From positions 62,001 to 126,000 of the forward strand of contig NZ_CANLZV010000009.1 of the NCBI RefSeq assembly GCF_947495665.1: a DNA stretch of 64,000 nucleotides, read 5' to 3'. The position numbers and the translations under genes were made by a program. The notes under the pieces are model-generated. The model was given only the letters and a program-made list of their open reading frames with translations. It made no database searches and had not been told where the DNA came from. The DNA is from an uncultured Sunxiuqinia sp. GTDB lineage: Bacteria; Bacteroidota; Bacteroidia; Bacteroidales; Prolixibacteraceae. Positions 1 to 64,000 of the stretch are shown here, in pieces. The number at the start of each line of letters is the position of its first letter. Position 1 is the stretch's first letter.

Positions 1-376
1 AGTGTACAACCAGGTATTCAGCCATGGCACCATCGCGCTGCACGCCCAACGTTTGGTTGTATCGACAGGCATTGAAACGTTTCTTTTTACACGCCGAACA
101 CTGCCCGCAATTGGTATAAGGAACAACGGTCACGCTTTGGCCGGGTTGAAAGTTTTCCGGCACCCGGCTTCCGGCCTGCTCAATCACAGCGGCTATTTCG
201 TGTCCGGGAATGCGGGGATAGCTAACCATCGGGTTTTTACCCAGGTAGGTGCTTAAGTCGGATCCGCAAAAACCGACATAGTTCAGTTTTAATAAAACTT
301 CATCTTCTCCAGGAACCGGCATCGGTCTCTCCACCACGTTCATTGCTCCCGGTTCTGTTATTTCAACTGCTTTCAT
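1..376 (-). CDS. Zinc-type alcohol dehydrogenase, N-terminal fragment (cut by window edge)
   Basis: This is the first 125 residues of a medium-chain zinc-dependent alcohol/polyol dehydrogenase; the rest lies outside the window. The catalytic-zinc Cys37 sits in GFCGSD, followed by the PGHE motif (His59, Glu60). Cys90, Cys93, Cys96 and Cys104 form the usual four-cysteine structural zinc site. Such enzymes oxidise sugar alcohols or secondary hydroxyls with NAD(P). It is the last visible gene of a minus-strand operon and begins 14 bases after the lactonase gene. By context it should act on a sugar, sugar acid or a product such as lactaldehyde; the substrate cannot be told from this fragment. The family assignment is firm, the specificity open. 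Confidence 0.9.
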   Translation of the reverse strand, partial: MKAVEITEPGAMNVVERPMPVPGEDEVLLKLNYVGFCGSDLSTYLGKNPMVSYPRIPGHEIAAVIEQAGSRVPENFQPGQSVTVVPYTNCGQCSACKKKRFNACRYNQTLGVQRDGAMAEYLVVH

Positions 377-390
377 TTCCTTTTAAATCA

Positions 391-1218
391 TTAAAGTTGA
401 TATGCCTTCAAGGCATTGTGATAAAAAATCAGATTTTGCTCTTCGCTGCTTAATGTCGACACCTGCCTTTTTACCAGCTGAAGCCACTCGGAATAGTTGG
501 TTGCCACCTGACACACCGGCCAGTCGGAACCAAACATCAAGCGAGCCGGTCCAAAGGCTTCAAGTACGGCATCGAAATAAGGCTGAAGCTGCACTTCGGT
601 CCAATGCTCATAGTCTGCTTCGGTTACCATTCCACTAATTTTGCAGCTTACATTTTCGCGCCTGGCCAATTCTTTCAGTAAGTTTTGCCAAGGCTGTATT
701 TCGTTTGTTTTAATCTTTGGTTTAGCAATATGGTCCACCACAAACTGCTGATCCGGATGCCGGTCAACAAAGCGAATGGTATTGGCTAACTGGTGCTCCA
801 AAATCAGAATATCATACACCAAGCCATATTCTTTCAGTAGTGACACGCCCTGGTTAAAAGCTTCTCCTAAAATAAACTCAGGATCGGGCTCCCCCTGCAC
901 AATATGGCGGACACCTTTCAGCCACCTGTTTCCGCTGTATTGGTCCAGAATGGTCTGAATGTTTTTATTGGCCAAAGGAAGCCAGCCAACCACTCCTTTT
1001 ATAAATTCATTTTCCGAAGCCAGTTGCAGTAACCAATCCGTTTCTTCCAGACATTGCCTGGCCTGAACGGTTACCACGCCATCAACGCCGGAGTTATGAA
1101 TGGTGCTTGCCAAGTCTTCCGGCAGAAAGTTTTTTCGTATGGCAGCCATTTCATCATCAATCCAATCGAATTCAACCGGATTGTAATTCCAAAAATGATG
1201 GTGAGTATCAATAATCAT
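391..1218 (-). CDS. Amidohydrolase-family sugar lactonase (L-fuconolactonase-like)
   Basis: A 275-residue protein of the amidohydrolase-2 family (COG3618 type), whose members open sugar lactones such as L-fuconolactone or L-rhamnonolactone. The metal-binding HxH lies at His6/His8 in DTHHHFW, and the late metal Asp lies in GSDWPVC near residue 231. The length is normal and there is no signal peptide, so it is cytoplasmic. It sits 12 bases downstream of an aldo/keto reductase that would make the lactone, and upstream of a zinc dehydrogenase. That gene order matches the non-phosphorylating L-fucose pathway. Fucono- rather than rhamnono-lactone is an inference from the neighbouring reductase. Confidence 0.85.
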
Positions 1219-1230
1219 AGCTTAAATCAT

Positions 1231-2268
1231 TTACAGATAGGCATAGTCCGGATCAATAATTCCTGTCTCTTTTAGTTCCTGCCAAAAAGCCTCGGGTAGC
1301 GGCGTGTTTATCACAAGCTTGTTATTCGCCATGCGTTTGGGCTTGCTGGGGTTGAGTGCCACCGCGTTGATTTCAGGAACCGACAAGGCAAATTTCAAGC
1401 AGGCATCACCGGGTTGAACCGCGTATTTCTCGCACACCGCAAAAAACTGCTTGCGCCAGGCAAACAAAGGCTGATCGGCTGGGTCATTCGGGTGCAGAAT
1501 TCGATAGTCAAAATAATCGCCTCCGGTTAAAAATCCGGCATTAAAAATGGCGGAGTTAATGATTGCCACTCCATTAGCATGCAGCTGTTGCATAAAGCCG
1601 ATAATCTCTTTCGGATGGTGGTAAATGGTGAACTTATTGGCCAACATCACCCAGTCAAATTTCACGTGTTCGTATAGTTCTCTGATAATCAACCAATCTT
1701 TTGCCCCCACACCAACCGCTTTCACCAGCCCTTTTTCCTTCAGCTCAAACAGCGCCCGGTAGGCTTCCAAAATATCTTTCAGCCGTTGTTCACGATCGGC
1801 ACTGTCAGCAGCCGCCATCAGGTATTCATCCGGATCGTGAACCGACACGAACTCCTGCTTATAATGAGGGCCCAGCAATTCGGCTCCTTGCTGCCAGCAA
1901 GCCAAAATTCCGTCGTAGCTGATTTTTTGCACCGCATCATACTTTAGGTTAGCCCAGGCTCCCGGCTCAAAAGTCGGTTCAGCCGTTTCCAGCGGCACCC
2001 GGTACCATCCCAGCTTATTGCTAATCGTGATTTGTTCCGGTTCAATCTTAAGCTTTTCCAACCCCTGCCGAATCACTTCCAGGGCCAATCCGGCCCCATA
2101 CTTCCCCGCACTGTCAATCATCACTTTTCCATCGCTAACCTTAAACCATTCCTGCATCAGGTTCAGCTTTTCGGTTTCCGACAATTCGCGGTACAGGTTG
2201 CCCAGGTAACTGGTTCCATAAATAATAGTCGGGAAGTTGAGCCCGCTTTTATTCTGTTTATTTAGCAT
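1231..2268 (-). CDS. Aldo/keto reductase, L-fucose (D-threo-aldose) 1-dehydrogenase type
   Basis: A 345-residue aldo/keto reductase. The catalytic tetrad is visible: Asp52 and Tyr57 in IDSAGKYG, Lys85 in ISNKLGW and His144 in VHDPDEY. The sequence resembles the D-threo-aldose 1-dehydrogenase (L-fucose dehydrogenase) branch, which oxidises the anomeric carbon of L-fucose or similar sugars to the 1,5-lactone using NAD(P). The protein is cytoplasmic. The start ATG lies one base beyond the stop of the mutarotase gene (2270), so the two genes are probably translationally coupled. The downstream lactonase would hydrolyse its product. Membership of the reductase family is certain; L-fucose as the substrate is likely but not proven. 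Confidence 0.85.
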   Translation of the reverse strand: MLNKQNKSGLNFPTIIYGTSYLGNLYRELSETEKLNLMQEWFKVSDGKVMIDSAGKYGAGLALEVIRQGLEKLKIEPEQITISNKLGWYRVPLETAEPTFEPGAWANLKYDAVQKISYDGILACWQQGAELLGPHYKQEFVSVHDPDEYLMAAADSADREQRLKDILEAYRALFELKEKGLVKAVGVGAKDWLIIRELYEHVKFDWVMLANKFTIYHHPKEIIGFMQQLHANGVAIINSAIFNAGFLTGGDYFDYRILHPNDPADQPLFAWRKQFFAVCEKYAVQPGDACLKFALSVPEINAVALNPSKPKRMANNKLVINTPLPEAFWQELKETGIIDPDYAYL

Positions 2269-2269
2269 G

Positions 2270-2662
2270 TTAATCTATTTGCTTTGGTTGTCCGTCTATT
2301 GCCAAACACGTTTGCTGCGGATTCAACTCATAAATTCGATCCATGAGCACCCATTTTTCATCAGCTGTTGCTTCGGAAGTCGTCAGTTGAAACCGCGACA
2401 CATAAGCTTCCCATTCGGCTTGACGGGGCTTTTGAGCAAGTTCTTTCATGGCTTGGTCATGGTCAAAATCAGGCACCGTATCCATAATCATAAATAAGCG
2501 GTTTTGGAAGATGTAAATTTCCATATCCAAAATGCCGACTTCTTTCATTCCCTGTGTAATTTCGGGCCACGTATTTTCCGGTTTATGAACCTCCCGGTAG
2601 GCTTCAATCAGGCTGGGATCATTTTCCAGCAGCAAAGTCTTGCAATAGCGTTTAAACTTCAT
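2270..2662 (-). CDS. L-rhamnose/L-fucose mutarotase family protein (RhaM fold)
   Basis: A 130-residue protein of the RhaM (DUF718) mutarotase family, slightly longer than the roughly 105-residue E. coli RhaM. Tyr22 and His26 in AYREVHKP match the conserved N-terminal active-site pair, and the MEIYIF and LFMIMD strands are typical. Mutarotases interconvert alpha and beta anomers of deoxy-sugars so that an anomer-specific dehydrogenase or isomerase is kept supplied. It is the first gene of the minus-strand operon, divergent from the LacI regulator. Beside an L-fucose-dehydrogenase-like enzyme it most likely acts on L-fucose, but the family alone does not separate fucose from rhamnose. Confidence 0.82.
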   Translation of the reverse strand: MKFKRYCKTLLLENDPSLIEAYREVHKPENTWPEITQGMKEVGILDMEIYIFQNRLFMIMDTVPDFDHDQAMKELAQKPRQAEWEAYVSRFQLTTSEATADEKWVLMDRIYELNPQQTCLAIDGQPKQID

Positions 2663-2715
2663 CGTTTTTTCTTTTTGAATATTTAAAGTTCCGTGATTTT
2701 CAGTTCTTAATCAAA

Positions 2716-2764
2716 ACAACCTATGTAAATATCTCTATGCAAAGCTTTGCGACAAGCTTTGCGA
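2716..2764. promoter_or_regulatory. Candidate LacI operator between the divergent sugar operon and its regulator
   Basis: A perfect 12-bp palindrome GCAAAGCTTTGC lies at 2739-2750. The 11-mer AAGCTTTGCGA occurs twice at a 12-bp period (2742-2752 and 2754-2764). On the minus strand a weak promoter (TTTG from 2740-2743, 16-bp spacer, degenerate -7 at 2716-2723) would be covered by the palindrome. A symmetrical site of this size is what a LacI-family dimer binds, and a LacI gene starts 92 bases away. The repeats are directly visible; the operator role is inference. Confidence 0.45.
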
Positions 2765-2830
2765 TTCGTAAAAGATGTTTTGAAACACAAGAAGTCCTTG
2801 GGGCGATAGTACCAGAATAGGATAAAAGAC

Positions 2831-2838
2831 TATTTTTG
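2831..2838 (+). promoter_or_regulatory. -7 box of the LacI regulator gene
   Basis: TATTTTTG fits the Bacteroidota -7 consensus TAnnTTTG and lies 17 bases before the start codon of the regulator. No TTG is seen at the usual 17-19 bp spacing upstream, so the promoter would be weak or activator-dependent, with a short leader. Confidence 0.4.
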
Positions 2839-2855
2839 TGTGAGAAGGAAAAACT

Positions 2856-3878
2856 ATGGGCAACAGGCATATTTCATTAAAAGATTTGGCCAGGGAACTA
2901 AACGTTTCTATTTCGACTGTTTCGCGTGCGCTGAAAGATCATCCCGATATCAGCACAGCAATGAAGGAGAAAGTGAAAAAGATCGCGCAGGAGCGCCGTT
3001 ACAGCCCCAACCCCCTTGCGATGGGCCTTCTTAAGCAGGAAACCCGCATGATTGGCGTGATTGTCCCCGATCTGGTTACCCATTTCTATGCCTCCATTAT
3101 TGCCGGAATTGAAAGTTATGCCAAAGAAAAAGGCTACTTCATTTTATTAGCCAGCTCCAATGAATCGTATGCCAAGGAAAAAGAGTCCATTGAAAATTTA
3201 CTGCGTGCACGGGTGGAAGGATTCATCGTTTGCCTGAGCCAGGAAACAACAGAAACGGCTCACTTCGAGGATTTGCTTAGGCTGAATATTCCGCTGGTGT
3301 TTTTTGATCGTGTTTGCCTTAACGGACAGGTGCCTTCTGTAACTGCCGACAACACGGAAGCTGCCCAAACAATCACCCAGCATTTCTACCAGCAAAGTTG
3401 CCGAAGAATTGCTTTTATATCCGGGCCGCAACACCTTAACATTTCCAAAGAACGAATGACCGGTTACCTGGCAGGCTTGGAAGCTTCAAAATTGCCTGTC
3501 GTCCCGGAGTTGATTGAAGCATGTGACCTCAGCTCCGACTCGGCCACACAGGCCATGAAACGCTTGCTTGAGCTAAAAAACCCGCCGGACGCAGTTTTCG
3601 GAATCAATGACACCGTTGCTTTTGCCGCCATGAAAGAAATTAAGCGCCATGGCCTGCGTATTCCTGACGATATTGCACTGGTTGGCTTTACCGATGAGTT
3701 TCATTCAACGGTGGTTGATCCCCCTATGACTTCCGTTACGCATCCAACTTTTGAAATGGGCAGAGCTGCGGCGAACTTATTCTTTAGTGCCAAACAAACT
3801 AAAAAAGCACCACAGACGCTTGTTCTAAAAACCCAGTTGGTTGAGCGCGAATCCTCTCAAAAAAACAAGCTAAACTGA
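2856..3878 (+). CDS. LacI-family transcriptional regulator
   Basis: A 340-residue LacI/GalR-type repressor. Residues 5-60 carry the helix-turn-helix and hinge: ISLKDLARELNVSISTVSRA, then the hinge-like NPLAMGLLKQ. The remainder is a periplasmic-binding-protein-like effector domain (IGVIVPDLVTHFYASII and the C-terminal VGFTDEFHSTVVDPPMTSV are typical). It is divergent from the mutarotase/dehydrogenase/lactonase operon, with 193 bases between. It probably represses that operon and is released by a sugar or sugar acid. The palindrome at 2739 is the best operator candidate. The family is certain; the effector is unknown. Confidence 0.93.
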   Translation: MGNRHISLKDLARELNVSISTVSRALKDHPDISTAMKEKVKKIAQERRYSPNPLAMGLLKQETRMIGVIVPDLVTHFYASIIAGIESYAKEKGYFILLASSNESYAKEKESIENLLRARVEGFIVCLSQETTETAHFEDLLRLNIPLVFFDRVCLNGQVPSVTADNTEAAQTITQHFYQQSCRRIAFISGPQHLNISKERMTGYLAGLEASKLPVVPELIEACDLSSDSATQAMKRLLELKNPPDAVFGINDTVAFAAMKEIKRHGLRIPDDIALVGFTDEFHSTVVDPPMTSVTHPTFEMGRAAANLFFSAKQTKKAPQTLVLKTQLVERESSQKNKLN

Positions 3879-3974
3879 GCCTAACATCAGCAAACAGATT
3901 CTTCGGAACGTTACCTTTTAGTGCTTCCCTGTAGTCACAGGCATAACGAACCACCCGGAATCAAACGGTTTTTC

Positions 3975-3982
3975 TATTTTTG
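3975..3982 (+). promoter_or_regulatory. -7 box for hrpB; helps decide the start codon
   Basis: TATTTTTG followed by CAG fits the Bacteroidota -7 box. Transcription would begin near 3989, which excludes the upstream in-frame GTG at 3921 and points to TTG at 3993 or 4008 as the hrpB start. Confidence 0.4.
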
Positions 3983-4007
3983 CAGTCTCATTTTGACACC
4001 CATAATT

Positions 4008-6494
4008 TTGACAATTCAATTTCAACATATTAATCTGCCGGTAGTAACGATCCTCGATGAAATTCAGGATAAGCTACAAACGAACAATACACTGATTGTA
4101 AACGCCCCTCCCGGAGCCGGGAAAAGTACCTTGGTGCCCCTGGCTTTGCTGCAGCAGGCAAAAGCCAGCAATCAGAAAATCATTCTGCTGGAACCTCGTC
4201 GTTTGGCCGCAAGAGGCATTGCCGAACGAATGGCTTCTTTACTCAACGAAGAAGTTGGCGAAACCATCGGATATCGCATTCGATTCGAAAACCGGATTAG
4301 TTCCAAAACCAGGATTGAAGTGGTCACCGAAGGCATTCTAACGAGAATGCTGCAATCTGACAATTCGTTAGAAGGTGTCGGCATAGTAATCTTCGATGAA
4401 TTTCACGAGCGAAGTATTCATGCCGACTTGGCCCTTGCCCTTTGCCGGGAAGCACAGCAGGTTTTAAGGCCCGATTTACGAATCGTGATCATGTCGGCCA
4501 CCTTGAATCTGCCTCAATTATCAAGCTTATTAAAAGCCCCGGTTGTGCAGTGTTCCGGGAAGCTTTTCCCGGTTGACATGATCTACACCGGAGAAAATGA
4601 CATCCGGCTCATTGCAGAGCTAACGGCTCAAACAATACTTCGCGCCATCAAAGAAAAGGCAGGTGACGTGCTGGTATTTTTGCCTGGCGAAGGCGAAATC
4701 AAAAAATGTGAGCGGCTGCTTCGGAACGAACGCCTAAATCTAGAAGTTCATCCACTTTACGGAGCACTTCCAAAGCATAAGCAACTGGCTGCGATCTTTC
4801 CAAGTCCGCAAGGCAAACGCAAAGTTATTTTGGCCACTTCAATTGCTGAAACCAGCCTCACAATTGAAGGCGTGCAAGTGGTTGTTGATTCGGGCTATGC
4901 GCGTGTTTCCCGTTTCAATCCCCGAACCGGGTTATCACATCTTGAAACCGTTCAGGTCCCCAAAGATTCGGCCGATCAGCGAGCCGGACGGGCCGGCAGA
5001 CTTGGCCCCGGCAGCTGCTACCGCATGTGGACCAAAGCCACCCACGAACAACTTGCAGAACAACGTACGCCGGAGATCCTGGAAGCGGATTTAGCCAGTC
5101 TGGTTCTGGATTTGGCCCAATGGGGAGTTACCGAACCGGAGCAACTCTGCTGGCTCAATGAACCGCCTCGTGGAACCTTTAAACAAGCCTCGGAATTATT
5201 GCATGAGCTGGAAGCTCTCGAGGATGGAAAGATCACTGCTCTGGGCAAGCAATTGCACCGTCTCCCCTGTCATCCTCGTATTGCTCACATGCTAATTATG
5301 GCACAGGATGACGGCCATGTTTCGCTGGCGACGGACCTGGCTGCTATTCTAGAAGAACGGGATCCGCTAGGCCGGGAAGCAGGTATTGATATTAACCTTC
5401 GCATTGAAGCTCTACGCAAGCAGCGCTCCTCTCAACGCATCAGTAAAAAGATGAAACGGATTGAGAAAGTGGCGGAGTCGTACCGAAACGTTATCGGTTG
5501 CGAACCAAGTAACGAAATGGTCAATCCCTACGAAACAGGGCTGTTGCTAGTTTATGCCTACCCCGAACGTATTGCTTTTGCCCGTCCCGGAAACAATGCG
5601 CAGTTTCAATTATCGAATGGCAACATTGCCATGGCCGGACATAAAGACGAACTTGCCCACGAAGCCTGGCTTGCAGTTGCCCATTTGAACGCCCGGGAAG
5701 GCATGGGATCCATTTTTCTGGCATCGCCTCTCAATCCAACAGATTTAGCCCCTTTGGTGAAAGAGCGGGAAGTGATTGCCTGGGACAGCAAGAAAGGAGG
5801 ATTGATTGCAACAAAAGAACTCCGAATTGGGGGCATTGTTTTGCAATCAAAACCACTCCCAAATCCAGATAGCGATCAAGTCTTAACGGTCCTTACAGAA
5901 GCCATTTCCAAAGAAGGTAAACACCTGTTAAAATTTGATGAACGCGTTACCCAATGGCAAAACCGGGTGATGAGTTTGCGACACTGGAATCCGGAAGCGC
6001 AATGGCCGGATGTTTCAACTGAAAATTTGCTACAAACCAATCCGAATTGGTTAACGCCTTACCTTCAAAATATACGCAAGACAGAAGATCTAAAAAAGAT
6101 TGATCTCGAAAATGCCTTGCATTATCATTTAAGTCAGGAGCAACAACAAATGCTTGATAAATTAGCTCCACAAAAACTGAAAGTACCCAGTGGCTCGGCC
6201 ATCAAGCTGTCTTATCAGTCCAATGGCGAAGCCCCCGTGTTGGCCGTGCGCTTACAGGAAGTATTTGGCATGGAGGATACTCCCAAAGTCAACAACGGGC
6301 AAGTCAATGTTTTAATGCACCTGCTTTCCCCGGGATTTAAACCGGTGCAGATTACATCAGACCTGAAAAGCTTCTGGAACAATGCCTATTTCGAAGTAAA
6401 GAAAGAACTTAAACGGCGTTATCCGAAACACGCTTGGCCAGATGATCCGTGGACCGCCGAGGCCCTGCGAGGTGTAAAACGGAGGCAATCGTGA
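4008..6494 (+). CDS. hrpB: ATP-dependent RNA helicase HrpB
   Basis: A DExH-box helicase of the HrpB family. The Walker A is APPGAGKST, the DExH box reads DEFH in IFDEFHERS, and motif III is MSATL. Helicase motifs ILATSIAETSLTIEGV and QRAGRAGRLGPG follow, then the HrpB-specific C-terminal region (FEVKKELKRRYPKHAWPDDPW). From TTG 4008 the protein is 828 residues, close to the usual HrpB length and beginning just before the conserved LPVVTILDEI. The reading frame stays open back to GTG 3921 (857 residues), but no ATG exists in this stretch and a -7 box lies inside it. Its cellular role is poorly defined (RNA metabolism). It is followed by two small genes on the same strand. Confidence 0.9.
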   Translation: MTIQFQHINLPVVTILDEIQDKLQTNNTLIVNAPPGAGKSTLVPLALLQQAKASNQKIILLEPRRLAARGIAERMASLLNEEVGETIGYRIRFENRISSKTRIEVVTEGILTRMLQSDNSLEGVGIVIFDEFHERSIHADLALALCREAQQVLRPDLRIVIMSATLNLPQLSSLLKAPVVQCSGKLFPVDMIYTGENDIRLIAELTAQTILRAIKEKAGDVLVFLPGEGEIKKCERLLRNERLNLEVHPLYGALPKHKQLAAIFPSPQGKRKVILATSIAETSLTIEGVQVVVDSGYARVSRFNPRTGLSHLETVQVPKDSADQRAGRAGRLGPGSCYRMWTKATHEQLAEQRTPEILEADLASLVLDLAQWGVTEPEQLCWLNEPPRGTFKQASELLHELEALEDGKITALGKQLHRLPCHPRIAHMLIMAQDDGHVSLATDLAAILEERDPLGREAGIDINLRIEALRKQRSSQRISKKMKRIEKVAESYRNVIGCEPSNEMVNPYETGLLLVYAYPERIAFARPGNNAQFQLSNGNIAMAGHKDELAHEAWLAVAHLNAREGMGSIFLASPLNPTDLAPLVKEREVIAWDSKKGGLIATKELRIGGIVLQSKPLPNPDSDQVLTVLTEAISKEGKHLLKFDERVTQWQNRVMSLRHWNPEAQWPDVSTENLLQTNPNWLTPYLQNIRKTEDLKKIDLENALHYHLSQEQQQMLDKLAPQKLKVPSGSAIKLSYQSNGEAPVLAVRLQEVFGMEDTPKVNNGQVNVLMHLLSPGFKPVQITSDLKSFWNNAYFEVKKELKRRYPKHAWPDDPWTAEALRGVKRRQS

Positions 6495-6584
6495 CAGGAA
6501 AAGGCACAGAGTAGGAAAAGAGCGAAGAGGAAAACCGGAAAGAAGAAGAAGAATGGCAATCCGAAAATCTAACGATCGATCATC

Positions 6585-7280
6585 ATGACTAACAATATAA
6601 AAATAGTTGCCCCCGGGAAAAACGGACAATTAATTGGAGAAAAGGGAGAATTGGTCACTCCTCCTGCTGGCTGGAGCTTTCTTCCTGCGGGCGATGCAGG
6701 AGTTACCCGCAAGGTAACGGCACAAGGAAATTATTGGCGTGTTCAGTATAAAAAAGGACGAAAGACCATCTCCAAAGGAGTTTGGGCTCCAGCTGACACG
6801 ATTGCAATAGCCAAACAGCAGGTTGCCGCCGTAAGAAGCACGGAAGGTTACCAAAAGAAAAGAGCTGCAGATATTCAGCGACGGGAAAAAAAGCAACAAT
6901 TGTATGAAGGCGAGTTTTTACAGGCGGTTGTGAACTACCTGGATTTTCATGCGTCTTATGCAGCACTTTCCCAGCAAATGGCTCTTGCAATTACCCAACA
7001 TGCCATTCCGGTGGGAAGTGGCACGGTTGCGCGAACACAACTCATTCCCCTCGAAGAAAGAGCGGCCAAAGCAGTTATCGCCTGGATGCGACACCAAACC
7101 ACCGCCTACGATAACCTAAAAATAGCACGTATCAAAGGCGAACGAAGAGCTGTCCGTCGACAACTAGCCCAGCAATCCGTCCAGCTGCTAAGTCAATACC
7201 GAAAGGGCGAAGCAATTCTCCCCAATTGTCCGCTCATGAAAGCCATTCAGAAACAAACAAAATTGAATCATCATGAATAA
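6585..7280 (+). CDS. DUF2293 domain protein
   Basis: A 231-residue cytoplasmic protein. The middle-to-C-terminal part (IPVGSGTVARTQLIPLEERA, AVIAWMRHQTTAYD and the following Arg-rich helix) is recognisable as the DUF2293 domain. The N-terminal part (PPAGWSFLPAGDAGVTRKV) resembles a short domain common before it. Many Arg and Lys residues suggest nucleic-acid contact, but no function is established. It lies 90 bases after hrpB on the same strand, and its last eight bases overlap the next gene, so the two are likely co-expressed and perhaps translationally coupled. The domain call is fairly secure; the role is unknown. Confidence 0.8.
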   Translation: MTNNIKIVAPGKNGQLIGEKGELVTPPAGWSFLPAGDAGVTRKVTAQGNYWRVQYKKGRKTISKGVWAPADTIAIAKQQVAAVRSTEGYQKKRAADIQRREKKQQLYEGEFLQAVVNYLDFHASYAALSQQMALAITQHAIPVGSGTVARTQLIPLEERAAKAVIAWMRHQTTAYDNLKIARIKGERRAVRRQLAQQSVQLLSQYRKGEAILPNCPLMKAIQKQTKLNHHE

Positions 7281-7671
7281 ACTATGCCCTTGTGGCTCAC
7301 AGCAAATGGCAGCCGACTGCTGCTTAGCGATCATTTCAGGAAAACGTCAGGCAGCCACCGCTCAGGAACTGATGCAATCCCGCTACGTTGCGTTTACCCA
7401 AGCGAACGGAGCCTATCTCATGCGAAGCCACCACCCTAAAACCAGACCGATAAAAGAACAAAAAGCCATTGAAAGCTGGGCAAAATCCGTTCAATGGATG
7501 GGCTTACAAATTCTGAACACCCAAGGAGGCCAAGCCAACGATTCAAGCGGCTATGTGGAGTTTAAGGCACTCTACCTGGAAAACGGGCAACTGCAACAGA
7601 TCCACGAGAACTCCTTTTTCAAAAAAGAACAAGGCCAGTGGCTTTATTATTCCGGAGTACATAAGGGGTAA
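7273..7671 (+). CDS. YchJ-like (UPF0225) SEC-C motif protein
   Basis: A 132-residue YchJ-family protein. The N-terminal CPCGS (residues 5-9) and the CC pair at about 16-17 form a SEC-C-like zinc knuckle. The YchJ core follows (AQELMQSRYVAFTQANGAYL, then SWAKSVQWMGLQIL and VEFKALY). The family is NTF2-like and of unknown function. The start overlaps the end of the DUF2293 gene by eight bases, which argues for coupling. It is slightly shorter than the E. coli homologue, mainly because the second C-terminal SEC-C knuckle is missing. Confidence 0.85.
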   Translation: MNKLCPCGSQQMAADCCLAIISGKRQAATAQELMQSRYVAFTQANGAYLMRSHHPKTRPIKEQKAIESWAKSVQWMGLQILNTQGGQANDSSGYVEFKALYLENGQLQQIHENSFFKKEQGQWLYYSGVHKG

Positions 7672-7933
7672 GTGCTACTTCCTTCAACTAGTGGAAATAG
7701 CCTACAATTCATAAAACTCGCAAAACCAGCAGAATTAAAGCAACACAGAGTAAAAAAAATCAACTAATTCCTCTTGATTAAAAAAATGATTATATTTCCC
7801 TATGTTTCAGTAAAAGAAGTCAGTTAAATCACTATCAGAACAATTCAAGACGTAAGCAATCCTTCTCTGGCATGCCTGCTGTCTTTCAGTTCGTTTAATC
7901 ATCAATCTTAACTTCCTATATCGTTGTGGAATG
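7672..7933. other. Intergenic stretch without a gene
   Basis: About 260 AT-rich bases between the YchJ gene and the convergent SusD gene. I see no open frame, RNA fold or repeat here; the terminator of the minus-strand operon begins at 7934. Confidence 0.6.
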
Positions 7934-7959
7934 AAAAAAAGAGGGAGGCAATGCCTCCC
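7934..7959 (-). terminator. Terminator of the sigma/FecR/SusC/SusD operon
   Basis: On the minus strand a 7-bp GC-rich stem (GGGAGGC 7943-7949 with GCCTCCC 7953-7959, loop AAT) is followed by seven Ts (7934-7940) after a short CTC. It lies 33 bases beyond the SusD stop codon. Confidence 0.8.
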
Positions 7960-7992
7960 TCCCTTAAATACTGTATATAAAATCTATGAAAA

Positions 7993-9561
7993 TTAATAGT
8001 TCGGATTTTGTGTTATTGCTGGAGTAGCATCGATAACACTTTGAGGAATAGGCCACAGATAGTGTTTATTAGCCTGAAAAACTCTTGTTTCAACCTCAAT
8101 ACGTTCATCGGTGAGTGTCAAAGCTCCATTGGCCGGATCTACTGTTCCCAAACGGGCGCCATACACTGTTGCATCCATTACCTCCTCGCCAATTTTCCAG
8201 CGGCAGATATCAAACCAACGTAATCCTTCCATGGCTAATTCAACACGACGTTCACAACGAATCAATTCACGCAATGTTGTCTGATTATTGTATACTGCAC
8301 GGTCTACAGAAGGCATTCCGGCACGGTTCCGAATTTCATCGATCGCATCATAAACGGAATCGTCAATACTGTTGGTTTCAATTTTTGATTCCGCATACAT
8401 CAGCAAAATCTCGGCATAGCGAATCACGATTGCATTCATTCCTGAGTCCCAGATATCAGGGAACTCACTTAAATCGTCAACATATTTACGTGGATTGTAT
8501 CCGGTTTTTGAGCGACCATAAGGCGCATAGTAATCCCCATTAGGGTCATTTACGTCAATCGGGTTAAAATAGGCTCCTTCGTACAATCCTCCAGGATAAA
8601 CGATGCTGGCTTCCAGACGTGGGTCACGATTTTTATACGGCTCATCAGCATTATAAACAGAAGACTCTGCTATTGTCTTTCCATCAACACACTCATAGCT
8701 ATCAACCAACGACTGTGTTGGATTTACAGAACACCAGCCACCTGAAGAGTTCGGGGGCAGAACACCCAAAACCCAGGTTGTTCCAATACCTTCATTGTAT
8801 TGCACATCAAGAATCACTTCACTGTTATCCTGATTCGACAGTTTAAAAATGTTCTTGTATTCAGGCACTAATGAATAGCCCAGATCCATGATCTGCTGAC
8901 AAGTAGCAGCGCATTCAGCATATTTGCCTTCAAAAATTTCCATTCTTGCTTTTACCGATAAGGCGGCTCCTTTCGTAATGCGACCAACATCAGGCCCGGA
9001 ATAAGAAGCAGGAAGATCAGCCGCCGCCGTATTCAATTCATCTAAAACAAATTTAACAACATCGGCTTTAGGGTTGCGAGGAACGTTGGCCTCTGATGGA
9101 TTAAGCACTTGAGTTACCAAAGGCACATCACCATAAATTGTAACTTTAACAAAATAATCCCAGGCACGCAAAAAACGCACCTCTGCTGTTAAGCGTTTCC
9201 GCAGGCTTTCATCCATCTCTGGACGAGAAATATTTTCAAGGAAACTATTGCAGCGGGTAATCGTGCTGAACCCCATGAAGCTCTGTCCGGCATCGCTAGG
9301 AGTTGCATTTCCGCTTGCTTGTACCTGGAATCCCTCCCAGGGGAATGGATTATAGCAATTGTCTGATGCACAATCCATGTAAATTACGTAATACATATCC
9401 CACCAGTCGGAATAGCACCCATTGGCCGCAGCAATGGCATCTTTTTCATTATTCCAGAACGATTCATTGGAAATCTGGTCTAATGGATTTTTGTCCATAA
9501 AGTCCTGCTCACATGAAAAAAGGAACAGCAGGGCAATTAATAATAAACTATATCTTTTCAT
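7993..9561 (-). CDS. RagB/SusD-family outer-membrane glycan-binding lipoprotein
   Basis: A 522-residue SusD homologue. The lipobox ends at Cys17 (LFLFSCEQD), so it should be a surface-exposed lipoprotein. The family features are present: early NPLDQISNESFWN, the TPR-rich middle (RFLRAWDYFVKVTIYGDVPL) and the C-terminal IRYAEILLMYAESKIE ... RCERRVELAMEGLRWFDICRW. It works as the lid and binding protein for the SusC channel encoded 12 bases upstream. It is the last gene of an ECF sigma/FecR-controlled operon with no enzyme attached, so the substrate is unknown. Confidence 0.95.
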   Translation of the reverse strand: MKRYSLLLIALLFLFSCEQDFMDKNPLDQISNESFWNNEKDAIAAANGCYSDWWDMYYVIYMDCASDNCYNPFPWEGFQVQASGNATPSDAGQSFMGFSTITRCNSFLENISRPEMDESLRKRLTAEVRFLRAWDYFVKVTIYGDVPLVTQVLNPSEANVPRNPKADVVKFVLDELNTAAADLPASYSGPDVGRITKGAALSVKARMEIFEGKYAECAATCQQIMDLGYSLVPEYKNIFKLSNQDNSEVILDVQYNEGIGTTWVLGVLPPNSSGGWCSVNPTQSLVDSYECVDGKTIAESSVYNADEPYKNRDPRLEASIVYPGGLYEGAYFNPIDVNDPNGDYYAPYGRSKTGYNPRKYVDDLSEFPDIWDSGMNAIVIRYAEILLMYAESKIETNSIDDSVYDAIDEIRNRAGMPSVDRAVYNNQTTLRELIRCERRVELAMEGLRWFDICRWKIGEEVMDATVYGARLGTVDPANGALTLTDERIEVETRVFQANKHYLWPIPQSVIDATPAITQNPNY

Positions 9562-9573
9562 AATCCTGAATTT

Positions 9574-12500
9574 TTAAAATGTTACACTTAAGCCAATCGT
9601 ATTGGTTTTCACCTGTGGGTAATAAGCCCTGGCACCAGCAGGAGCTTCTGGATCTACGCCTTTACGAAGACCGGTAAAAGTCAGTAAGTTTTGGCCACTG
9701 TAGTAAATTCTCACTCTCGACAATCCGGCAGAATTCGTCATCATTTTAGGCAAAGTATAGCCAAACTGCAGGTTCTTCAATCGTAAATAAGAACCATCAA
9801 CAACCCAAAAAGATGAAGGATAGCTACTGGATGAATTAACATTCCATGAAGAAAGAGGTCGGGGGAAATTCCCGTCTGGATTGGTATCCTTGTCGTAAGA
9901 ATCACGGAAAACAACAGTAGGTTTATCCGTAAAGCCAGTCAATTTACCTACAAACTCATTCTGGACATAACTCTTCACTTGGGCTGCCCCCTGGAACAGA
10001 AGTTGAAGATCCAAGCCTTTCCAAGAGGCAGACAAGGTGGTTCCAAAGGTCCAAGCAGGCATCCAGCTACCTAAAAATTCACGGTCTTCAGCATTAATTT
10101 TACCATCTTTTTTTACGTCTTTATATTTAATATCGCCCAAAGCAGCCTGTCCGCGATTGATGACAGCACTATTGTCCAAATCTTCCTGTGTTCTGAATAA
10201 GCCTTCAGCAATATAGCCACCAAAGGAGTTAATCGGATAGCCCTCTTGCAAGAAACTATAACCATTCCATATCCGGGCACCATCATTACGAAGGTCAGTA
10301 ATTTCATTCTTATTATAAGCTGCATTAGCCAGAATATGGAAGTCCCAGTCTCCTTTTTTCAGTTTGTAGCCTAACTGAAACTCAACCCCTTTGTTAGTCA
10401 CCTCACCCGCATTTTGATAAGGATCAGTTAATCCTGTAGGTGAGGGAACGGGTAATTTCAATAATACATCAGAAGTAATTCGGTTGTAAACGTCGGTAGA
10501 AAAAGTTAATTTATTAGAGAAAAGGCCTAAGTCGACACCAATATTGGTGGTGGTTGATTCTTCCCATTTAATGTCCGTATTCACACCATCTTTTAGGGCA
10601 ACTCCGGAGACAACAGCACCTCCTAATCGGTAATCAGCAGCTGACAATACCGATTGGTAAGGATAATTCCCAATGGATTGATTTCCAAGAATACCCCAAC
10701 CAGCTCTAATTTTTAAGTCCGACACCACATCTTTTACGTTTTCCATAAATGGCTCGTTAATCGCACGCCATGCTCCGGAAAATGAAGGAAAAGTACCCCA
10801 ACGATTATCTTTCGAGATGCGGGAACTACCATCTTGACGTACATTCGCCTCTAATAAATATTTATCATTGAAGTTGTATGAAATACGTCCAAAATATGAT
10901 CTTAAAGAATACTCGTAAGCCGAACCTTCGGCTACCTGACCATCAGCAGACCCAGCGTTAACCTCCCACAGTTCATTATTCAAAAAAGACTTCCGGTAGG
11001 AACTGTTCCAATCGGTACGTGAGCTTTCCTGCGAAAAACCTCCCAAAGCCTGAATTGTATGTTTTCCAAACGTCTTTTCATAAGTCACCAAAGTTTGCAA
11101 ACTAACAGTTTGGTAGTCTACCCGAATGTCTTTTTGACTGTTTGGCCCCTGGTAAAGCGTTGGCTCACCCGTTTTCCAATTATAGAACTGAATGTCTTTA
11201 ATGAATTTTTCATCCGAAGTACCAGTGTATTCATAACCCAAGATTTCCTTAATTTTTAATCCTTTGATGGGCTCATAACTTATATTTCCGATACCGCGTG
11301 TCTTCCGGTATTTCTCTTCCCGTATAGCACCCAGATCCATCCATGCCAAGGGGTTACCATCGGCAATATAACCATAATCTCCGGTTGAGTATTTGTAAGG
11401 GACGAAAGGCGCAATTCGGTTAATTTGCCGAAATATCTGGTACATATCGCCCGTGTATGGGTTTGTTGGTTCAGTCGTATTTCCCTGAGTAAACGACATG
11501 TTAAAGTTAACCTCAAATTTATTGATTGTTGTGGTTATGTTTGCCCGTCCGTTGTAACGCTTAAATCCCGCATTATCGATAATTCCTCCTTGATCCAGGT
11601 AACCTAATGAAATCAAATAAGTGGTGTTGTCGCTACCTCCACTGATTTGCGCACGGTGACTTTGCTGAAAACCACTTTTCTTATAAAATAAGCCAGCCCA
11701 ATCGGTGTTCGGATAATTGTCGGGATCACTACCATTCTTGAATTTTTCAATTTCAGCCTCGGTATAAGCAGGCGATTTATTTTCATTAACCAAAGCTTTG
11801 TTATACAGCTCGGCATATTCCCAGGAAGGAAGATGTTCAAGAAGTTGTGTTGGTTGTTGCCAGCCAATGTAACCTTCGTATTTCAAGGTTGTTTCTTTGC
11901 TATTCCCTTTTTTAGTTGTCACCAAAATCACCCCATTCGAGGCACGTGACCCATAGATTGCTGCTGATGCCGCATCTTTCAAAATAGAAATGGATGCAAT
12001 ATCGCTGGGATCGATGTCATTGATATTTCCAACAACCATTCCATCCACAACATACATGGGGTTCGAATTATTAAGAGTTCCGATACCACGAATTCGGATA
12101 CCACCAGCATCTTTACCCGGCTGACCGCTGGTTTGAGTAACCGTAGCACCTGGCATTAGTCCTTGTAAGGCTGAGGAAACATTGGTAACAGGTCGGTTCT
12201 CCAAGGCATCGGCATTAACTGCAGAAACCGATCCGGTCAGGTTTACTTTCTTCTGGGTACCGTAACCAATCGCCACAACTTCCTCAATGCCAATAGCATC
12301 CTCAGCCAGGGCAATATCGATCTGGTTTTTCCCGGCCACTTCTACTTCCTGTGACTTCATTCCAACAAACGAGAAAACCAAGGTAGCTCCGGCAGGCACT
12401 TCAGTAAGAGTGTAAAGACCATCAAAGTCAGTAACAATACCAATGGTTGTTCCTTTTACCAAAACTGTAACACCGGGTAAGGGCTGCCCCAAGGCGTCGG

Positions 12501-12912
12501 TTACTTTTCCAGAGATTGTTTTCTGCTGCTGGAGGTTCGAGCTTGTACTTCCCGGAGTTAAAACAATATGCCGGTCGTTTACAATTACTTGAACATTTTT
12601 ATCTTCGAATAGCTTATTCAGAATGACATCCAGTTTCTCATTGGTGAAAGAAGCATCCACTTTTTCCTGAACATCAATCAACTCACTATTATACAGAAAA
12701 TACATTCCGCTCTGATTTTCTATTTCCATCAGAACGTCTTTTATAGTCACATTACTTTTATTCAGCGACAATCTGGTTGACTGCGAATAACTCATGCCTG
12801 CAACAACCTGCAAGCTGGTAAAGAGAATTAAAAAAGCTGCATTTCGCATAATTGTAAGAATTTTCCGGTGTGCATTAAAAAATACACCCAAGGGTTTCGT
12901 CATTTTTTTCAT
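9574..12912 (-). CDS. SusC/RagA TonB-linked outer-membrane receptor with STN signalling domain
   Basis: A 1112-residue SusC-family transporter. A signal peptide (to about residue 44) is followed by an STN domain (about 46-121, the part that contacts FecR), then a carboxypeptidase-regulatory-like domain (about 132-208). The TonB-box-like EEVVAIGYG, the plug and a beta-barrel ending in Phe follow. It imports oligomers across the outer membrane with energy from TonB. The STN domain and the upstream FecR and ECF sigma genes show that it also senses its ligand and induces its own operon. The 113-base gap to fecR holds two hairpins described separately. Confidence 0.96.
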   Translation of the reverse strand: MKKMTKPLGVFFNAHRKILTIMRNAAFLILFTSLQVVAGMSYSQSTRLSLNKSNVTIKDVLMEIENQSGMYFLYNSELIDVQEKVDASFTNEKLDVILNKLFEDKNVQVIVNDRHIVLTPGSTSSNLQQQKTISGKVTDALGQPLPGVTVLVKGTTIGIVTDFDGLYTLTEVPAGATLVFSFVGMKSQEVEVAGKNQIDIALAEDAIGIEEVVAIGYGTQKKVNLTGSVSAVNADALENRPVTNVSSALQGLMPGATVTQTSGQPGKDAGGIRIRGIGTLNNSNPMYVVDGMVVGNINDIDPSDIASISILKDAASAAIYGSRASNGVILVTTKKGNSKETTLKYEGYIGWQQPTQLLEHLPSWEYAELYNKALVNENKSPAYTEAEIEKFKNGSDPDNYPNTDWAGLFYKKSGFQQSHRAQISGGSDNTTYLISLGYLDQGGIIDNAGFKRYNGRANITTTINKFEVNFNMSFTQGNTTEPTNPYTGDMYQIFRQINRIAPFVPYKYSTGDYGYIADGNPLAWMDLGAIREEKYRKTRGIGNISYEPIKGLKIKEILGYEYTGTSDEKFIKDIQFYNWKTGEPTLYQGPNSQKDIRVDYQTVSLQTLVTYEKTFGKHTIQALGGFSQESSRTDWNSSYRKSFLNNELWEVNAGSADGQVAEGSAYEYSLRSYFGRISYNFNDKYLLEANVRQDGSSRISKDNRWGTFPSFSGAWRAINEPFMENVKDVVSDLKIRAGWGILGNQSIGNYPYQSVLSAADYRLGGAVVSGVALKDGVNTDIKWEESTTTNIGVDLGLFSNKLTFSTDVYNRITSDVLLKLPVPSPTGLTDPYQNAGEVTNKGVEFQLGYKLKKGDWDFHILANAAYNKNEITDLRNDGARIWNGYSFLQEGYPINSFGGYIAEGLFRTQEDLDNSAVINRGQAALGDIKYKDVKKDGKINAEDREFLGSWMPAWTFGTTLSASWKGLDLQLLFQGAAQVKSYVQNEFVGKLTGFTDKPTVVFRDSYDKDTNPDGNFPRPLSSWNVNSSSSYPSSFWVVDGSYLRLKNLQFGYTLPKMMTNSAGLSRVRIYYSGQNLLTFTGLRKGVDPEAPAGARAYYPQVKTNTIGLSVTF

Positions 12913-12925
12913 AAATTTATCCTGT

Positions 12926-13000
12926 TAATTATTATTAAATAATTTACCCCTGTCGGGTAAATTTTGAAGGGAAGTGTTCGCTGCACTTCCTTTCTTTGTT
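12926..13000 (+). ncRNA. Possible antisense small RNA between fecR and susC (weak)
   Basis: In the fecR-susC spacer the plus strand carries two hairpins: AATTTACCC/GGGTAAATT (12941-12949 with 12955-12963, perfect 9 bp) and GGAAGTG/CACTTCC (12970-12976 with 12984-12990). The second is followed by T-rich sequence (TTTCTTTGTTTT). A near-consensus -7 box TAAATTTA lies at 12912-12919. This resembles the cis-antisense RNAs known opposite susC leaders in Bacteroides. The ends are estimates; the hairpins could instead work in the sense mRNA. Confidence 0.3.
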
Positions 13001-13025
13001 TTGGGTTTTGTCATAGGCAACGCCT

Positions 13026-14003
13026 TTATCTTTTGGTTATAATTATTTTAGATTTAGTGACGGTTTTTGCTTCTGGTTTGTATTCAGCCTGTTTATATTC
13101 AATGTTAATTGGAGAGGATAATTCCAGGAGGTCGATTACATGCTGCAGTGATTCGTTTTCGAAGGTGGTGGAGAAACGATATGCCTGCAAGTTCTTATCC
13201 TCAATAATCACTTCCACACCATACCAACGTTCCAGTTTTGCAGCAAGCTCCTCGATTGAACTTTCATCAAAAACCAGCTTATTTTTATGCCATGCAATGT
13301 ATTTATCAACATGGACATCGGTAATCTTTAACTCGCCAGAACGTTTATTCACCACCACCCTGTTGTTCGGCTTCATCAAGTATTCGCTAGCGATGTTATT
13401 GTACTCACTTTCGAGCCGAACGGCTCCTTCTTTCAGCACCACTTCCACAACCTTGTCTTCTTCATAAGACCGAAAGTTAAAGCTGGTTCCCAGAACAGTT
13501 ACCTTTGCTTCATCCGAAGTAATAACAAACGGTTTTTCCTTGTTTGGGGTAACCTCAAAATAAGCCTCGCCCATCAGTTCTACTTCCCTTTTTTGACCGA
13601 TGAAAGGAACCGGAAACTTAATGGTACTTTCGGCATTTAACCAAGCATAGGTACCATCAGGCAACTCTACCTTTGTGCGGCAACCAATGGGGCTGGTCAC
13701 TTCCTGATGAGCAATTAGCGTACTTTTTATCTCAGGGATTTTTACAAACAAGCTCCACATGGAAACCAACAGGACGGGGAAAAATAATACAGCAGCGATC
13801 CGCTGAAGTTGACGAAAAATTAAACGAGAAGTTTTAGGTTGATTTATTCTACCAGAAACATTTCTCCAGGCAGTTGTTACATCAACTTCGTTAATTTGAT
13901 TGATGATTTTTCCAGCTTCGACAAGCTGCTGCTCCTCGGTTAATGATTTTCTGTTTCTTATGAAACCAGCTATTCTGGCATTGTCGGTATCTTTTATATG
14001 CAT
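13026..14003 (-). CDS. FecR-family anti-sigma factor
   Basis: A 325-residue inner-membrane regulator. A cytoplasmic N-terminal region holds the sigma factor and one membrane helix follows at about residues 85-108 (AAVLFFPVLLVSMWSLF). The periplasmic FecR domain is next (TKVELPDGTYAWLNAESTI, GEAYFEVTPNKEKPFVI). The C-terminal DUF4974 part (about 255-325) should touch the STN domain of the SusC partner. It lies between the ECF sigma gene and susC in one transcription unit. The gene is complete and of normal length. Confidence 0.95.
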   Translation of the reverse strand: MHIKDTDNARIAGFIRNRKSLTEEQQLVEAGKIINQINEVDVTTAWRNVSGRINQPKTSRLIFRQLQRIAAVLFFPVLLVSMWSLFVKIPEIKSTLIAHQEVTSPIGCRTKVELPDGTYAWLNAESTIKFPVPFIGQKREVELMGEAYFEVTPNKEKPFVITSDEAKVTVLGTSFNFRSYEEDKVVEVVLKEGAVRLESEYNNIASEYLMKPNNRVVVNKRSGELKITDVHVDKYIAWHKNKLVFDESSIEELAAKLERWYGVEVIIEDKNLQAYRFSTTFENESLQHVIDLLELSSPINIEYKQAEYKPEAKTVTKSKIIITKR

Positions 14004-14136
14004 CTGGCACCAATAGATTAGAAATTAGTTCTGTAAGAATGCAACGCTTTTGTTCTTTCTTACACTAACAATACAATTGCCACAGCAACTACACGTATTC
14101 AGATTTCAAAAAAAATTAAGAAAAGGATAAAAAAGA

Positions 14137-14724
14137 TTAAAGATTAATGAATCCCCAAAGAGCCAGGAGTCCAATATATTCTTTCAGTTCAACCTTAAGG
14201 ATCTTTAAGGCCTTGCTAATTTGAGTTTCAACGGTTCGTTTTGAAATGTTTAACTGCAATGCAATTTCATCATTCTTCAACCCATTAATCCGGCTCAAAA
14301 TAAAAACCTCGCGACATCGATCAGGCAACTTATCGATAGCCTTTTGTATTTTATCCTGCAATTCGGAGGCTATATATAAATCCGGGTCGTACAGCAAATG
14401 ATCATCGGATAACAGCTGAATATTGCGCAGATATCGCTCTTCTACTTTTAAACGCTTCAATACGTTGAGGCTACTGTTTTTTACAGAAGAGAACAAATAG
14501 GATTTTAAAGAATCAGAAGGTTGCAGGGAGGTGTGTTTCTCCCAAAAGCGAACAAAAAAGTCTTGTACAATTTCTTCAGCCTTTTCGGCATCAGTAACAA
14601 ACTGACGAGCATAAACCGCTAATCCGGGATAATAAAACCGAAAAAGCTTTTCAAAAGCGAGCTGATCACCCTGAATGAGTTTATCAATCAATACGCCTTC
14701 TTCTACTCCATCAATAATTTGCAT
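14137..14724 (-). CDS. ECF sigma factor (SusC-linked, Bacteroidota type)
   Basis: A 195-residue ECF sigma factor. Region 2 spans about 20-90 (AFEKLFRFYYPGLAVYARQF, IVQDFFVRFWEKH, LKSYLFSSVKNSSLNVLKR). Region 4 spans about 130-185 (LPDRCREVFILSRINGLKND, then EIALQLNISKRTVETQI). It would be released by the FecR protein encoded next and then drive the susC/susD operon. ATG 14724 was chosen; a GTG two codons upstream is also open. A -7-like TATTTTTG lies at 14730-14737 (minus strand), which would leave almost no leader, so either that box is fortuitous or a later start is used. Confidence 0.93.
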   Translation of the reverse strand: MQIIDGVEEGVLIDKLIQGDQLAFEKLFRFYYPGLAVYARQFVTDAEKAEEIVQDFFVRFWEKHTSLQPSDSLKSYLFSSVKNSSLNVLKRLKVEERYLRNIQLLSDDHLLYDPDLYIASELQDKIQKAIDKLPDRCREVFILSRINGLKNDEIALQLNISKRTVETQISKALKILKVELKEYIGLLALWGFINL

Positions 14725-14737
14725 TGGCACAAAAATA

Positions 14738-15104
14738 AAAGAAATGAGCTTATCTATACTATTGACATGTTATCTATTTATTGTTTTTATTACCTATCCT
14801 ACTTCTACCCCAACCTGCAATGCCATTCAAACAGAGAATAAACTTACTCCCGCCGCAACGAATCAACATAAACCTGGTTGTATCTGTCCAATGTATGTTG
14901 TTTCCAACGGGGTGTGTTTGCCAAAGAGGTTCTGCTAACTCGTTTTCCCATGCGTGCAACTCGGTTTTGAAGGCATTTCTTTACCCGGTGAAACACCAGA
15001 CTTACATCCTGAAACCAGAATTGAAAAAGAAGCTAAGGCCAAAACCACTTTATCTGAAAGTATGAGCGCTAATTTTTTTGTTAATACTCTATCGAAATAA
15101 CCTG
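14738..15104. other. Intergenic stretch without a supported gene
   Basis: About 370 bases between the sigma gene and the RhaT gene. Short overlapping frames of 60-95 codons exist on both strands, but none has a family signature or a plausible start context. I see no RNA fold. It may hold remnants of a lost gene. Confidence 0.4.
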
Positions 15105-16103
15105 TTAAACAAGGTTGTTTAATGCAATAATAAGAACGGCCCCAATCAACAAGACAATTCCAAAATTGAGCGTTTTCCGGGCTTTATGAGGAGCACCTGT
15201 CCATTCTCCCCGGAATATTCCCCAGAGATTTCCAATAACAATGGATAGTGACACCAAGAGTGGCCATCCAACAACCAAGCCTAAATCGCCCAAAACAACA
15301 GCGCCATAGCCATAAGCATAGAAACTTCCAATCCACATAGCTGACATGCCCAGGATCAGTCCCCAATTCATCGTTTTATGCTCATTAATAAATGCTTTCA
15401 ATTCTTTTCCTTTTATAAGAACAAACAAGCAATATCCCATATTCACCAGAGATCCTGCTGTAAAAAACAAAGACCAAATTACATTTCCAGCCATCGCCTG
15501 TCCTACGCCATGTTCGACAGCAATTCGGGTAATATCCTGACTAAAAGCAGCTCCCAAATTGGGTAAACACGAAGTAAAACCAGAGATAACAGCCAGAATC
15601 AAGCCCGTGGTTGTATAATTCGAGAGTTTCGAACTTTTATCTTTTTGAGAGGAAGCCCTCGCACAATAGTAAATTCCGACAACCGAAACCAAGGCCCCTA
15701 AAAGAATTAACAGTCCTTTGGGCTCTAAAAAAATTGAAGATGAAAAAACTAAGGCTGGGACTAAAGTCCCCGTAATGGCATTAATGCCCATAATAATGGG
15801 ATAGCCAAGTGCCATTCCCAACATATCCATTGCCTTGCCAAAAAGGATAGCTCCAATACCCCATAATAAACCAAATACGCCCACCAGCAACAGTAGTTGA
15901 ACCGGAACAGCCGCAATAATAGAAGTAATACCATTGATAGTTAGCAGGGCAATTCCCCAATTAACCAACAACATAGCCAATAACGAAAAAGCAAACCAGC
16001 TATGTGCCCATTGCCATTTTTTGGTATAAGTCATTGGTAAGAAAAATGATCCTTGCAACACCCCTGCAAGAACAACAATGAGTAATCCAGAAAAGAAATT
16101 CAT
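15105..16103 (-). CDS. rhaT: RhaT-family sugar-proton symporter
   Basis: A 332-residue membrane protein with about ten hydrophobic segments, recognisable as the L-rhamnose-proton symporter family: GVLQGSFFLPMTYTKKWQW at the start, FGKAMDMLGMALGYPIIMGI and SLVNMGYCLFVLIKGKEL in the middle, AMWIGSFYAYGYGA near the end. It would move a deoxy-hexose across the inner membrane. It is the last gene of the minus-strand carbohydrate locus and has its own promoter and direct-repeat operator at 16137-16200. In a locus with an alpha-L-fucosidase the transported sugar could be L-rhamnose or L-fucose. The family call is secure, the substrate not. Confidence 0.88.
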   Translation of the reverse strand: MNFFSGLLIVVLAGVLQGSFFLPMTYTKKWQWAHSWFAFSLLAMLLVNWGIALLTINGITSIIAAVPVQLLLLVGVFGLLWGIGAILFGKAMDMLGMALGYPIIMGINAITGTLVPALVFSSSIFLEPKGLLILLGALVSVVGIYYCARASSQKDKSSKLSNYTTTGLILAVISGFTSCLPNLGAAFSQDITRIAVEHGVGQAMAGNVIWSLFFTAGSLVNMGYCLFVLIKGKELKAFINEHKTMNWGLILGMSAMWIGSFYAYGYGAVVLGDLGLVVGWPLLVSLSIVIGNLWGIFRGEWTGAPHKARKTLNFGIVLLIGAVLIIALNNLV

Positions 16104-16136
16104 TTTATTTAGTTAGGTTATGTTCTATTAATACAC

Positions 16137-16200
16137 TAAAGATAGAGAGTTGATTCTCTGTTTAAATGGACTATTTTTTCATTTTATGAACTAAATTATC
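16137..16200 (-). promoter_or_regulatory. RhaT promoter with AraC-type direct-repeat operator (site A)
   Basis: TGGACTATTTTTTC (16167-16180) and TGAACTAAATTATC (16187-16200) form a direct repeat 20 bp apart. Twenty-two bases toward the gene lies a minus-strand -7-like box TATCTTTA (16137-16144). The same arrangement recurs at 24790-24855 and 35003-35067. An operator abutting the -33 region is typical of AraC-family activators. The repeat is seen; the regulator is inferred. Confidence 0.6.
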
Positions 16201-16278
16201 AAATTCAATTTTTACAAAAATATACTTTAGTCATAACATGGTTGCTCTATGCCTTTCATGAAATAATATTCAGGAATT

Positions 16279-19260
16279 CTATCGATTTAAATCTTTGTTT
16301 AACAAACGAAAGTTCAAATGGCCACTAAACCTCTTCTCTACCTTTGAGGGCAACACAAAATTACCCCAGCCCAAATCGCTATAGGAAACATGATGCAAAA
16401 TCTTCATAACAACCTCTCCTTTGGTTGAAACAGAGCAACGCGCAGCCAATTCACCATCTGCAAAAACATGCAACCCATAGTTATCCTCATTATTGTAAAC
16501 TTGGTATTCGGTAAGATTCAGTCGGGTAGTTCTGAAGTCATGAGTACTCATTCCCATTTCAGTATCTATGCCACTTTTCTGAAATAAGTAAAAGTCTTTT
16601 CCATCCTGTTCCCACTCTTTTTCAGGTTTAAACCGATATTTCTCCTTTGAAAAATTTGAATTGCGAACAGCTGTTCCAACTGCTCTCCCTATGTGGTTTT
16701 CCGGATATATGGACCATTGGGCATTGCGGTTCCAAGATATACGGTTCATATCTGAACTCAACAAAAAATTTATACCAGCTTCGTGTACCGCTTCGGGCAT
16801 ATCTTCAATCGTATACTTAACTTCCACTTCACCGTTAGGTAGAACCTCAAAAAGATAGGCTACCTTCATGTCATCCATTTGTCCTTTAATGCGAGCCGTA
16901 AAACGATTTTCATTGTGTTCATATGTGAAGTTGATTAAACTCCAGTTTTCTTTCAGAGGAATTAATTGGCTTCCCTTGCCCTGATTGACACCTTTAGCCC
17001 AAGAGGGAACGACTACATTTAAAAAAGGGCCACCTTTGAGAACCTCTACTCCATCAATTATCCCTTTTTTTATCAGCCCGCTTTGCTTATCCAGACAATA
17101 GGAAAAACCTTTTCCTGAAACCGTTAAATCAGCTTCATTTTCCACCACATTCAAAACACTATTTGGTAAATTTTCAAACTTCGCCTCAACCGGTTCTTGA
17201 AAGGAAATGCGATACATATCAACCAAGCGCTCACCAAGCCAAAATTTCAATAAAGTGCCATTCTGAGCAAGATTGGCCGGTACAATTAATTTTCCGCGTT
17301 GGTGAGGTGCAATGTCGGGCATTTCTATCACCTTCGAATTACATTCGAGTTTTAATTCGCTGAGATTTGTATGATCAAATCGATTGTGGACTGCTATCTG
17401 CAAGTCGGTTCCTTCCATACTTTTTGTGAATCTGGTACTTTCAAGTTTTACCGGAGTGTGTGCTTTTTTCGTATGCCAGAATTCGGGTTTCTTTCTTCTC
17501 CAAGGATCAATAAACCCCCACTGTCCATATCCTACCACCGTATCCGGCAGCATAAACGTTTCATCAATCATGCCCCAAATAGCTCCACCAAGGCCTCCGT
17601 CTGAATCAAAACAGCCTGTCCACATTTCTTCCATGCTCTGCCCCCAAAAGTCGCGAACTCCCGGATCTTCTTTCAAGGTTTGTACATTATAACAAGCCAC
17701 ATGTGCCCACTCATCATGAAGTGCCGGCATTCCATCTACACCAAACTTGTGGCTAGATATCCCCATATTATCTTTTAGTTCACCATTGTAGTTCACATAG
17801 TGCACACTAGCAATATCATATACTTTCTTTTTTGTTGTACCCGGATAACTAAACATGATAGGACGAGTTGTATCATGTGCAACAACATAATCATAGGAAA
17901 TACCAAAGTTCTCCCCATATCGGTTCTCATTTCCGATAGACCAGATAACGACCGACGAATGGTTACGGTCGCGTTCAATCATTTCAGCTAGCTGACCCAA
18001 GTATCTGTCTGTATAATCAGGATCATCCTTACTTTCATCTTCTTTACTATATGGCTCTGCCTTCCAGGTTTTCACAAAACACACGGCGGTTTCGTCTTCC
18101 ACATAAATGCCATACTTGTCACAATATTCCAGAAACTTCCTGCTTGGAGGATAATGTGAAGTACGTATGTAATTCATATTGGCTTCCTTAGCCAGCAGTA
18201 CATCTTTCAAGTCATACTCCTCATTCGTACTCCTTCCCATCAATGGGTGGATATCGTGACGACATGCTCCTCTTAGTTTAACAGGCATTCCATTGACCAG
18301 CATCTTGTTACCTTTTATCTCAACTTTCCTAAATCCTATTTTACGCTCAATACATTCTGTGACCGTTCCTTTTTGCTTCAATTTTATTGTTAGGCTGTAC
18401 AGGTATGGTTTTTCAGCCGTCCATTTATGGGGATTTTCAACTGGCTGAGCCACCTGAATATTACTTGTGCTCTTGTCTAGTTGCTCTGTCTGTTCAAATA
18501 ACAAAATGTTATTTTCATCGCGTAATTCAAAAACCAACTTGCACTTTGCGCTTTTGTTGATTCCAACATTTAGCTTAAGCGTGGCATCTTCATAGTAATT
18601 GTCCAGTTCTGTTTCTATTTCCAGCCTACTTACATGTATTTTCGGCAAGGCAATTAATTCCACATCACGAAGAATTCCGCCAATGCAATGTTTGGCATAT
18701 CCCGAACCAAAAGAGATGTCATCCACTGGATCCAAGAATGCCACAATTAGCTCTACAGGCTCATCTTGCTTGACAAAAGGGGTTAGATCGCATTCCCATG
18801 ATGTAAATCCTCCCCAGTGTTCACGCAAATAGGTTCCATTCACCCACACTTTAGCGTGACTATATACTCCGTTAAACCGCAATACAGTCATCTTTCCCGC
18901 AAAGTCAGATGGAATCGTGAACACTTTCTTGTATGCATACCAGACATCGTGCTCGATCAAAAAACCCTGCATAGCAGGCTCTCCAGGAACTTGTATATTT
19001 TCCCATTCCTCTAAACTTAACTGTTCTCCATTCTCTAGATTCAACTGTTTCCCTGAAAATTGCCATTGACCATTTAAACTTATAACAGGTGCTTGTACTC
19101 CGGCAACCTGTGCTGGCAGTTCGCATAATAGGTTGCTATATTTTTCAAAAGAATTGATTACACTTATCTCTTGCGAATGAGCTCCCACTGAGTAATAAAC
19201 AAAAAGGCAGAGTACAAATGCCTGCCTCAATTTTTCTAGTTTTATAGATCGAACTTTCAT
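16279..19260 (-). CDS. GH2 beta-galactosidase-like glycosidase, secreted (copy 1)
   Basis: A 993-residue GH2 enzyme with an N-terminal signal sequence ending near SVGAHSQ. The order is jelly-roll sugar-binding domain (about 50-210), Ig-like domain (to about 320), TIM barrel (about 325-610) and a LacZ-type C-terminal small-chain domain (from about 700). The acid/base is Glu445 in IWSIGNEN and the nucleophile Glu517 in HDEWAH. It should cut terminal beta-linked galactose or a related residue in the periplasm. It follows susD after a hairpin, and precedes rhaT. It has GNE where its two locus-mates have ANE. Confidence 0.92.
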   Translation of the reverse strand: MKVRSIKLEKLRQAFVLCLFVYYSVGAHSQEISVINSFEKYSNLLCELPAQVAGVQAPVISLNGQWQFSGKQLNLENGEQLSLEEWENIQVPGEPAMQGFLIEHDVWYAYKKVFTIPSDFAGKMTVLRFNGVYSHAKVWVNGTYLREHWGGFTSWECDLTPFVKQDEPVELIVAFLDPVDDISFGSGYAKHCIGGILRDVELIALPKIHVSRLEIETELDNYYEDATLKLNVGINKSAKCKLVFELRDENNILLFEQTEQLDKSTSNIQVAQPVENPHKWTAEKPYLYSLTIKLKQKGTVTECIERKIGFRKVEIKGNKMLVNGMPVKLRGACRHDIHPLMGRSTNEEYDLKDVLLAKEANMNYIRTSHYPPSRKFLEYCDKYGIYVEDETAVCFVKTWKAEPYSKEDESKDDPDYTDRYLGQLAEMIERDRNHSSVVIWSIGNENRYGENFGISYDYVVAHDTTRPIMFSYPGTTKKKVYDIASVHYVNYNGELKDNMGISSHKFGVDGMPALHDEWAHVACYNVQTLKEDPGVRDFWGQSMEEMWTGCFDSDGGLGGAIWGMIDETFMLPDTVVGYGQWGFIDPWRRKKPEFWHTKKAHTPVKLESTRFTKSMEGTDLQIAVHNRFDHTNLSELKLECNSKVIEMPDIAPHQRGKLIVPANLAQNGTLLKFWLGERLVDMYRISFQEPVEAKFENLPNSVLNVVENEADLTVSGKGFSYCLDKQSGLIKKGIIDGVEVLKGGPFLNVVVPSWAKGVNQGKGSQLIPLKENWSLINFTYEHNENRFTARIKGQMDDMKVAYLFEVLPNGEVEVKYTIEDMPEAVHEAGINFLLSSDMNRISWNRNAQWSIYPENHIGRAVGTAVRNSNFSKEKYRFKPEKEWEQDGKDFYLFQKSGIDTEMGMSTHDFRTTRLNLTEYQVYNNEDNYGLHVFADGELAARCSVSTKGEVVMKILHHVSYSDLGWGNFVLPSKVEKRFSGHLNFRLLNKDLNR

Positions 19261-19329
19261 TATTTTTAAATATCTAAATAATACTGTACTCGAAAAAATA
19301 GACTTTCTCCCATAAATTAAAATAATTTT

Positions 19330-19380
19330 AAAGAGGTGGTTATTTCAAATAGCTTTTGAAATAACTACCTCTTTCTTTTT
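19330..19380. terminator. Hairpin after susD
   Basis: A 19-bp stem with a single G-T pair (19330-19348 with 19356-19374, loop of seven). It lies between the susD stop and the next GH2 gene. The better T-run (CTTTTT, 19374-19379) is on the plus strand; on the minus strand the stem is followed by AAAATTATTTT. It may separate or attenuate expression of the GH2 gene from susC/susD. Confidence 0.6.
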
Positions 19381-19398
19381 ATTAATCCCTTAATATTA

Positions 19399-21417
19399 TT
19401 AATCCTGGGCTCCAGTATCAGCCTCTTTCAGCCAATTCGGATTTTGATAAATAGGCGATCCATCTACACTTGAATCGACAGATGATTGTAAGAAATGTGA
19501 TACAGCAATTGGCTCCAAATAATGGGCCTTGTGCCATTTATATCCATTGTAAACACGGTTATTGGTGTTAGCTCTGTGAGGTTGTAAATATATACTGCCT
19601 CCTGCTTCCGGTGGTGAAGAAACATTATTGTCATTGCTAGCCGAGCCGTATTTCAAATACGATACTCCATTTTCCTTATACCACTCCTGCATAGTCCCCC
19701 ACAGTTTAAATCCTTCAACAATATATGGAGTCACTTCTAACTGATCAAATGAACGCCAACGTTTAAGATCCTCATAACGGAAGCCTTCTGAAAAAAGCTC
19801 ACTCCGCCTTTCCCGTCGAATATTATAAAGTATCTTGTCGTTGAGCAGCTGACCTCCTGAGTAAGCAGCCCAATCATTAGCAGCCTCTTGAAAGATATCT
19901 GTAGCATCAATTGTTACGGAAGGATCTTCAGGCAGATGAGCCCGAGAGCGTAACTCCTTCCAATACTCCAATGCATCAATATCCAATGTTCCATTTTTCT
20001 CATATGAAGCTTCAATATAGTTCAAATAAGCCTCTGCAGCCCTGAAAACAATATGACCAATACCACTTCCTCCATTTAAGGCATGAGCTGCATCTGGATT
20101 CATAAACTTCCTAAGAGCATAACCTGTAGTCATTCGCCCCTCTCGACCATTGTAGGCTCCAGTTATCCATGGATAATCTTCAATAGGATTCAATTCGTGA
20201 GTTCCATCACCCCGGTTAATCCATAGGTTATATTGCCCAGGCTCTTTAAGAAATAAATACAAACGATTATCTCTATTTTGGCGTACTGAACCAATCTCAT
20301 CATCCTGATAAGTAAGACTACTAGAATATATCGGCTTTCCATCTTCCATTAAAAAATTTTCAACTGCCGAACGAGTTACGCCAACCTGACCATTATCTTC
20401 TTGAAACCCTCGTGAAATTTGATTGGTTACTACTCCTAATTTGAATTCGCGCCAAAGAACCACTTCTGCATAACCAGCCATATCTACATCCCCAAACATC
20501 TCAAAATATCGATTTTGACCAATTGGATATGGCACTGGAGCATTGTCTGGCTGCGGAACACCACCATCATTAGGAGTTAAAGCATATTTATCAGCAACAA
20601 TCTTAGCTGACTTCATCGCTTCACCCAAGAAAAAATCAATTTCACGATCAATATTCCCTGATGGGAATTGAATATCTTCAGATTCACCAGGCCACCCAGG
20701 ACCTCCGGGAACACGAGCAGTACCTTTATGATATTTAAGCCAAGTTCCCTCATATAACGCTACCCTGGACCGAAAATGATGCGCAACATCCTTATTTATT
20801 TGTGTTTTATTGACGACAACAGGAGATGCGTCTGCCAGGTATGTTAATGCCGTATCAATATTGGCAAGGATAAAACGTGCCACCATATTTCGAGGTTGTC
20901 GCTTTGTGGCTCCACTTAATATTTCTTTGTCATCTGGCAATTCTCTTGTAATAATAGGAAAATCACCTAACGCCTGTAGTTTACTAAAATAAACACAAGC
21001 CCTTAGAAAATACATTTCACCGATATGATGACGTATTGCTACTTCATCTCCAGATATTTCCCGGGCTTCGTATTTTGGAATTACTCTTTGTAAGAAGTAA
21101 TTGCATTGCCGTATTTCACCGAAGGACCAACTTCCCCCAGATGACGGTACTTTATATTCTCCGGGCACAAAAACATTGCTTGCTCCAGGGGAAGCCTGAT
21201 TATCGGTATTATTGTCTGTCGGAATCCAACCATTTGGGTATGAATTTGGAATATACGTATATTTATCTATTACGTAGGCTGATAAATGACTCACGTCGGT
21301 TAGGTAGGATTCAGGAGTAACTTGGCTTATTGGTTCTTTATCTAAAAGATCATCGCAAGCAGTAAACAGCAAGAGCACAATGCTTAATCCTGTTATATAT
21401 TTTATGATTGTTTTCAT
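19399..21417 (-). CDS. RagB/SusD-family outer-membrane lipoprotein (large)
   Basis: A 672-residue SusD homologue, longer than most (about 500-600). The lipobox ends at Cys21 (LLLFTACDD). Family features are KEPISQVTPESYL at the start, GEMYFLRACVYFSKLQALGDFPI in the TPR core, and IVFRAAEAYLNYIEASYEK with RRERRSELFSEGFRYEDLKRW near the end. It pairs with the SusC gene 24 bases upstream and binds the glycan at the cell surface. It belongs to the AraC-type-controlled locus and has no sigma/FecR pair. The size suggests a larger or branched ligand, but this is only a guess. Confidence 0.94.
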   Translation of the reverse strand: MKTIIKYITGLSIVLLLFTACDDLLDKEPISQVTPESYLTDVSHLSAYVIDKYTYIPNSYPNGWIPTDNNTDNQASPGASNVFVPGEYKVPSSGGSWSFGEIRQCNYFLQRVIPKYEAREISGDEVAIRHHIGEMYFLRACVYFSKLQALGDFPIITRELPDDKEILSGATKRQPRNMVARFILANIDTALTYLADASPVVVNKTQINKDVAHHFRSRVALYEGTWLKYHKGTARVPGGPGWPGESEDIQFPSGNIDREIDFFLGEAMKSAKIVADKYALTPNDGGVPQPDNAPVPYPIGQNRYFEMFGDVDMAGYAEVVLWREFKLGVVTNQISRGFQEDNGQVGVTRSAVENFLMEDGKPIYSSSLTYQDDEIGSVRQNRDNRLYLFLKEPGQYNLWINRGDGTHELNPIEDYPWITGAYNGREGRMTTGYALRKFMNPDAAHALNGGSGIGHIVFRAAEAYLNYIEASYEKNGTLDIDALEYWKELRSRAHLPEDPSVTIDATDIFQEAANDWAAYSGGQLLNDKILYNIRRERRSELFSEGFRYEDLKRWRSFDQLEVTPYIVEGFKLWGTMQEWYKENGVSYLKYGSASNDNNVSSPPEAGGSIYLQPHRANTNNRVYNGYKWHKAHYLEPIAVSHFLQSSVDSSVDGSPIYQNPNWLKEADTGAQD

Positions 21418-21441
21418 ATAATTCCTTTTTATTAATTAATT

Positions 21442-24400
21442 CTATAAGCTTAGGCTTAAACCTAAAGAGTATGTCCTGAAAATAGGATATGAATTCCGTT
21501 TATCCGTTCGAATCAGTTCAGGATCATAAATCTTAGTTAATCCAGTAAAAGTAAATAGGTTTTCGCCTGAAGCATACACTCTTAAATTACCTATCCCTAG
21601 CGAATTGACTAAGACCTTAGGAAGTGTATACCCTACAGTTAAGTTTTTCAATCTCACATAAGAAGCGTCTAGAATATACTTTGTTTGAATCTCCCGGTTC
21701 CGATTATCCATCAGAGGTCGCCCATAGTAAGGATCCAGATTCTGTCCCAAGGGGTGATTCTCATCAGCTCTAAAATAATCCAGTTGATCATCCAGCACTA
21801 TGACTCCCCACTGCCAGCCACCAGGGAAAAACATTTGTGAAGAAGTTGCATAATCTCTTTTTAAGACTCCTTGAAAGAATGCTCTTATATCAAACCCCTT
21901 ATAACTAGCATTCAACGTAGTTCCAAAACGAAATCTTGGCGTATTGTTACCAATAATTTTACGATCACCCGGATCATTTAAAGTATTGGCACCTGAGCTA
22001 ACTTTATTATCTCCATTCAGGTCTTTATACATGATATCGCCCGCGGTCAAGTTTGTTAAGCCAAACTGTCCTCCTTCGTTTAATGATGCTAGATGGGCAT
22101 CCATTTCCTCTTGCGTCTTCGCAATACCGACCGTTTCATACCCCCAAATTTCACCTAGCTTCTGTCCCTCTCGATAGGTTGACAAGCTTCTACTTTCGTT
22201 GGGATAACGGGTAATTTCAGTTTGAGAATCGGACAATACCACAGAAACTCCATACCTGAGTCTATTCCCTCTTAAATCCAAACCATCATTCCATGCAACG
22301 GATAACTCCCAACCATAAGTTTTTAAGTCCGTATTATTTTGTTTTGGAACTGCTGTTCCCAAAGTATTTGGAAGCTCTGGTGCCGGGCCGACCATATCTA
22401 AGGTATTCCGCACGAAATAATCAAAAGAACCACTCAATCGGCTGTTCAATAAAGCGAAATCTAATCCGTAGTTATAAGACTCTACTTTTTCCCATGTAAG
22501 ACTACTGCTAATCAAGCCAGGAGCATAAGTAGTGTTGGGTTGACTGCCTGAGACTAACCATCCTCCATTTTGAACACCGACAGGCTGCGTTACATATGTT
22601 GGATACCACACCTCAGTATTTTGATTCCCCAACGAACCATAAGAAGCCCTAACCTTTAACTGATCCACAATATCAACATTCCAAAATTTCTCATTGGCAA
22701 CATTCCACCCTAAAGAGAAAGAGGGCAGCAACAACCATCTGCTACCTTGTCTGAATCGAGAAGAACCATCATATCGGAGATTGGCTTCAAAAAGGTAACG
22801 ATTGTCATAGTTATAATTTAAGCGTCCAAAAAAGCCACCAACAGCCCAGTCATAGTAATTCCCATTTAATGAAGGAGGTATTTCTTCTCCTCGGGAGTTA
22901 ATACCAGTAGTCGTACTAATAGACTGAACATCTGGAGAGATACTTCCTGTACGCTGCGCCATCAAATCTCGCTGAGAAAAGTTTTCGAACTGCCCTCCAG
23001 CCATCAATTTAAACTTATGAGCTTTGATTTCCATCTCATAATCAGAATATACATCAAGGTTGTAATAATCTGATTTAAATGCATACTCATTAACATTACT
23101 TTCGGTGCCTCCACTTCCATAATAAGGATTCCCATTCTTATCATAGTTATAAAAAGGCTTTTGATACCACTGCCTAAATTGATTCGATGATTTGTAGCTA
23201 CCACTACCTACAATCTGCCATCCTTCAAGTGGTTGAAGTGTAAATTTTAATTGATGTGTATTTACATCTACTATCTGGTTATGCTCCCCACCATCTCTCA
23301 ACTTCAAGATTGGACTTGCTGCATTATCAAACAGTTGTCCATTGTCATCATAAATCGGCATAGTAGGCCATCCCTGACGCAAAATATTATCCCAAATACC
23401 ATCATTTAAAAAAGTAGGCCGTTGGTAATCTTTTCTTGAAAAACGATTAATAAATTCCACATCAAGATAAGAAGTCAGAGACGCATTTATTTTACCAGTA
23501 ATATTATACCGTTGGTAAGTATCAGTATTAATTTTAAGAAGTCCTTCTTCTTCGATAAATCCTCCTGAAATATAATACTGCATTTGTTCGCTACCTCCCT
23601 TTATGCTGAGGTTATGCTCCTGAGAAAACGATTGATCATCAAAAACCCCCTTTAACCAGTTACTATTGGCATGCCCGGCATTATAGCCATTTACCCAACG
23701 ACCTTGGCTATTAGCCAGCATAGGTACATCTTCGCCATTCTTGTATCTTATAATTCGATCCAACCATTCGGAACTGAAATAAGGTGCGTTTCCGCTATTA
23801 ACACTATTGTCATTAAGGACATAAGCAAAAGTTTCAGAGTCTGAAACACTGGGCCAGTGATTAGGCGAACCGCTTCTAAAACTATTATTATAATTAACGT
23901 CGATCTTTCCCTTCTCTCCCTTTTTTGTAGTAACCAGGATTACTCCAAAAGGAGCTCGGGATCCATAGATAGAAGATGATGCGGCATCTTTCAAAACTGA
24001 AATATTTTCAATGTCCTGTGGATTAATCAAAGATAAGTCTCCTTCTACTCCATCTATCAACACCAATGGAGAGCCATTGGATCCTTCTCCCAGAGTAGTT
24101 ACTCCCCGAATGTTAATCGAAGCTGTTTCACCAATATTTCCTGAACTCCTTGTTATATTAAGTCCTGGTGCTACTCCCTGCAACATGTCAACAGCATCTT
24201 TTGCCGGACGCTCTTCAAGTGCTTCGCTTTTAATAACTGCAACTGAACCGGTTAAATTTTCCTTTTTTTGCACACCATAACCAACAGCAACGACTTCTTC
24301 AAGTCCTATGGCATCATTTTCCAATTTTACATTAATCACCTTGCTCGTTCCAATTGGTATTTCCTGTGTTTTCATACCAACAAATGAGAACACAATCACT

Positions 24401-24642
24401 TTATCTTCTTCTGGTGTTACTTGCAAAGAATAATTACCATTAAAATCAGTAATGGTTCCAATTGTAGTTCCTTTAATAAACACCGAAACGCCCGGTAATG
24501 GAGTGCCGGCTTCTGCCTCGGAAACAGTTCCGGAAAGATTAACCGGCTGTGCTTTCAAAAAGCTTGTTCCTACAAAAAGGATCAGGAAGGCTAGCAGTAA
24601 TTTTCGCACCCCCCTGTTCTTAAAGTCATGATTTTTTTTCAT
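21442..24642 (-). CDS. SusC-family TonB-linked outer-membrane transporter without STN domain
   Basis: A 1066-residue SusC homologue. A signal peptide is followed directly by the carboxypeptidase-regulatory-like domain (SGTVSEAEAGTPLPGVSVF), the TonB-box-like EEVVAVGYG, the plug (IRGVTTLGEGSNGSPLVLID) and the barrel. The missing STN domain fits the absence of a sigma/FecR pair; control appears to come from the direct-repeat operator 180 bases upstream. ATG 24642 (MKKNHDF) was chosen because it gives a normal signal peptide; an ATG at 24675 adds 11 residues. The 5' leader lies opposite a candidate antisense RNA. Confidence 0.94.
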   Translation of the reverse strand: MKKNHDFKNRGVRKLLLAFLILFVGTSFLKAQPVNLSGTVSEAEAGTPLPGVSVFIKGTTIGTITDFNGNYSLQVTPEEDKVIVFSFVGMKTQEIPIGTSKVINVKLENDAIGLEEVVAVGYGVQKKENLTGSVAVIKSEALEERPAKDAVDMLQGVAPGLNITRSSGNIGETASINIRGVTTLGEGSNGSPLVLIDGVEGDLSLINPQDIENISVLKDAASSSIYGSRAPFGVILVTTKKGEKGKIDVNYNNSFRSGSPNHWPSVSDSETFAYVLNDNSVNSGNAPYFSSEWLDRIIRYKNGEDVPMLANSQGRWVNGYNAGHANSNWLKGVFDDQSFSQEHNLSIKGGSEQMQYYISGGFIEEEGLLKINTDTYQRYNITGKINASLTSYLDVEFINRFSRKDYQRPTFLNDGIWDNILRQGWPTMPIYDDNGQLFDNAASPILKLRDGGEHNQIVDVNTHQLKFTLQPLEGWQIVGSGSYKSSNQFRQWYQKPFYNYDKNGNPYYGSGGTESNVNEYAFKSDYYNLDVYSDYEMEIKAHKFKLMAGGQFENFSQRDLMAQRTGSISPDVQSISTTTGINSRGEEIPPSLNGNYYDWAVGGFFGRLNYNYDNRYLFEANLRYDGSSRFRQGSRWLLLPSFSLGWNVANEKFWNVDIVDQLKVRASYGSLGNQNTEVWYPTYVTQPVGVQNGGWLVSGSQPNTTYAPGLISSSLTWEKVESYNYGLDFALLNSRLSGSFDYFVRNTLDMVGPAPELPNTLGTAVPKQNNTDLKTYGWELSVAWNDGLDLRGNRLRYGVSVVLSDSQTEITRYPNESRSLSTYREGQKLGEIWGYETVGIAKTQEEMDAHLASLNEGGQFGLTNLTAGDIMYKDLNGDNKVSSGANTLNDPGDRKIIGNNTPRFRFGTTLNASYKGFDIRAFFQGVLKRDYATSSQMFFPGGWQWGVIVLDDQLDYFRADENHPLGQNLDPYYGRPLMDNRNREIQTKYILDASYVRLKNLTVGYTLPKVLVNSLGIGNLRVYASGENLFTFTGLTKIYDPELIRTDKRNSYPIFRTYSLGLSLSL

Positions 24643-24649
24643 AAGTTTG
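24642..24649 (+). promoter_or_regulatory. -7 box of the candidate antisense RNA
   Basis: TAAGTTTG matches TAnnTTTG on the plus strand and overlaps the susC start codon. No clear TTG is seen at -33. Part of the match may come from conserved sequence around the susC start. Confidence 0.3.
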
Positions 24650-24655
24650 AATGTT

Positions 24656-24759
24656 TTAAGTTTTATAATAGCCATTTCATCGGCTGTTAACTTATCTGCA
24701 TGATGTTGGTAGCATCGTGCTTATTACCGGCAAATGTTTGCTCATTTGCCGGTTTTTTT
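24656..24759 (+). ncRNA. Candidate cis-antisense small RNA opposite the susC leader
   Basis: The plus strand shows hairpin GCATGATG/CATCGTGC (24698-24705 with 24713-24720, one G-U), then a perfect 11-bp hairpin ACCGGCAAATG/CATTTGCCGGT (24726-24736 with 24743-24753) running into seven Ts (24753-24759). That is a classical intrinsic terminator, but every gene for more than 9 kb on either side is on the minus strand. A transcript from the -7 box at 24642 would be about 104 nt and fully complementary to the predicted susC 5' leader. Antisense RNAs of this kind are known in Bacteroides polysaccharide loci. The 5' end is estimated. Confidence 0.5.
24743..24759 (+). terminator. Plus-strand intrinsic terminator between minus-strand genes
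   Basis: Right arm and T-run of the perfect 11-bp hairpin starting at 24726. The T-run is only on the plus strand, so it cannot end the minus-strand genes around it. Confidence 0.7.
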
Positions 24760-24789
24760 ATTCTTAGTATAGTTAGGTGTTTGTTGGTT

Positions 24790-24855
24790 TAAATATAAAG
24801 GCTTTCCATTTTTGTATTGATGAACTCTATTTCCACATTTATGAACTATATTATC
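24790..24855 (-). promoter_or_regulatory. susC promoter with AraC-type direct-repeat operator (site B)
   Basis: TGAACTCTATTTCC (24821-24834) and TGAACTATATTATC (24842-24855) repeat at 21 bp. Twenty-three bases toward susC lies the minus-strand -7-like box TATATTTA (24790-24797). Transcription from near 24783 would give a leader of about 140 bases, which spans the candidate antisense RNA. Confidence 0.6.
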
Positions 24856-25004
24856 CAAAAAAGAATGCCAAATAGAATATATACTTTAACTCTGAAGACA
24901 ATTATCTCAACTTCCAACAATCACATGATCGACTCCATATCAAGAATCAGAAAGGTTGCTGCACTCCTTTCGCAATGACATAAAGTGATAACGGTAAGTA
25001 GAAA

Positions 25005-25928
25005 CTACCGATAGACTCCTGCGGGTAGTCCTTGCACATCAAGGGCAATTTGAAAAAGCGAGCCGCTTAAAGGGTATGCTTGCAATTGCTTTTCAGACAA
25101 GCCTTCTTTAGCTGTTGAGATAAACAAGGTGTTAAGATCAGCTCCACCAAAAGCGCAGGAAGTTACATGAGGGGCGGGAACATCGATTACCCGCAGTTGT
25201 TCCCCCGTATTTGGATTCCACTGAATAACGGCATGACCGCCCCAATGGGCAACCCACAACATTCCCTCCGAATCAATGGTCATACCATCCGGAGCTCCAA
25301 GCTCAGCCGGTACATTTATGGCAATCCTACGATTAGACAATTCTCCGGTCGCCTGCGTGAAGTCGTAGGCAAAAATGCACTGTTCAGCGGTGTCAATGAA
25401 ATACATCGTTTGTCCATCAGAAGCCCAAACAATTCCATTGGAAATCGTTACTTCTGCTTGTTTCACAGTCAAAACCTGCCCATCAAAAACATAGAGATTT
25501 CCAGCTCCTTTCACAACTTTCTTGTTCATTGTTCCCACCCAAAAACGACCGGCCGGATCGCATTTCCCATCGTTAAACCGATTCCCTTGCAATTCGTTCG
25601 GATAGTTGATCAATTGATGCAAAACACCGTTCGCTGCCATTCCATAAATACCCGTTTCCAATGCCAGCAAAACAGTATACTCGCCAGCGGCAGGAACGAC
25701 AGTCCCAATCATACTTCCCGTTGGGTACGTTTTATTTTCCTTCTTTACCGGATCGTAGCGATGAAGTTTTTCTCCGGTAATATCCACCCAATACAATACC
25801 TTTTCAAAGGGGTGCCACACCGTGCCTTCTCCTAAAATTGCCACTGGCGTATTTTCAACAAGCTCGACTTTTTGTCCCATAAGTAAATTCGTAATCAACA
25901 ATGTTGAGAGTAATAACGAAAGTTTCAT
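25005..25928 (-). CDS. SMP-30/gluconolactonase-family lactonase with signal peptide
   Basis: A 307-residue six-bladed propeller lactonase of the SMP-30/regucalcin family. Metal ligands are all visible: Glu in LGEGTVWHP, Asn and Asp in RFNDGKCDPAGRFWVGTM, Asn in ISNGIVW, and Asp in GAPDGMTIDSEG. These enzymes hydrolyse aldonolactones. Unusually for a catabolic lactonase, residues 1-18 look like a signal peptide (LLLSTLLITNLLMGQ), so it should work in the periplasm. It lies between the SDR gene and susC. It duplicates the activity of the cytoplasmic amidohydrolase at 391 but in another compartment; the substrate is unknown. Confidence 0.88.
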   Translation of the reverse strand: MKLSLLLSTLLITNLLMGQKVELVENTPVAILGEGTVWHPFEKVLYWVDITGEKLHRYDPVKKENKTYPTGSMIGTVVPAAGEYTVLLALETGIYGMAANGVLHQLINYPNELQGNRFNDGKCDPAGRFWVGTMNKKVVKGAGNLYVFDGQVLTVKQAEVTISNGIVWASDGQTMYFIDTAEQCIFAYDFTQATGELSNRRIAINVPAELGAPDGMTIDSEGMLWVAHWGGHAVIQWNPNTGEQLRVIDVPAPHVTSCAFGGADLNTLFISTAKEGLSEKQLQAYPLSGSLFQIALDVQGLPAGVYR

Positions 25929-26056
25929 AAATGCCGGATGTTACACTTTCAGATGTTCGGATATCCAAACAACCTGATACTTGGAACCTGAAACTCATAA
26001 GCTGGATTCCCAAGGTCTATCTCCATCCGCAATTCAGAAATAATAAGTCATCAATT

Positions 26057-26845
26057 CTAACTATCCTGCATTAACGCCGACCGGCCTCCATCCAAAAGAT
26101 AGGTTGTACCCGTTGCGAAAGCTGCAAAGTCACTTGCCAGAAAAGCACACCATGCTCCAACTTCTTCTGGGGTACCAAGTTTTCCCGCCGGATGCAAATC
26201 AATTGTTCGCTGACGTTCAGCAGCTGCGTCCGGGAACGAGTTAAACCATTTATCGTTTCCGGGAGTATCGATAAAGCCAGGAGCTACTCCCACAACCCGC
26301 ACAGAGGGTCCCCATTCAATTGCCATGGCACGAACCAAACCAGTAAGTGCCGTTTTGGTCACATTGTATGGAAAACAACCAGGAATTGACGAGTAAGCAT
26401 GATTGGAAGTCATAACGACAAAAACTCCTGAAGAACTTGCTTCTAAATGTTTCCGGCTTGCTTTTGCCAAGCGCCAATGCGAAGCCAGGTTTAGTTCATG
26501 ATTGTAAGTCCAATCTTCTTCGGAGCACTGCGAAGCTCCTTTAAATACGTTTACCCCGGCATTGGAAACCACTAGATCGATCTGCTTAAATTCACGGGCA
26601 ACACGTTCAACAAAAGAGGCAATCTGCTCTTTTGAGGTGACATCAACCGCTTGGTAAAAAGCTTTCCTCCCAAAAGCTTCAACACTCTTGATAAAATCTT
26701 TGACACTATCCTGATCTTCAGATGTCCTTGCACAACCAGCCACATGACAGCCAGCTTCAGCCAGCACTTTTGCGACTCCTGCACCAATACCACTGGAAAC
26801 ACCTGTTACAATAGCTACTTTATCGGTTAGATTAATCCCTAACAT
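26057..26845 (-). CDS. Short-chain dehydrogenase/reductase
   Basis: A 262-residue SDR. The cofactor motif TGVSSGIG is at residues 14-21, NAG in VVSNAGVN near 95, the catalytic Ser in MTSNHAYSS and YxxxK in PYNVTK around 160. The C-terminal LASDFAAFATGTTYLLDGG is typical. The ATG at 26845 gives the normal SDR length; the frame stays open upstream to a TTG at 26953 but that extension has no SDR character. In this operon (dehydratase, aldolase-like protein, lactonase) it may oxidise a 2-keto-3-deoxy sugar acid, as in the oxidative fucose or rhamnose routes. This role is inferred from context. Confidence 0.9.
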   Translation of the reverse strand: MLGINLTDKVAIVTGVSSGIGAGVAKVLAEAGCHVAGCARTSEDQDSVKDFIKSVEAFGRKAFYQAVDVTSKEQIASFVERVAREFKQIDLVVSNAGVNVFKGASQCSEEDWTYNHELNLASHWRLAKASRKHLEASSSGVFVVMTSNHAYSSIPGCFPYNVTKTALTGLVRAMAIEWGPSVRVVGVAPGFIDTPGNDKWFNSFPDAAAERQRTIDLHPAGKLGTPEEVGAWCAFLASDFAAFATGTTYLLDGGRSALMQDS

Positions 26846-26984
26846 TTTTATTGGTTTTATCTGTTTATATTTTTTAAAGACACTTTTGTTAGAGCCAAGA
26901 CAATAGATTCTTGGACAACTTCGAACTAACTTAAGGCTTAAAAACTCTGTCAATATACTTTAGTCACTTCGTACTTTCCTATTC

Positions 26985-28145
26985 CTAAATATAAAAACCT
27001 TTTTTAGCGATACGGATACCCGGATGCTTCTCCATTTCTTGCTCAACCAAATCGACACCTAAACCCGGCCGGTCAGATAATACCAGATAACCTTGATCGA
27101 CCTCAATGGCATGATCAATTACTTCATCTCGCCAAGGGACATCGCAATAAATATACTCCTGCCGGAAGAAATTGGGAACAGCCGCACAAACATGAGCACT
27201 TGCCAATGTTGACAGGGGCCCATTAGGGTTATGCGGTGCCAACAATACATTGTAGGTTTCGGCCATGGTTGCCATACGCTTCATTTCCGAAGGACCACCA
27301 CAACGAGTGATATCCGGCATAATAACATCAACCACCTGTTTCTCCAGCAGATCCCGAATTCCGTGACGTGTATAATGACGCTCTCCCACGCAAATCGAAA
27401 CTTTGGGGTCAATGCGTTCACGTAAAGCTTTTAAGGTATTTGCATTTTCAGGTCCCGCAGGTTCTTCGTACCAGGTAATGTTCAACTGAGCCAATCGTTC
27501 AGCCATCGTTACTGCTGTTTTGAAATTAAGCATTGCATGTGTTTCTATCATTAAGTCAGCATCGGGTCCAATCGCTTCGCGAACAGCCTTGCTTACCTCA
27601 AAAGCTCGATTTTGTTGCTCTTGACTCAAGCCCAAGTCCGTATTTAGGTCTTCACCATACAAATAGTTGACATGCGCAAAAGGATCAAATTTAACGCCCT
27701 TAAAGCCAGAGCCCATAACCTTTCGAGCCTGCATCGCATAGTCCTCGGCATTGTGTCCACCACCTGTAAACCAGTAGTTGGCGTACAGCCTAATTTTTGT
27801 GCGAAACGCCCCTCCCAGCAACTCATACATCGGGACTCCCAGTTTCTTTGCTTTTAAATCGAGCAAGGCCATGTCAATACCCGAAATAGCACACATGCTG
27901 GCACCAAAAGGACCAACCCAATTCAAATCGCGATATAATTTGGTCCAGATAAAGTCAGTCCGCATCGGATCCAAGCCGATAATACGTTTTCCTGCTTCAA
28001 CTGCAGCAGCTTCGATCATTTGACTTCCGGGCCAGTTTGTCGCTTCGCCAACCCCAGTAATTCCTTCGTCGGTATAAATTTTCAATAAAGTCCAGTTGTA
28101 CTTTACACCTTCAACCAACCATACTTTAACATCTGTAATCTTCAT
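26985..28145 (-). CDS. Enolase-superfamily sugar-acid dehydratase
   Basis: A 386-residue mandelate-racemase/muconate-lactonising-type enzyme. The capping domain is MKITDVKVWLVEG...LGGAFRTKI. Barrel residues are visible: VKFDPF, the first metal site in LMIETHAML, the second Glu in WYEEPAGPEN and the third in CVGERHYTR. The His of LAPHNPNGPLS pairs with Asp of MPDITRCGG. This is the pattern of acid-sugar dehydratases (galactonate/gluconate-dehydratase-like), which turn an aldonate into a 2-keto-3-deoxy acid. It is shorter than the roughly 440-residue L-fuconate dehydratases of Xanthomonas, so fuconate is not assured; galactonate, rhamnonate or others are possible. Confidence 0.88.
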   Translation of the reverse strand: MKITDVKVWLVEGVKYNWTLLKIYTDEGITGVGEATNWPGSQMIEAAAVEAGKRIIGLDPMRTDFIWTKLYRDLNWVGPFGASMCAISGIDMALLDLKAKKLGVPMYELLGGAFRTKIRLYANYWFTGGGHNAEDYAMQARKVMGSGFKGVKFDPFAHVNYLYGEDLNTDLGLSQEQQNRAFEVSKAVREAIGPDADLMIETHAMLNFKTAVTMAERLAQLNITWYEEPAGPENANTLKALRERIDPKVSICVGERHYTRHGIRDLLEKQVVDVIMPDITRCGGPSEMKRMATMAETYNVLLAPHNPNGPLSTLASAHVCAAVPNFFRQEYIYCDVPWRDEVIDHAIEVDQGYLVLSDRPGLGVDLVEQEMEKHPGIRIAKKGFYI

Positions 28146-28262
28146 TCATTTCAAATTAGAGCCAAGATACAAGAACCAGGAAACAGAATTTTCAGACGAC
28201 CATATCCGAACCACTGATTTTCAGATCCTCTACTCATGGCTATTTCTTATTTACACATTGCC

Positions 28263-28961
28263 TTACATGATTCCGTATTTGTCCCAGGCTTCAACAGCAC
28301 TCATCCCTTCCTGAATGGCTTTTAATACCGTTTTCTCCCCTCGAGCCTTTTCCAAAGAGCGCGCAAATACTTCCTTCTCAACCAACTGGGGGACCACACA
28401 AACGCCATCAATATCACCAACAATAATATCACCTGGATTAATACGAACCCCGTTCATTTCGATAGGCACCCGAAAGTCAATCACTTTACCGCGAGGTGCT
28501 TGATCCTGAGAATAGGGCCCATAAGAAAACACCGGTAAATCAACATCATAAATCCCCTTTGTATCGCGCGAATAGCCATTGACAACAGCTCCAGTGCCAC
28601 CACACATTTTGATACGGGTAAGCATCAGTTCGCCAACTAAAGCATAGGCAGGAGAAGAACCAGAGCAGATATAAACCTCGCCCGGCTTGATATCATCCAA
28701 GGCTTCCAACATCAAGCCAAATGGTTTATCCATTAAGGGGTTTTGTGATCCGGGGCTCAATTCTTCAAAACAGTCAGCTTCCAAAACAGTCATCGCCCGT
28801 CCAACCAGCAACATCTCCTCTTTCAGCGGTCTGATTTGAGGAGGTAAAAACTGATGCTGAAGTCCCATTTTATCCATAATATCGCCAACTACAGCGGTAT
28901 AGAGTTCCTTACGGATAAAACCGAAAAGCTCTTTGTCGTCTTTCCAATCGTTTGCAGTCAT
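28263..28961 (-). CDS. RraA-like class II pyruvate aldolase
   Basis: A 232-residue member of the RraA/4-hydroxy-4-methyl-2-oxoglutarate aldolase family. The core GTGAVVNGYSRDTKGI holds the Arg-Asp pair that binds substrate and metal, and GDIIVGDIDGVCVVP is the second family signature. Some members regulate RNase E, but this longer form belongs to the metal-dependent aldolase/decarboxylase branch. Directly upstream of a sugar-acid dehydratase, it could split the 2-keto-3-deoxy acid into pyruvate and an aldehyde (lactaldehyde if the sugar is fucose or rhamnose). It starts six bases after the GH2 stop, so it is co-transcribed. Confidence 0.85.
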   Translation of the reverse strand: MTANDWKDDKELFGFIRKELYTAVVGDIMDKMGLQHQFLPPQIRPLKEEMLLVGRAMTVLEADCFEELSPGSQNPLMDKPFGLMLEALDDIKPGEVYICSGSSPAYALVGELMLTRIKMCGGTGAVVNGYSRDTKGIYDVDLPVFSYGPYSQDQAPRGKVIDFRVPIEMNGVRINPGDIIVGDIDGVCVVPQLVEKEVFARSLEKARGEKTVLKAIQEGMSAVEAWDKYGIM

Positions 28962-28966
28962 CTTAT

Positions 28967-31876
28967 TTATTCGTTAGTAATTAATAGTTTTATTTGTCCA
29001 CTTAGCTTCTGGCCTCTGGTTAACGGAATATCGTACAAAGCTGCATGAGAACTAAATCCCCGCAGAAACCGTTCTGACCCCGGATTATCGTACCCCGCCA
29101 CCAGCCAATGAATGTTGCCATTCTCAAGCCAACTACGTACATGCTGGCTACCGTCCGATTTTAGCTGAATGGTACTTGCACCTTTAGCAGCTAAGGCAGC
29201 TTGAAATACATTGCGCTTGGTTGAGCGGAAATCGTTACTTCCATAGCGCGTTTGATCCTGATGATAAGCCCAGGAAGGCTTTTTCGAAGGACCTGCTAAT
29301 CCACAGCGCTCATCGTTGTAAAAAAGTTTCGCTTCACCTTTCAGCCGTCCAATATGATCTTCGGGGTAAACGGTCCACAGTCCTTTTTTCTCCCAACTCA
29401 GGGTATTGAATGTTTCAGGCAATGAAAATGCCACACCCCATTGACGGAAATTCTCATTTTTCAGCATGCTGTAATCGTACGAAACAGCTATGGAACCATT
29501 AGCCTGAACAGAGATCTCCATCGTTCCTGTTGCCTCATCGTATCCTTCAGTCAGAACAATTTTAAGCTGCTTCTCTCCTTCTTCTACGTCCACAGAATGA
29601 ATGCTACGATTTGATGCAGCGGGTGAATACAGCGTATAATCCGGTGTTTCCTTGGTCATCTGTGTATCGCCTTTATTATTGGCAGAAACCAGCATTAATA
29701 TTGGCCAATCATTTAACACATCGTGTCCTTTTGAGTCTGAAATACGGAATCCTTCAGGGCCAAACTCAACCTTTAACTTTTTACTTTCAGCAATTTTTTG
29801 TTTTCCCTTTCGGCTCCACTGCAAACGATCCTCATTTGTTTTAGCAATCTCCATTTCAGGCATCGAAAAATCAAAAGCATATTCATCAACGGCCACTTTA
29901 CTGTCTTTGTAAACAGTCAACCTCAATTTCCCTAGTTCCTTGTATGTGAAAGGAAGCGTTGCTTCGACTGATCCGCCAGGCTTGGCCTCAACTCGTAGTT
30001 GTCCTTTGGCTTGATTATTACTCCAAGTAATCCGGCATTCATCCAAATTTGAAAAGAAATAGCGATTCTCCAATGTAAGCTTCACGGGCTCATCATTCAG
30101 TCCACTTTCAAGTTTGATTTTTACCGGTGAATAGATTTTCTTCATATGCCAATATTCCGGTTTTGGCCTTCTCCAGCCATCGACCGGCCCCCAGGTTCCG
30201 TAGCCAACAGCATGTCCTGATGGTAAAAAGAAGGTATCATCAATACCAGCCCATAGTGCGCCACCCAGCACGCCTTTTGCAGCATACATTTTCTCCCACA
30301 TGTGATACAAAATATCTCCCCAGAAATCGCGAATTCCAGGGTCGGTCATCAGCTCAAATCGGTTGTAGGCATTCAAGTGTACGTATTCATCAAAAGTAAT
30401 TGGACGCTTGTGGTTGCGATATTTATCGGGACCTCCAGGCCCTGGATAGTGATGATTGGCAAGCTCCAGATATCCGCCATCTCCATCAGGTCCGTATTGA
30501 CTAAAAATACGAGGTCGTGAAGGATCAGCAGCCTTTACTAAGTCAGCGGCTTCTTTAAAAAGTTCATCAAAATCATACGACTCATTCGCAATTGACCAAT
30601 GCAAAACCGATGGATGCGACTTATTCAATTCAACCATTTCGAGGATGGGCTGCACGATGGCTTCAAAGTAATTTGAATTATTTACCGGCTTTTTGCCAGC
30701 CCAGCAAAATGGGCCTTCCACCTCAACAAACATTCCCAGCTCATCGCATGCATCCAACAATTTTTGATTTGGAGGGTAGTGCGAAGTACGGATGTAATTG
30801 ACATTTCCTTCTCTAAACAGTTTAACATCCTCAAACCACTGGTTTCCATTCAACGAACGTCCCCGCAAAGGATCAACTTCGTGCCGACAGACACCGCGTA
30901 ATTTTATCGGATGGTTGTTTACAAAAACCTGGTTCTCGCGAACTTCAATTTGTCGAAAACCAAATCGTCGTGACACTTTTGTTTGTTCTACGCCATCCAC
31001 AAACAGTGAACAATGCAGCACATAAAGGTTGGGATGTTCCGGATCCCATTTCTGCGGTTTTCGAACATTCACGCTTGTTTCAATCTTTTTTGTTCCTGCT
31101 TCCAGCGAAACAGACAGTTGCTTGTCGCCTTCAAAAGCAACGTGGTTTCCAGACAGATCGGTAAGTTCAAACTTTAGAACGGCATCTTTACTTCTGTTGC
31201 TTTCATTAGACAACAAAAGCTGGGTTTGAAGAAGAGCATCTTCGTATGTCTCATCAAATGTTGTCCGGACATGCAAGGATGCTACATTCACTTCGGGAAG
31301 GGCCATCAAATAAATTGGACGGGAAATACCTCCCAAGGGATGAACCGCATACTTTGAACCAGAGGACAGGCTATCGGCCACACTTTCGCTACGAACAGCC
31401 AACGCAATTGTATTATTTCCTTTTTTTACCGCATCGGTAACATCCAACTCAAAAGGGGTAAATCCGCCTAAGTGTCCTCCAACTTTTTTTCCATTCATCC
31501 AAATGGTACATTCACTGTAAACAGCTTCACATTTCAGCTTAATACGAGCTTTCTTCCACGATTCAGGAAGCTGAAACTCCCGGTAGTAACCGGCATACTG
31601 TCCGGCATCTACTTCAAAGCCTTGCATCACCCATTCGCCCGGGACCTCAATATTTTCCCAGTTTGTGCTACCTATATTTTTCCAAAACGAGTCTGCTGGA
31701 CTTGGATTAAAGTTCCAGGTTCCATTCAGGTCAAGTTGTACCCCATCAATCCCCTTAACTTTTTCGGGAATGGGGCTCCAACGGATCGTTTCCAACTTTT
31801 GAGGATCAAAAGTAAGCTGAGCCTGGATGCTTACTGCAAACACCAGGAATATCATTAATAAACTAAGTTTCTTCAT
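28967..31876 (-). CDS. GH2 beta-galactosidase-like glycosidase, secreted (copy 2)
   Basis: A 969-residue GH2 enzyme with a clear signal peptide (MKKLSLLMIFLVFAVSIQAQ). The domain order is that of copy 1: sugar-binding jelly roll, Ig-like domain, TIM barrel and LacZ-like C-terminal domain (FRISDSKGHDVLNDWPILML). The acid/base is Glu432 in HWSIANES and the nucleophile Glu497 in FDEYVH. It has ANE where LacZ has GNE. It lies 80 bases after copy 3 and is followed without a gap by the aldolase-like gene. It probably releases terminal beta-linked sugars in the periplasm; the exact sugar is unknown. Confidence 0.92.
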   Translation of the reverse strand: MKKLSLLMIFLVFAVSIQAQLTFDPQKLETIRWSPIPEKVKGIDGVQLDLNGTWNFNPSPADSFWKNIGSTNWENIEVPGEWVMQGFEVDAGQYAGYYREFQLPESWKKARIKLKCEAVYSECTIWMNGKKVGGHLGGFTPFELDVTDAVKKGNNTIALAVRSESVADSLSSGSKYAVHPLGGISRPIYLMALPEVNVASLHVRTTFDETYEDALLQTQLLLSNESNRSKDAVLKFELTDLSGNHVAFEGDKQLSVSLEAGTKKIETSVNVRKPQKWDPEHPNLYVLHCSLFVDGVEQTKVSRRFGFRQIEVRENQVFVNNHPIKLRGVCRHEVDPLRGRSLNGNQWFEDVKLFREGNVNYIRTSHYPPNQKLLDACDELGMFVEVEGPFCWAGKKPVNNSNYFEAIVQPILEMVELNKSHPSVLHWSIANESYDFDELFKEAADLVKAADPSRPRIFSQYGPDGDGGYLELANHHYPGPGGPDKYRNHKRPITFDEYVHLNAYNRFELMTDPGIRDFWGDILYHMWEKMYAAKGVLGGALWAGIDDTFFLPSGHAVGYGTWGPVDGWRRPKPEYWHMKKIYSPVKIKLESGLNDEPVKLTLENRYFFSNLDECRITWSNNQAKGQLRVEAKPGGSVEATLPFTYKELGKLRLTVYKDSKVAVDEYAFDFSMPEMEIAKTNEDRLQWSRKGKQKIAESKKLKVEFGPEGFRISDSKGHDVLNDWPILMLVSANNKGDTQMTKETPDYTLYSPAASNRSIHSVDVEEGEKQLKIVLTEGYDEATGTMEISVQANGSIAVSYDYSMLKNENFRQWGVAFSLPETFNTLSWEKKGLWTVYPEDHIGRLKGEAKLFYNDERCGLAGPSKKPSWAYHQDQTRYGSNDFRSTKRNVFQAALAAKGASTIQLKSDGSQHVRSWLENGNIHWLVAGYDNPGSERFLRGFSSHAALYDIPLTRGQKLSGQIKLLITNE

Positions 31877-31955
31877 TCGTTTTAAGGTTTAAGATTTATT
31901 CTTCAAAATTTCCAATCCTTACAAAACAGAGCCTTTGCCTTTGTCTGCGCCTTTC

Positions 31956-34883
31956 TTACTTTTTCACCAATTGCAGTTTTACGGAGGATTTGATCACACT
32001 TCCTTCTTCCAAAGGTTTACGCTCATCATTATAATGCCCGCTAAAAAACATGTCGCCTCCGCCGGTTGAATAACCAGCCACCAAGAAGCTGATGTTTTCA
32101 TTAGCATCGACAAAAGCTCTGAAAGCCTGTTGGCCATCGCCAACAACCGTTACCCCATAACCATCGGCATTGGATAAAGCAGCCCAGTAAATATTCTCAC
32201 GCGTTGCTCTAAAATCATTTGTTCCCAACGAAATGGCATCAAAACGCCAATCATTGACAGGCTTTTGCCCAAACGATTCAATTCGGAAAGCTTTGTCGCC
32301 AAAAGGCACCGTTTCACCATTCGTACGTCCAATATGATTCTCAGGATACCAACTCCAAAGTCCTTTCCGATACCACTGCAAATTCTTCGAACTTTCAGGA
32401 ACAGAGAAAACCAATCCCCATTGACGTGGATTCATTTTGATCATTGCCTTCATCTGGTAATCGACCACCACATCACCCCCGGCTGTAAACGCGTAGTTAA
32501 TCTCCCCTTCGGCCATCGTGTAGTTAAGCAAAACTTTAACTTTTACGGTATCGTTTACTTGCTCCCAGCTAACATCCTGTACCTTTTTCCTGGTACAAAG
32601 CGAATTATGAAGAGGAATTTCGAGGCTGTGTTCTGTATTGCAAGGGCCTGTTCTTAACTCGAGCATCATCAGTTCGGCTCCGCCATTGAGAACTTTTTCA
32701 TGATTGATTTGAGCACCATTAATCACTCCTTCTTTCAAGCCAAACTCCCACTCAAATCCGTCTCCGACTATTTGCAGACGATCATCCTCCTGAGACACTG
32801 CTAACCGGCGAGCTGACACTTTTTGGAAGGGAAAATCATCGCGTTTTACCTGGCCTATTTCGATAGCACAGGCTTCTACTTCAATATTCTGGGGAGAGAA
32901 CACACGAACTGTCATAATTTCCCCGTCTAACCGAGCATCTGTGGGCCTAATATCCAAGATGCCTGTTTTTTGTGGAGGTAAATCCATGTTTACCGTACCC
33001 GACTTATTGCCAACGCTCCAGGCAATGTGACACTCACTCAAGTTTGTAAAATCAAAGCGATTCTCTATTTGAAGACGAATAGGCTGTCCTTTTTCAGGAA
33101 CTTCAACATGCTGATTATGTATTTTTACCGGAGAATAGCTCTTTTTCATGTGATAGTATTCTGGCTTTTCGCGCCGCCAGCCATCAATTGGCCCCCACTC
33201 GCCATAACCAACAGCACGTCCGTCGGGCAAATAAAAAACATCGTCAATTCCTGACCAGATAGCACCACCAAGGCATCCCCGGCTTTTATACATACCTTCC
33301 CACATTTTTCTAAATCCGCGTCCCCAGGCATCACGCACGCCAGGGTCAGTAACGATTTCTTCCCGGTTATAGGTATTCAGGTGAGCATATTCGCCAAACA
33401 ATATCGGACGCTTAAAGTCTTCCACCACCTGAGGTCCATTAGGCCCCGGATAGTGCATGTTGGCCACTGGCATTTTCGTACTGCCGTAGTTGTTAAATCC
33501 GCCGTAAGCCTGATCATGAAAGGTAGCAGGTCGGGTCGGGTCTTGCTGCGCATAAAAATCGGCTAAGCGCGACCAATTCTCTGTCCACATGGATTCATTG
33601 GCCATTGACCAAATCAGAATACTTGGATGATTCCGGAAGAAAGCCAGATCGGCACGAGCAATTTGCTCAAAATAGTTGTACATGGCCGGATCCTTGGGAT
33701 CATTGTTTTTCCAGTGCTCATTAGCTCCATGGCCCACCCAGCAAATTGGGTTTTCCAGTTCGACATACAAGCCAAGACTATCACACAAAGCGATAAACTC
33801 TTCGGCTGGCGGGTAATGGGAAGTCCTGATGTAATTCACGTTTCCCTGCTTAAACAATTCAGCATCCTGCTTCCAAAGCTCAGGAGTTAAACTCCTGCCT
33901 CGCAATGGATGAACTTCGTGGCGATTCACCCCCTTCATTTTAATCGGAGTTCCGTTCACGAAAAGCTGATTGCCAACGACCTCAATTTGCCGAAAGCCTA
34001 TTTTCTTCACGATCGTTTCAACGCCAGCATCAGTTAAAACATCAAGCTCAAGCCGATATAAATTTGGATGTTCAGCATCCCATTTATCAGGCTTAGCTAC
34101 CGGAAATGAAAGGCTGATTGGCAACTCCTTTTCACCCTTCAGTTGGACGGTTTTACGAGAGTTTGCCAGTTCCACTTGCCTCCCATTGGGAGCGAACAGA
34201 CGAACATTCACATCAGCACGTTCAGCAGCAACAGCATTTTTTAATGTTGCATTAATTGCTAAATCAGCATGCTCATAATCTGGATCCAAAGGAGTGGTTA
34301 CAACCAAGTTGGCAAGGTATACTTCAGGAACGGCATACAAGTAAATCTTTCGTAGAATTCCTCCCAGTTGATGGGCAGCATATTGTGTTCCCGACATCAA
34401 GGTATCAGCCATTGTTTCTGCTGTAACAGCAATTGTCAGGCGATTTTCCTTTCCACGCTTGAGCAAAGAACTAACCTCCTTTTCAAACGCAACCATCGGG
34501 CCGGTATGGGAACCTGCACTTTGCCCATTAACAAATAAATCAGCCTTGCTAAAAACGGCATCGCAACGTAAAAAGATCTTGCAGTTTGTCCATGTCTTTG
34601 GAACAGCAAAAGATCGGGAATAAACTCCCGCCTTTCCAGGTTCTACCTCAAATCCCTGCATGGCCCATTCTCCAGGGACTTCAATCTGAGGCCATTTTTT
34701 TGCTCGATTGCCCACCTCAGCAAGCTTGCCGGAAAAGGAATCATTAAAATTCCATCGCCCGTTCAAGTCAACTTTCACAGGACTTACCGAGGAGTTTCGA
34801 GGAACAACAGCTAATTGTCCGTAACCCGACGGAGCAATTAGTAAGAACATGAATAAACAAATTAAAAAGTGTAGATTCTTCAT
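31956..34883 (-). CDS. GH2 beta-galactosidase-like glycosidase, secreted (copy 3)
   Basis: A 975-residue GH2 enzyme with a signal peptide (LICLFMFLLIAPSGYGQ). It has the same five-part layout as copies 1 and 2. The acid/base is Glu430 in IWSMANES and the nucleophile Glu498 in FGEYAH. It is the first gene of the large minus-strand operon and has the best-formed promoter/operator of the locus (35003-35067). It and copy 2 are closer to each other than to copy 1 in the active-site motifs (LNxYNR after the nucleophile), which suggests a local duplication followed by divergence. Confidence 0.92.
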   Translation of the reverse strand: MKNLHFLICLFMFLLIAPSGYGQLAVVPRNSSVSPVKVDLNGRWNFNDSFSGKLAEVGNRAKKWPQIEVPGEWAMQGFEVEPGKAGVYSRSFAVPKTWTNCKIFLRCDAVFSKADLFVNGQSAGSHTGPMVAFEKEVSSLLKRGKENRLTIAVTAETMADTLMSGTQYAAHQLGGILRKIYLYAVPEVYLANLVVTTPLDPDYEHADLAINATLKNAVAAERADVNVRLFAPNGRQVELANSRKTVQLKGEKELPISLSFPVAKPDKWDAEHPNLYRLELDVLTDAGVETIVKKIGFRQIEVVGNQLFVNGTPIKMKGVNRHEVHPLRGRSLTPELWKQDAELFKQGNVNYIRTSHYPPAEEFIALCDSLGLYVELENPICWVGHGANEHWKNNDPKDPAMYNYFEQIARADLAFFRNHPSILIWSMANESMWTENWSRLADFYAQQDPTRPATFHDQAYGGFNNYGSTKMPVANMHYPGPNGPQVVEDFKRPILFGEYAHLNTYNREEIVTDPGVRDAWGRGFRKMWEGMYKSRGCLGGAIWSGIDDVFYLPDGRAVGYGEWGPIDGWRREKPEYYHMKKSYSPVKIHNQHVEVPEKGQPIRLQIENRFDFTNLSECHIAWSVGNKSGTVNMDLPPQKTGILDIRPTDARLDGEIMTVRVFSPQNIEVEACAIEIGQVKRDDFPFQKVSARRLAVSQEDDRLQIVGDGFEWEFGLKEGVINGAQINHEKVLNGGAELMMLELRTGPCNTEHSLEIPLHNSLCTRKKVQDVSWEQVNDTVKVKVLLNYTMAEGEINYAFTAGGDVVVDYQMKAMIKMNPRQWGLVFSVPESSKNLQWYRKGLWSWYPENHIGRTNGETVPFGDKAFRIESFGQKPVNDWRFDAISLGTNDFRATRENIYWAALSNADGYGVTVVGDGQQAFRAFVDANENISFLVAGYSTGGGDMFFSGHYNDERKPLEEGSVIKSSVKLQLVKK

Positions 34884-35002
34884 CTCATTCTATATTATTA
34901 GTTGTAGTAGTAATCATTGCAATATACTTTTCAAATAGAGATTCGAAGAGAAAGTCTCATAGCCCTTTTTAATGAATGGAAATAAGCCTTTCCTGCACAG
35001 TT

Positions 35003-35067
35003 CAAAATTACACTGTTCAGCTTTAAAGTAGTTGAATCATTTTACCTGTAACTTGAACTATATTTTC
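35003..35067 (-). promoter_or_regulatory. GH2-operon promoter with AraC-type direct-repeat operator (site C)
   Basis: TGAATCATTTTACC (35033-35046) and TGAACTATATTTTC (35054-35067) repeat at 21 bp. A perfect minus-strand -7 box TAATTTTG lies at 35003-35010, exactly 22 bases from the operator. The divergent AraC gene begins 67 bases beyond it. The geometry is the same as at sites A and B. Confidence 0.65.
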
Positions 35068-35086
35068 AACAGATCAATAAATCCAG

Positions 35087-35094
35087 TAAATTTG
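35087..35094 (+). promoter_or_regulatory. -7 box of the AraC-family regulator gene
   Basis: TAAATTTG matches TAnnTTTG, 40 bases before the start codon. Operator site C ends 19 bases upstream, so its product may also control its own gene. Confidence 0.45.
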
Positions 35095-35134
35095 CTTCAA
35101 TTTGCAATTAGGTATTCGCACAAAATGACATCTT

Positions 35135-36022
35135 ATGCAAGCACAATATTTTAAACTAACCAAACAGGTTCATCAATCCATTTCAATTCGGAAAGATACC
35201 CGTACTGCCTTTTACGACCATTGGCACTATCACTCTGAATTGGAGCTCGTGTATATTATTCAAGGGGAAGGAACCCGTTTTATTGGTGATGACATATCGC
35301 GCTTTGGTAGTGGAGATTTGGTGCTTTTGGGAGTTGGATTACCCCATGTTTGGAAGAGTGATGACAGCTACTTCGACCACAACTCAAGAAAGAAAGTGAG
35401 TGCGATTGTACTGCATTTTGGACAAGACTTTTTAGGGCCAGATCTTTGGGAATTGCCTGAGATGGCTCCTATAAAAAAGCTTTTGGAGCTTTCTCCCAGG
35501 GGAATCAGTTACCATTTACCCGAGGGACATCCTGTAAAACGGAAACTCCGAAAAATGATCGACCAGCAGCCTTTTGACCGACTTACACACTTGCTCACAA
35601 TGCTACACAAACTAGCTCAAGTGGAAAACCATACCATTCTATCAGGCATTCCATTTGCCGATCATTATCAGAAACACCATTCCAAGCGAATTGACAAAAT
35701 CTATGATTATATCCTCACCAATTTTGAAAAGGAAATTAAACTGGAAGAGCTCGCTCTGCTTGCCAATATGACTCCGGCATCCTTATGTCGTTTCTTTCGT
35801 CAAAAGACACGAAAATCGGTCAGTGAATTTATCAATGAAGTGCGGGTAGGTTTTGCCTGCAAGCTTTTAATTGAAGGGAATCTTTCGATTTCTGAAATTT
35901 GTTTCCGATGTGGGTACAATAACCTGTCCTATTTTAACCGGCAATTCAAAAAAATAATCGGGCTAACTCCCGGCAATTATCAAAAAAAGAAAAGTCTGTT
36001 TGAGGAAGAAAAACAAGCGTAA
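35135..36022 (+). CDS. AraC-family transcriptional regulator
   Basis: A 295-residue regulator. The N-terminal half is a cupin sensor domain (HWHYHSELELVYIIQGEGTR, GSGDLVLLGVGLPHVW). The last 100 residues carry two AraC helix-turn-helix motifs (LALLANMTPASLCRFFRQKT and ISEICFRCGYNNLSYFNRQF). It is divergent from the GH2/aldolase/dehydratase operon. AraC proteins bind direct repeats of about 21 bp, and three such repeats of one sequence type occur in this locus, one between this gene and the operon. It is therefore the likely activator of the whole region; its effector is probably a free sugar. Confidence 0.93.
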   Translation: MQAQYFKLTKQVHQSISIRKDTRTAFYDHWHYHSELELVYIIQGEGTRFIGDDISRFGSGDLVLLGVGLPHVWKSDDSYFDHNSRKKVSAIVLHFGQDFLGPDLWELPEMAPIKKLLELSPRGISYHLPEGHPVKRKLRKMIDQQPFDRLTHLLTMLHKLAQVENHTILSGIPFADHYQKHHSKRIDKIYDYILTNFEKEIKLEELALLANMTPASLCRFFRQKTRKSVSEFINEVRVGFACKLLIEGNLSISEICFRCGYNNLSYFNRQFKKIIGLTPGNYQKKKSLFEEEKQA

Positions 36023-36050
36023 GTTTTCCATCCTTAAACAGACTCATGTC

Positions 36051-36079
36051 CCGTTAGAATTCATCCTAATTCATAACGG
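36051..36079. terminator. Possible hairpin between convergent AraC and GH29 genes
   Basis: CCGTTAGAATT (36051-36061) pairs with AATTC-A-TAACGG (36068-36079) with one bulged base. There is no T-run, so termination is uncertain. Confidence 0.3.
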
Positions 36080-36107
36080 AAATCCCTTTGCCGAATAAGC
36101 TCAAAGA

Positions 36108-37160
36108 CTATTTCTTCTTTAGTTTCTTTCCTACTTCTTTTAGGATTTGTACACTTTCTTCAGGGACATTACCTTCCCCATCGGGCCCAATGTTTAGCAA
36201 GAGATTTCCTCCTCTTTCATTAATTTCCTTGAGCTGGTTATAGACTTTATCGGCGCTTTTCCAGTTATGATCCTCTTTTTTAAATCCCCATGAATCATTC
36301 ATGGTATAGCATGCCTCCCAGTAATGATCCAGTGCATCTCCAGGATGTTCCTGCTCCGGTGTTCCAAAGTCTCGTTTAAACTGAGCTCGTTTGGCCACCC
36401 GATTATTGATGATAATCGATGGTTTCAACGCACGAATGTATTGGTACAAGTCCTCGCCAGTTTCCATATCCCACCAATTCACCCAATCGCCATCAAACCA
36501 CAAAATCTCGGTATCATACTTTTCAACCAATTCGCGGATTTGATTTTTCATATAAGCGATGTATTCTTGCTTTTTCTCAGGAATCATAGCCACCTGGCCC
36601 CAACGATTCCATCCATCTTTTCCTGAATCATTGCGATGTTGCGAAGGGTGATGCCAATCAATAATACTGTAGTACGTTCCGAACTTGATTCCTTGCTTTT
36701 TACAGGCATCAGATAGCTCCTGAATCAAATCACGTCCTTTCATGGGAGAACTGGCAATATCAAAATCGGTATACTCAGAATCCCACAAGCAAAAACCTTC
36801 ATGGTGTTTTGTGGTAATCACCAAGTATTTCATGCCGGCCTTTTTAGCTAAACGTGCTATTTTATCCGCGTCAAAATGCTGTGGGTTCCAGGTATCAATT
36901 AACCGGGCATACTCCTCCCTTGAAATATCAGCCGATGATTGAATCCATTCGGCATAGCCCTTAACTGTTTTTCCATCATAAATTCCCCCAAGCTGACTGT
37001 ACAAGCCAAAATGAATGAACATGCCATATTGGGCATTGGTAAACCATTCCATTCGTTTTTGAAAATCAGCATCCGATTCTTTCAGGTAATTCACCTGCGC
37101 CCAAAGTTTACCCGATAAAGAACCGAGCACAAGCGCTACAAGGAGTAGTCGTTTTTTCAT
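36108..37160 (-). CDS. GH29 alpha-L-fucosidase, secreted
   Basis: A 350-residue GH29 enzyme with a signal peptide (MKKRLLLVALVLGSLSGKLWAQ). Family hallmarks are WFTNAQYGMFIHFGLYS, LVITTKHHEGFCLWDSEYTD and the nucleophile Asp223 in LWFDGDW. The C-terminal NLLLNIGPDGEGNVPE ends the catalytic domain, and there is no added beta-sandwich or CBM, so this is a compact form. It releases L-fucose from glycans in the periplasm. It stands alone on the minus strand, convergent with the AraC gene. It is the strongest hint that the locus handles fucosylated material. Confidence 0.93.
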   Translation of the reverse strand: MKKRLLLVALVLGSLSGKLWAQVNYLKESDADFQKRMEWFTNAQYGMFIHFGLYSQLGGIYDGKTVKGYAEWIQSSADISREEYARLIDTWNPQHFDADKIARLAKKAGMKYLVITTKHHEGFCLWDSEYTDFDIASSPMKGRDLIQELSDACKKQGIKFGTYYSIIDWHHPSQHRNDSGKDGWNRWGQVAMIPEKKQEYIAYMKNQIRELVEKYDTEILWFDGDWVNWWDMETGEDLYQYIRALKPSIIINNRVAKRAQFKRDFGTPEQEHPGDALDHYWEACYTMNDSWGFKKEDHNWKSADKVYNQLKEINERGGNLLLNIGPDGEGNVPEESVQILKEVGKKLKKK

Positions 37161-37408
37161 TTTTGTAGTATTTAAGTAGGTTTAGAAAATCAATCTTACG
37201 ATTGCGTCTCAAATTAACATTTTTATCTGAACTCTAAAAAAACATGTAGTTTAGGATGAAATTTGCTCCTTTTTACAACTGAGACTCCAACCAGAATACC
37301 TAGGACGAAAAAAGAACCCAAGCCACAAAAAAGTTTATCCATTAACCCTTGGTTAAAAACCAATTTTGTCCTTAACTTATGGTTTAAATAGCTATAACCT
37401 TTGTTTGC
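37161..37408. other. Intergenic region between divergent GH29 and sigma genes
   Basis: About 250 bases. One half-site like the AraC operator (TGAACTCTA at 37228) is present without a partner at 21 bp. A near -7 sequence (TAACCTTTG, one base too long) lies before the sigma gene at 37395. Nothing firm. Confidence 0.4.
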
Positions 37409-37966
37409 TTGGGACTGGACAAATACATATCTCTCCCCGAAAAGGAGTTAATGGAAAAGTTAAATTGCGGGGACGTAAAAACCTTCAATTTACTCTTTCG
37501 TTCCTACTACAAGCCTTTGTTCTTTTATGCTTTACGAATCACCCGGGAACACGAAGCCTGCAAAGATATTATTCAGGAAACATTTTCACAGTTTTGGGAA
37601 GAGCGCAAAAAAATACCTGTTCGCTACTCCATTAATGCTTACCTGTACCGCATGGTGCGCAACAAAAGTTTAAACTACATTCAGAAACAAAAAAGACAGG
37701 CCGAAGGAAACCAGCACTATGCTTACCTGCTGCCCCACCATACTGATGTTACAACCAATCTGGACCATCAAAAATTGCTTCATCTGATTGATCAACAGGT
37801 AGAACTTTTTCCCCCACGTCAAAAGCAGGTTTTTCTTCTTAGTCGAAAACAAGGACTGAGCCATAAGGAAATAGCCAGGCAACTGGGGCTCTCTGTCAAA
37901 ACTGTTGAAACCTTCATTTTCCGGAGTTTAAAGCAACTTAAAGTTCATCTGAAAAAGTTTTCGTAA
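37409..37966 (+). CDS. ECF sigma factor, first of a tandem pair
   Basis: A 185-residue ECF sigma factor. Region 2 (FNLLFRSYYKPLFFYALRIT, IIQETFSQFWEER, INAYLYRMVRNKSLNYIQ) and region 4 (LFPPRQKQVFLLSRKQGLSH, then EIARQLGLSVKTVETFIF) are complete. The TTG at 37409 was kept because EKELMEKLNCGD is the normal start of such proteins; ATG 37451 would remove half of it. It is followed after 77 bases by a second ECF sigma gene of the same family and only then by FecR. Which of the two the FecR controls is not clear. Confidence 0.9.
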   Translation: MGLDKYISLPEKELMEKLNCGDVKTFNLLFRSYYKPLFFYALRITREHEACKDIIQETFSQFWEERKKIPVRYSINAYLYRMVRNKSLNYIQKQKRQAEGNQHYAYLLPHHTDVTTNLDHQKLLHLIDQQVELFPPRQKQVFLLSRKQGLSHKEIARQLGLSVKTVETFIFRSLKQLKVHLKKFS

Positions 37967-38043
37967 AAAAAGATGGTTGGCTTGTAAGTGATCTTTCAAT
38001 TTGAATTGCCTTAGAAGCAGATTACCAAATCAGACTAATTACG

Positions 38044-38733
38044 ATGAAAGCTGAAAATCACTCTGTCCCGTTTTTTCGTACTTCGGTTTCAGCCTTAAGT
38101 AAGCCAACATTCCAGCAGTCAGGCGGCTCCGGAGTACTTTCGGTCGTTCGGCCACTGGAAGATTCGGCGCAGGAAACTGACAAAGAATGTGTGGATCGAC
38201 TTGTGTGCGAAGACCGGGGTGCATTCCGGAAACTATTCGAAAAGTACTACAAAGAGCTCTACGTTTTTGCCCGTCAATATGTGCACTCAAGCGAAACCTG
38301 CAAAGATATCCTGCAGGATGTTTTTTCCTACCTCTGGGAAAAGCGCGAGCAACTGGAAATCAATCAGTCGGTTAAAGCTTATCTCTACCGGGCGGTTCAT
38401 CATCAATGTCTTAATTACCTGAAGAAGACAAACACGACGCATCGCCATTTAACCAGCTTTCACCTGCAACAACAACAAAGTTTTTTATACCAGCAAAATG
38501 CGCATGATCAGCTGCAGGAAAAGGAACTGCAGGAAACAATTCATCAAGCCATGGCGTCCTTGCCCGAGCAATGCCGAAAGATTTTTTTACTGAGCCGCGA
38601 GCAAGGCCTGAAGCACAAAGAAATCGCCCGACAGCTTTCCATTTCTCCCAAAACGGTTGAAGTGCAGATTTATCGGGCATTGAAATACCTGAAACAACAA
38701 TTACCGGTTTCAGCCACGAGAACCAAAAAATAA
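38044..38733 (+). CDS. ECF sigma factor, second of a tandem pair, with N-terminal extension
   Basis: A 229-residue ECF sigma factor. Regions 2 (FRKLFEKYYKELYVFARQYV, ILQDVFSYLWEKREQLEI) and 4 (SLPEQCRKIFLLSREQGLKH, then EIARQLSISPKTVEVQIY) are intact. About 48 residues precede region 2, more than usual; they are rich in Ser and polar residues. The only ATG is at 38044, and GTG codons near 38191 could give a shorter, ordinary protein. It ends 13 bases before fecR, so it is the more likely FecR partner. It shares the KHKEIARQL-type region 4 with its upstream neighbour, indicating a duplication. Confidence 0.9.
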   Translation: MKAENHSVPFFRTSVSALSKPTFQQSGGSGVLSVVRPLEDSAQETDKECVDRLVCEDRGAFRKLFEKYYKELYVFARQYVHSSETCKDILQDVFSYLWEKREQLEINQSVKAYLYRAVHHQCLNYLKKTNTTHRHLTSFHLQQQQSFLYQQNAHDQLQEKELQETIHQAMASLPEQCRKIFLLSREQGLKHKEIARQLSISPKTVEVQIYRALKYLKQQLPVSATRTKK

Positions 38734-38746
38734 GAAATACTCAAAA

Positions 38747-39844
38747 ATGAAAACACCTCATAACATCGATCAATTAATTCTGAAGTACCTGGAAGGGTAC
38801 ATCGCTGCCAACGAATGGACAGAACTGGAGAGCTGGCTTCAGGAAAGCACTGAAAACCAAGCCTACCTGGAAGAAATGCAGTCGGTTTGGCTGGCTGCCG
38901 AAACCGAATTGCAAATTACCCCAGACGTACTGGACCAGGAGTGGAAAAAACTGGAAAGGCGAAACTTCTCTTCTCAATCGCCAACGATCAATTGGCTACG
39001 GTGGACCAAAATCGCTGCGGTTTTCATTTTGGGAGCCACCCTCTCGTGGGGAATTAGTAACTACCAGACCAACCATTACTTTGCCCAGCTGGAAGAAAGC
39101 GTAATCTCAGCCCCGATGGGCGCCAAATCAACCATTTCACTACCTGATGGTTCCACAGTAATTCTGAATGCCGGAAGTGTTTTGAAATATTCGGGGGATT
39201 TTGGCAAGGATGACCGGGAAGTATCGCTCGAAGGAGAAGCTTTTTTTGAAGTCGCTCAGGACAAATCCAAACGTTTCCAGGTTCGCACTTCCGACATTAC
39301 CGTAAAGGCCTATGGCACCAAGTTTAACGTAAAAAGCTATGCCGATGAGCGGACCATTGAAACAACCTTGGTGGAAGGCTCCGTCAGTATTGTTAAAAAT
39401 AGAACGCAAAAAACCAAGCCCGAAGAACTGTTCTTAAAACCCCACGAGCAACTGGTATTCTATAAAGCAACCAGTCAAACTCAAACCATTGAAACACAAA
39501 ATCAACCAGCCAGTCAACCGGATACTGTCCGGGAGAAAAAACCAGAGAAAATCCTGATTTCCAAAGGTATTGACCCGAAGCTTTTCACCTCATGGACCGA
39601 AGATCGGCTCATTATGAAAAGTGAGCCCATGCAAAAAATGATTGTGAAGATTGAACGGAAATACAATGTCAAGATCCATTTTGAAGATGCTGACCTGAAA
39701 GATTTCCGGTTTTCCGGAATAATTGAAAATGAAACCCTTGAGAATGTATTGGCCGCCATCAGCATCGCTTCACCGATCGACTATACCCTGAAGGACAGAG
39801 ATGTCTGGCTACGCAAAAAAGAAGACCAAAAAAACAACGACTAA
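38747..39844 (+). CDS. FecR-family anti-sigma factor
   Basis: A 365-residue inner-membrane anti-sigma regulator. The cytoplasmic N-terminal part is followed by one membrane helix at about residues 86-104 (WTKIAAVFILGATLSWGI). The FecR domain is next (GAKSTISLPDGSTVILNAGS, EGEAFFEVAQDKSKRFQV), and a DUF4974 domain at the C-terminus. A spacer of about 35 residues rich in Gln, Thr and Pro (near 245-270) between these two domains is longer than in the FecR at 13026. It lies between the second ECF sigma gene and susC, with only 15 bases to the latter. Confidence 0.95.
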   Translation: MKTPHNIDQLILKYLEGYIAANEWTELESWLQESTENQAYLEEMQSVWLAAETELQITPDVLDQEWKKLERRNFSSQSPTINWLRWTKIAAVFILGATLSWGISNYQTNHYFAQLEESVISAPMGAKSTISLPDGSTVILNAGSVLKYSGDFGKDDREVSLEGEAFFEVAQDKSKRFQVRTSDITVKAYGTKFNVKSYADERTIETTLVEGSVSIVKNRTQKTKPEELFLKPHEQLVFYKATSQTQTIETQNQPASQPDTVREKKPEKILISKGIDPKLFTSWTEDRLIMKSEPMQKMIVKIERKYNVKIHFEDADLKDFRFSGIIENETLENVLAAISIASPIDYTLKDRDVWLRKKEDQKNND

Positions 39845-39859
39845 ACAACACAGAACTGT

Positions 39860-42800
39860 ATGAAAATCAAACCTGACCTTACGACAAAATCCTTGATGTT
39901 CGTGTTTCTGACATGGCTGCTGTTGCTGTGCACTCATTCCGTATCTGCTCAAACGAATGACTTGTCAGTCAACCTCACGAACTCAACCATTCAGAATGTC
40001 TTTAATGCCATTCAGGAACAAAGTGATTATCGCTTTTTTTACAGCGATGATGTCATTGATCTGGATGCCGTTTATTCCATTTCATTCAGCAACAAGACCA
40101 TTCTGGAAGCCCTTGAAATCCTGAAAGCAGAAACCCGGCTTTCGTTTAAAATTGTTGAGAAAAAATTGATTGTCGTCTCCAACGACCAGCTTCCTAACGA
40201 CTCATTCCTAGTGCAAGGGCGCATTGTGTCGGCCTCGGACAATGAGCCACTTCCCAATGTGAATATTGTTATTCAAGGCACAACCACCGGGCAAATTTGC
40301 GATGTGAACGGCAACTATGCCATCGAAGTCCCTTCGAAAGATGCCGTGCTTGAATATTCATTCATTGGATTTAAAAAGCAGCAAGTGCCGGTTAATGGAA
40401 GATCAATCATCAATATAAGTCTGGAAGAAGATATTGGTGCCATTGAAGAGGTGGTCGTCACCGCTTTAAATATTGCACGCGACAAGAATTCACTGGGCTA
40501 CTCGGTGGCCCAAATTCAGGCTTCCGATTTCAACCAGGCCAAAGAGAACAACCCCATCAATTCCTTAGCGGGTAAGGTAGCAGGCTTGCAAATTACCAAA
40601 TCGCCAACCGGCGTTGATGGTTCGTCACGCATTGTATTGCGAGGAATTACCTCGATGCAGGGAAACAATCGCCCCTTGTTTGTAATTGACGGAATTCCGA
40701 TGGATGCCGGTTACGGCGGAGCTGGCCGCTGGGGTGGAAAAGATGGCGGTGACGCGTTGTCCGACTTAAACCCGGAAAACATTGCTTCCATAAGCGTATT
40801 GAAGGGAGCCGGAGCAGCAGCAGCTTATGGTTCGCGCGGGGCCAACGGTGTTATTCTGATTATGACAAAGAAAGGCTTGGAGCGTGATGGCATTGGCATA
40901 TCCCTTTCCTCCGGTTTCACCTTCGAAAATCCGATGGTTGTTCCTGACCTTCAAAATGAATATGGACAAGGTGCTTTTGGCGTTTACCCCAACATCATTG
41001 CCGGCAATCCCTCCTACCCCCTGAAAGATTATCCGTGGATTTGGAGTTATGGCCCCCGAATGGATGGTGAATTGCGTATTGGATGGAATGGTGAAGAAGT
41101 TCCGTTCAGCAGTCAGGGTAACTCGTACCGCGATTTTTTCCGGACTGGCACAAGTTTTACCAACACCCTAGCCTTTGATGGAGGCAACGATAAAACCACT
41201 TTCCGGGCATCCATTACCAATCAGGACTCCAAAGGAATCATGCCCAACAACGATTTAAGCAGGCAAACCATCAACTTGCGCGGAGCTTCCAAATTTGGTA
41301 AAAACATTGATTTAGATAGTAAAATCACCTACATCCGTTCGGTGGTAAACAACCGGCCTTACCTGGCCGAAGACGGAGCCAACATTATTCAAACGCTGGG
41401 AATTATGCCACGCAATATCTCCTTGGAATCGCTAAAAAATAACATTACCGATGCTGCCGGAAACGAGATGAAGTGGAATACGGATAACACCTTCAGCAAT
41501 CCCTACTGGATTTTGGATAAGATCAGCAATGAAGATGAAAAACATCGCCTGCAGTCCATGTTCTCTGTCGATTGGAAATTCTCTGAAAAGCTGAAGTTAA
41601 CGGCGCGTTCCGGTTTCGATTTTTACTCCAAAACAACCAAAGATCAGGAGGCTCCGGGGCGCCCGAACCTCGAAGCTGGCCGAGGTTCCATGAGCCAGAG
41701 TATGAGTCAGGGCATGGAGTGGAACACCGATGTAATGACCACTTACAACCAGGCAGTCGGCGCTTTTAACCTTACGTTGAGTGCCGGAGGAAACTACCGC
41801 TACAACCAAGGGAAAAGCCTGTCGCAATGGGGAAGCGTCATGCGTGTGCCCGATTTTTACAACATCAAGAATTTCAAGAACTACGGAACCAGCGAGTGGT
41901 TTTCTGAAAAAGAAGTGTTTTCGCTTTATGGCCTGGGACAGTTCTCGTTTCAAAACTACCTCTACCTTGATGTGACCTTGCGCAACGACTGGTCGTCTAC
42001 CCTGCCCCTGCAAAACAATTCCTACCGATACCATTCCGAAAACCTAAGCTTTTTGTTTACCGAAGCCTTTGGCTTGAAATCATCAGTTTTATCTTCGGGC
42101 AAAGTGCGAACGTCTTATGCCAAAGTTGGAAATGACACCGGCCCATACCAGATTAGTCAGTACTACAGTGTTTATCAAACACAAACCGACTTTCCTTTAG
42201 GTGGAATTGGTGGCCAGCTGCCCCATTACGACCTGGAGCCGGAAGATACCTACTCGTGGGAAGTTGGAACCAACCTGGGCTTTTTCAACGATCGGCTTAA
42301 CCTCGATGTAACCTACTACAACAGTTTATCGGTCAACCAGATTATGCCGGTTACCCTTACGCCATCCACCGGATACGCCAGCAAATTTATGAATGCGGGA
42401 AAGATCGAAAACACAGGATTTGAAGCCCAGCTGAATGCCAGCCCGGTCGTTTCGGATGGATTGAACTGGGACGTTGTTCTCACCTGGTCAAAAAACAATA
42501 GTAAGGTAAAAGAGCTTTACGAAGACATGCAAACACTCCCCCTGGCTGACGAATTTCACATGACCATTGAGGCGCGTCCGGGGCAACCCTACGGTATCAT
42601 TTACACCACCGACTACAAGCGCGATTCTTTTGGTAATGTACTGATTGACAAAGATGGCTACACCCAGGCTGGTGAGAAAAAAGCAATGGGAAATATTAAC
42701 CCCGACTGGATGGGAAGTATTTCGAACAACCTGACTTATAAGAACTTGAAATTTAGCTTTTTGATTGATGTACAGATGGGAGGCGATGTGTATTCGTGGG

Positions 42801-43288
42801 GGAAAGCTTATTATTGCCTATTTGGAACCGGAGCCGAAACGGTGGAAGGACGCGAAGGCTGGTACGCCACTCATGATCCGGCCACTTATTACACCACCCC
42901 TCTCCCCGGCGTTGAGCCGCAAGGTTTTATTGAAGAGGGAATTATGGAGTCGACTGGCAAACCCAACACAACGCCCATCGATCCGCAAACTCATTGGTAC
43001 AATTTGTACAATCAGCAAATTGGTACCGAATGGATTCAGGATGCCACCAACGTACGCTTACGAGAGGTTGTTTTAGGGTATTCCTTGCCGAAAAGGTGGC
43101 TGGAACGAACTCCAGTCAGCAATTTAAATTTGTCGCTGGTGGGTCGTAACCTGCTCTTTCTTTACCGGGCTATGGACCATGTTGATCCGGAATCGGGCTA
43201 CAGCAGCGGAAATACAGGAAACGGAATTGAACACATGTCCCTTCCCTCAACCTCCAGCTATGGATTTAACCTGACCGTCAACTTCTAA
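39860..43288 (+). CDS. SusC/RagA TonB-linked outer-membrane receptor with STN domain
   Basis: A 1142-residue SusC homologue. A signal peptide (to about residue 31, SVSAQ) is followed by an STN domain (about 35-108), a carboxypeptidase-regulatory-like domain (about 118-195), the TonB-box-like EEVVVTALN, a plug (VLRGITSMQGNNRPLFVIDG) and a barrel ending in NLTVNF. The STN domain couples it to the FecR gene just upstream. Together with the SusD-like protein 10 bases downstream it should import the product of the surface GH5 enzyme. If the GH5 is an endoglycoceramidase the cargo would be a glycolipid-derived oligosaccharide. Confidence 0.96.
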   Translation: MKIKPDLTTKSLMFVFLTWLLLLCTHSVSAQTNDLSVNLTNSTIQNVFNAIQEQSDYRFFYSDDVIDLDAVYSISFSNKTILEALEILKAETRLSFKIVEKKLIVVSNDQLPNDSFLVQGRIVSASDNEPLPNVNIVIQGTTTGQICDVNGNYAIEVPSKDAVLEYSFIGFKKQQVPVNGRSIINISLEEDIGAIEEVVVTALNIARDKNSLGYSVAQIQASDFNQAKENNPINSLAGKVAGLQITKSPTGVDGSSRIVLRGITSMQGNNRPLFVIDGIPMDAGYGGAGRWGGKDGGDALSDLNPENIASISVLKGAGAAAAYGSRGANGVILIMTKKGLERDGIGISLSSGFTFENPMVVPDLQNEYGQGAFGVYPNIIAGNPSYPLKDYPWIWSYGPRMDGELRIGWNGEEVPFSSQGNSYRDFFRTGTSFTNTLAFDGGNDKTTFRASITNQDSKGIMPNNDLSRQTINLRGASKFGKNIDLDSKITYIRSVVNNRPYLAEDGANIIQTLGIMPRNISLESLKNNITDAAGNEMKWNTDNTFSNPYWILDKISNEDEKHRLQSMFSVDWKFSEKLKLTARSGFDFYSKTTKDQEAPGRPNLEAGRGSMSQSMSQGMEWNTDVMTTYNQAVGAFNLTLSAGGNYRYNQGKSLSQWGSVMRVPDFYNIKNFKNYGTSEWFSEKEVFSLYGLGQFSFQNYLYLDVTLRNDWSSTLPLQNNSYRYHSENLSFLFTEAFGLKSSVLSSGKVRTSYAKVGNDTGPYQISQYYSVYQTQTDFPLGGIGGQLPHYDLEPEDTYSWEVGTNLGFFNDRLNLDVTYYNSLSVNQIMPVTLTPSTGYASKFMNAGKIENTGFEAQLNASPVVSDGLNWDVVLTWSKNNSKVKELYEDMQTLPLADEFHMTIEARPGQPYGIIYTTDYKRDSFGNVLIDKDGYTQAGEKKAMGNINPDWMGSISNNLTYKNLKFSFLIDVQMGGDVYSWGKAYYCLFGTGAETVEGREGWYATHDPATYYTTPLPGVEPQGFIEEGIMESTGKPNTTPIDPQTHWYNLYNQQIGTEWIQDATNVRLREVVLGYSLPKRWLERTPVSNLNLSLVGRNLLFLYRAMDHVDPESGYSSGNTGNGIEHMSLPSTSSYGFNLTVNF

Positions 43289-43298
43289 TAAAAAAACG

Positions 43299-44792
43299 AT
43301 GAACACCATGAGAAATAAGAACAGACAAAATCAATGGGTTATAGTGATTGCTTTCCTACTGCTGCTGGCTTCCTGCGACGATCGCTTTGCCGAGATTAAT
43401 ACCAGCCCAAATGATATAACCGAAATTCCGAACGAATACCTTTTTGCCAATGCGGTACGTCAAACATTTTTAAGCAACACCTACCTTCACTTTACGTTCG
43501 GAGGTCAATATTCGCACATGTATGTGGGAATTAATGACTCGCGCTACATCGATAGCTATTTCGATCATTTTACAGGAGCCGAATACCGTTATGTTTTCGA
43601 AAATATCTACCACGGACCAATACGAAACATCAACCAGGTTATTCTTCTTACTGAAAGTGGAGGCATGCAGGAAAATGCCGTTCAGCATGCCATGGCCCAG
43701 ATTGTGGCTTCAGTTAGCTTTTTGCGCTTGACCGATGGTTACGGAAGCATTCCTTACGAAGAAGGTGGTTACGGACAAAAAGACATCCTCTACCCGGAAT
43801 ACAACAGTGTTGAAGCCATTTACACCAGCCTGATGGATCAGCTGAAAATAAACATGGAACTCCTGAAAACGGCGCAGGCTGAAAACGCCTATCCCGGAGC
43901 AGACCCCCTATTTTCCAACGACCTGAATAAATGGGTTCGTTTTGCCAACTCATTGCGTTTACGAATGGCCATGCGCATCCGTTTTGTCGCGCCACAAGCA
44001 GCAGCTCCCATCATTCAGGAATGTTTGAGCCAACCACTGATTGAAGAGAACAGTCAAAATGCCGGCTTAGAAACTCAGGACAGTGATATTGGGGAATTTC
44101 AAAACCCACTGTATAGTTCATACAATTACTGGAAATGGAAAATGAGCCAACTGTTGGTTGATCAGCTAAAAGCAACCAACGATCCGCGCCTGGAAGTTTT
44201 TGTTGCTCCAAACTCCAATGGCGAATTTGTGGGAATTCCCAACGGCCTTTCCGACAGTTATTTTTCTGAATGGGATTGGGCCGGCACCTCAAATCCGTCG
44301 GACATGCTGGTTGGGCGCGGCGCTCCGATCTATTACATGTCGGCTGCCGAAATCTGGTTGTTACGTGCGGAAGCAGCTTTAGCGGGTTTTGTCTCCGGAA
44401 ATGCGAATGACTACTACCAAACTGGCCTCCGGAAAGCACTGGAGCAATGGCAGGTGTCACCTAGCCAGGCCGATGAATTCCTGGCATCAGCTAATGCTAC
44501 TCTGGCAGGAACCGAGGAACAGCAACTCGAACAGATTTGCACCCAACAATGGCTTGCTTGTTTGCCGGAAACCTACGAGGCCTGGTGCAACCTAAGACGC
44601 ACCGGCTATCCTAAAATTGCCAAACGGCTTGCCCCGATTTATGAACCCGGCGCAAGCGAGGGGAAACTTCCCAAGCGCTTCCTGTATCCGGCAATAGAAA
44701 CCAACATCAATCAAGCCAATTACCTAAAAGCAATTGAAGAGCAAGGCCCTGATGAAATCACAACGCCCTTGTGGTGGGATGTCCGTGACTAA
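43299..44792 (+). CDS. SusD-like outer-membrane lipoprotein (SusD-like_2 type)
   Basis: A 497-residue lipoprotein. The lipobox ends at Cys26 (FLLLLASCDD). The start (RFAEINTSPNDITEIPNEYLF) and the C-terminal YYMSAAEIWLLRAEAALAG with QQWLACLPETYEAWCNLRRTGYP are typical of the second SusD-like Pfam group, different from the RagB/SusD group of the two other pairs in this window. It follows susC at 10 bases and should cap the channel. This subgroup is common in loci for non-starch and non-carbohydrate ligands, so it does not fix the substrate. Confidence 0.93.
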   Translation: MNTMRNKNRQNQWVIVIAFLLLLASCDDRFAEINTSPNDITEIPNEYLFANAVRQTFLSNTYLHFTFGGQYSHMYVGINDSRYIDSYFDHFTGAEYRYVFENIYHGPIRNINQVILLTESGGMQENAVQHAMAQIVASVSFLRLTDGYGSIPYEEGGYGQKDILYPEYNSVEAIYTSLMDQLKINMELLKTAQAENAYPGADPLFSNDLNKWVRFANSLRLRMAMRIRFVAPQAAAPIIQECLSQPLIEENSQNAGLETQDSDIGEFQNPLYSSYNYWKWKMSQLLVDQLKATNDPRLEVFVAPNSNGEFVGIPNGLSDSYFSEWDWAGTSNPSDMLVGRGAPIYYMSAAEIWLLRAEAALAGFVSGNANDYYQTGLRKALEQWQVSPSQADEFLASANATLAGTEEQQLEQICTQQWLACLPETYEAWCNLRRTGYPKIAKRLAPIYEPGASEGKLPKRFLYPAIETNINQANYLKAIEEQGPDEITTPLWWDVRD

Positions 44793-44854
44793 CTGAGGCC
44801 TTCAGATAGAAATAAAAAAGTAACGCATTATCAATAACCTTTAAATGAAATAAA

Positions 44855-45796
44855 ATGAAAAAGCAAATTAGTTTATTATTGGGCCTTTCTGCATTCGTTT
44901 GTCTATTGGCGGTTACCTCATGCAAAGACGATCCGGAGCCTCCAAGAGCAGAAATATTTTTTGAGGTGGATGAAAATAATCCCTATTCGATCCAGTTTAC
45001 TGCAATGACCGAAAATGCAACCAGCTACTCCTGGGATTTTGGCGATCAAGAAGGAGTAAGTGCCCTAAAAGAACCTCAATACACCTATGCCATGTCGGGC
45101 GATTACACCGTAAGCCTTAAAGCCATGGGCGAAGGAGGCGAAATTGAAGTAACCAAACAAATCAGTATTGCGGCCTCCTTATTGGAAATGCTTACCGGTG
45201 GACCAGCAGCCAGCAATGGTAAAACCTGGGTACTGAGTAAAACAGCTTCCAACAGCGATGGCGCGTTCTCCTTCTCCGGAACAGTTTACCAGGCTGCCCC
45301 CAACGATGTACTGACCATGTTTGGAATTGGCGGCGAATATGACAATGAATACACGTTTCATTACGACGGCAAATACTCGGTAGCACCTAAAAACGGACAG
45401 GTTTTAGCCAGCGTCATTCATGCGTATGTGAACAATACAATTGTTGGCGAACCAATTTGGGATTTAGGCCTGGCTGTTGAAACCTTTACAGCACCAACCA
45501 ACTCAACCTTTACCCTTCACCAGGAAGATCTTTCATTTACTGCCCGCCAGGAAAACCCACAAACACAAACCGTTTCTGACGTTGAAACCATCACTATAAA
45601 CGATGCCGATTATGTTTCCTTTTCTGAAGATGCCTATTTTGGCATCCTGACCTACGAAACTAAAATTATTATCCGAGACATTACATCCAATCGAATGACG
45701 GTTTCTATGTTGGTTTCTACTTTAAGTCCAGAAGCTTACCCTGAAGACTTTATGAAACCATCCATCATGTACACCCTAAGTTTCGATGCCAAATAG
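44855..45796 (+). CDS. PKD-domain surface lipoprotein
   Basis: A 313-residue lipoprotein. The lipobox ends at Cys23 (LLAVTSCKDD). Residues about 30-105 are a PKD-type Ig fold (TSYSWDFGDQEGVSALKEPQYTYAMSGDYTVSLKA without a break is the family pattern, quoted here as WDFGDQ and YTYAMSGDYTV). The rest (from about 115) starts with NGKTWVL and is beta-rich, as in surface glycan-binding proteins that follow susD. It sits between susD and the GH5 gene and is probably a substrate-binding partner at the cell surface. No catalytic residues can be named. Confidence 0.85.
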   Translation: MKKQISLLLGLSAFVCLLAVTSCKDDPEPPRAEIFFEVDENNPYSIQFTAMTENATSYSWDFGDQEGVSALKEPQYTYAMSGDYTVSLKAMGEGGEIEVTKQISIAASLLEMLTGGPAASNGKTWVLSKTASNSDGAFSFSGTVYQAAPNDVLTMFGIGGEYDNEYTFHYDGKYSVAPKNGQVLASVIHAYVNNTIVGEPIWDLGLAVETFTAPTNSTFTLHQEDLSFTARQENPQTQTVSDVETITINDADYVSFSEDAYFGILTYETKIIIRDITSNRMTVSMLVSTLSPEAYPEDFMKPSIMYTLSFDAK

Positions 45797-45879
45797 AATT
45801 GATCGTTCATTGAAGCAGTTGCAAATAACCAGAAAATTGCTAAAATGAGAAATTGTTAAATATTTAAAATCTTTAATAG

Positions 45880-47499
45880 ATGTTACTACGGTATGTCATT
45901 GTTTGTTTTATTGCTCTATCCTTTACTGCCTGCAGCTCCGGAATAAAGCCGGAAAAAAAAGACGGGTTCTTAAAAGTTGACGGACAACATTTTGTTGACT
46001 CGAAAGGACGGCAGGTAATTCTTAGCGGAATAAACTTCATCAGTAAAGATCCGAATGAGAATTATATGCCCCCGCAGGGAAAGGAAACCTTTGAGCAATT
46101 CAAAAAATGGGGATTCAATTGCATCCGCCTGGGGATTATATGGGATGGACTGGAACCCCAGCCGGGAGAGTACAACGAAGCCTATTTGAAGGAGATTGAT
46201 AAAAGAATTGATTGGGCGCGCGAGCAGGGACTTTATGTCTTTCTGGACATGCACCAGGATTTATATGGTGCCAAATTTTCAGACGGAGCACCCGATTGGG
46301 CCACGCTAGATGAAGGACAGCCTCATCACAAAGGAGCAGTTTGGAGCGATTCCTACCTGATCAGCCCGGCTGTTCAGACAGCTTTTGACAATTTCTGGAA
46401 CAACTCGCCGGCACCAGATGGCATAGGCGTACAGGATCATTATGCCAACCTGTGGCAGTACATTGCCAGGCGGTATGCTGATAATACCACGGTCATTGGT
46501 TACGACATCATGAACGAGCCTTTCATGGGATCATCAGCTCAAAAAGTGATGCCCCTGATGCTAGGCGCTTATGCACAGGTTTTAGCTGAAGAAACCGGAC
46601 AAATGCCTCCTTCGGCGGAAGAGCTGGAAGCCATGTGGGCAAGTGAAGAATCGAGACTGAAAGCCTTGGAATTGATTGCCACAAAGGAGAAGTATTCAAA
46701 AGTGGTTGATGCGGTTTACGAACTGAGTGCTGATTTTGAAAGGACTCACTTGCAGTCCATGTATCAAAAAGTGGCCGACGCCATTCGTGAGGTTGACACC
46801 AATCATATTCTGTTTTTCAACCATAACTATTTTGTGAACACCGGCGTATTAACTGCTTTGGAAGCAACAACACTCCCCGACGGAACCCGCGATCCGCAGG
46901 TAGCTTACGCAGCGCATGGCTACGATTTGGTTGTTGATACCAAAGAAGTGGAAAACCCAAGCTATGAACGTGTCGAGTTTATTTTTGAGCGAATCGCTGA
47001 AAGTGGCCAACGGATGAACATGCCCGTACTTCTCGGTGAGTGGGGCGCTTTGCATGGCAAATCATCAAAAATGGTTGAAACAGCCCAGCACTTGGTGAGC
47101 CTGATCGAAAAGCACAATTTCAGCAATACCTATTGGGCACACTACAGTGACATTGCAGATTATCCTTATTTTCAGAATGCCCTTATCAGACCGTTCCCTC
47201 AAGTTATTTCCGGCAATTTAATCGGATATGATTATGACTTTGAAACCGGGAAATTTTCCATGCAGTGGGAAGAAGAGGCAGGAGTTCAGGCCCCGACAAT
47301 TATTTATTTGCCATGGTTCTCATCGCTTAGTGAAGAAATCAGCATCATCCCCGAGTCGGAGAAACTTGAAACAGAGCAGCTCAAAGATTCGGATGCAGGC
47401 TGGTTGTTGATTCCTCCCTCTGAAAAAGGAGGTCCTCGCAGTTTAAGCCTTCAGTTTCTACTTCAGGATAAAGAAGAATATTTGATTATGGAACAATAG
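45880..47499 (+). CDS. GH5 endoglycoceramidase-like lipoprotein
   Basis: A 539-residue GH5 enzyme. The lipobox ends at Cys18 (SFTACSSG), so it is membrane-anchored and probably surface-exposed. The barrel matches endoglycoceramidases: WGFNCIRLGIIWDGLEPQPG, VFLDMHQDLYGAKFSDGAPD, then the acid/base Glu213 in YDIMNEPF and the nucleophile Glu387 in LLGEWGAL. A C-terminal beta-sandwich domain (about 440-539) is also usual for that group. Endoglycoceramidases cleave the bond between the glycan and ceramide of glycosphingolipids. The placement after susC/susD suggests that the freed glycan is imported. The GH5 assignment is certain; glycolipid specificity is strongly suggested but other beta-glycosides cannot be excluded. 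Confidence 0.88.
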   Translation: MLLRYVIVCFIALSFTACSSGIKPEKKDGFLKVDGQHFVDSKGRQVILSGINFISKDPNENYMPPQGKETFEQFKKWGFNCIRLGIIWDGLEPQPGEYNEAYLKEIDKRIDWAREQGLYVFLDMHQDLYGAKFSDGAPDWATLDEGQPHHKGAVWSDSYLISPAVQTAFDNFWNNSPAPDGIGVQDHYANLWQYIARRYADNTTVIGYDIMNEPFMGSSAQKVMPLMLGAYAQVLAEETGQMPPSAEELEAMWASEESRLKALELIATKEKYSKVVDAVYELSADFERTHLQSMYQKVADAIREVDTNHILFFNHNYFVNTGVLTALEATTLPDGTRDPQVAYAAHGYDLVVDTKEVENPSYERVEFIFERIAESGQRMNMPVLLGEWGALHGKSSKMVETAQHLVSLIEKHNFSNTYWAHYSDIADYPYFQNALIRPFPQVISGNLIGYDYDFETGKFSMQWEEEAGVQAPTIIYLPWFSSLSEEISIIPESEKLETEQLKDSDAGWLLIPPSEKGGPRSLSLQFLLQDKEEYLIMEQ

Positions 47500-47522
47500 G
47501 CTTCATTGGAACTTCTTACAAA

Positions 47523-47568
47523 CAAAAACAGACCGTTTCAAATGCCTTATTGAAACGGTCTGTTTTTG
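47523..47568. terminator. Bidirectional terminator between GH5 and lolA
   Basis: A perfect 19-bp inverted repeat (47523-47541 with 47550-47568, loop of 8). The outer part of each arm is CAAAAA or TTTTTG, so transcripts from both sides end in a U-run. It serves the convergent GH5 and lolA operons. Confidence 0.88.
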
Positions 47569-47629
47569 CAATATTCTGTTAAGGTTGAACGGCCAGTTTC
47601 TTTTTCGAACCAGCCCAGTTCATTCGTAT

Positions 47630-48280
47630 CTATCGCAGGTCAATCACTTCTACTCCGGGATGATCTTCTGTTTTGAATTCAAAGTCTGAATCTTTTACCG
47701 GCACATTGGTTTTCAGGTCTTCCACCAAAACCAGGTAGCTGTTGCCTTCCTTTCCGACCATCTCAGCCTGACGAATTAGCATACGCTGCTTGTCAACCTG
47801 GATACGAATCTTGCTGTATTCGATTTCTTCATTTTCCGGAAACAGATCAATAATATACACGGGAACGCCCGCTACAGTTTTCTCTTCAACAAACTGATAG
47901 TTAAACCCTTTTTCATAAATGGTAAATAAGGTAGAAGGATCCATCATCTCATTCATTTCATCATCAGCCTCAGCAACGGTAACCTCTCCGGCATCTTTCA
48001 TGTAAGTCCAAACTGTTTTACCGTTATTGAATATCTCCATTCCCAGCTGCAACAACTTTAGGTGAAACTGCTGTCCTTTTAATAAAATCTGTCCTTTATT
48101 TTCTTCATGAATTCCTTCGGCTTCATTGTTCATCACATAATTAAATGAGGCACTTATGGATGAATAACTTTGTGTGGTACTGGTTACTTTCTCCAAAATA
48201 TCTTTGGCTTTCTTATCCTGCTGCGCGAAACCAACACTCCAAAACACCATTACGGTCATTAATACAACTAATCTTTTCAT
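47630..48280 (-). CDS. lolA: Outer-membrane lipoprotein carrier protein LolA
   Basis: A 216-residue LolA-family periplasmic chaperone with a signal peptide (MKRLVVLMTVMVFWSVGFAQ). The lipoprotein-binding half-barrel is seen in SSISASFNYVM, GQILLKGQQFHLKL and NNGKTVWTYMKDAGEVTVAE. It carries lipoproteins from the inner to the outer membrane. The Bacteroidota have no LolB partner as a rule, and none is here. It begins 19 bases after the ftsK stop and is surely in the same operon. Confidence 0.9.
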   Translation of the reverse strand: MKRLVVLMTVMVFWSVGFAQQDKKAKDILEKVTSTTQSYSSISASFNYVMNNEAEGIHEENKGQILLKGQQFHLKLLQLGMEIFNNGKTVWTYMKDAGEVTVAEADDEMNEMMDPSTLFTIYEKGFNYQFVEEKTVAGVPVYIIDLFPENEEIEYSKIRIQVDKQRMLIRQAEMVGKEGNSYLVLVEDLKTNVPVKDSDFEFKTEDHPGVEVIDLR

Positions 48281-48299
48281 CTTATTATTTAAAAAATTT

Positions 48300-50720
48300 T
48301 TACAAGCTACTCAATAACTGTTCCAAACTATATTCATCCTGAAGGAGTACCTGTCTTGCTTTACTTCCTTCGCTTGGTCCTACAATGCCGGCTGCTTCCA
48401 GTTGATCCATGATTCTGCCTGCCCGGTTGTAGCCAATGGAGAACTTACGCTGAATCATGGACGTTGACCCCATTTGATTCATTACAACAACTTTAGCGGC
48501 ATCATTAAACAATTCATCACGGTTGCTCAGGTCAGTCTCCAAACCTCCGCCTTCTTCTTCACCCACATATTCAGGCAGCATAAAGGCAGTCGGGTACCCT
48601 TGTTGACTGGCAATATGTTCACACACCCGCTCAACCTCCGGCGTATCAACAAAAGCACATTGCAAACGGGTGATGTTACTTCCAGTTGCGATCAGCATGT
48701 CTCCTTTACCAATCAGCTGGTTAGCACCAGGAGTGTCCAAAATCGTTCTGGAGTCAATCATCGAAGCAACCTTGAAGGCAATACGCGTTGGGAAGTTCGC
48801 TTTAATTACACCGGTAATAATGTTGGTAGACGGACGCTGTGTCGCAATAATCATGTGAATACCAACAGCACGCGCTAACTGGGCAATCCGGGCAATCGGA
48901 AGTTCCACTTCTTTACCGGCGGTCATAATCAAATCGGCAAACTCGTCAACCACCACAACAATGTAAGGCAAGTAGCGATGCCCTTTCTCCGGATTTAAGC
49001 GACGAGCAATAAATTTGGCATTGTATTCCTTAATGTTCCGGGCATGGGCTTTCTTCAGCAAGTCATACCGGTTGTCCATTTCAATATTCACCGAATTCAA
49101 CGTGTATTTTACCTTCTGAATGTCAGTAATAATAGCTTCTTCATCATCCGGTAACTTGGCTAAAAAGTGCTTTTCGATGGTTGAGTACAAGCTCATCTCC
49201 ACTTTCTTCGGGTCAATCAAAACAAACTTGAGTTGAGCCGGGTGTTTTTTGTATAGCAATGAAGTGATGATGGCATTCAAACCGACTGATTTCCCTTGCC
49301 CGGTAGCTCCAGCCACCAAAATGTGCGGCATCTTGGTCAGATCAATCAGGAATGTCTCGTTCGAAATGGTTTTCCCCATCACAATGGGCAAGTCGGCATT
49401 GCTTTCCTGAAACTTTTTGGAGGCAATAATTGAGCGCATCGAAACCACTTCCGGTTGCTGATTAGGCACCTCGATTCCGATAGTTCCACGACCGGGAATA
49501 GGCGCAATAATCCGGATTCCGAGGGCTGCCAAACTCAAGGCAATATCGTCTTCCAGGTTTTTAATCTTGGCAATACGAATACCCGGCGCCGGCACAATCT
49601 CATATAGGGTAATGGTTGGCCCAATGGTTGCGCGGATTTTTGTAATTTCAATTTTATAATGACGTAGGGTTTCTACAATCTTGTTTTTATTCGTAACCAG
49701 TTCATCGTTACTCACCTCGGCATTGCCCGATGAATGATCATCCAGCAAGTCGATAGCCGGAAACTGATAGTTGGATAAGTCAAGCGTAGGATCATAATCA
49801 GAGGTCGCTTCCTGCTCATAATTTTCATTCGTTTCCTCCTCTACTTTCTCAACCGTCATTTCCAGGTCTTCCTCATCCTCCGCTTCTTGCTTAGGTGCTG
49901 CAAGTTGCTCCTTTACATTAGCCTGAATTTTTTGTTTATCAATCGACTCATCCATCACCAGATCCTCACTATCGGGATCGAAAATAGTTTCGATTGTGTC
50001 GTTTTCATCAATAACTTTTGAAATGCTTTCTTCAGGAACCACTTCCGAAACCGTATCAAACGGTTGTGGCTGCTCCTCATCCACCAGTGCTTCCTTCACT
50101 TTTCGCCCAAACAAGTCTTTCACCCATGGGACAAAGTTTTCAAAAGCAAACAGCATGATCAAAAACAAGCTGAAAACCAACAAAAAGAAAGTTCCGATAT
50201 ACCCCACCAATGAACTTAGCCAAACAGCCAGGAAGTAGCCATTCAATCCTCCCAGATACAAAAAGCCTTCAGAATTTACATTCATCAGAATCAGGCCCAT
50301 AAACAAGGATAACCAGATCATGCTTACAAAGGCCAAAAGCATGGTACGCCAATAGCGGAACAAAGGACGTTTGAAAAACTGGAAAGCCGTTACAACCAGC
50401 ATAAAGATCAATGCAAAGGAGGCCAATCCAAAGCCTTGATTGATGAGAACATGGCTTAAATAAGCTCCGGTTTTACCGGCCTTGTTTTCCACTTTAATAT
50501 CGGTATTGGCAAGTAGCTCCCGCCAGGATAAATCCAGTTTGCTGTGATCTGCATGACCTGAGAATAGGAAAGAAATAAAAGCGATTAACAAATACAGTCC
50601 GAAAACAAAAAGAAATAAGCCAACAGTATAGTTGAATTTATCACTTTTCAGTAAGGATTTGATTCGCATAAACACACTGTCTTTCTTCTGCACTTGCTTT
50701 CTTTTGGTCTTTTTAGCCAT
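48300..50720 (-). CDS. ftsK: DNA translocase FtsK
   Basis: An 806-residue FtsK/SpoIIIE protein. Four membrane helices lie in the first 200 residues, followed by a Glu-rich linker (about 210-330). The alpha/beta motor comes next with Walker A GATGQGKSVGLN (about 469-480) and Walker B VVVVDEFADLIM. The C-terminal gamma domain (FSIGYNRAGRIMDQLEAAGI) recognises polar DNA sequences. It pumps chromosomal DNA at the septum and helps dimer resolution. lolA follows in the same unit. Confidence 0.96.
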   Translation of the reverse strand: MAKKTKRKQVQKKDSVFMRIKSLLKSDKFNYTVGLFLFVFGLYLLIAFISFLFSGHADHSKLDLSWRELLANTDIKVENKAGKTGAYLSHVLINQGFGLASFALIFMLVVTAFQFFKRPLFRYWRTMLLAFVSMIWLSLFMGLILMNVNSEGFLYLGGLNGYFLAVWLSSLVGYIGTFFLLVFSLFLIMLFAFENFVPWVKDLFGRKVKEALVDEEQPQPFDTVSEVVPEESISKVIDENDTIETIFDPDSEDLVMDESIDKQKIQANVKEQLAAPKQEAEDEEDLEMTVEKVEEETNENYEQEATSDYDPTLDLSNYQFPAIDLLDDHSSGNAEVSNDELVTNKNKIVETLRHYKIEITKIRATIGPTITLYEIVPAPGIRIAKIKNLEDDIALSLAALGIRIIAPIPGRGTIGIEVPNQQPEVVSMRSIIASKKFQESNADLPIVMGKTISNETFLIDLTKMPHILVAGATGQGKSVGLNAIITSLLYKKHPAQLKFVLIDPKKVEMSLYSTIEKHFLAKLPDDEEAIITDIQKVKYTLNSVNIEMDNRYDLLKKAHARNIKEYNAKFIARRLNPEKGHRYLPYIVVVVDEFADLIMTAGKEVELPIARIAQLARAVGIHMIIATQRPSTNIITGVIKANFPTRIAFKVASMIDSRTILDTPGANQLIGKGDMLIATGSNITRLQCAFVDTPEVERVCEHIASQQGYPTAFMLPEYVGEEEGGGLETDLSNRDELFNDAAKVVVMNQMGSTSMIQRKFSIGYNRAGRIMDQLEAAGIVGPSEGSKARQVLLQDEYSLEQLLSSL

Positions 50721-50744
50721 AGGTATTTTTCAAAATTCGAACTG

Positions 50745-50752
50745 CAAAGTTA
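50745..50752 (-). promoter_or_regulatory. -7 box of ftsK-lolA
   Basis: On the minus strand TAACTTTG followed by CAG, the commonest form of the Bacteroidota -7 box. It lies 25 bases before the ftsK start. No TTG is visible at the right spacing. Confidence 0.5.
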
Positions 50753-51042
50753 ACGAAATTTAAACAGCTTATCGTGCCCTGAACCGAGCTTAAGTTATCA
50801 AAAAAATCAGCTTGAGGATTGATCGTTCTGATAGCCTTTTGTTCCGGCACGAAAAAAGAAACCTCCACTGCCTGGTTCCGACTAGCGAATTATAATGTAA
50901 AAACGTACCCGCATTGACAAATCATCACCAGATCCAGCCCCTTTTCTTCAATCTAACACAAATCAACAATCACCTGCTTTACAACAGATTAAAACCACAA
51001 AAAACGAATCATTCCACCATACTAATTTCACCCATATTTTTC
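50753..51042. other. Intergenic stretch between divergent ftsK and carbamate kinase
   Basis: About 290 AT-rich bases. Apart from the two promoters at its edges I see no gene, repeat or stable RNA fold. Confidence 0.5.
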
Positions 51043-51050
51043 TATGTTTG
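51043..51050 (+). promoter_or_regulatory. -7 box of the carbamate kinase operon
   Basis: TATGTTTG matches TAnnTTTG, 33 bases before the ATG. No clear -33 element. Confidence 0.45.
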
Positions 51051-51083
51051 TTTATCTGGCAGGTTTAACTCAAACAAACAACC

Positions 51084-52055
51084 ATGCAAAAATTAGCCGT
51101 TATTGCGATGGGAGGCAACGCCTTACTGCGCGACAATGAAGTTGGAACAATTGAAGAACAGGAGCGAAATACCACCGATACACTGGAAAACCTGATTCAT
51201 TTAATCAACGATGGTTATAACCTGGTCATAACCCATGGCAATGGCCCTCAGGTTGGAAATATCTTAATGCGCAATGCTGCCGGAGAAAGCCTGTACAACA
51301 TTGCCCCCATGCCCTTGGACGTGTGTGTGGCCGATTCGCAAGGAGGCATTGGCTACATGATTGAACGAATGATGCGCAATGTTTTAAACAAGTTTGACAT
51401 CAACAAAAACATCATTTCGGTTATGAGCATGGTAACGGTTGATCCGGCTGATCCAGCTTTTCAAAATCCAACCAAGCGCATTGGCAAAAATTACAACGAA
51501 GCCGATGCCAACCGGCTTAGTCAGGAAAAAGGCTGGCAGTTCAAGCCAAGTGCCAAACACCCTGGAGGCTGGCGCCGCGTGGTGCCCTCTCCCAATCCAA
51601 TTGACATTCTTAACAAAGAAATTATAGCCCGCATGGTTAACGAGGGGAACATTGTAATAACGGCCGGTGGTGGAGGCATTCCCGTTTACCTCGACGAAAA
51701 GAAAAATGTGAGAACCGTTGATGCTGTTATCGACAAGGACATGACTTCAGCTTTGCTGGCCTCCAGCATTCATGCTGATGAATTTTACATTTTAACCGAT
51801 GTTCCTTTTGTGTACAAAGACTTTGGGCTGGACAGCCAAGAAAAACTCGAATTTTTGAACTACACAGATACGCTAAATTATTTAAACAACGGTACCTTTG
51901 GCGAAGGAAGCATGGCACCAAAAATAAGGGCCTGCCTGAAATTTATTGAAGAGGGCGGTCAGAAAAGCGTGATTACGGAAGCCACCAAGCTAGCCGATAA
52001 ATCTTACGGATCAAAAATTACGATGAATTACGATAACCAAACACTTGCAGAATGA
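51084..52055 (+). CDS. arcC: Carbamate kinase
   Basis: A 323-residue amino-acid-kinase-fold enzyme. The N-terminal [10 protein letters not shown], the substrate segment [25 protein letters not shown], the GGGGIPV loop and [12 protein letters not shown] are the family signatures. It makes ATP and carbamate from carbamoyl phosphate and ADP. Its stop codon overlaps the start of the ornithine carbamoyltransferase gene (ATGA, four bases), so the two are tightly coupled and probably form the lower half of a citrulline-degrading, ATP-yielding route. No arginine deiminase gene lies beside them. Confidence 0.95.
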
Positions 52056-53050
52056 TACCAAATCTTAAAAACCGCAATTTTTTAAAACTTCTGGACTTTA
52101 CTCCGGAAGAAATTCACGAGTTGCTGGAACTTGCCGAAAAATTGAAACTGGCCAAATACAATAAAGATGAAGAACAATTGCTGAAAGGAAAAAACATTGC
52201 ACTCATCTTTGAAAAAACTTCAACGCGCACCCGCTGTGCCTTTGAAGTAGCTGCCTACGATCAGGGAGCACATGTCACCTATCTGGGGCCTAGCGGATCG
52301 CAAATTGGCTATAAGGAATCGATGAAAGATACCGCCCGTGTATTGGGCCGAATGTACGATGGTATTGAATACCGGGGATTTGGACAGGAAATCGTGGAAG
52401 AACTGGGAAAATATGCAGGAGTGCCTGTTTGGAACGGCTTAACCAACGAATTCCACCCCACCCAAATTCTGGCCGATTTTCTGACGATGAAAGAGCATGC
52501 CAACAAGCCCCTCAATCAAATTGCATTCTGCTACTTGGGCGATGCCCGAAACAATATGGGGAATTCGTTGATGATTGGTGCGGCTAAAATGGGAATGGAT
52601 TTCCGGGCTGCTGCCCCTGAAAATTGTCAGCCCACAGCCGAACTGATTGAAACAGCTCAGCAAATAGCCGCTAAAACAGGAGCCAAAATCACCATCACCG
52701 ACAAGCTGGAAGAAGCGGTTGAAGGATGTGACTTTTTATACACCGATGTTTGGGTTTCGATGGGTGAGCCGCAAGAAGTTTGGGAGGAACGCATCAAATT
52801 GCTGTTGCCCTACCAGGTCAATGCCCAGGTCATGCAAATGACCAAAAACCCGGAAGTGAAGTTTATGCATTGTCTCCCTGCATTTCACAACTGTGAAACC
52901 AAAGTTGGCAAAGAAATTTACGATCAATTTGGAATTGAATCAATGGAAGTGAAGGAGGAAGTTTTCGAAAGTCAAGCCTCTATCGTTTTTGATCAGGCAG
53001 AAAACCGAATGCACACGATCAAAGCGGTTATGGTAGCAACTTTAGCTTAA
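52052..53050 (+). CDS. arcB: Ornithine carbamoyltransferase, catabolic type
   Basis: A 332-residue ornithine carbamoyltransferase. The carbamoyl-phosphate motif STRTRCAFE is at about 56-64, HPTQILADF follows in mid-protein and the ornithine site has Cys274 in MHCLPAFH. That HCLPAFH distinguishes it from the N-acetyl- and N-succinyl-ornithine forms common in Bacteroidota biosynthesis, in which this motif differs. The reaction in this setting would be phosphorolysis of citrulline to ornithine and carbamoyl phosphate, the latter used by the coupled kinase. Confidence 0.92.
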
Positions 53051-53060
53051 ACTAAAAATG

Positions 53061-53090
53061 AAAAGGGCACTTTTGCGAGTGCCCTTTTTT
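53061..53090. terminator. Terminator between arcB and the TonB receptor
   Basis: GGGCACT (53065-53071) and AGTGCCC (53078-53084) with a 6-base loop, then six Ts (53085-53090) on the plus strand and four Ts (53061-53064) on the minus strand. It serves both convergent genes. Confidence 0.85.
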
Positions 53091-53120
53091 ATTCCGATTA
53101 CTTATCTGATTTGTCTTTTT

Positions 53121-55175
53121 CTAATTTAATTCAATCTGATATTTTACGCCAAAAGTAAGCCATCTTCCGGGTTGACGAATATTCCCCAAATCCACATACT
53201 TTTGGTCAAATAAATTGGTTGCCGAGGCTGAAACCTGCAACTTGCGGGTTTTCCAGTACACTTTCAGATCCGTCAGCCAGAAGGATTCATAGTCGGCTTC
53301 TCCAACATAAGTAGCATCTTCAAATTGAGCATAGCTACCATTCCGGTCCTGGAATCGGAAGTTCCATGCCCCCATCAGGTCTTTCCATAATTTATGGTCC
53401 ACCGAAAATACAAACTTGTGCTTCAGGTTGTCCAAAGCATAATTCGACAAATACTCACTTTGACTTTTATCCAGTTGATTATAGGCATAGTTGGTATTGA
53501 TCCGCTGAATAAAGAACGGTTGTCCCAGCAATTCCGGAACATTCAAAGCGGCAATGAATTCCAATCCATTACTTTTAATTTCTGTCAGGTTGCGGGTTTC
53601 CCACAGAAACTCTTCACTTTCTCGCACCCAGTCAATCAAATCTTTTCCAACACGATGATAATAACCAGCCTGCAAATGCAAGTAGCGGTTATTCAACTTC
53701 AGTCCACCTTCAATCGTTGTGGATCGCTCGGGTTTTAAATCAGGATTGCCCTTGTTGGTAGGGCCTGCGTAATACAAATCGGTAAAAGTGGGCATGCGCA
53801 AGGACTTATTGAATGATCCATACGCTTTCAGCCCATCGGTTAACTGGTAGCTCAAATCCACCCCGGGATAAATGTTCCATTCATAATTCAAGTCCGAAAT
53901 CCAGTTTGCCATAGCACCACCCGAGGCAGTCAGGTTCCCCAGGTAAAAAGTATGTTCTGCAAAGTATGAAACGCTTGTACGTGAATGGGACTTGGTAAAT
54001 TGCTGCCCCTTTTCTCCCGGAACATCAATCGGTTCTTCCATCATTTCACCCAACACATTGCTCCAAATATTTTCAGATCGAAACTCAGCGCCAAAAGCAG
54101 TTTTGCCCCACTGGCTGGTAAACCAGCTATTGATAGATGCCCCCAGCACATCGGTCATATGATAGTTATGTCCGCTGTACCACGACGCCGGATTGTCGCG
54201 AAACAGTTCGAACCGATCCTGATGCCGTCGCCAGTATAAAGCCGGGGTAAAATGCAATTTCTCTCCGGTTTCAAATTTCAAAGATGCAAAGGTGGTTTTG
54301 GTCTGCTCAAACTGATTAGGATAGGCCGGGGTGTAAAAACCGTTGGCTCCAAAAGACTTATTGGAGTGGCCTGCCTGTACATCCAATTTTCCGGCTTCAG
54401 CCTGCAAAAGGCCATGGTAAAACACATTATAGCTATCAAAGTCCGTATTGTCAATATAGCCGTCCGAAGCCATATTATTAATAGCAATAAAGTTGCTTAG
54501 CTTCCCAACTTGGGCATTGGCCGAAACATTGAGATCGCGAAGCTGGTGCTCGCCATAGGTCAAATCAATAGCAAGCTGATCGGCCAGCAATGGTTCGGTA
54601 ACAATATTGATGGCACCCGAAAATGCATTGGGACCGTAAACCCGAGCTGCAGGCCCTTCCAGAATTTCAATACGTTTGATGCTTTTAAAACTAACCGGTA
54701 GGTTAAGGTTGTGATGACCGGTTTGCGGATCGGAAAGATTAATTCCATTGAGAAGAATAAGTGTTTGATCGAAAGAGCCTCCCCTGACGGAAACATCGGC
54801 TTGCACGCCATGCGTTCCCCGCTGTCGAATGTCAACACTCAAAGCATACTCCAGCAGGTCTTGAATACTGTTGACCGGAGCCGCATCAATCTGATCTTTC
54901 TCAATCACGGAAACAATCCGTGCCACCTGTGAATAAGTTACAGGTGCTCTTTGGGCACTGACCTCAATCTCATCAAGATCATATTCCATGCTCACTTCCA
55001 ATCGATCAGTTTGGGCAATCGTTTCGTTAATTCCAGCCACCATAAAATAGGTCACAGCCAACACGGCAATGTGCACCTGCTTATTCAGCGCCTGAAACAA
55101 GGAATACCTTTGACCTCCCCAACGTTTAAAAACAAGCTTTTCAGCCCATTTGTACTTAAAATTTAAATTTTTCAT
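53121..55175 (-). CDS. TonB-dependent outer-membrane receptor (BtuB/FepA-like)
   Basis: A 684-residue TonB-dependent receptor. A long N-terminal signal region (first 50-55 residues, with a basic start) precedes the plug: LDEIEVSAQRAPVTYSQVA, then VSVRGGSFDQTLILLNGI and LEGPAARVYGPNAFSGAINI. The barrel follows and the protein ends in a short C-terminal strand (FGVKYQIELN). It lacks the carboxypeptidase-like and STN domains of SusC, so it is a small-ligand receptor (siderophore, cobalamin or other). No riboswitch, periplasmic binding protein or ABC transporter is beside it, so the ligand cannot be named. Confidence 0.93.
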   Translation of the reverse strand: MKNLNFKYKWAEKLVFKRWGGQRYSLFQALNKQVHIAVLAVTYFMVAGINETIAQTDRLEVSMEYDLDEIEVSAQRAPVTYSQVARIVSVIEKDQIDAAPVNSIQDLLEYALSVDIRQRGTHGVQADVSVRGGSFDQTLILLNGINLSDPQTGHHNLNLPVSFKSIKRIEILEGPAARVYGPNAFSGAINIVTEPLLADQLAIDLTYGEHQLRDLNVSANAQVGKLSNFIAINNMASDGYIDNTDFDSYNVFYHGLLQAEAGKLDVQAGHSNKSFGANGFYTPAYPNQFEQTKTTFASLKFETGEKLHFTPALYWRRHQDRFELFRDNPASWYSGHNYHMTDVLGASINSWFTSQWGKTAFGAEFRSENIWSNVLGEMMEEPIDVPGEKGQQFTKSHSRTSVSYFAEHTFYLGNLTASGGAMANWISDLNYEWNIYPGVDLSYQLTDGLKAYGSFNKSLRMPTFTDLYYAGPTNKGNPDLKPERSTTIEGGLKLNNRYLHLQAGYYHRVGKDLIDWVRESEEFLWETRNLTEIKSNGLEFIAALNVPELLGQPFFIQRINTNYAYNQLDKSQSEYLSNYALDNLKHKFVFSVDHKLWKDLMGAWNFRFQDRNGSYAQFEDATYVGEADYESFWLTDLKVYWKTRKLQVSASATNLFDQKYVDLGNIRQPGRWLTFGVKYQIELN

Positions 55176-55210
55176 TGATCTGTATTACTTCTATAAGTAA
55201 TCGGAAACGG

Positions 55211-55257
55211 CAAATGTAAAAATATCTTTCCAAAGGTAAAAGTCAGCCAAAAGGCAA
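55211..55257 (-). promoter_or_regulatory. Promoter region of the TonB-dependent receptor
   Basis: On the minus strand two -7 boxes follow each other: TACCTTTG (55231-55238) and TACATTTG (55211-55218). TTG at 55255-55257 lies 16 bases from the first. The start codon is 35-55 bases downstream. Confidence 0.5.
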
Positions 55258-55836
55258 TTATTAAAGCTCAAATCTAATCCTGTTGAACCAGATCAAAAGT
55301 GCCCATCATCTCCTTTCAATTCATGCCAGATTGATTATTTACTTGTAGAAAGCCGACCTCACATGTGGAGCATTTCATACACCATAGCCTCTCCTGTGCA
55401 TAGACAACAAAAATTCATATTGAACAAAATCATCACATCTGCTGTACGCTTCAGCAGTTCATAGCCAAATCCTGCATCATTTATACTATTTAAGCATGGA
55501 ACTTGTGGTGTGCAGTCCATAAATAAAAAAGCAGTGAATTGACAACAAAACAATTAGACAACAGTTGGTTTTTGTATTAGCAAACAGCAAGGCAATGGAG
55601 ACACAAAACCGATAAGATTTCTTTTTAAAATACAAAAACCAATTCCCTTTTCATAGCCAATCTAAATAAAAATAACTTGTTTAACGACATACAAAACAAC
55701 TTAGACAAAACTATGTAAAATTCATAATTTTACGCTATGCTTTAATTATCAATGCGTATCGATTTCCTTTATCATGAATAAATAAAATCGAAGAATAAAA
55801 GACGTGAGAATCCTTTTCAATACGACAACAGTTATT
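55258..55836. other. Long intergenic stretch, no supported gene
   Basis: About 580 AT-rich bases between the receptor and a divergent sigma gene. The only frame of note is a 64-codon one on the minus strand (55359-55553) rich in Cys and Met; it has no recognisable family and is probably chance. A 6-bp hairpin lies at 55439-55457. I see no riboswitch or tRNA. Confidence 0.5.
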
Positions 55837-55844
55837 TATATTTG
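55837..55844 (+). promoter_or_regulatory. -7 box of the lone ECF sigma gene
   Basis: TATATTTG matches TAnnTTTG, 32 bases before the ATG. Confidence 0.45.
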
Positions 55845-55876
55845 TTCTAAACAATAATCAATAAAAACACGCTGCC

Positions 55877-56383
55877 ATGACACAAGTTCAATTTAACAAC
55901 GCATTGCTGGGATTGCAAGACAAGTTGCTTTACTATGCACTTAGCCTGACAGCTGATCAGGAGAAAGCCCAAGATCTTTTACAAGAAACGTTTTTAAAGG
56001 CGTTAACCTACCGTGATAAATTTACGCAAAACACCAATTTTAAAGCGTGGATTTACACCATCATGAAGAACACCTTCATTAATAACTATCGGAGAAATGT
56101 AAAAGCCAAGAGCACATTTGATGGTGCGAATAACGATTTTCACCTGAAATTTTCAAAAGATAAGATTTATCCTTCACCGGATTCATTTTATAGCTCAAAG
56201 GAAATCCTGAAGAACATTAACGCACTTGAGAATGAGTACAAAGTGCCTTTCAAAATGTTTCTTGATGGTTATAAATACAAGGAAATAGCCGACAAATTAA
56301 GCCTTCCGTTAGGAACAGTTAAAAGTCGAATTTTCTTTACTCGCAAAAAATTAGAAAAAGCATTGAAGGAATACGCTAACTAG
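55877..56383 (+). CDS. ECF sigma factor without a nearby anti-sigma gene
   Basis: A 168-residue sigma factor. Region 2 (LYYALSLTADQEKAQDLLQE, TNFKAWIYTIMKNTFINNYR) and region 4 (FKMFLDGYKYKEIADKLSLP, GTVKSRIFFTRKKLEKAL) are complete. It resembles general-purpose RpoE-like factors of the Bacteroidota rather than the SusC-linked type, which has the KTVE helix. It has its own promoter and terminator and no FecR or zinc anti-sigma gene beside it, so it is probably controlled in another way (for example by its own expression). Confidence 0.92.
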   Translation: MTQVQFNNALLGLQDKLLYYALSLTADQEKAQDLLQETFLKALTYRDKFTQNTNFKAWIYTIMKNTFINNYRRNVKAKSTFDGANNDFHLKFSKDKIYPSPDSFYSSKEILKNINALENEYKVPFKMFLDGYKYKEIADKLSLPLGTVKSRIFFTRKKLEKALKEYAN

Positions 56384-56415
56384 TCGTTAGTTTTCTTTAA
56401 GTGATCATACCGGAT

Positions 56416-56449
56416 AAAAAATGGTTCGCAATTATGGACCATTTTTTTT
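56416..56449 (+). terminator. Terminator of the lone sigma gene
   Basis: AAAAAATGGTTC (56416-56427) pairs with GGACCATTTTTT (56436-56447, one G-U) and eight Ts run from 56442. It lies 33 bases after the stop. Confidence 0.75.
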
Positions 56450-56494
56450 ATTTTAGGGAAAATCCAAACAATGATTTTCAATACAGAAACCGAT

Positions 56495-57043
56495 ATGAAA
56501 CAATTAGCAGTTCATTTAGCCAACGGCTTTGAAGAAACAGAAGCCATTACCATTATTGATGTTTTAAGACGCGCCGGACTTAACGTTCAAACCGTTTCGG
56601 TAACGGATAGCAAAACCGTGACAGGGGCTCATCAGGTTCCGATTGTAGCCGATAGCCTTTTTGATGAAGTAGACTACCATAGTATTGATGCCATTCTGTT
56701 GCCGGGCGGCATGCCGGGCGCCAAGAACCTGAGTGAACATCAAGGCCTTCGGGAACAAATCCGCCAATTTGATCAAGCGAATAAAATGTTGGGCGCCATT
56801 TGTGCTGCTCCGCTTGTATTTGGACACCTGGGTATTTTGGAAGGCAAAAAAGCCGTGTGCTATCCCGGCTTTGAAAAGGAGTTGCATGGTGCCAGGGTTT
56901 TGAAGGAGTCGGTGTGCGTATCCGGACACATTATCACGAGCAGAGGTGTTGGAACAGCACTGCAATTTGCCTTAAAACTGGTTGAAGAATTAGTCGGTAA
57001 AGAAAAAGCCGATCAACTGGCACAAGCCATGCTGGTGGAATAA
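56495..57043 (+). CDS. DJ-1/PfpI-family protein
   Basis: A 182-residue DJ-1-type protein. The N-terminal VHLANGFEETEAITIIDVLR carries the conserved Glu, and the nucleophile-elbow Cys103 lies in LGAICAAPLVFG. The C-terminal GKKAVCYPGFE and TSRGVGTALQFALKLVEELVG are typical. Family members act as glyoxalase/deglycase or redox sensors. ATG 56495 gives the usual family start; an ATG eight codons upstream (56471) is also possible. It is followed by a terminator that overlaps the convergent kinase gene. Confidence 0.9.
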   Translation: MKQLAVHLANGFEETEAITIIDVLRRAGLNVQTVSVTDSKTVTGAHQVPIVADSLFDEVDYHSIDAILLPGGMPGAKNLSEHQGLREQIRQFDQANKMLGAICAAPLVFGHLGILEGKKAVCYPGFEKELHGARVLKESVCVSGHIITSRGVGTALQFALKLVEELVGKEKADQLAQAMLVE

Positions 57044-57063
57044 TTAAAGTAGAAATGCCTCCC

Positions 57064-57115
57064 CCTTTAGCTGAATTTGTTTTTAGCCTAATTCAGCTAA
57101 AGGACTTTGTTTTTC
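57064..57115 (+). terminator. Terminator of the DJ-1 gene, overlapping the end of the kinase gene
   Basis: A perfect 14-bp stem (57064-57077 with 57090-57103, loop of 12) followed by ACTTTGTTTTTC. The right arm encodes, on the other strand, five of the last residues of the histidine kinase; its stop codon lies in the loop. Confidence 0.65.
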
Positions 57116-59134
57116 CCCAGGAATTGAAAAATAGAAACGGGTACCTTCTCCCGGCTTGCTGTCAACCCAGATTGTTCCACCATTTTTTTGAACAAATTCA
57201 TTACATACAAGTAGACCCAATCCTGAACCATCTTCCTTATTGGTACCTTTTCGCTTGAGTTTCGAATCAATTTGAAATATACTGTTGAGCTCTTCAGCAG
57301 ACATGCCTACACCATTGTCTTCCACACAAATAATAACACCATGTTCGTTGTTCTTTACATGCGTTTTTACCCATCCATTTTCGTGGGTAAACTTAATGGC
57401 ATTGTTCAGCAGGTTACGAAGGATTGCTTCGAGCATCATCGGATCAGCATAAATGGAAACATCTTCCGGAATGTCTGATAATAATCGAATTTTTTTCAGC
57501 TCGGCATGGGGCTTAAGCAGGTTCTCAATCTCCCTATAAAGCTCATGGCAATTAAGTTGCTTCGGGCTATACTCCAACACTCCGGCTTGGGAACGAGCCC
57601 AATTAAGTAAATTATGCAATAAGCGGAAAATGGAAGTTGTTGATTTGTAGATATCGCCGCTAAATTTAATTCGCTCTTCATCGGAAAACTGGGGATAGTT
57701 CCTGTTAAGCACATACGCATATCCCATTACCGTATGAAAAGGGTTCTTCAAATCATGCGCAATAATGGAGAAAAGCTTATTCTTGGCTGCATTTAACTTT
57801 TCCAGTTCCTGCCGCTGCTCTTCAATTCGATCGTTTTTCCGGCTAAGCAATTCATTCACCCGCTGCTTGCTCAGATAAGCTACTGACAGGAAGAATATTA
57901 ATCCGACCAATACCAATATCGCTACAATACCGATAGCACGTAATTCTTTATCTCGCTTTATCTGCAACTGATCAAGCTTTCGAAAAGCATTCAAGCGTTC
58001 AATCTCAGCCAGATTTTGTTGAGCCTGGTACTTTTGCTCCAATTCAGCAACCTGGTTTGTCCGCTCTTCACTCAGCAAGCTATCTTTATAGGAACTGTAC
58101 AACTTAAATGCGTCCAAGGCATCCTGAGGTCGCCCCATATGCTCATACGTCAGCGCCAAGTCATAGTAATTAAGCTGGCGCAAATAATAGCCATGGGAAC
58201 TAATCAGGTTCAAACTCTCATGAAAAGCCTTAATCGCTTTATCGTAGGCTCCCAATTCGCGATAAACACTCCCTAATCCTTCCAAGGCGAAGGCTTTGTT
58301 CCTGGTATCCCCTAATTCTTCAAATACTTCGATGGCTTGTTGGTAGTATTCGAGTGCCCTATGCAGGCTATCGCCTGTATTCACATAGATGTTAGCGATA
58401 TTATTCAATGCAATGGCTTCCCGCTGCTGACTTCCGTGCTGCTTAAAAAGGTGTAGTGCACGCGCATAATAGACCTTGGCTGAATCATATTGTTCCTGAT
58501 TGTAATACGAAACACCAAGCCCATTATAGTTTACACCCAAGCTGTATAAATCATCAATTAGCGTATTCACTCTGGCCGCTTGCCGATAGTTCTGAATGGC
58601 CTTATCATATTCTCCAATGCGGGAAAAAACCATTCCCAGATTGGAATACACGTGAGCTAAAGTCTCATTTTCTACTGGATCACCATACCGAAAGAAGTTT
58701 AACGACTTATAGAAATAATCAACTGCTGAGTTGTATTCTCCAGTAAAATAATGAACCAACCCAATAGAATTGTAGGTTTCAACCAAGTTAACTGAATCCG
58801 CTTGCTGGCTAAAAATATGCTCTGAAATCTCATAATTAGCCAAGGCCGCATGGTAACGATCAAAATAGTAGTAGCACTCAGCTTTATTAAAATGCGCCAA
58901 ACCCAACAGCAATGAATCATGCATAGAGCCAGCCAGCCCAATAGCTTCGTCTGCCATGGCTATACTCCGGGCACTATCGTTTGAAGCATACGCAGCTGCC
59001 AGTTCAACCAAAACCTTCGCACGATCCACTCCTTCCAAGTCCTGGAGCTTTATTAATAGGCTATCGGTACTATCTTGCCCCTGCGCGACCCCATAGAGCA
59101 GGATTATAAAAATATTCAGAATAAATGTTTTCAT
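57083..59134 (-). CDS. TPR-repeat sensor histidine kinase
   Basis: A 683-residue membrane histidine kinase. A signal peptide is followed by about seven TPR repeats (about 75-365, for example IGLVHYFTGEYNSAVDYFYK and LGSVYRELGAYDKAIKAFHE) predicted in the periplasm. A coiled coil and one membrane helix (about 402-424) follow. The phosphate-accepting His460 lies in IIAHDLKNPF. The ATP domain has NLLNNAIKF (N box), DNGVGM (G1) and GSGLGL (G2). No response regulator, receiver domain or transport gene is beside it, so signal and target are unknown. Confidence 0.93.
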   Translation of the reverse strand: MKTFILNIFIILLYGVAQGQDSTDSLLIKLQDLEGVDRAKVLVELAAAYASNDSARSIAMADEAIGLAGSMHDSLLLGLAHFNKAECYYYFDRYHAALANYEISEHIFSQQADSVNLVETYNSIGLVHYFTGEYNSAVDYFYKSLNFFRYGDPVENETLAHVYSNLGMVFSRIGEYDKAIQNYRQAARVNTLIDDLYSLGVNYNGLGVSYYNQEQYDSAKVYYARALHLFKQHGSQQREAIALNNIANIYVNTGDSLHRALEYYQQAIEVFEELGDTRNKAFALEGLGSVYRELGAYDKAIKAFHESLNLISSHGYYLRQLNYYDLALTYEHMGRPQDALDAFKLYSSYKDSLLSEERTNQVAELEQKYQAQQNLAEIERLNAFRKLDQLQIKRDKELRAIGIVAILVLVGLIFFLSVAYLSKQRVNELLSRKNDRIEEQRQELEKLNAAKNKLFSIIAHDLKNPFHTVMGYAYVLNRNYPQFSDEERIKFSGDIYKSTTSIFRLLHNLLNWARSQAGVLEYSPKQLNCHELYREIENLLKPHAELKKIRLLSDIPEDVSIYADPMMLEAILRNLLNNAIKFTHENGWVKTHVKNNEHGVIICVEDNGVGMSAEELNSIFQIDSKLKRKGTNKEDGSGLGLLVCNEFVQKNGGTIWVDSKPGEGTRFYFSIPGEKQSPLAELG

Positions 59135-59250
59135 CTCTCAAAAGCAAGCCATACAAATATGTTGAAATTAAATGAACTTTTACTCAAATAACTTACATAA
59201 TCCCTCTAAAACCGACACAATTGAAATTTTTCAGCCTGAAGTGATACCCT

Positions 59251-59300
59251 AAAAAAAGAAAAACACCTTCAGTCAGCTTTGCCTTCCGAAGGTGTTTTTC
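59251..59300 (-). terminator. Terminator of the DUF1080 gene
   Basis: A perfect 13-bp stem (59258-59270 with 59288-59300, loop of 17) followed on the minus strand by seven Ts (59251-59257). It lies 45 bases after the stop codon. Confidence 0.85.
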
Positions 59301-59345
59301 CAACAGTCTTTTATATTTCTTTTTAAGTTCTCAAGAATATTCTAC

Positions 59346-60086
59346 TTACAACTCGCGAATCTTAATGTTTCGAAACCAGATGGGGTAACCATGATCCTGA
59401 AGACCGATGTAACCTTCACGCGCAATTCCTTCCGTAAAACCGGGGAAGTTCTTGAACTTACTGTTCTGAACCATCTCATCCCACTCCGGCGTCCACAGGG
59501 TGTATGCAACGACCTCTGTTCCATTCATGCTATGTGTCACCTGCCCATCTTTCACTTTTATAACAACCGTATTCCAGCTTCCAGCCGGATTTACTGTTTT
59601 CGGATCAGCGGGAATCATGTCGTATAATGAACCGGCCAAATGGCTGGCAATTTTATTATCCGAGGCATTGTCGTTGTCAAGAATTTGCACTTCAGGAGCC
59701 GCAAAATAAATAGGTTTTCCAGGCACTTCACGCACATAGTAGAAAATGCCTGAATTTCCCTGGTCACTGGCTTTCCAGTCAATCGACAGCTCGAAGTTCT
59801 TAAACTTCTTTTCTCCAAAAAGGATATCGCCACCGGCACCATGCCCGGGTTGCTTGCCTTCACCAATAAGGACCTTCATCGCGTCGTCCTCCAGGGTCCA
59901 GTTAGCCGGCATGGCCTGACCATTGCATTGACGCCAACCGTCAAAGTTTTTCCCATTAAACAACAACACCCAGCCTTCCTTTTTCTCTTTTTTTGTAAGC
60001 TTGTTTGCCTTTTGAGCTGAAACAGAAGCTACGCCCAGCGTAAACACAGCCATCATCAGGATGGTCATCCAATTTTGTCTTCTCAT
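59346..60086 (-). CDS. DUF1080 (3-keto-disaccharide hydrolase-like) secreted protein
   Basis: A 246-residue protein with a signal peptide (ILMMAVFTLGVASVSAQ). The concanavalin-like DUF1080 fold is seen in WVLLFNGKNFDGWRQ, NFELSIDWKASDQGNSGIFY, APEVQILDN and GYIGLQDHGYPIWFRNIKIREL. Some family members hydrolyse 3-keto-glycosides or bind glycans. It is a single-gene unit with its own promoter and terminator, not linked to any of the SusC/D loci. The function here is not known. Confidence 0.9.
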   Translation of the reverse strand: MRRQNWMTILMMAVFTLGVASVSAQKANKLTKKEKKEGWVLLFNGKNFDGWRQCNGQAMPANWTLEDDAMKVLIGEGKQPGHGAGGDILFGEKKFKNFELSIDWKASDQGNSGIFYYVREVPGKPIYFAAPEVQILDNDNASDNKIASHLAGSLYDMIPADPKTVNPAGSWNTVVIKVKDGQVTHSMNGTEVVAYTLWTPEWDEMVQNSKFKNFPGFTEGIAREGYIGLQDHGYPIWFRNIKIREL

Positions 60087-60150
60087 GATTTAAATGAATA
60101 ATGCACAGAATTGTGCCATTAATAATTAGTTATTTAGGTTAATACGGTAC

Positions 60151-60158
60151 CAAATGTA
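60151..60158 (-). promoter_or_regulatory. -7 box of the DUF1080 gene
   Basis: On the minus strand TACATTTG, 64 bases before the ATG. Confidence 0.4.
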
Positions 60159-60216
60159 ATAAAATGGCCCTGCTAAACCTATTAACTCATCAGAAAAAGA
60201 AGTTTTGGTGGAAAAT

Positions 60217-60245
60217 AAAGAGGCCCTCCAGTGGAGGGCCTCTTT
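60217..60245 (-). terminator. Terminator of purL
   Basis: A near-perfect inverted repeat AAAGAGGCCCTCC/GGAGGGCCTCTTT (60217-60229 with 60233-60245, loop AGT). The minus strand continues ATTTTCC. It lies five bases beyond the purL stop. Confidence 0.75.
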
Positions 60246-60249
60246 GTGT

Positions 60250-63200
60250 TTATTGTTTGTTCTTTTTAATCCATTCTCGTGCATTAACAAATGCTTCGAT
60301 CCAGGGAGCAACTTCATCCTTCTTCCGGTCGGCCGGATAGTACGGCCAGTGCCAAGGCTTAAATGCCCGCTCCATATGCGGCATCATCGCCAAATGACGT
60401 CCGTCTTTCGAGCAAAGCGATGCCGTGTTATAATCCGAACCATTCGGGTTAGCCGGATAAAAATCATAGCTGTATTTGTAAGGAATGTGGTATTGATCTT
60501 CTGCATAAGGAAGGTTGAACTTACCTTCGCCATGAGCAATCCAAACACCCAGTTTCATTCCTGCCATTGTTTTCAGCATCACTGAATCATTTTCAGCAAT
60601 TTCAACATTGACAAAAGCCGACTCGAACTTGTGCGACTCGTTGTGCAACATTTTTGGCCTTTGCTCATGCTCCGGGTAAAGTAGTCCCAACTCAACCATC
60701 AACTGGCAACCGTTACAAACTCCCAAGCTCAAAGTATCCTTCCGCTTGTAAAAGTTTTCCAGTGCAATGCGAGCTTTTTCATTGTATTTAAAAGCTCCGG
60801 CCCAACCTTTAGCTGATCCTAAAACATCAGAGTTGGAGAAACCACCTACGAATACGATCAGATTCACATCCTCCAGCGTTTCGCGTCCCGCAATCAGGTC
60901 AGTCATATGAACATCTTTCACATCCAGACCAGCCAGGTACATCATGTAAGCCATTTCACGATCGCCATTCACACCTTTTTCACGAATAATAGCTGCCTTC
61001 AAGCCACTTGGCGTGCGACGATTCAGGTCGATGCCATAATCCGCTGCTTTTCCGGTGAAGTTTTTGAACTCGTATTTCAGCTCATTCTTCTTGTAGTTTT
61101 TGAAACGCTCCAAAGCCAGTTTCTCACCGCTTTGTTTGCGATCCATCAGGTATGAAGTTTTAAACCACAGTTCGCGTAATGAATCAATATCCAAGTCGAA
61201 CTGAGCCTCGAAGTTTTTCACTGAGAAAGTGCGTTTTCCGGCAGGCTGCCCAATCTTAACAAACTTCACGCCTGCTTCAGCCAACTTCGCTTCAAGGCTT
61301 TCAGCATTTGCGGCCTGAATAACAATTCCCGGATTTTCATTAAAGAATACTTTCGCCGTATCCTGCTCTCCCAGACCGGTTAAGTCCAATTGCAAACCAG
61401 TTTCGTTATCGCTAAAGCACATTTCCAGCAAGCTGGTAATTAAACCTCCGGAAGCAACATCATGCCCCGCCAAAATCAATTCTTCTTCAATCAAATCCTG
61501 AACGGTGTTAAATGCTTTCAGGAAGTAAGCCGGATCAGCAACTGTTGGTGCATCCTGCCCCAGTTTGTTGATGATTTGTCCAAAAGCACTTCCTCCTAAC
61601 ACCAACGGAGTAGATGACAGGTCGATGTAATAAAGAGGTTTGCTGGCATCATTCACCGCAACCGGCTCCACCACCTTCTTAACATCAGTAACTTCACCCG
61701 AAGCTGAAATAATCACAGTTCCCGGAGAGTAAACAACATCGTCCTTGTATTTTTGAGTCATTGACATGGAGTCTTTTCCTGTCGGAATATTGATTCCCAA
61801 GGCACAGGCAAAATCGCTGGCAGCTTTTACAGCTTTGTAGATTCTGGCATTTTCTCCCTGATTTTTGGCAGGCCACATCCAGTTGGCACTCAACGACACG
61901 CTTTTCATTTTATCCGGCATAGGCGCCCAGATAATATTCGTCAATGATTCAGCAATAGAAAGGATAGAACCACTTTCAGCATTGATCATTCCGGCTACAG
62001 GTGCATGTCCAATGGTCGTCGCAAATCCGCTTTTACCTTGATAATCGAGTGTAATAACACCAACATTGTTTAGAGGCAAATGCAATTTCCCCGCTCCCTG
62101 TTGCTTGGCAATACGGCCGGTTACTGAACGGTCCACTTTATTGGTCAACCAGTCTTTACAGGCTACGGCTTCCAATTGCAGTACATCTTCAAGGTAAGTT
62201 TCAATTTTATCCTGATCGTAAGCCAAATCAGCAAAATTGGCTTTCTCTGTTGTATCGGTCAAAACTGTTTTTGGAGGATTTCCAAACATATAGGCCAACT
62301 GCCAGTCAATTGGTTTTTCTCCAGTTTTCGAATTCTCGAAAGTAAACTGCATATCGCCTGTCGTCTCTCCAATTACATACATCGGAGCACGCTCACGGTC
62401 GGCAATATTTTTCAGCAAGTCTACATGTTTCTCGCTCATCACCAAACCCATGCGTTCTTGCGATTCGTTTCCAATAATTTCCTTCTGCGATAGGGTTGGA
62501 TCGCCCACCGGCAATTTGCTTGTATCAATTTTACCTCCGGTTTCTTCAACCAACTCCGACAAGCAGTTTAAGTGCCCACCGGCACCGTGGTCATGAATCG
62601 AAATAATTGGATTATCGTCAGACTCAGCTAACGCACGGATGGCGTTGTAAGCCCGTTTTTGCATTTCGGGGTTAGCCCGTTGTACGGCATTCAACTCAAT
62701 GGCATTTTCAAACTCACCAGTAGCTACCGACGAAACGGCACCTCCGCCCATTCCGATGCGGTAGTTGTCACCACCAAGCAATACCACTTTATCTCCAATA
62801 CCGGGTTTATCTTTCAAGCTGTCTTTCTTGGCACCAAAACCGATACCACCAGCCAGCATGATCACTTTATCGTACCCGTACTTCTTGTAATTTTCAAAGT
62901 GCTCGAAAGTTAAGACTGAACCAGTAATCAGCGGTTGTCCAAATTTGTTTCCAAAGTCGCTGGCTCCATTCGATGCTTTAATCAAAATTTCTTCTGGTGT
63001 TTGGTACAACCAAGGACGCTCTTCCGTTGCTTGTTCCCAATTACGGGCACCTTCGCTACGTGGGTAAGAAGTCATGTAAACAGCAGTACCAGCAATAGGC
63101 AAACTTCCTTTTCCTCCGGCAATCCGGTCACGAATTTCACCTCCTGTACCCGTAGCAGCCCCGTTAAAAGGCTCAACCGTGGTTGGGAAGTTATGTGTTT

Positions 63201-63939
63201 CTGCTTTCAAGGAAAGCACTGTTTCAATATCTTTTACTTCGAAAAAGTCTGGCTTATCTTGTGTTTTCGGAGCAAATTGCTCAACAACCGGTCCCTGCAC
63301 AAAGGAACAGTTATCTTTATAAGCCGAAACAATTTTATTAGGATTTTCTTTGGACGTTTTCTTAATCAGCTGAAAAAGTGACATTTCCTGCTCTTTACCA
63401 TCAATCACGAAAGTTCCGTTGAAGATTTTATGCCGACAGTGTTCCGAGTTTACTTGCGAAAAGCCAAACACTTCACCATCGGTTAACTTACGTCCCATTT
63501 TTTCAGCAACCGAATTCAGGTAGTCAATTTCCTCCTCACTTAAAGCCAGTCCTTCCTGCTCATTATAAGCGGCAATATCATCAATTTCCAGAATTGGCTC
63601 CGGTTTTTTATTGATCGTGAAAATTTCCTGATCCAGATTTTCATAAAGTCGTTTCAGCATAGGATCATAACCAGCTGATTGGTCAGGAACTTCAACAAAC
63701 TCTTCCATTCGCACAATACCGTTCAGCCCCATATTCTGCGTTATTTCAACCGCGTTGGTACTCCAGGGGGTTATCATTTCTTTGCGGGGGCCAACAAAAA
63801 AACCGGTTAATTTGTCTTGCTCAATCAAGGTCGCCTCGCCAAACAACCAGCTTAGCTTCTGCACGTCTCCATCCGAAAAAGAAACAGTAGTTTGAACAGC
63901 AATAATGCTGCTTTGAAAGGTTTTAAAGAATAAAATCAT
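60250..63939 (-). CDS. purL: Phosphoribosylformylglycinamidine synthase PurL (large single-chain form)
   Basis: A 1229-residue large-type FGAM synthase for the fourth step of purine synthesis (FGAR + glutamine + ATP to FGAM). The N-terminal PurS-like part is followed by the two ATP-grasp-like AIRS repeats (GFSQVNSEHCRHKIFNG, LKAETHNFPTTVEPF, GGAVSSVATGE). The C-terminal glutaminase has Cys in LGVCNGCQLM and the His-Glu of WIAHGEGKF. ATG 63939 (MILFFKTF) is the usual Bacteroidota start. The frame is open to a GTG at 63984, but the -7 box overlaps that position. The gene is complete. Confidence 0.97.
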   Translation of the reverse strand: MILFFKTFQSSIIAVQTTVSFSDGDVQKLSWLFGEATLIEQDKLTGFFVGPRKEMITPWSTNAVEITQNMGLNGIVRMEEFVEVPDQSAGYDPMLKRLYENLDQEIFTINKKPEPILEIDDIAAYNEQEGLALSEEEIDYLNSVAEKMGRKLTDGEVFGFSQVNSEHCRHKIFNGTFVIDGKEQEMSLFQLIKKTSKENPNKIVSAYKDNCSFVQGPVVEQFAPKTQDKPDFFEVKDIETVLSLKAETHNFPTTVEPFNGAATGTGGEIRDRIAGGKGSLPIAGTAVYMTSYPRSEGARNWEQATEERPWLYQTPEEILIKASNGASDFGNKFGQPLITGSVLTFEHFENYKKYGYDKVIMLAGGIGFGAKKDSLKDKPGIGDKVVLLGGDNYRIGMGGGAVSSVATGEFENAIELNAVQRANPEMQKRAYNAIRALAESDDNPIISIHDHGAGGHLNCLSELVEETGGKIDTSKLPVGDPTLSQKEIIGNESQERMGLVMSEKHVDLLKNIADRERAPMYVIGETTGDMQFTFENSKTGEKPIDWQLAYMFGNPPKTVLTDTTEKANFADLAYDQDKIETYLEDVLQLEAVACKDWLTNKVDRSVTGRIAKQQGAGKLHLPLNNVGVITLDYQGKSGFATTIGHAPVAGMINAESGSILSIAESLTNIIWAPMPDKMKSVSLSANWMWPAKNQGENARIYKAVKAASDFACALGINIPTGKDSMSMTQKYKDDVVYSPGTVIISASGEVTDVKKVVEPVAVNDASKPLYYIDLSSTPLVLGGSAFGQIINKLGQDAPTVADPAYFLKAFNTVQDLIEEELILAGHDVASGGLITSLLEMCFSDNETGLQLDLTGLGEQDTAKVFFNENPGIVIQAANAESLEAKLAEAGVKFVKIGQPAGKRTFSVKNFEAQFDLDIDSLRELWFKTSYLMDRKQSGEKLALERFKNYKKNELKYEFKNFTGKAADYGIDLNRRTPSGLKAAIIREKGVNGDREMAYMMYLAGLDVKDVHMTDLIAGRETLEDVNLIVFVGGFSNSDVLGSAKGWAGAFKYNEKARIALENFYKRKDTLSLGVCNGCQLMVELGLLYPEHEQRPKMLHNESHKFESAFVNVEIAENDSVMLKTMAGMKLGVWIAHGEGKFNLPYAEDQYHIPYKYSYDFYPANPNGSDYNTASLCSKDGRHLAMMPHMERAFKPWHWPYYPADRKKDEVAPWIEAFVNAREWIKKNKQ

Positions 63940-63983
63940 GTTGAATCGGTTAATGATTAAGAGATATGTTATATAACACACCA

Positions 63984-63991
63984 CAAAGATA
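63984..63991 (-). promoter_or_regulatory. -7 box of purL
   Basis: On the minus strand TATCTTTG followed by TGG, a good TAnnTTTG match, 44 bases before the ATG at 63939. It overlaps the upstream GTG and so excludes that as the start. Confidence 0.55.
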
Positions 63992-64000
63992 AAAATTCCT

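Follow-up and report, generated by a model that had tools for sequence, protein, structure and literature searches.

In the Escherichia coli araBAD promoter, araI1-I2 forms a direct repeat with a 21-bp period; its distal half-site is strong, its proximal half-site is weak, and the proximal half lies at -35/-33. Direct repeats of this period have been predicted in Bacteroidota. Bacteroides RhaR, a member of the AraC family, is described as regulating deoxy-sugar genes, and the direct-repeat motif predicted for it has a periodicity of 21 bp (PMC3870299); BT3768 is the protein named for the Bacteroides RhaR group (PMC3878776). The predicted direct-repeat motifs of the HTCS regulators of Bacteroides polysaccharide utilization loci (PULs) are reported to average 21 bp (PMC3878776), and the legend to Fig. 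S3 of another study states that the figure indicates both HTCS sites and -7 boxes (PMC5061871). In the carrageenan PUL of Zobellia, deletion of the AraC regulator CgrA (ZGAL_3159) was reported to reduce growth on carrageenans, and its authors inferred positive regulation (PMC5698469). Since a 21-bp direct repeat is already known for related regulators, the kind of system examined here is not new. Among the papers listed from an open-licence PubMed Central library, we recognized none that gives a fixed operator-to-(-7) distance for Bacteroidota AraC regulators or a rule for residue 266 (see below).

The sugar locus and its tandem operators

The window, i.e., the whole 64,000-nucleotide stretch of DNA analyzed, contains the following genes:
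15105..16103, - strand: RhaT-like sugar/proton symporter, rhaT (PF06379 88.2 bits, cut-off 27)
16279..19260, - strand: glycoside hydrolase GH2c (PF02836)
19399..21417, - strand: susD-like lipoprotein (PF07980)
21442..24675, - strand: susC-like TonB-dependent transporter (PF07715, PF13715, PF00593)
25005..25928, - strand: SMP-30/gluconolactonase-like lactonase (PF08450 276 bits)
26057..26953, - strand: SDR dehydrogenase (PF13561 172 bits)
26985..28145, - strand: enolase-superfamily sugar-acid dehydratase-like protein (PF13378, PF02746)
28263..28961, - strand: RraA-like aldolase family protein (PF03737 114.6 bits)
28967..31876, - strand: glycoside hydrolase GH2b (PF02836 and others)
31956..34883, - strand: glycoside hydrolase GH2a (PF02836, PF02837, PF00703)
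35135..36022, + strand: cupin-type AraC regulator, araC, 295 aa (PF12833, PF02311)

The best score of the RhaT-like symporter against the NCBIfam RhaT models was 236.8 (cut-off 369). The top-scoring solved chain for the dehydratase-like protein was 2poz_A ("Putative dehydratase"). The solved chains matching this protein and the RraA-like protein carry varied names, which do not point to one exact sugar. Rfam gave no match at gathering thresholds between positions 10000 and 40000 of the window.

The AraC protein has a C-terminal double helix-turn-helix (HTH) domain (PF12833 79.9 bits, cut-off 33.6; PF00165 49.3 bits, cut-off 26.6), and it matched solved AraC-type chains with E values down to 2.8e-12. 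Its N-terminal cupin-like ligand-binding domain was detected by PF02311 with a weak score above the cut-off (24.6 vs 21.1 bits), while PF07883 (Cupin_2) scored below its cut-off. No kinase or receiver match was found in the 295 residues, which gave cupin and HTH matches only, and the protein is therefore not an HTCS. By alignment to RamA (7bef) and others, the recognition helix of the second HTH includes Tyr266 and Arg269.

Tandem half-sites had been noted by the first-pass annotation before rhaT, susC, and the GH2 operon, and their coordinates and letters agreed with the sequence when checked:
16137..16144, - strand: rhaT promoter, -7 box TATCTTTA; distance to the operator, 21 nt
16166..16200, - strand: operator of rhaT; half-sites 16167-16180 TGGACTATTTTTTC and 16187-16200 TGAACTAAATTATC, period 20; 18.3 bits (11-site model)
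24790..24797, - strand: susC promoter, -7 box TATATTTA; distance to the operator, 22 nt
24820..24855, - strand: operator of susC; half-sites 24821-24834 TGAACTCTATTTCC and 24842-24855 TGAACTATATTATC, period 21; 27.7 bits (11-site model)
35003..35010, - strand: GH2 promoter, -7 box TAATTTTG; distance to the operator, 21 nt
35032..35067, - strand: operator of the GH2 operon; half-sites 35033-35046 TGAATCATTTTACC and 35054-35067 TGAACTATATTTTC, period 21; 28.1 bits (11-site model)

Measured from the 14-mer half-site, the boxes lie 22 (rhaT), 23 (susC), and 22 (GH2) bases toward the gene, as had been claimed; measured from the 35- to 36-base operator, the distances are 21, 22, and 21. The single orientation previously ascribed to the operators was also found, with half-site letters read on the + strand and target genes on the - strand at all three promoters. 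The composite score of the rhaT site (operator plus -7 box) was 14.1.

Conservation of the operator and its promoter layout

We found eight other genomes with an AraC of 55-99% identity, and all eight carry the tandem operator upstream of araC; the conservation in related genomes that the first-pass annotation had proposed as a check was borne out. No further close orthologue was obtained at E<=1e-85 among 395 genomes of the class. A TAnnTTTG-like box lies 21-22 nt targetward in 19 of 20 operators (nine genomes), one with one mismatch. The genes faced by the operator vary within one set, consisting of rhaT, susC, GH2a, a sulfatase-fucosidase pair, and a second susC.

An 11-site model, which was itself trained on the three window sites among others and with which 150 of 4142 first-look candidates were scored, ranked the GH2, susC, and rhaT sites first to third in their own genome (28.1, 27.7, and 18.3 bits), followed by a match of 13.0 bits. 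The matrix scan of this genome that had been proposed as a check gave a divided outcome when the model was built from the sites of the eight relatives: GH2a and susC took the top two ranks (E 9.2e-5 and 0.039, respectively), and the rhaT site was missed. In 12 genomes that lack a close orthologue, scores peaked at 19.8 bits. Since the 18.3 bits of the rhaT site fall within the range of best matches in these genomes, its assignment relies on its place, its orientation, and its distance to the -7 box.

In Sunxiuqinia elliptica, the susC operator is identical base for base, and the SusC behind it is only 37% identical; this different susC behind an identical operator represents a natural control. 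The relatives-only model gave two off-locus matches in this genome (C24:63553, 19.9 bits; C17:41189, 18.6 bits) above its susC operator (16.9 bits), and the full model scored them at 18.1 (C24:63554) and 16.1 bits, respectively. We did not accept these matches as sites because both lack a TAnnTTT box toward the target. An operator-like sequence of 21.1 bits in another genome (G127, C112:55189-55222) has no -7 box and is directed away from the adjoining gene.

Among 142 wider AraC homologues, 79 have a recognizable site upstream and the other 63 have no qualifying site. TAnnTTT was present at 21-22 nt from 57 of the 79 sites versus 0-1 of 79 at each of eleven control distances. In a held-out test on 80 unseen upstream regions, 27 had a site scoring at least 12, compared with 2 of 400 block shuffles. 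All 27 have a single orientation, and 16 have TAnnTTTG exactly 21 nt away, any other distance accounting for one at most.

The strongest covarying pair was residue 266 of the recognition helix and base 4 of the distal half-site (z 22.6; next, 13.1), with Tyr paired with A or Asn/His with T in 70 of 79 cases. Residue 266 tracks this base, which ties the protein to the site. The tree-corrected covariation did not reach significance because there were too few independent changes (three independent pairs on well-supported branches, with a mean of 2.5 agreeing and 0 opposing). In the proximal half-site, the base does not follow residue 266. Another pair, residue 216 of the first HTH and half-site base 14, was associated in raw counts, and this association disappeared on the tree.

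We regard it as reasonably probable that a rigid promoter grammar is common to the one-component cupin-AraC regulators of Bacteroidota: a 36-bp tandem operator of fixed orientation, which replaces the -33 element, is followed after exactly 21 nt by a TAnnTTTG box that faces away from araC, while residue 266 of the second HTH sets half-site base 4 (Tyr, A; Asn or His, T). If true, the promoters controlled by very many glycan-locus regulators would be readable from sequence alone. The layout rule of operator, 21 nt, and -7 box, which was checked on held-out sequences, could provide targets for many unstudied Bacteroidota AraC genes, and one amino acid and one base are named for a first specificity test.

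The proposed regulon and alternative explanations

The araC product is very probably a one-component, sugar-responsive activator that, bound as a dimer to the three tandem operators, turns on three transcripts together. The sites, their spacing, orientation, and conservation, and their co-occurrence with araC are read from the sequence. The predicted transcripts, with putative limits and starts, would be GH2a-GH2b-RraA-dehydratase-SDR-lactonase, susC-susD-GH2c, and rhaT. Each half-site may accommodate one DNA-binding domain; read in target sense, the first HTH would lie at the GATAA-like end and the second at the TAGTTCA end. The strong anchor would be the distal half-site, and the proximal half-site would be the weaker one. 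The proximal half-site is placed to end at the would-be -33 element, 21-22 nt before the TAnnTTTG-like -7 box; we therefore propose that RNA polymerase is held by the bound regulator, which replaces the -33 contact.

Fortuitous resemblance among AT-rich promoters, or a dispersed repeat, would account for the loosened half-site, which sits at chance level: with up to three mismatches, 34 single half-sites were present in the window versus 32.6 expected. With up to one mismatch, the genome has 10 (the three exact copies included) versus 13 for a reversed-pattern control, so that only the exact half-site is exceptional by itself; TGAACTAWATTWTC has three copies in the 4.73-Mb genome, one at each of the three promoters. 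However, tandem sites (second half with up to two mismatches, first half with up to five) numbered three in the window, and 40 dinucleotide-preserving shuffles averaged 0.05; with a correctly spaced -7 box also required, the window kept all three and the 40 shuffles gave none. Moreover, 908 kb of background loci yielded no composite match of at least 14 and nine of at least 8, and the operator is conserved in eight other genomes. We consider this explanation practically negligible. Binding by another AraC-type protein of the genome, either a 34-41% paralogue or an HTCS, with the neighboring araC not being the regulator, is very improbable. Three further genes encode relatives of araC at E<=1e-40, and half-sites across the family look alike. 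However, operator and araC occur together in all eight other genomes with a close orthologue, the 12 genomes lacking one do not exceed 19.8 bits, half-site base 4 varies with residue 266 of the protein encoded next to it, and no histidine-kinase fusion was present among the 18 window proteins scanned.

The operator edge at about -33 is also where a bound protein could exclude polymerase, and the araC product might mainly repress, blocking this position until the sugar arrives. We consider this unlikely: the register between operator and box is base-exact beside highly diverged regulators, which would suit an activator touching polymerase and is unneeded for a blocker, and the rhamnose genes of Bacteroides are under an AraC-type regulator described as acting positively, with a predicted 21-bp direct repeat (PMC3870299). 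Control of araC by its own product from the shared operator, which the first-pass annotation had offered as a possibility, was not supported and appears doubtful. The operator is 19 nt away from a box facing araC (TAAATTTG, 35087-35094), and 67 nt separate the operator end from the araC start codon. Among the close-orthologue operators listed, this box (gap 19) is found only in the window and S. elliptica. Across the homologues, however, TAnnTTTG lies between operator and araC at only 7 of 79 sites, at scattered distances and with no preferred position. Column composition predicts 7.3 boxes within the distal half-site, and the count of 11 among 79 is close to this.

Control of one AraC-type regulon by the araC product, covering transport, depolymerization, and sugar-acid catabolism as originally suggested, is supported by conservation, the fixed promoter geometry, and the covariation of protein and DNA. 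A short visual similarity has thereby become a well-supported predicted regulon of one local regulator.

Comparison with known AraC-family systems

The proposed arrangement resembles that of E. coli AraC at araI1-I2, which also has a 21-bp direct repeat, a strong distal and a weak proximal half-site, and the proximal half at -35/-33. The half-site end bound by the second HTH points toward the promoter in E. coli AraC and probably also here, as covariation and half-site conservation suggest. In contrast to araBAD, the core promoter here is of the Bacteroidota -7 type. As described for Bacteroides RhaR, an AraC-family regulator is associated with a sugar locus and a direct repeat of 21-bp period; however, the genes annotated at the present locus include lactonase- and dehydratase-like ones but no isomerase-kinase set. 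An AraC-type HTH and direct repeats of approximately 21 bp are shared with the HTCS regulators as reported, whereas the protein here is a one-component regulator with a cupin-like sensor and no kinase or receiver match. Similar to the CgrA locus, as described, an AraC-family gene is located in a glycan locus with a sugar/H+ symporter; the locus of CgrA is marine and includes a DMT symporter and a sugar-acid cycloisomerase (PMC5698469).

Operators and -7 boxes in the carbohydrate locus

The araC product combines a cupin-like domain with an AraC double HTH. On the - strand, in order from araC, lie GH2a, GH2b, RraA-like, enolase-superfamily dehydratase-like, SDR and lactonase genes, followed by susC, susD, GH2c and a RhaT-like symporter gene. 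This gene content suggests that a glycan is taken up and cleaved, after which a sugar would be oxidised to its sugar acid and split by aldol cleavage. On either side of the locus is an ECF sigma factor/FecR pair (13026-14730 and 38044-44792), and one of the two precedes its own susC/susD pair.

The first-pass annotation described tandem half-sites upstream of rhaT, susC and the GH2 operon, and re-reading the sequence confirmed their coordinates and spacings. The half-sites are on the + strand:

16166-16200, target on the - strand: rhaT operator, 35 bases
24820-24855, target on the - strand: susC operator, 36 bases
35032-35067, target on the - strand: GH2 operon operator, 36 bases

On the gene side, 21, 22 and 21 nt separate the operator edge from the -7-like boxes TATCTTTA, TATATTTA and TAATTTTG (rhaT, susC and GH2, respectively). 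The 4,731,162-base genome contains three exact copies of the half-site TGAACTAWATTWTC, one at each of these promoters. Looser matches to it are background because ten were found with at most one mismatch versus 13 for the reversed pattern. Single half-sites with up to three mismatches were not in excess in the window (34 versus 32.6 expected). Tandem sites were in excess, with three in the window versus an average of 0.05 per shuffle over 40 dinucleotide-preserving shuffles; a tandem site accompanied by a -7 box at 21-22 nt appeared in 0/40. A composite score (the half-site matrix fitted on 62 homologue regions plus the -7 box) reached 8 at exactly the three operators in the window (26.4, 22.5 and, for rhaT, 14.1; the 26.4 site was among the matrix-fitting regions); in 908 kb of background loci, nine places reached 8 and none reached 14.

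A sequence-only profile of 11 sites, with the three window sites included in training, ranked these sites first in their own genome at 28.1, 27.7 and 18.3 bits (GH2, susC and rhaT, respectively), followed by 13.0 (150 of 4142 first-look candidates scored in full). A second profile of eight sites from relatives only placed GH2a (E 9.2e-5) at rank 1 and susC (E 0.039) at rank 2 in this genome, and did not find the rhaT site. Of 12 genomes lacking a close orthologue, which we selected, four yielded a match at E<=0.05, with 19.8 bits as the highest score. Since the 18.3 bits of rhaT are within this range, its assignment rests on place, orientation and spacing. Partial operator-like matches (18-19.8 bits) were noted at G047 C1:4481729, G017 C1:3305802 and G036 C26:16921, in genomes of one genus without a close orthologue of the regulator.

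In S. elliptica, the relatives-only profile ranked GH2a first and two off-locus places (19.9 and 18.6 bits) above susC (16.9 bits). These two places were rejected because both lack a TAnnTTT box towards the target. Sites outside the training set were found with the 11-site profile on the araC contig of genome G127 (23.9, 22.3 and 21.1 bits), and also in both Carboxylicivirga (19.4 and 21.6 bits).

Conservation in related genomes

Among the best 80 of 225 loci in the named-genome search, at least seven had AraC identities of 59-99%. An araC match at E<=1e-90 was present in 6/140 family genomes, that of the window included; in a sample of 395 genomes from the class, the sole match at E<=1e-85 was the araC of the window itself. 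Some sources are duplicates (genome G023 is locus L053; G170 and G164 are apparently L055 and L058). The eight other genomes compared were S. elliptica, Puteibacter, a Marinilabiliaceae MAG, a Prolixibacteraceae MAG, two Carboxylicivirga, a Bacteroidia MAG and G127. Each has a close orthologue, with the tandem operator upstream of araC.

The gene faced by the araC-side operator varies (GH2a, susC or rhaT); susC was identified in several loci by approximately 31-33% similarity to the window SusC. Carboxylicivirga has additional operators before GH2a and before a sulfatase-fucosidase pair; another precedes susC in Puteibacter, and G127 has them upstream of two susC genes. At 21-22 nt, TAnnTTT[GA] is present in 18 of 20 operators from the nine genomes and TATCTATG in one more, although these operators are not all independent (the two Carboxylicivirga are close, as are the window and S. 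elliptica). The single operator without a box, G127 C112:55189-55222 (21.1 bits), points away from the neighbouring sodium-solute symporter gene. In the window, the alpha-L-fucosidase gene adjoining araC (36108-37160) lacks an upstream operator match; its Carboxylicivirga counterpart (64% identical) is directly behind the sulfatase gene with the operator before it.

The susC operator of S. elliptica is identical, base for base, to that of the window, whereas SusC is only 37% identical and the operator-to-susC stretch differs, with a -7 box still present at 22 nt. The susC-susD(-GH2c) cassettes differ (S. elliptica locus L133, 3553-8206; window, 16279-24675), with 86-99% identity between the flanking proteins on either side. 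These comparisons point to an apparent cassette exchange directly downstream of the operator. No operator was found within the 400 bases inspected at S. elliptica rhaT. This gene begins 78 bases after susD on the same strand, behind the operator-bearing susC, and could therefore be transcribed from the promoter of that susC; GH2c intervenes between susD and rhaT in the window, where rhaT has its own operator.

A possible antisense RNA of approximately 105 nt overlaps the susC start (24642-24760, + strand), with a TAAGTTTG box at 24642 and a hairpin (-16.2 kcal/mol) with a T-run at 24753. A box and hairpin 105-111 nt apart also occur in S. elliptica, at its different susC, and at the second susC of G127, but in 0/5 other susC leaders examined. 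This candidate resembles the DonS family described in PMC7366714.

Operator layout and regulator residues across AraC homologues

One half-site matrix, with the -7 box unused, was fitted to the upstream regions of 62 AraC homologues (29-100% identity), each at most 350 bases long. Among the 58 regions scoring at least 8, 55 had the same orientation to araC and 55 a period of 21; TAnnTTTG was at exactly 21 nt in 34/58 and in at most one at each other distance. The matrix was frozen and applied to 80 additional regions, drawn from 89 homologue matches without a locus (of the remainder, three were own-genome paralogues already in the first set, and six were omitted). Scores of at least 12 were obtained in 27/80 versus 2/400 block-shuffled controls, with the remaining 53 below 12. 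All 27 sites had the same orientation and period 21, other periods being penalised by 2, and 16 had TAnnTTTG at 21 nt (at most one at each other distance).

Overall, 79/142 regions (52 in the first set and 27 in the second) contained a site with a score of at least 12, period 21 and window-like orientation, with related homologues in these counts not being independent. TAnnTTT was at 21-22 nt in 57 of the 79 and nnnnTTTG at 21 in nine more, with neither in 13; at each of eleven control distances, TAnnTTT occurred in 0 or 1. Box exceptions included a marine flavobacterial group (homologues L065-L076), in which the operator is 41-42 nt before araC and CAnnTTTG, not TAnnTTTG, is at 21 nt in 6/8 sites. 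In the 57 sites that have TAnnTTT, conservation was higher in the distal than in the proximal half-site. The suggestion that araC also controls itself was not supported by conservation across homologue upstream regions.

HTH residues 180-290 were tested for association with half-site bases (z against 60 shuffles per pair, uncorrected for relatedness). The strongest pair in the 79 sites was residue 266 with distal base 4 (z 22.6; Asn-T 37, Tyr-A 28, His-T 5, others nine), followed by residues 263 and 261, again with distal base 4, and then residue 269 with base 5. The proximal half-site did not track residue 266. By alignment to RamA, residue 266 is in the recognition helix of the second HTH; in MarA, this position and that of Arg269 are turned towards the DNA. 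On a 73-row tree built without the second HTH, residue 266 changes at least six times. Well-supported branches provided three independent pairs, of which 2.5 on average agree and none oppose; these are too few for significance. Taken as it stands, the association would place the second HTH on the TAGTTCA end of the half-site, nearest the promoter. The second HTH of AraC is likewise at the promoter-nearest end at araI.

Proposed mechanism and comparison with known systems

The most probable reading is that a ligand-bound AraC dimer binds the operator through a strong distal and a weak proximal contact. The proximal operator edge would be at about -33, and RNA polymerase would be held over a core promoter with the -7 box, the regulator replacing the -33 element of the -7/-33 consensus promoter (PMC7366714). 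In published work, HTCS (sensor kinase and receiver fused to an AraC HTH) motifs are predicted direct repeats averaging 21 bp (PMC3878776), and AraC-type RhaR of Bacteroides has a predicted motif with 21-bp periodicity (PMC3870299). Neither the fixed operator-to-box distance nor the residue-266 rule was seen in the open-licence literature searched, most subscription journals being outside its scope. Therefore, the 21-bp direct-repeat regulon itself is of a kind already known, and the layout rule, a fixed operator-to-box distance, may be the part that is new.
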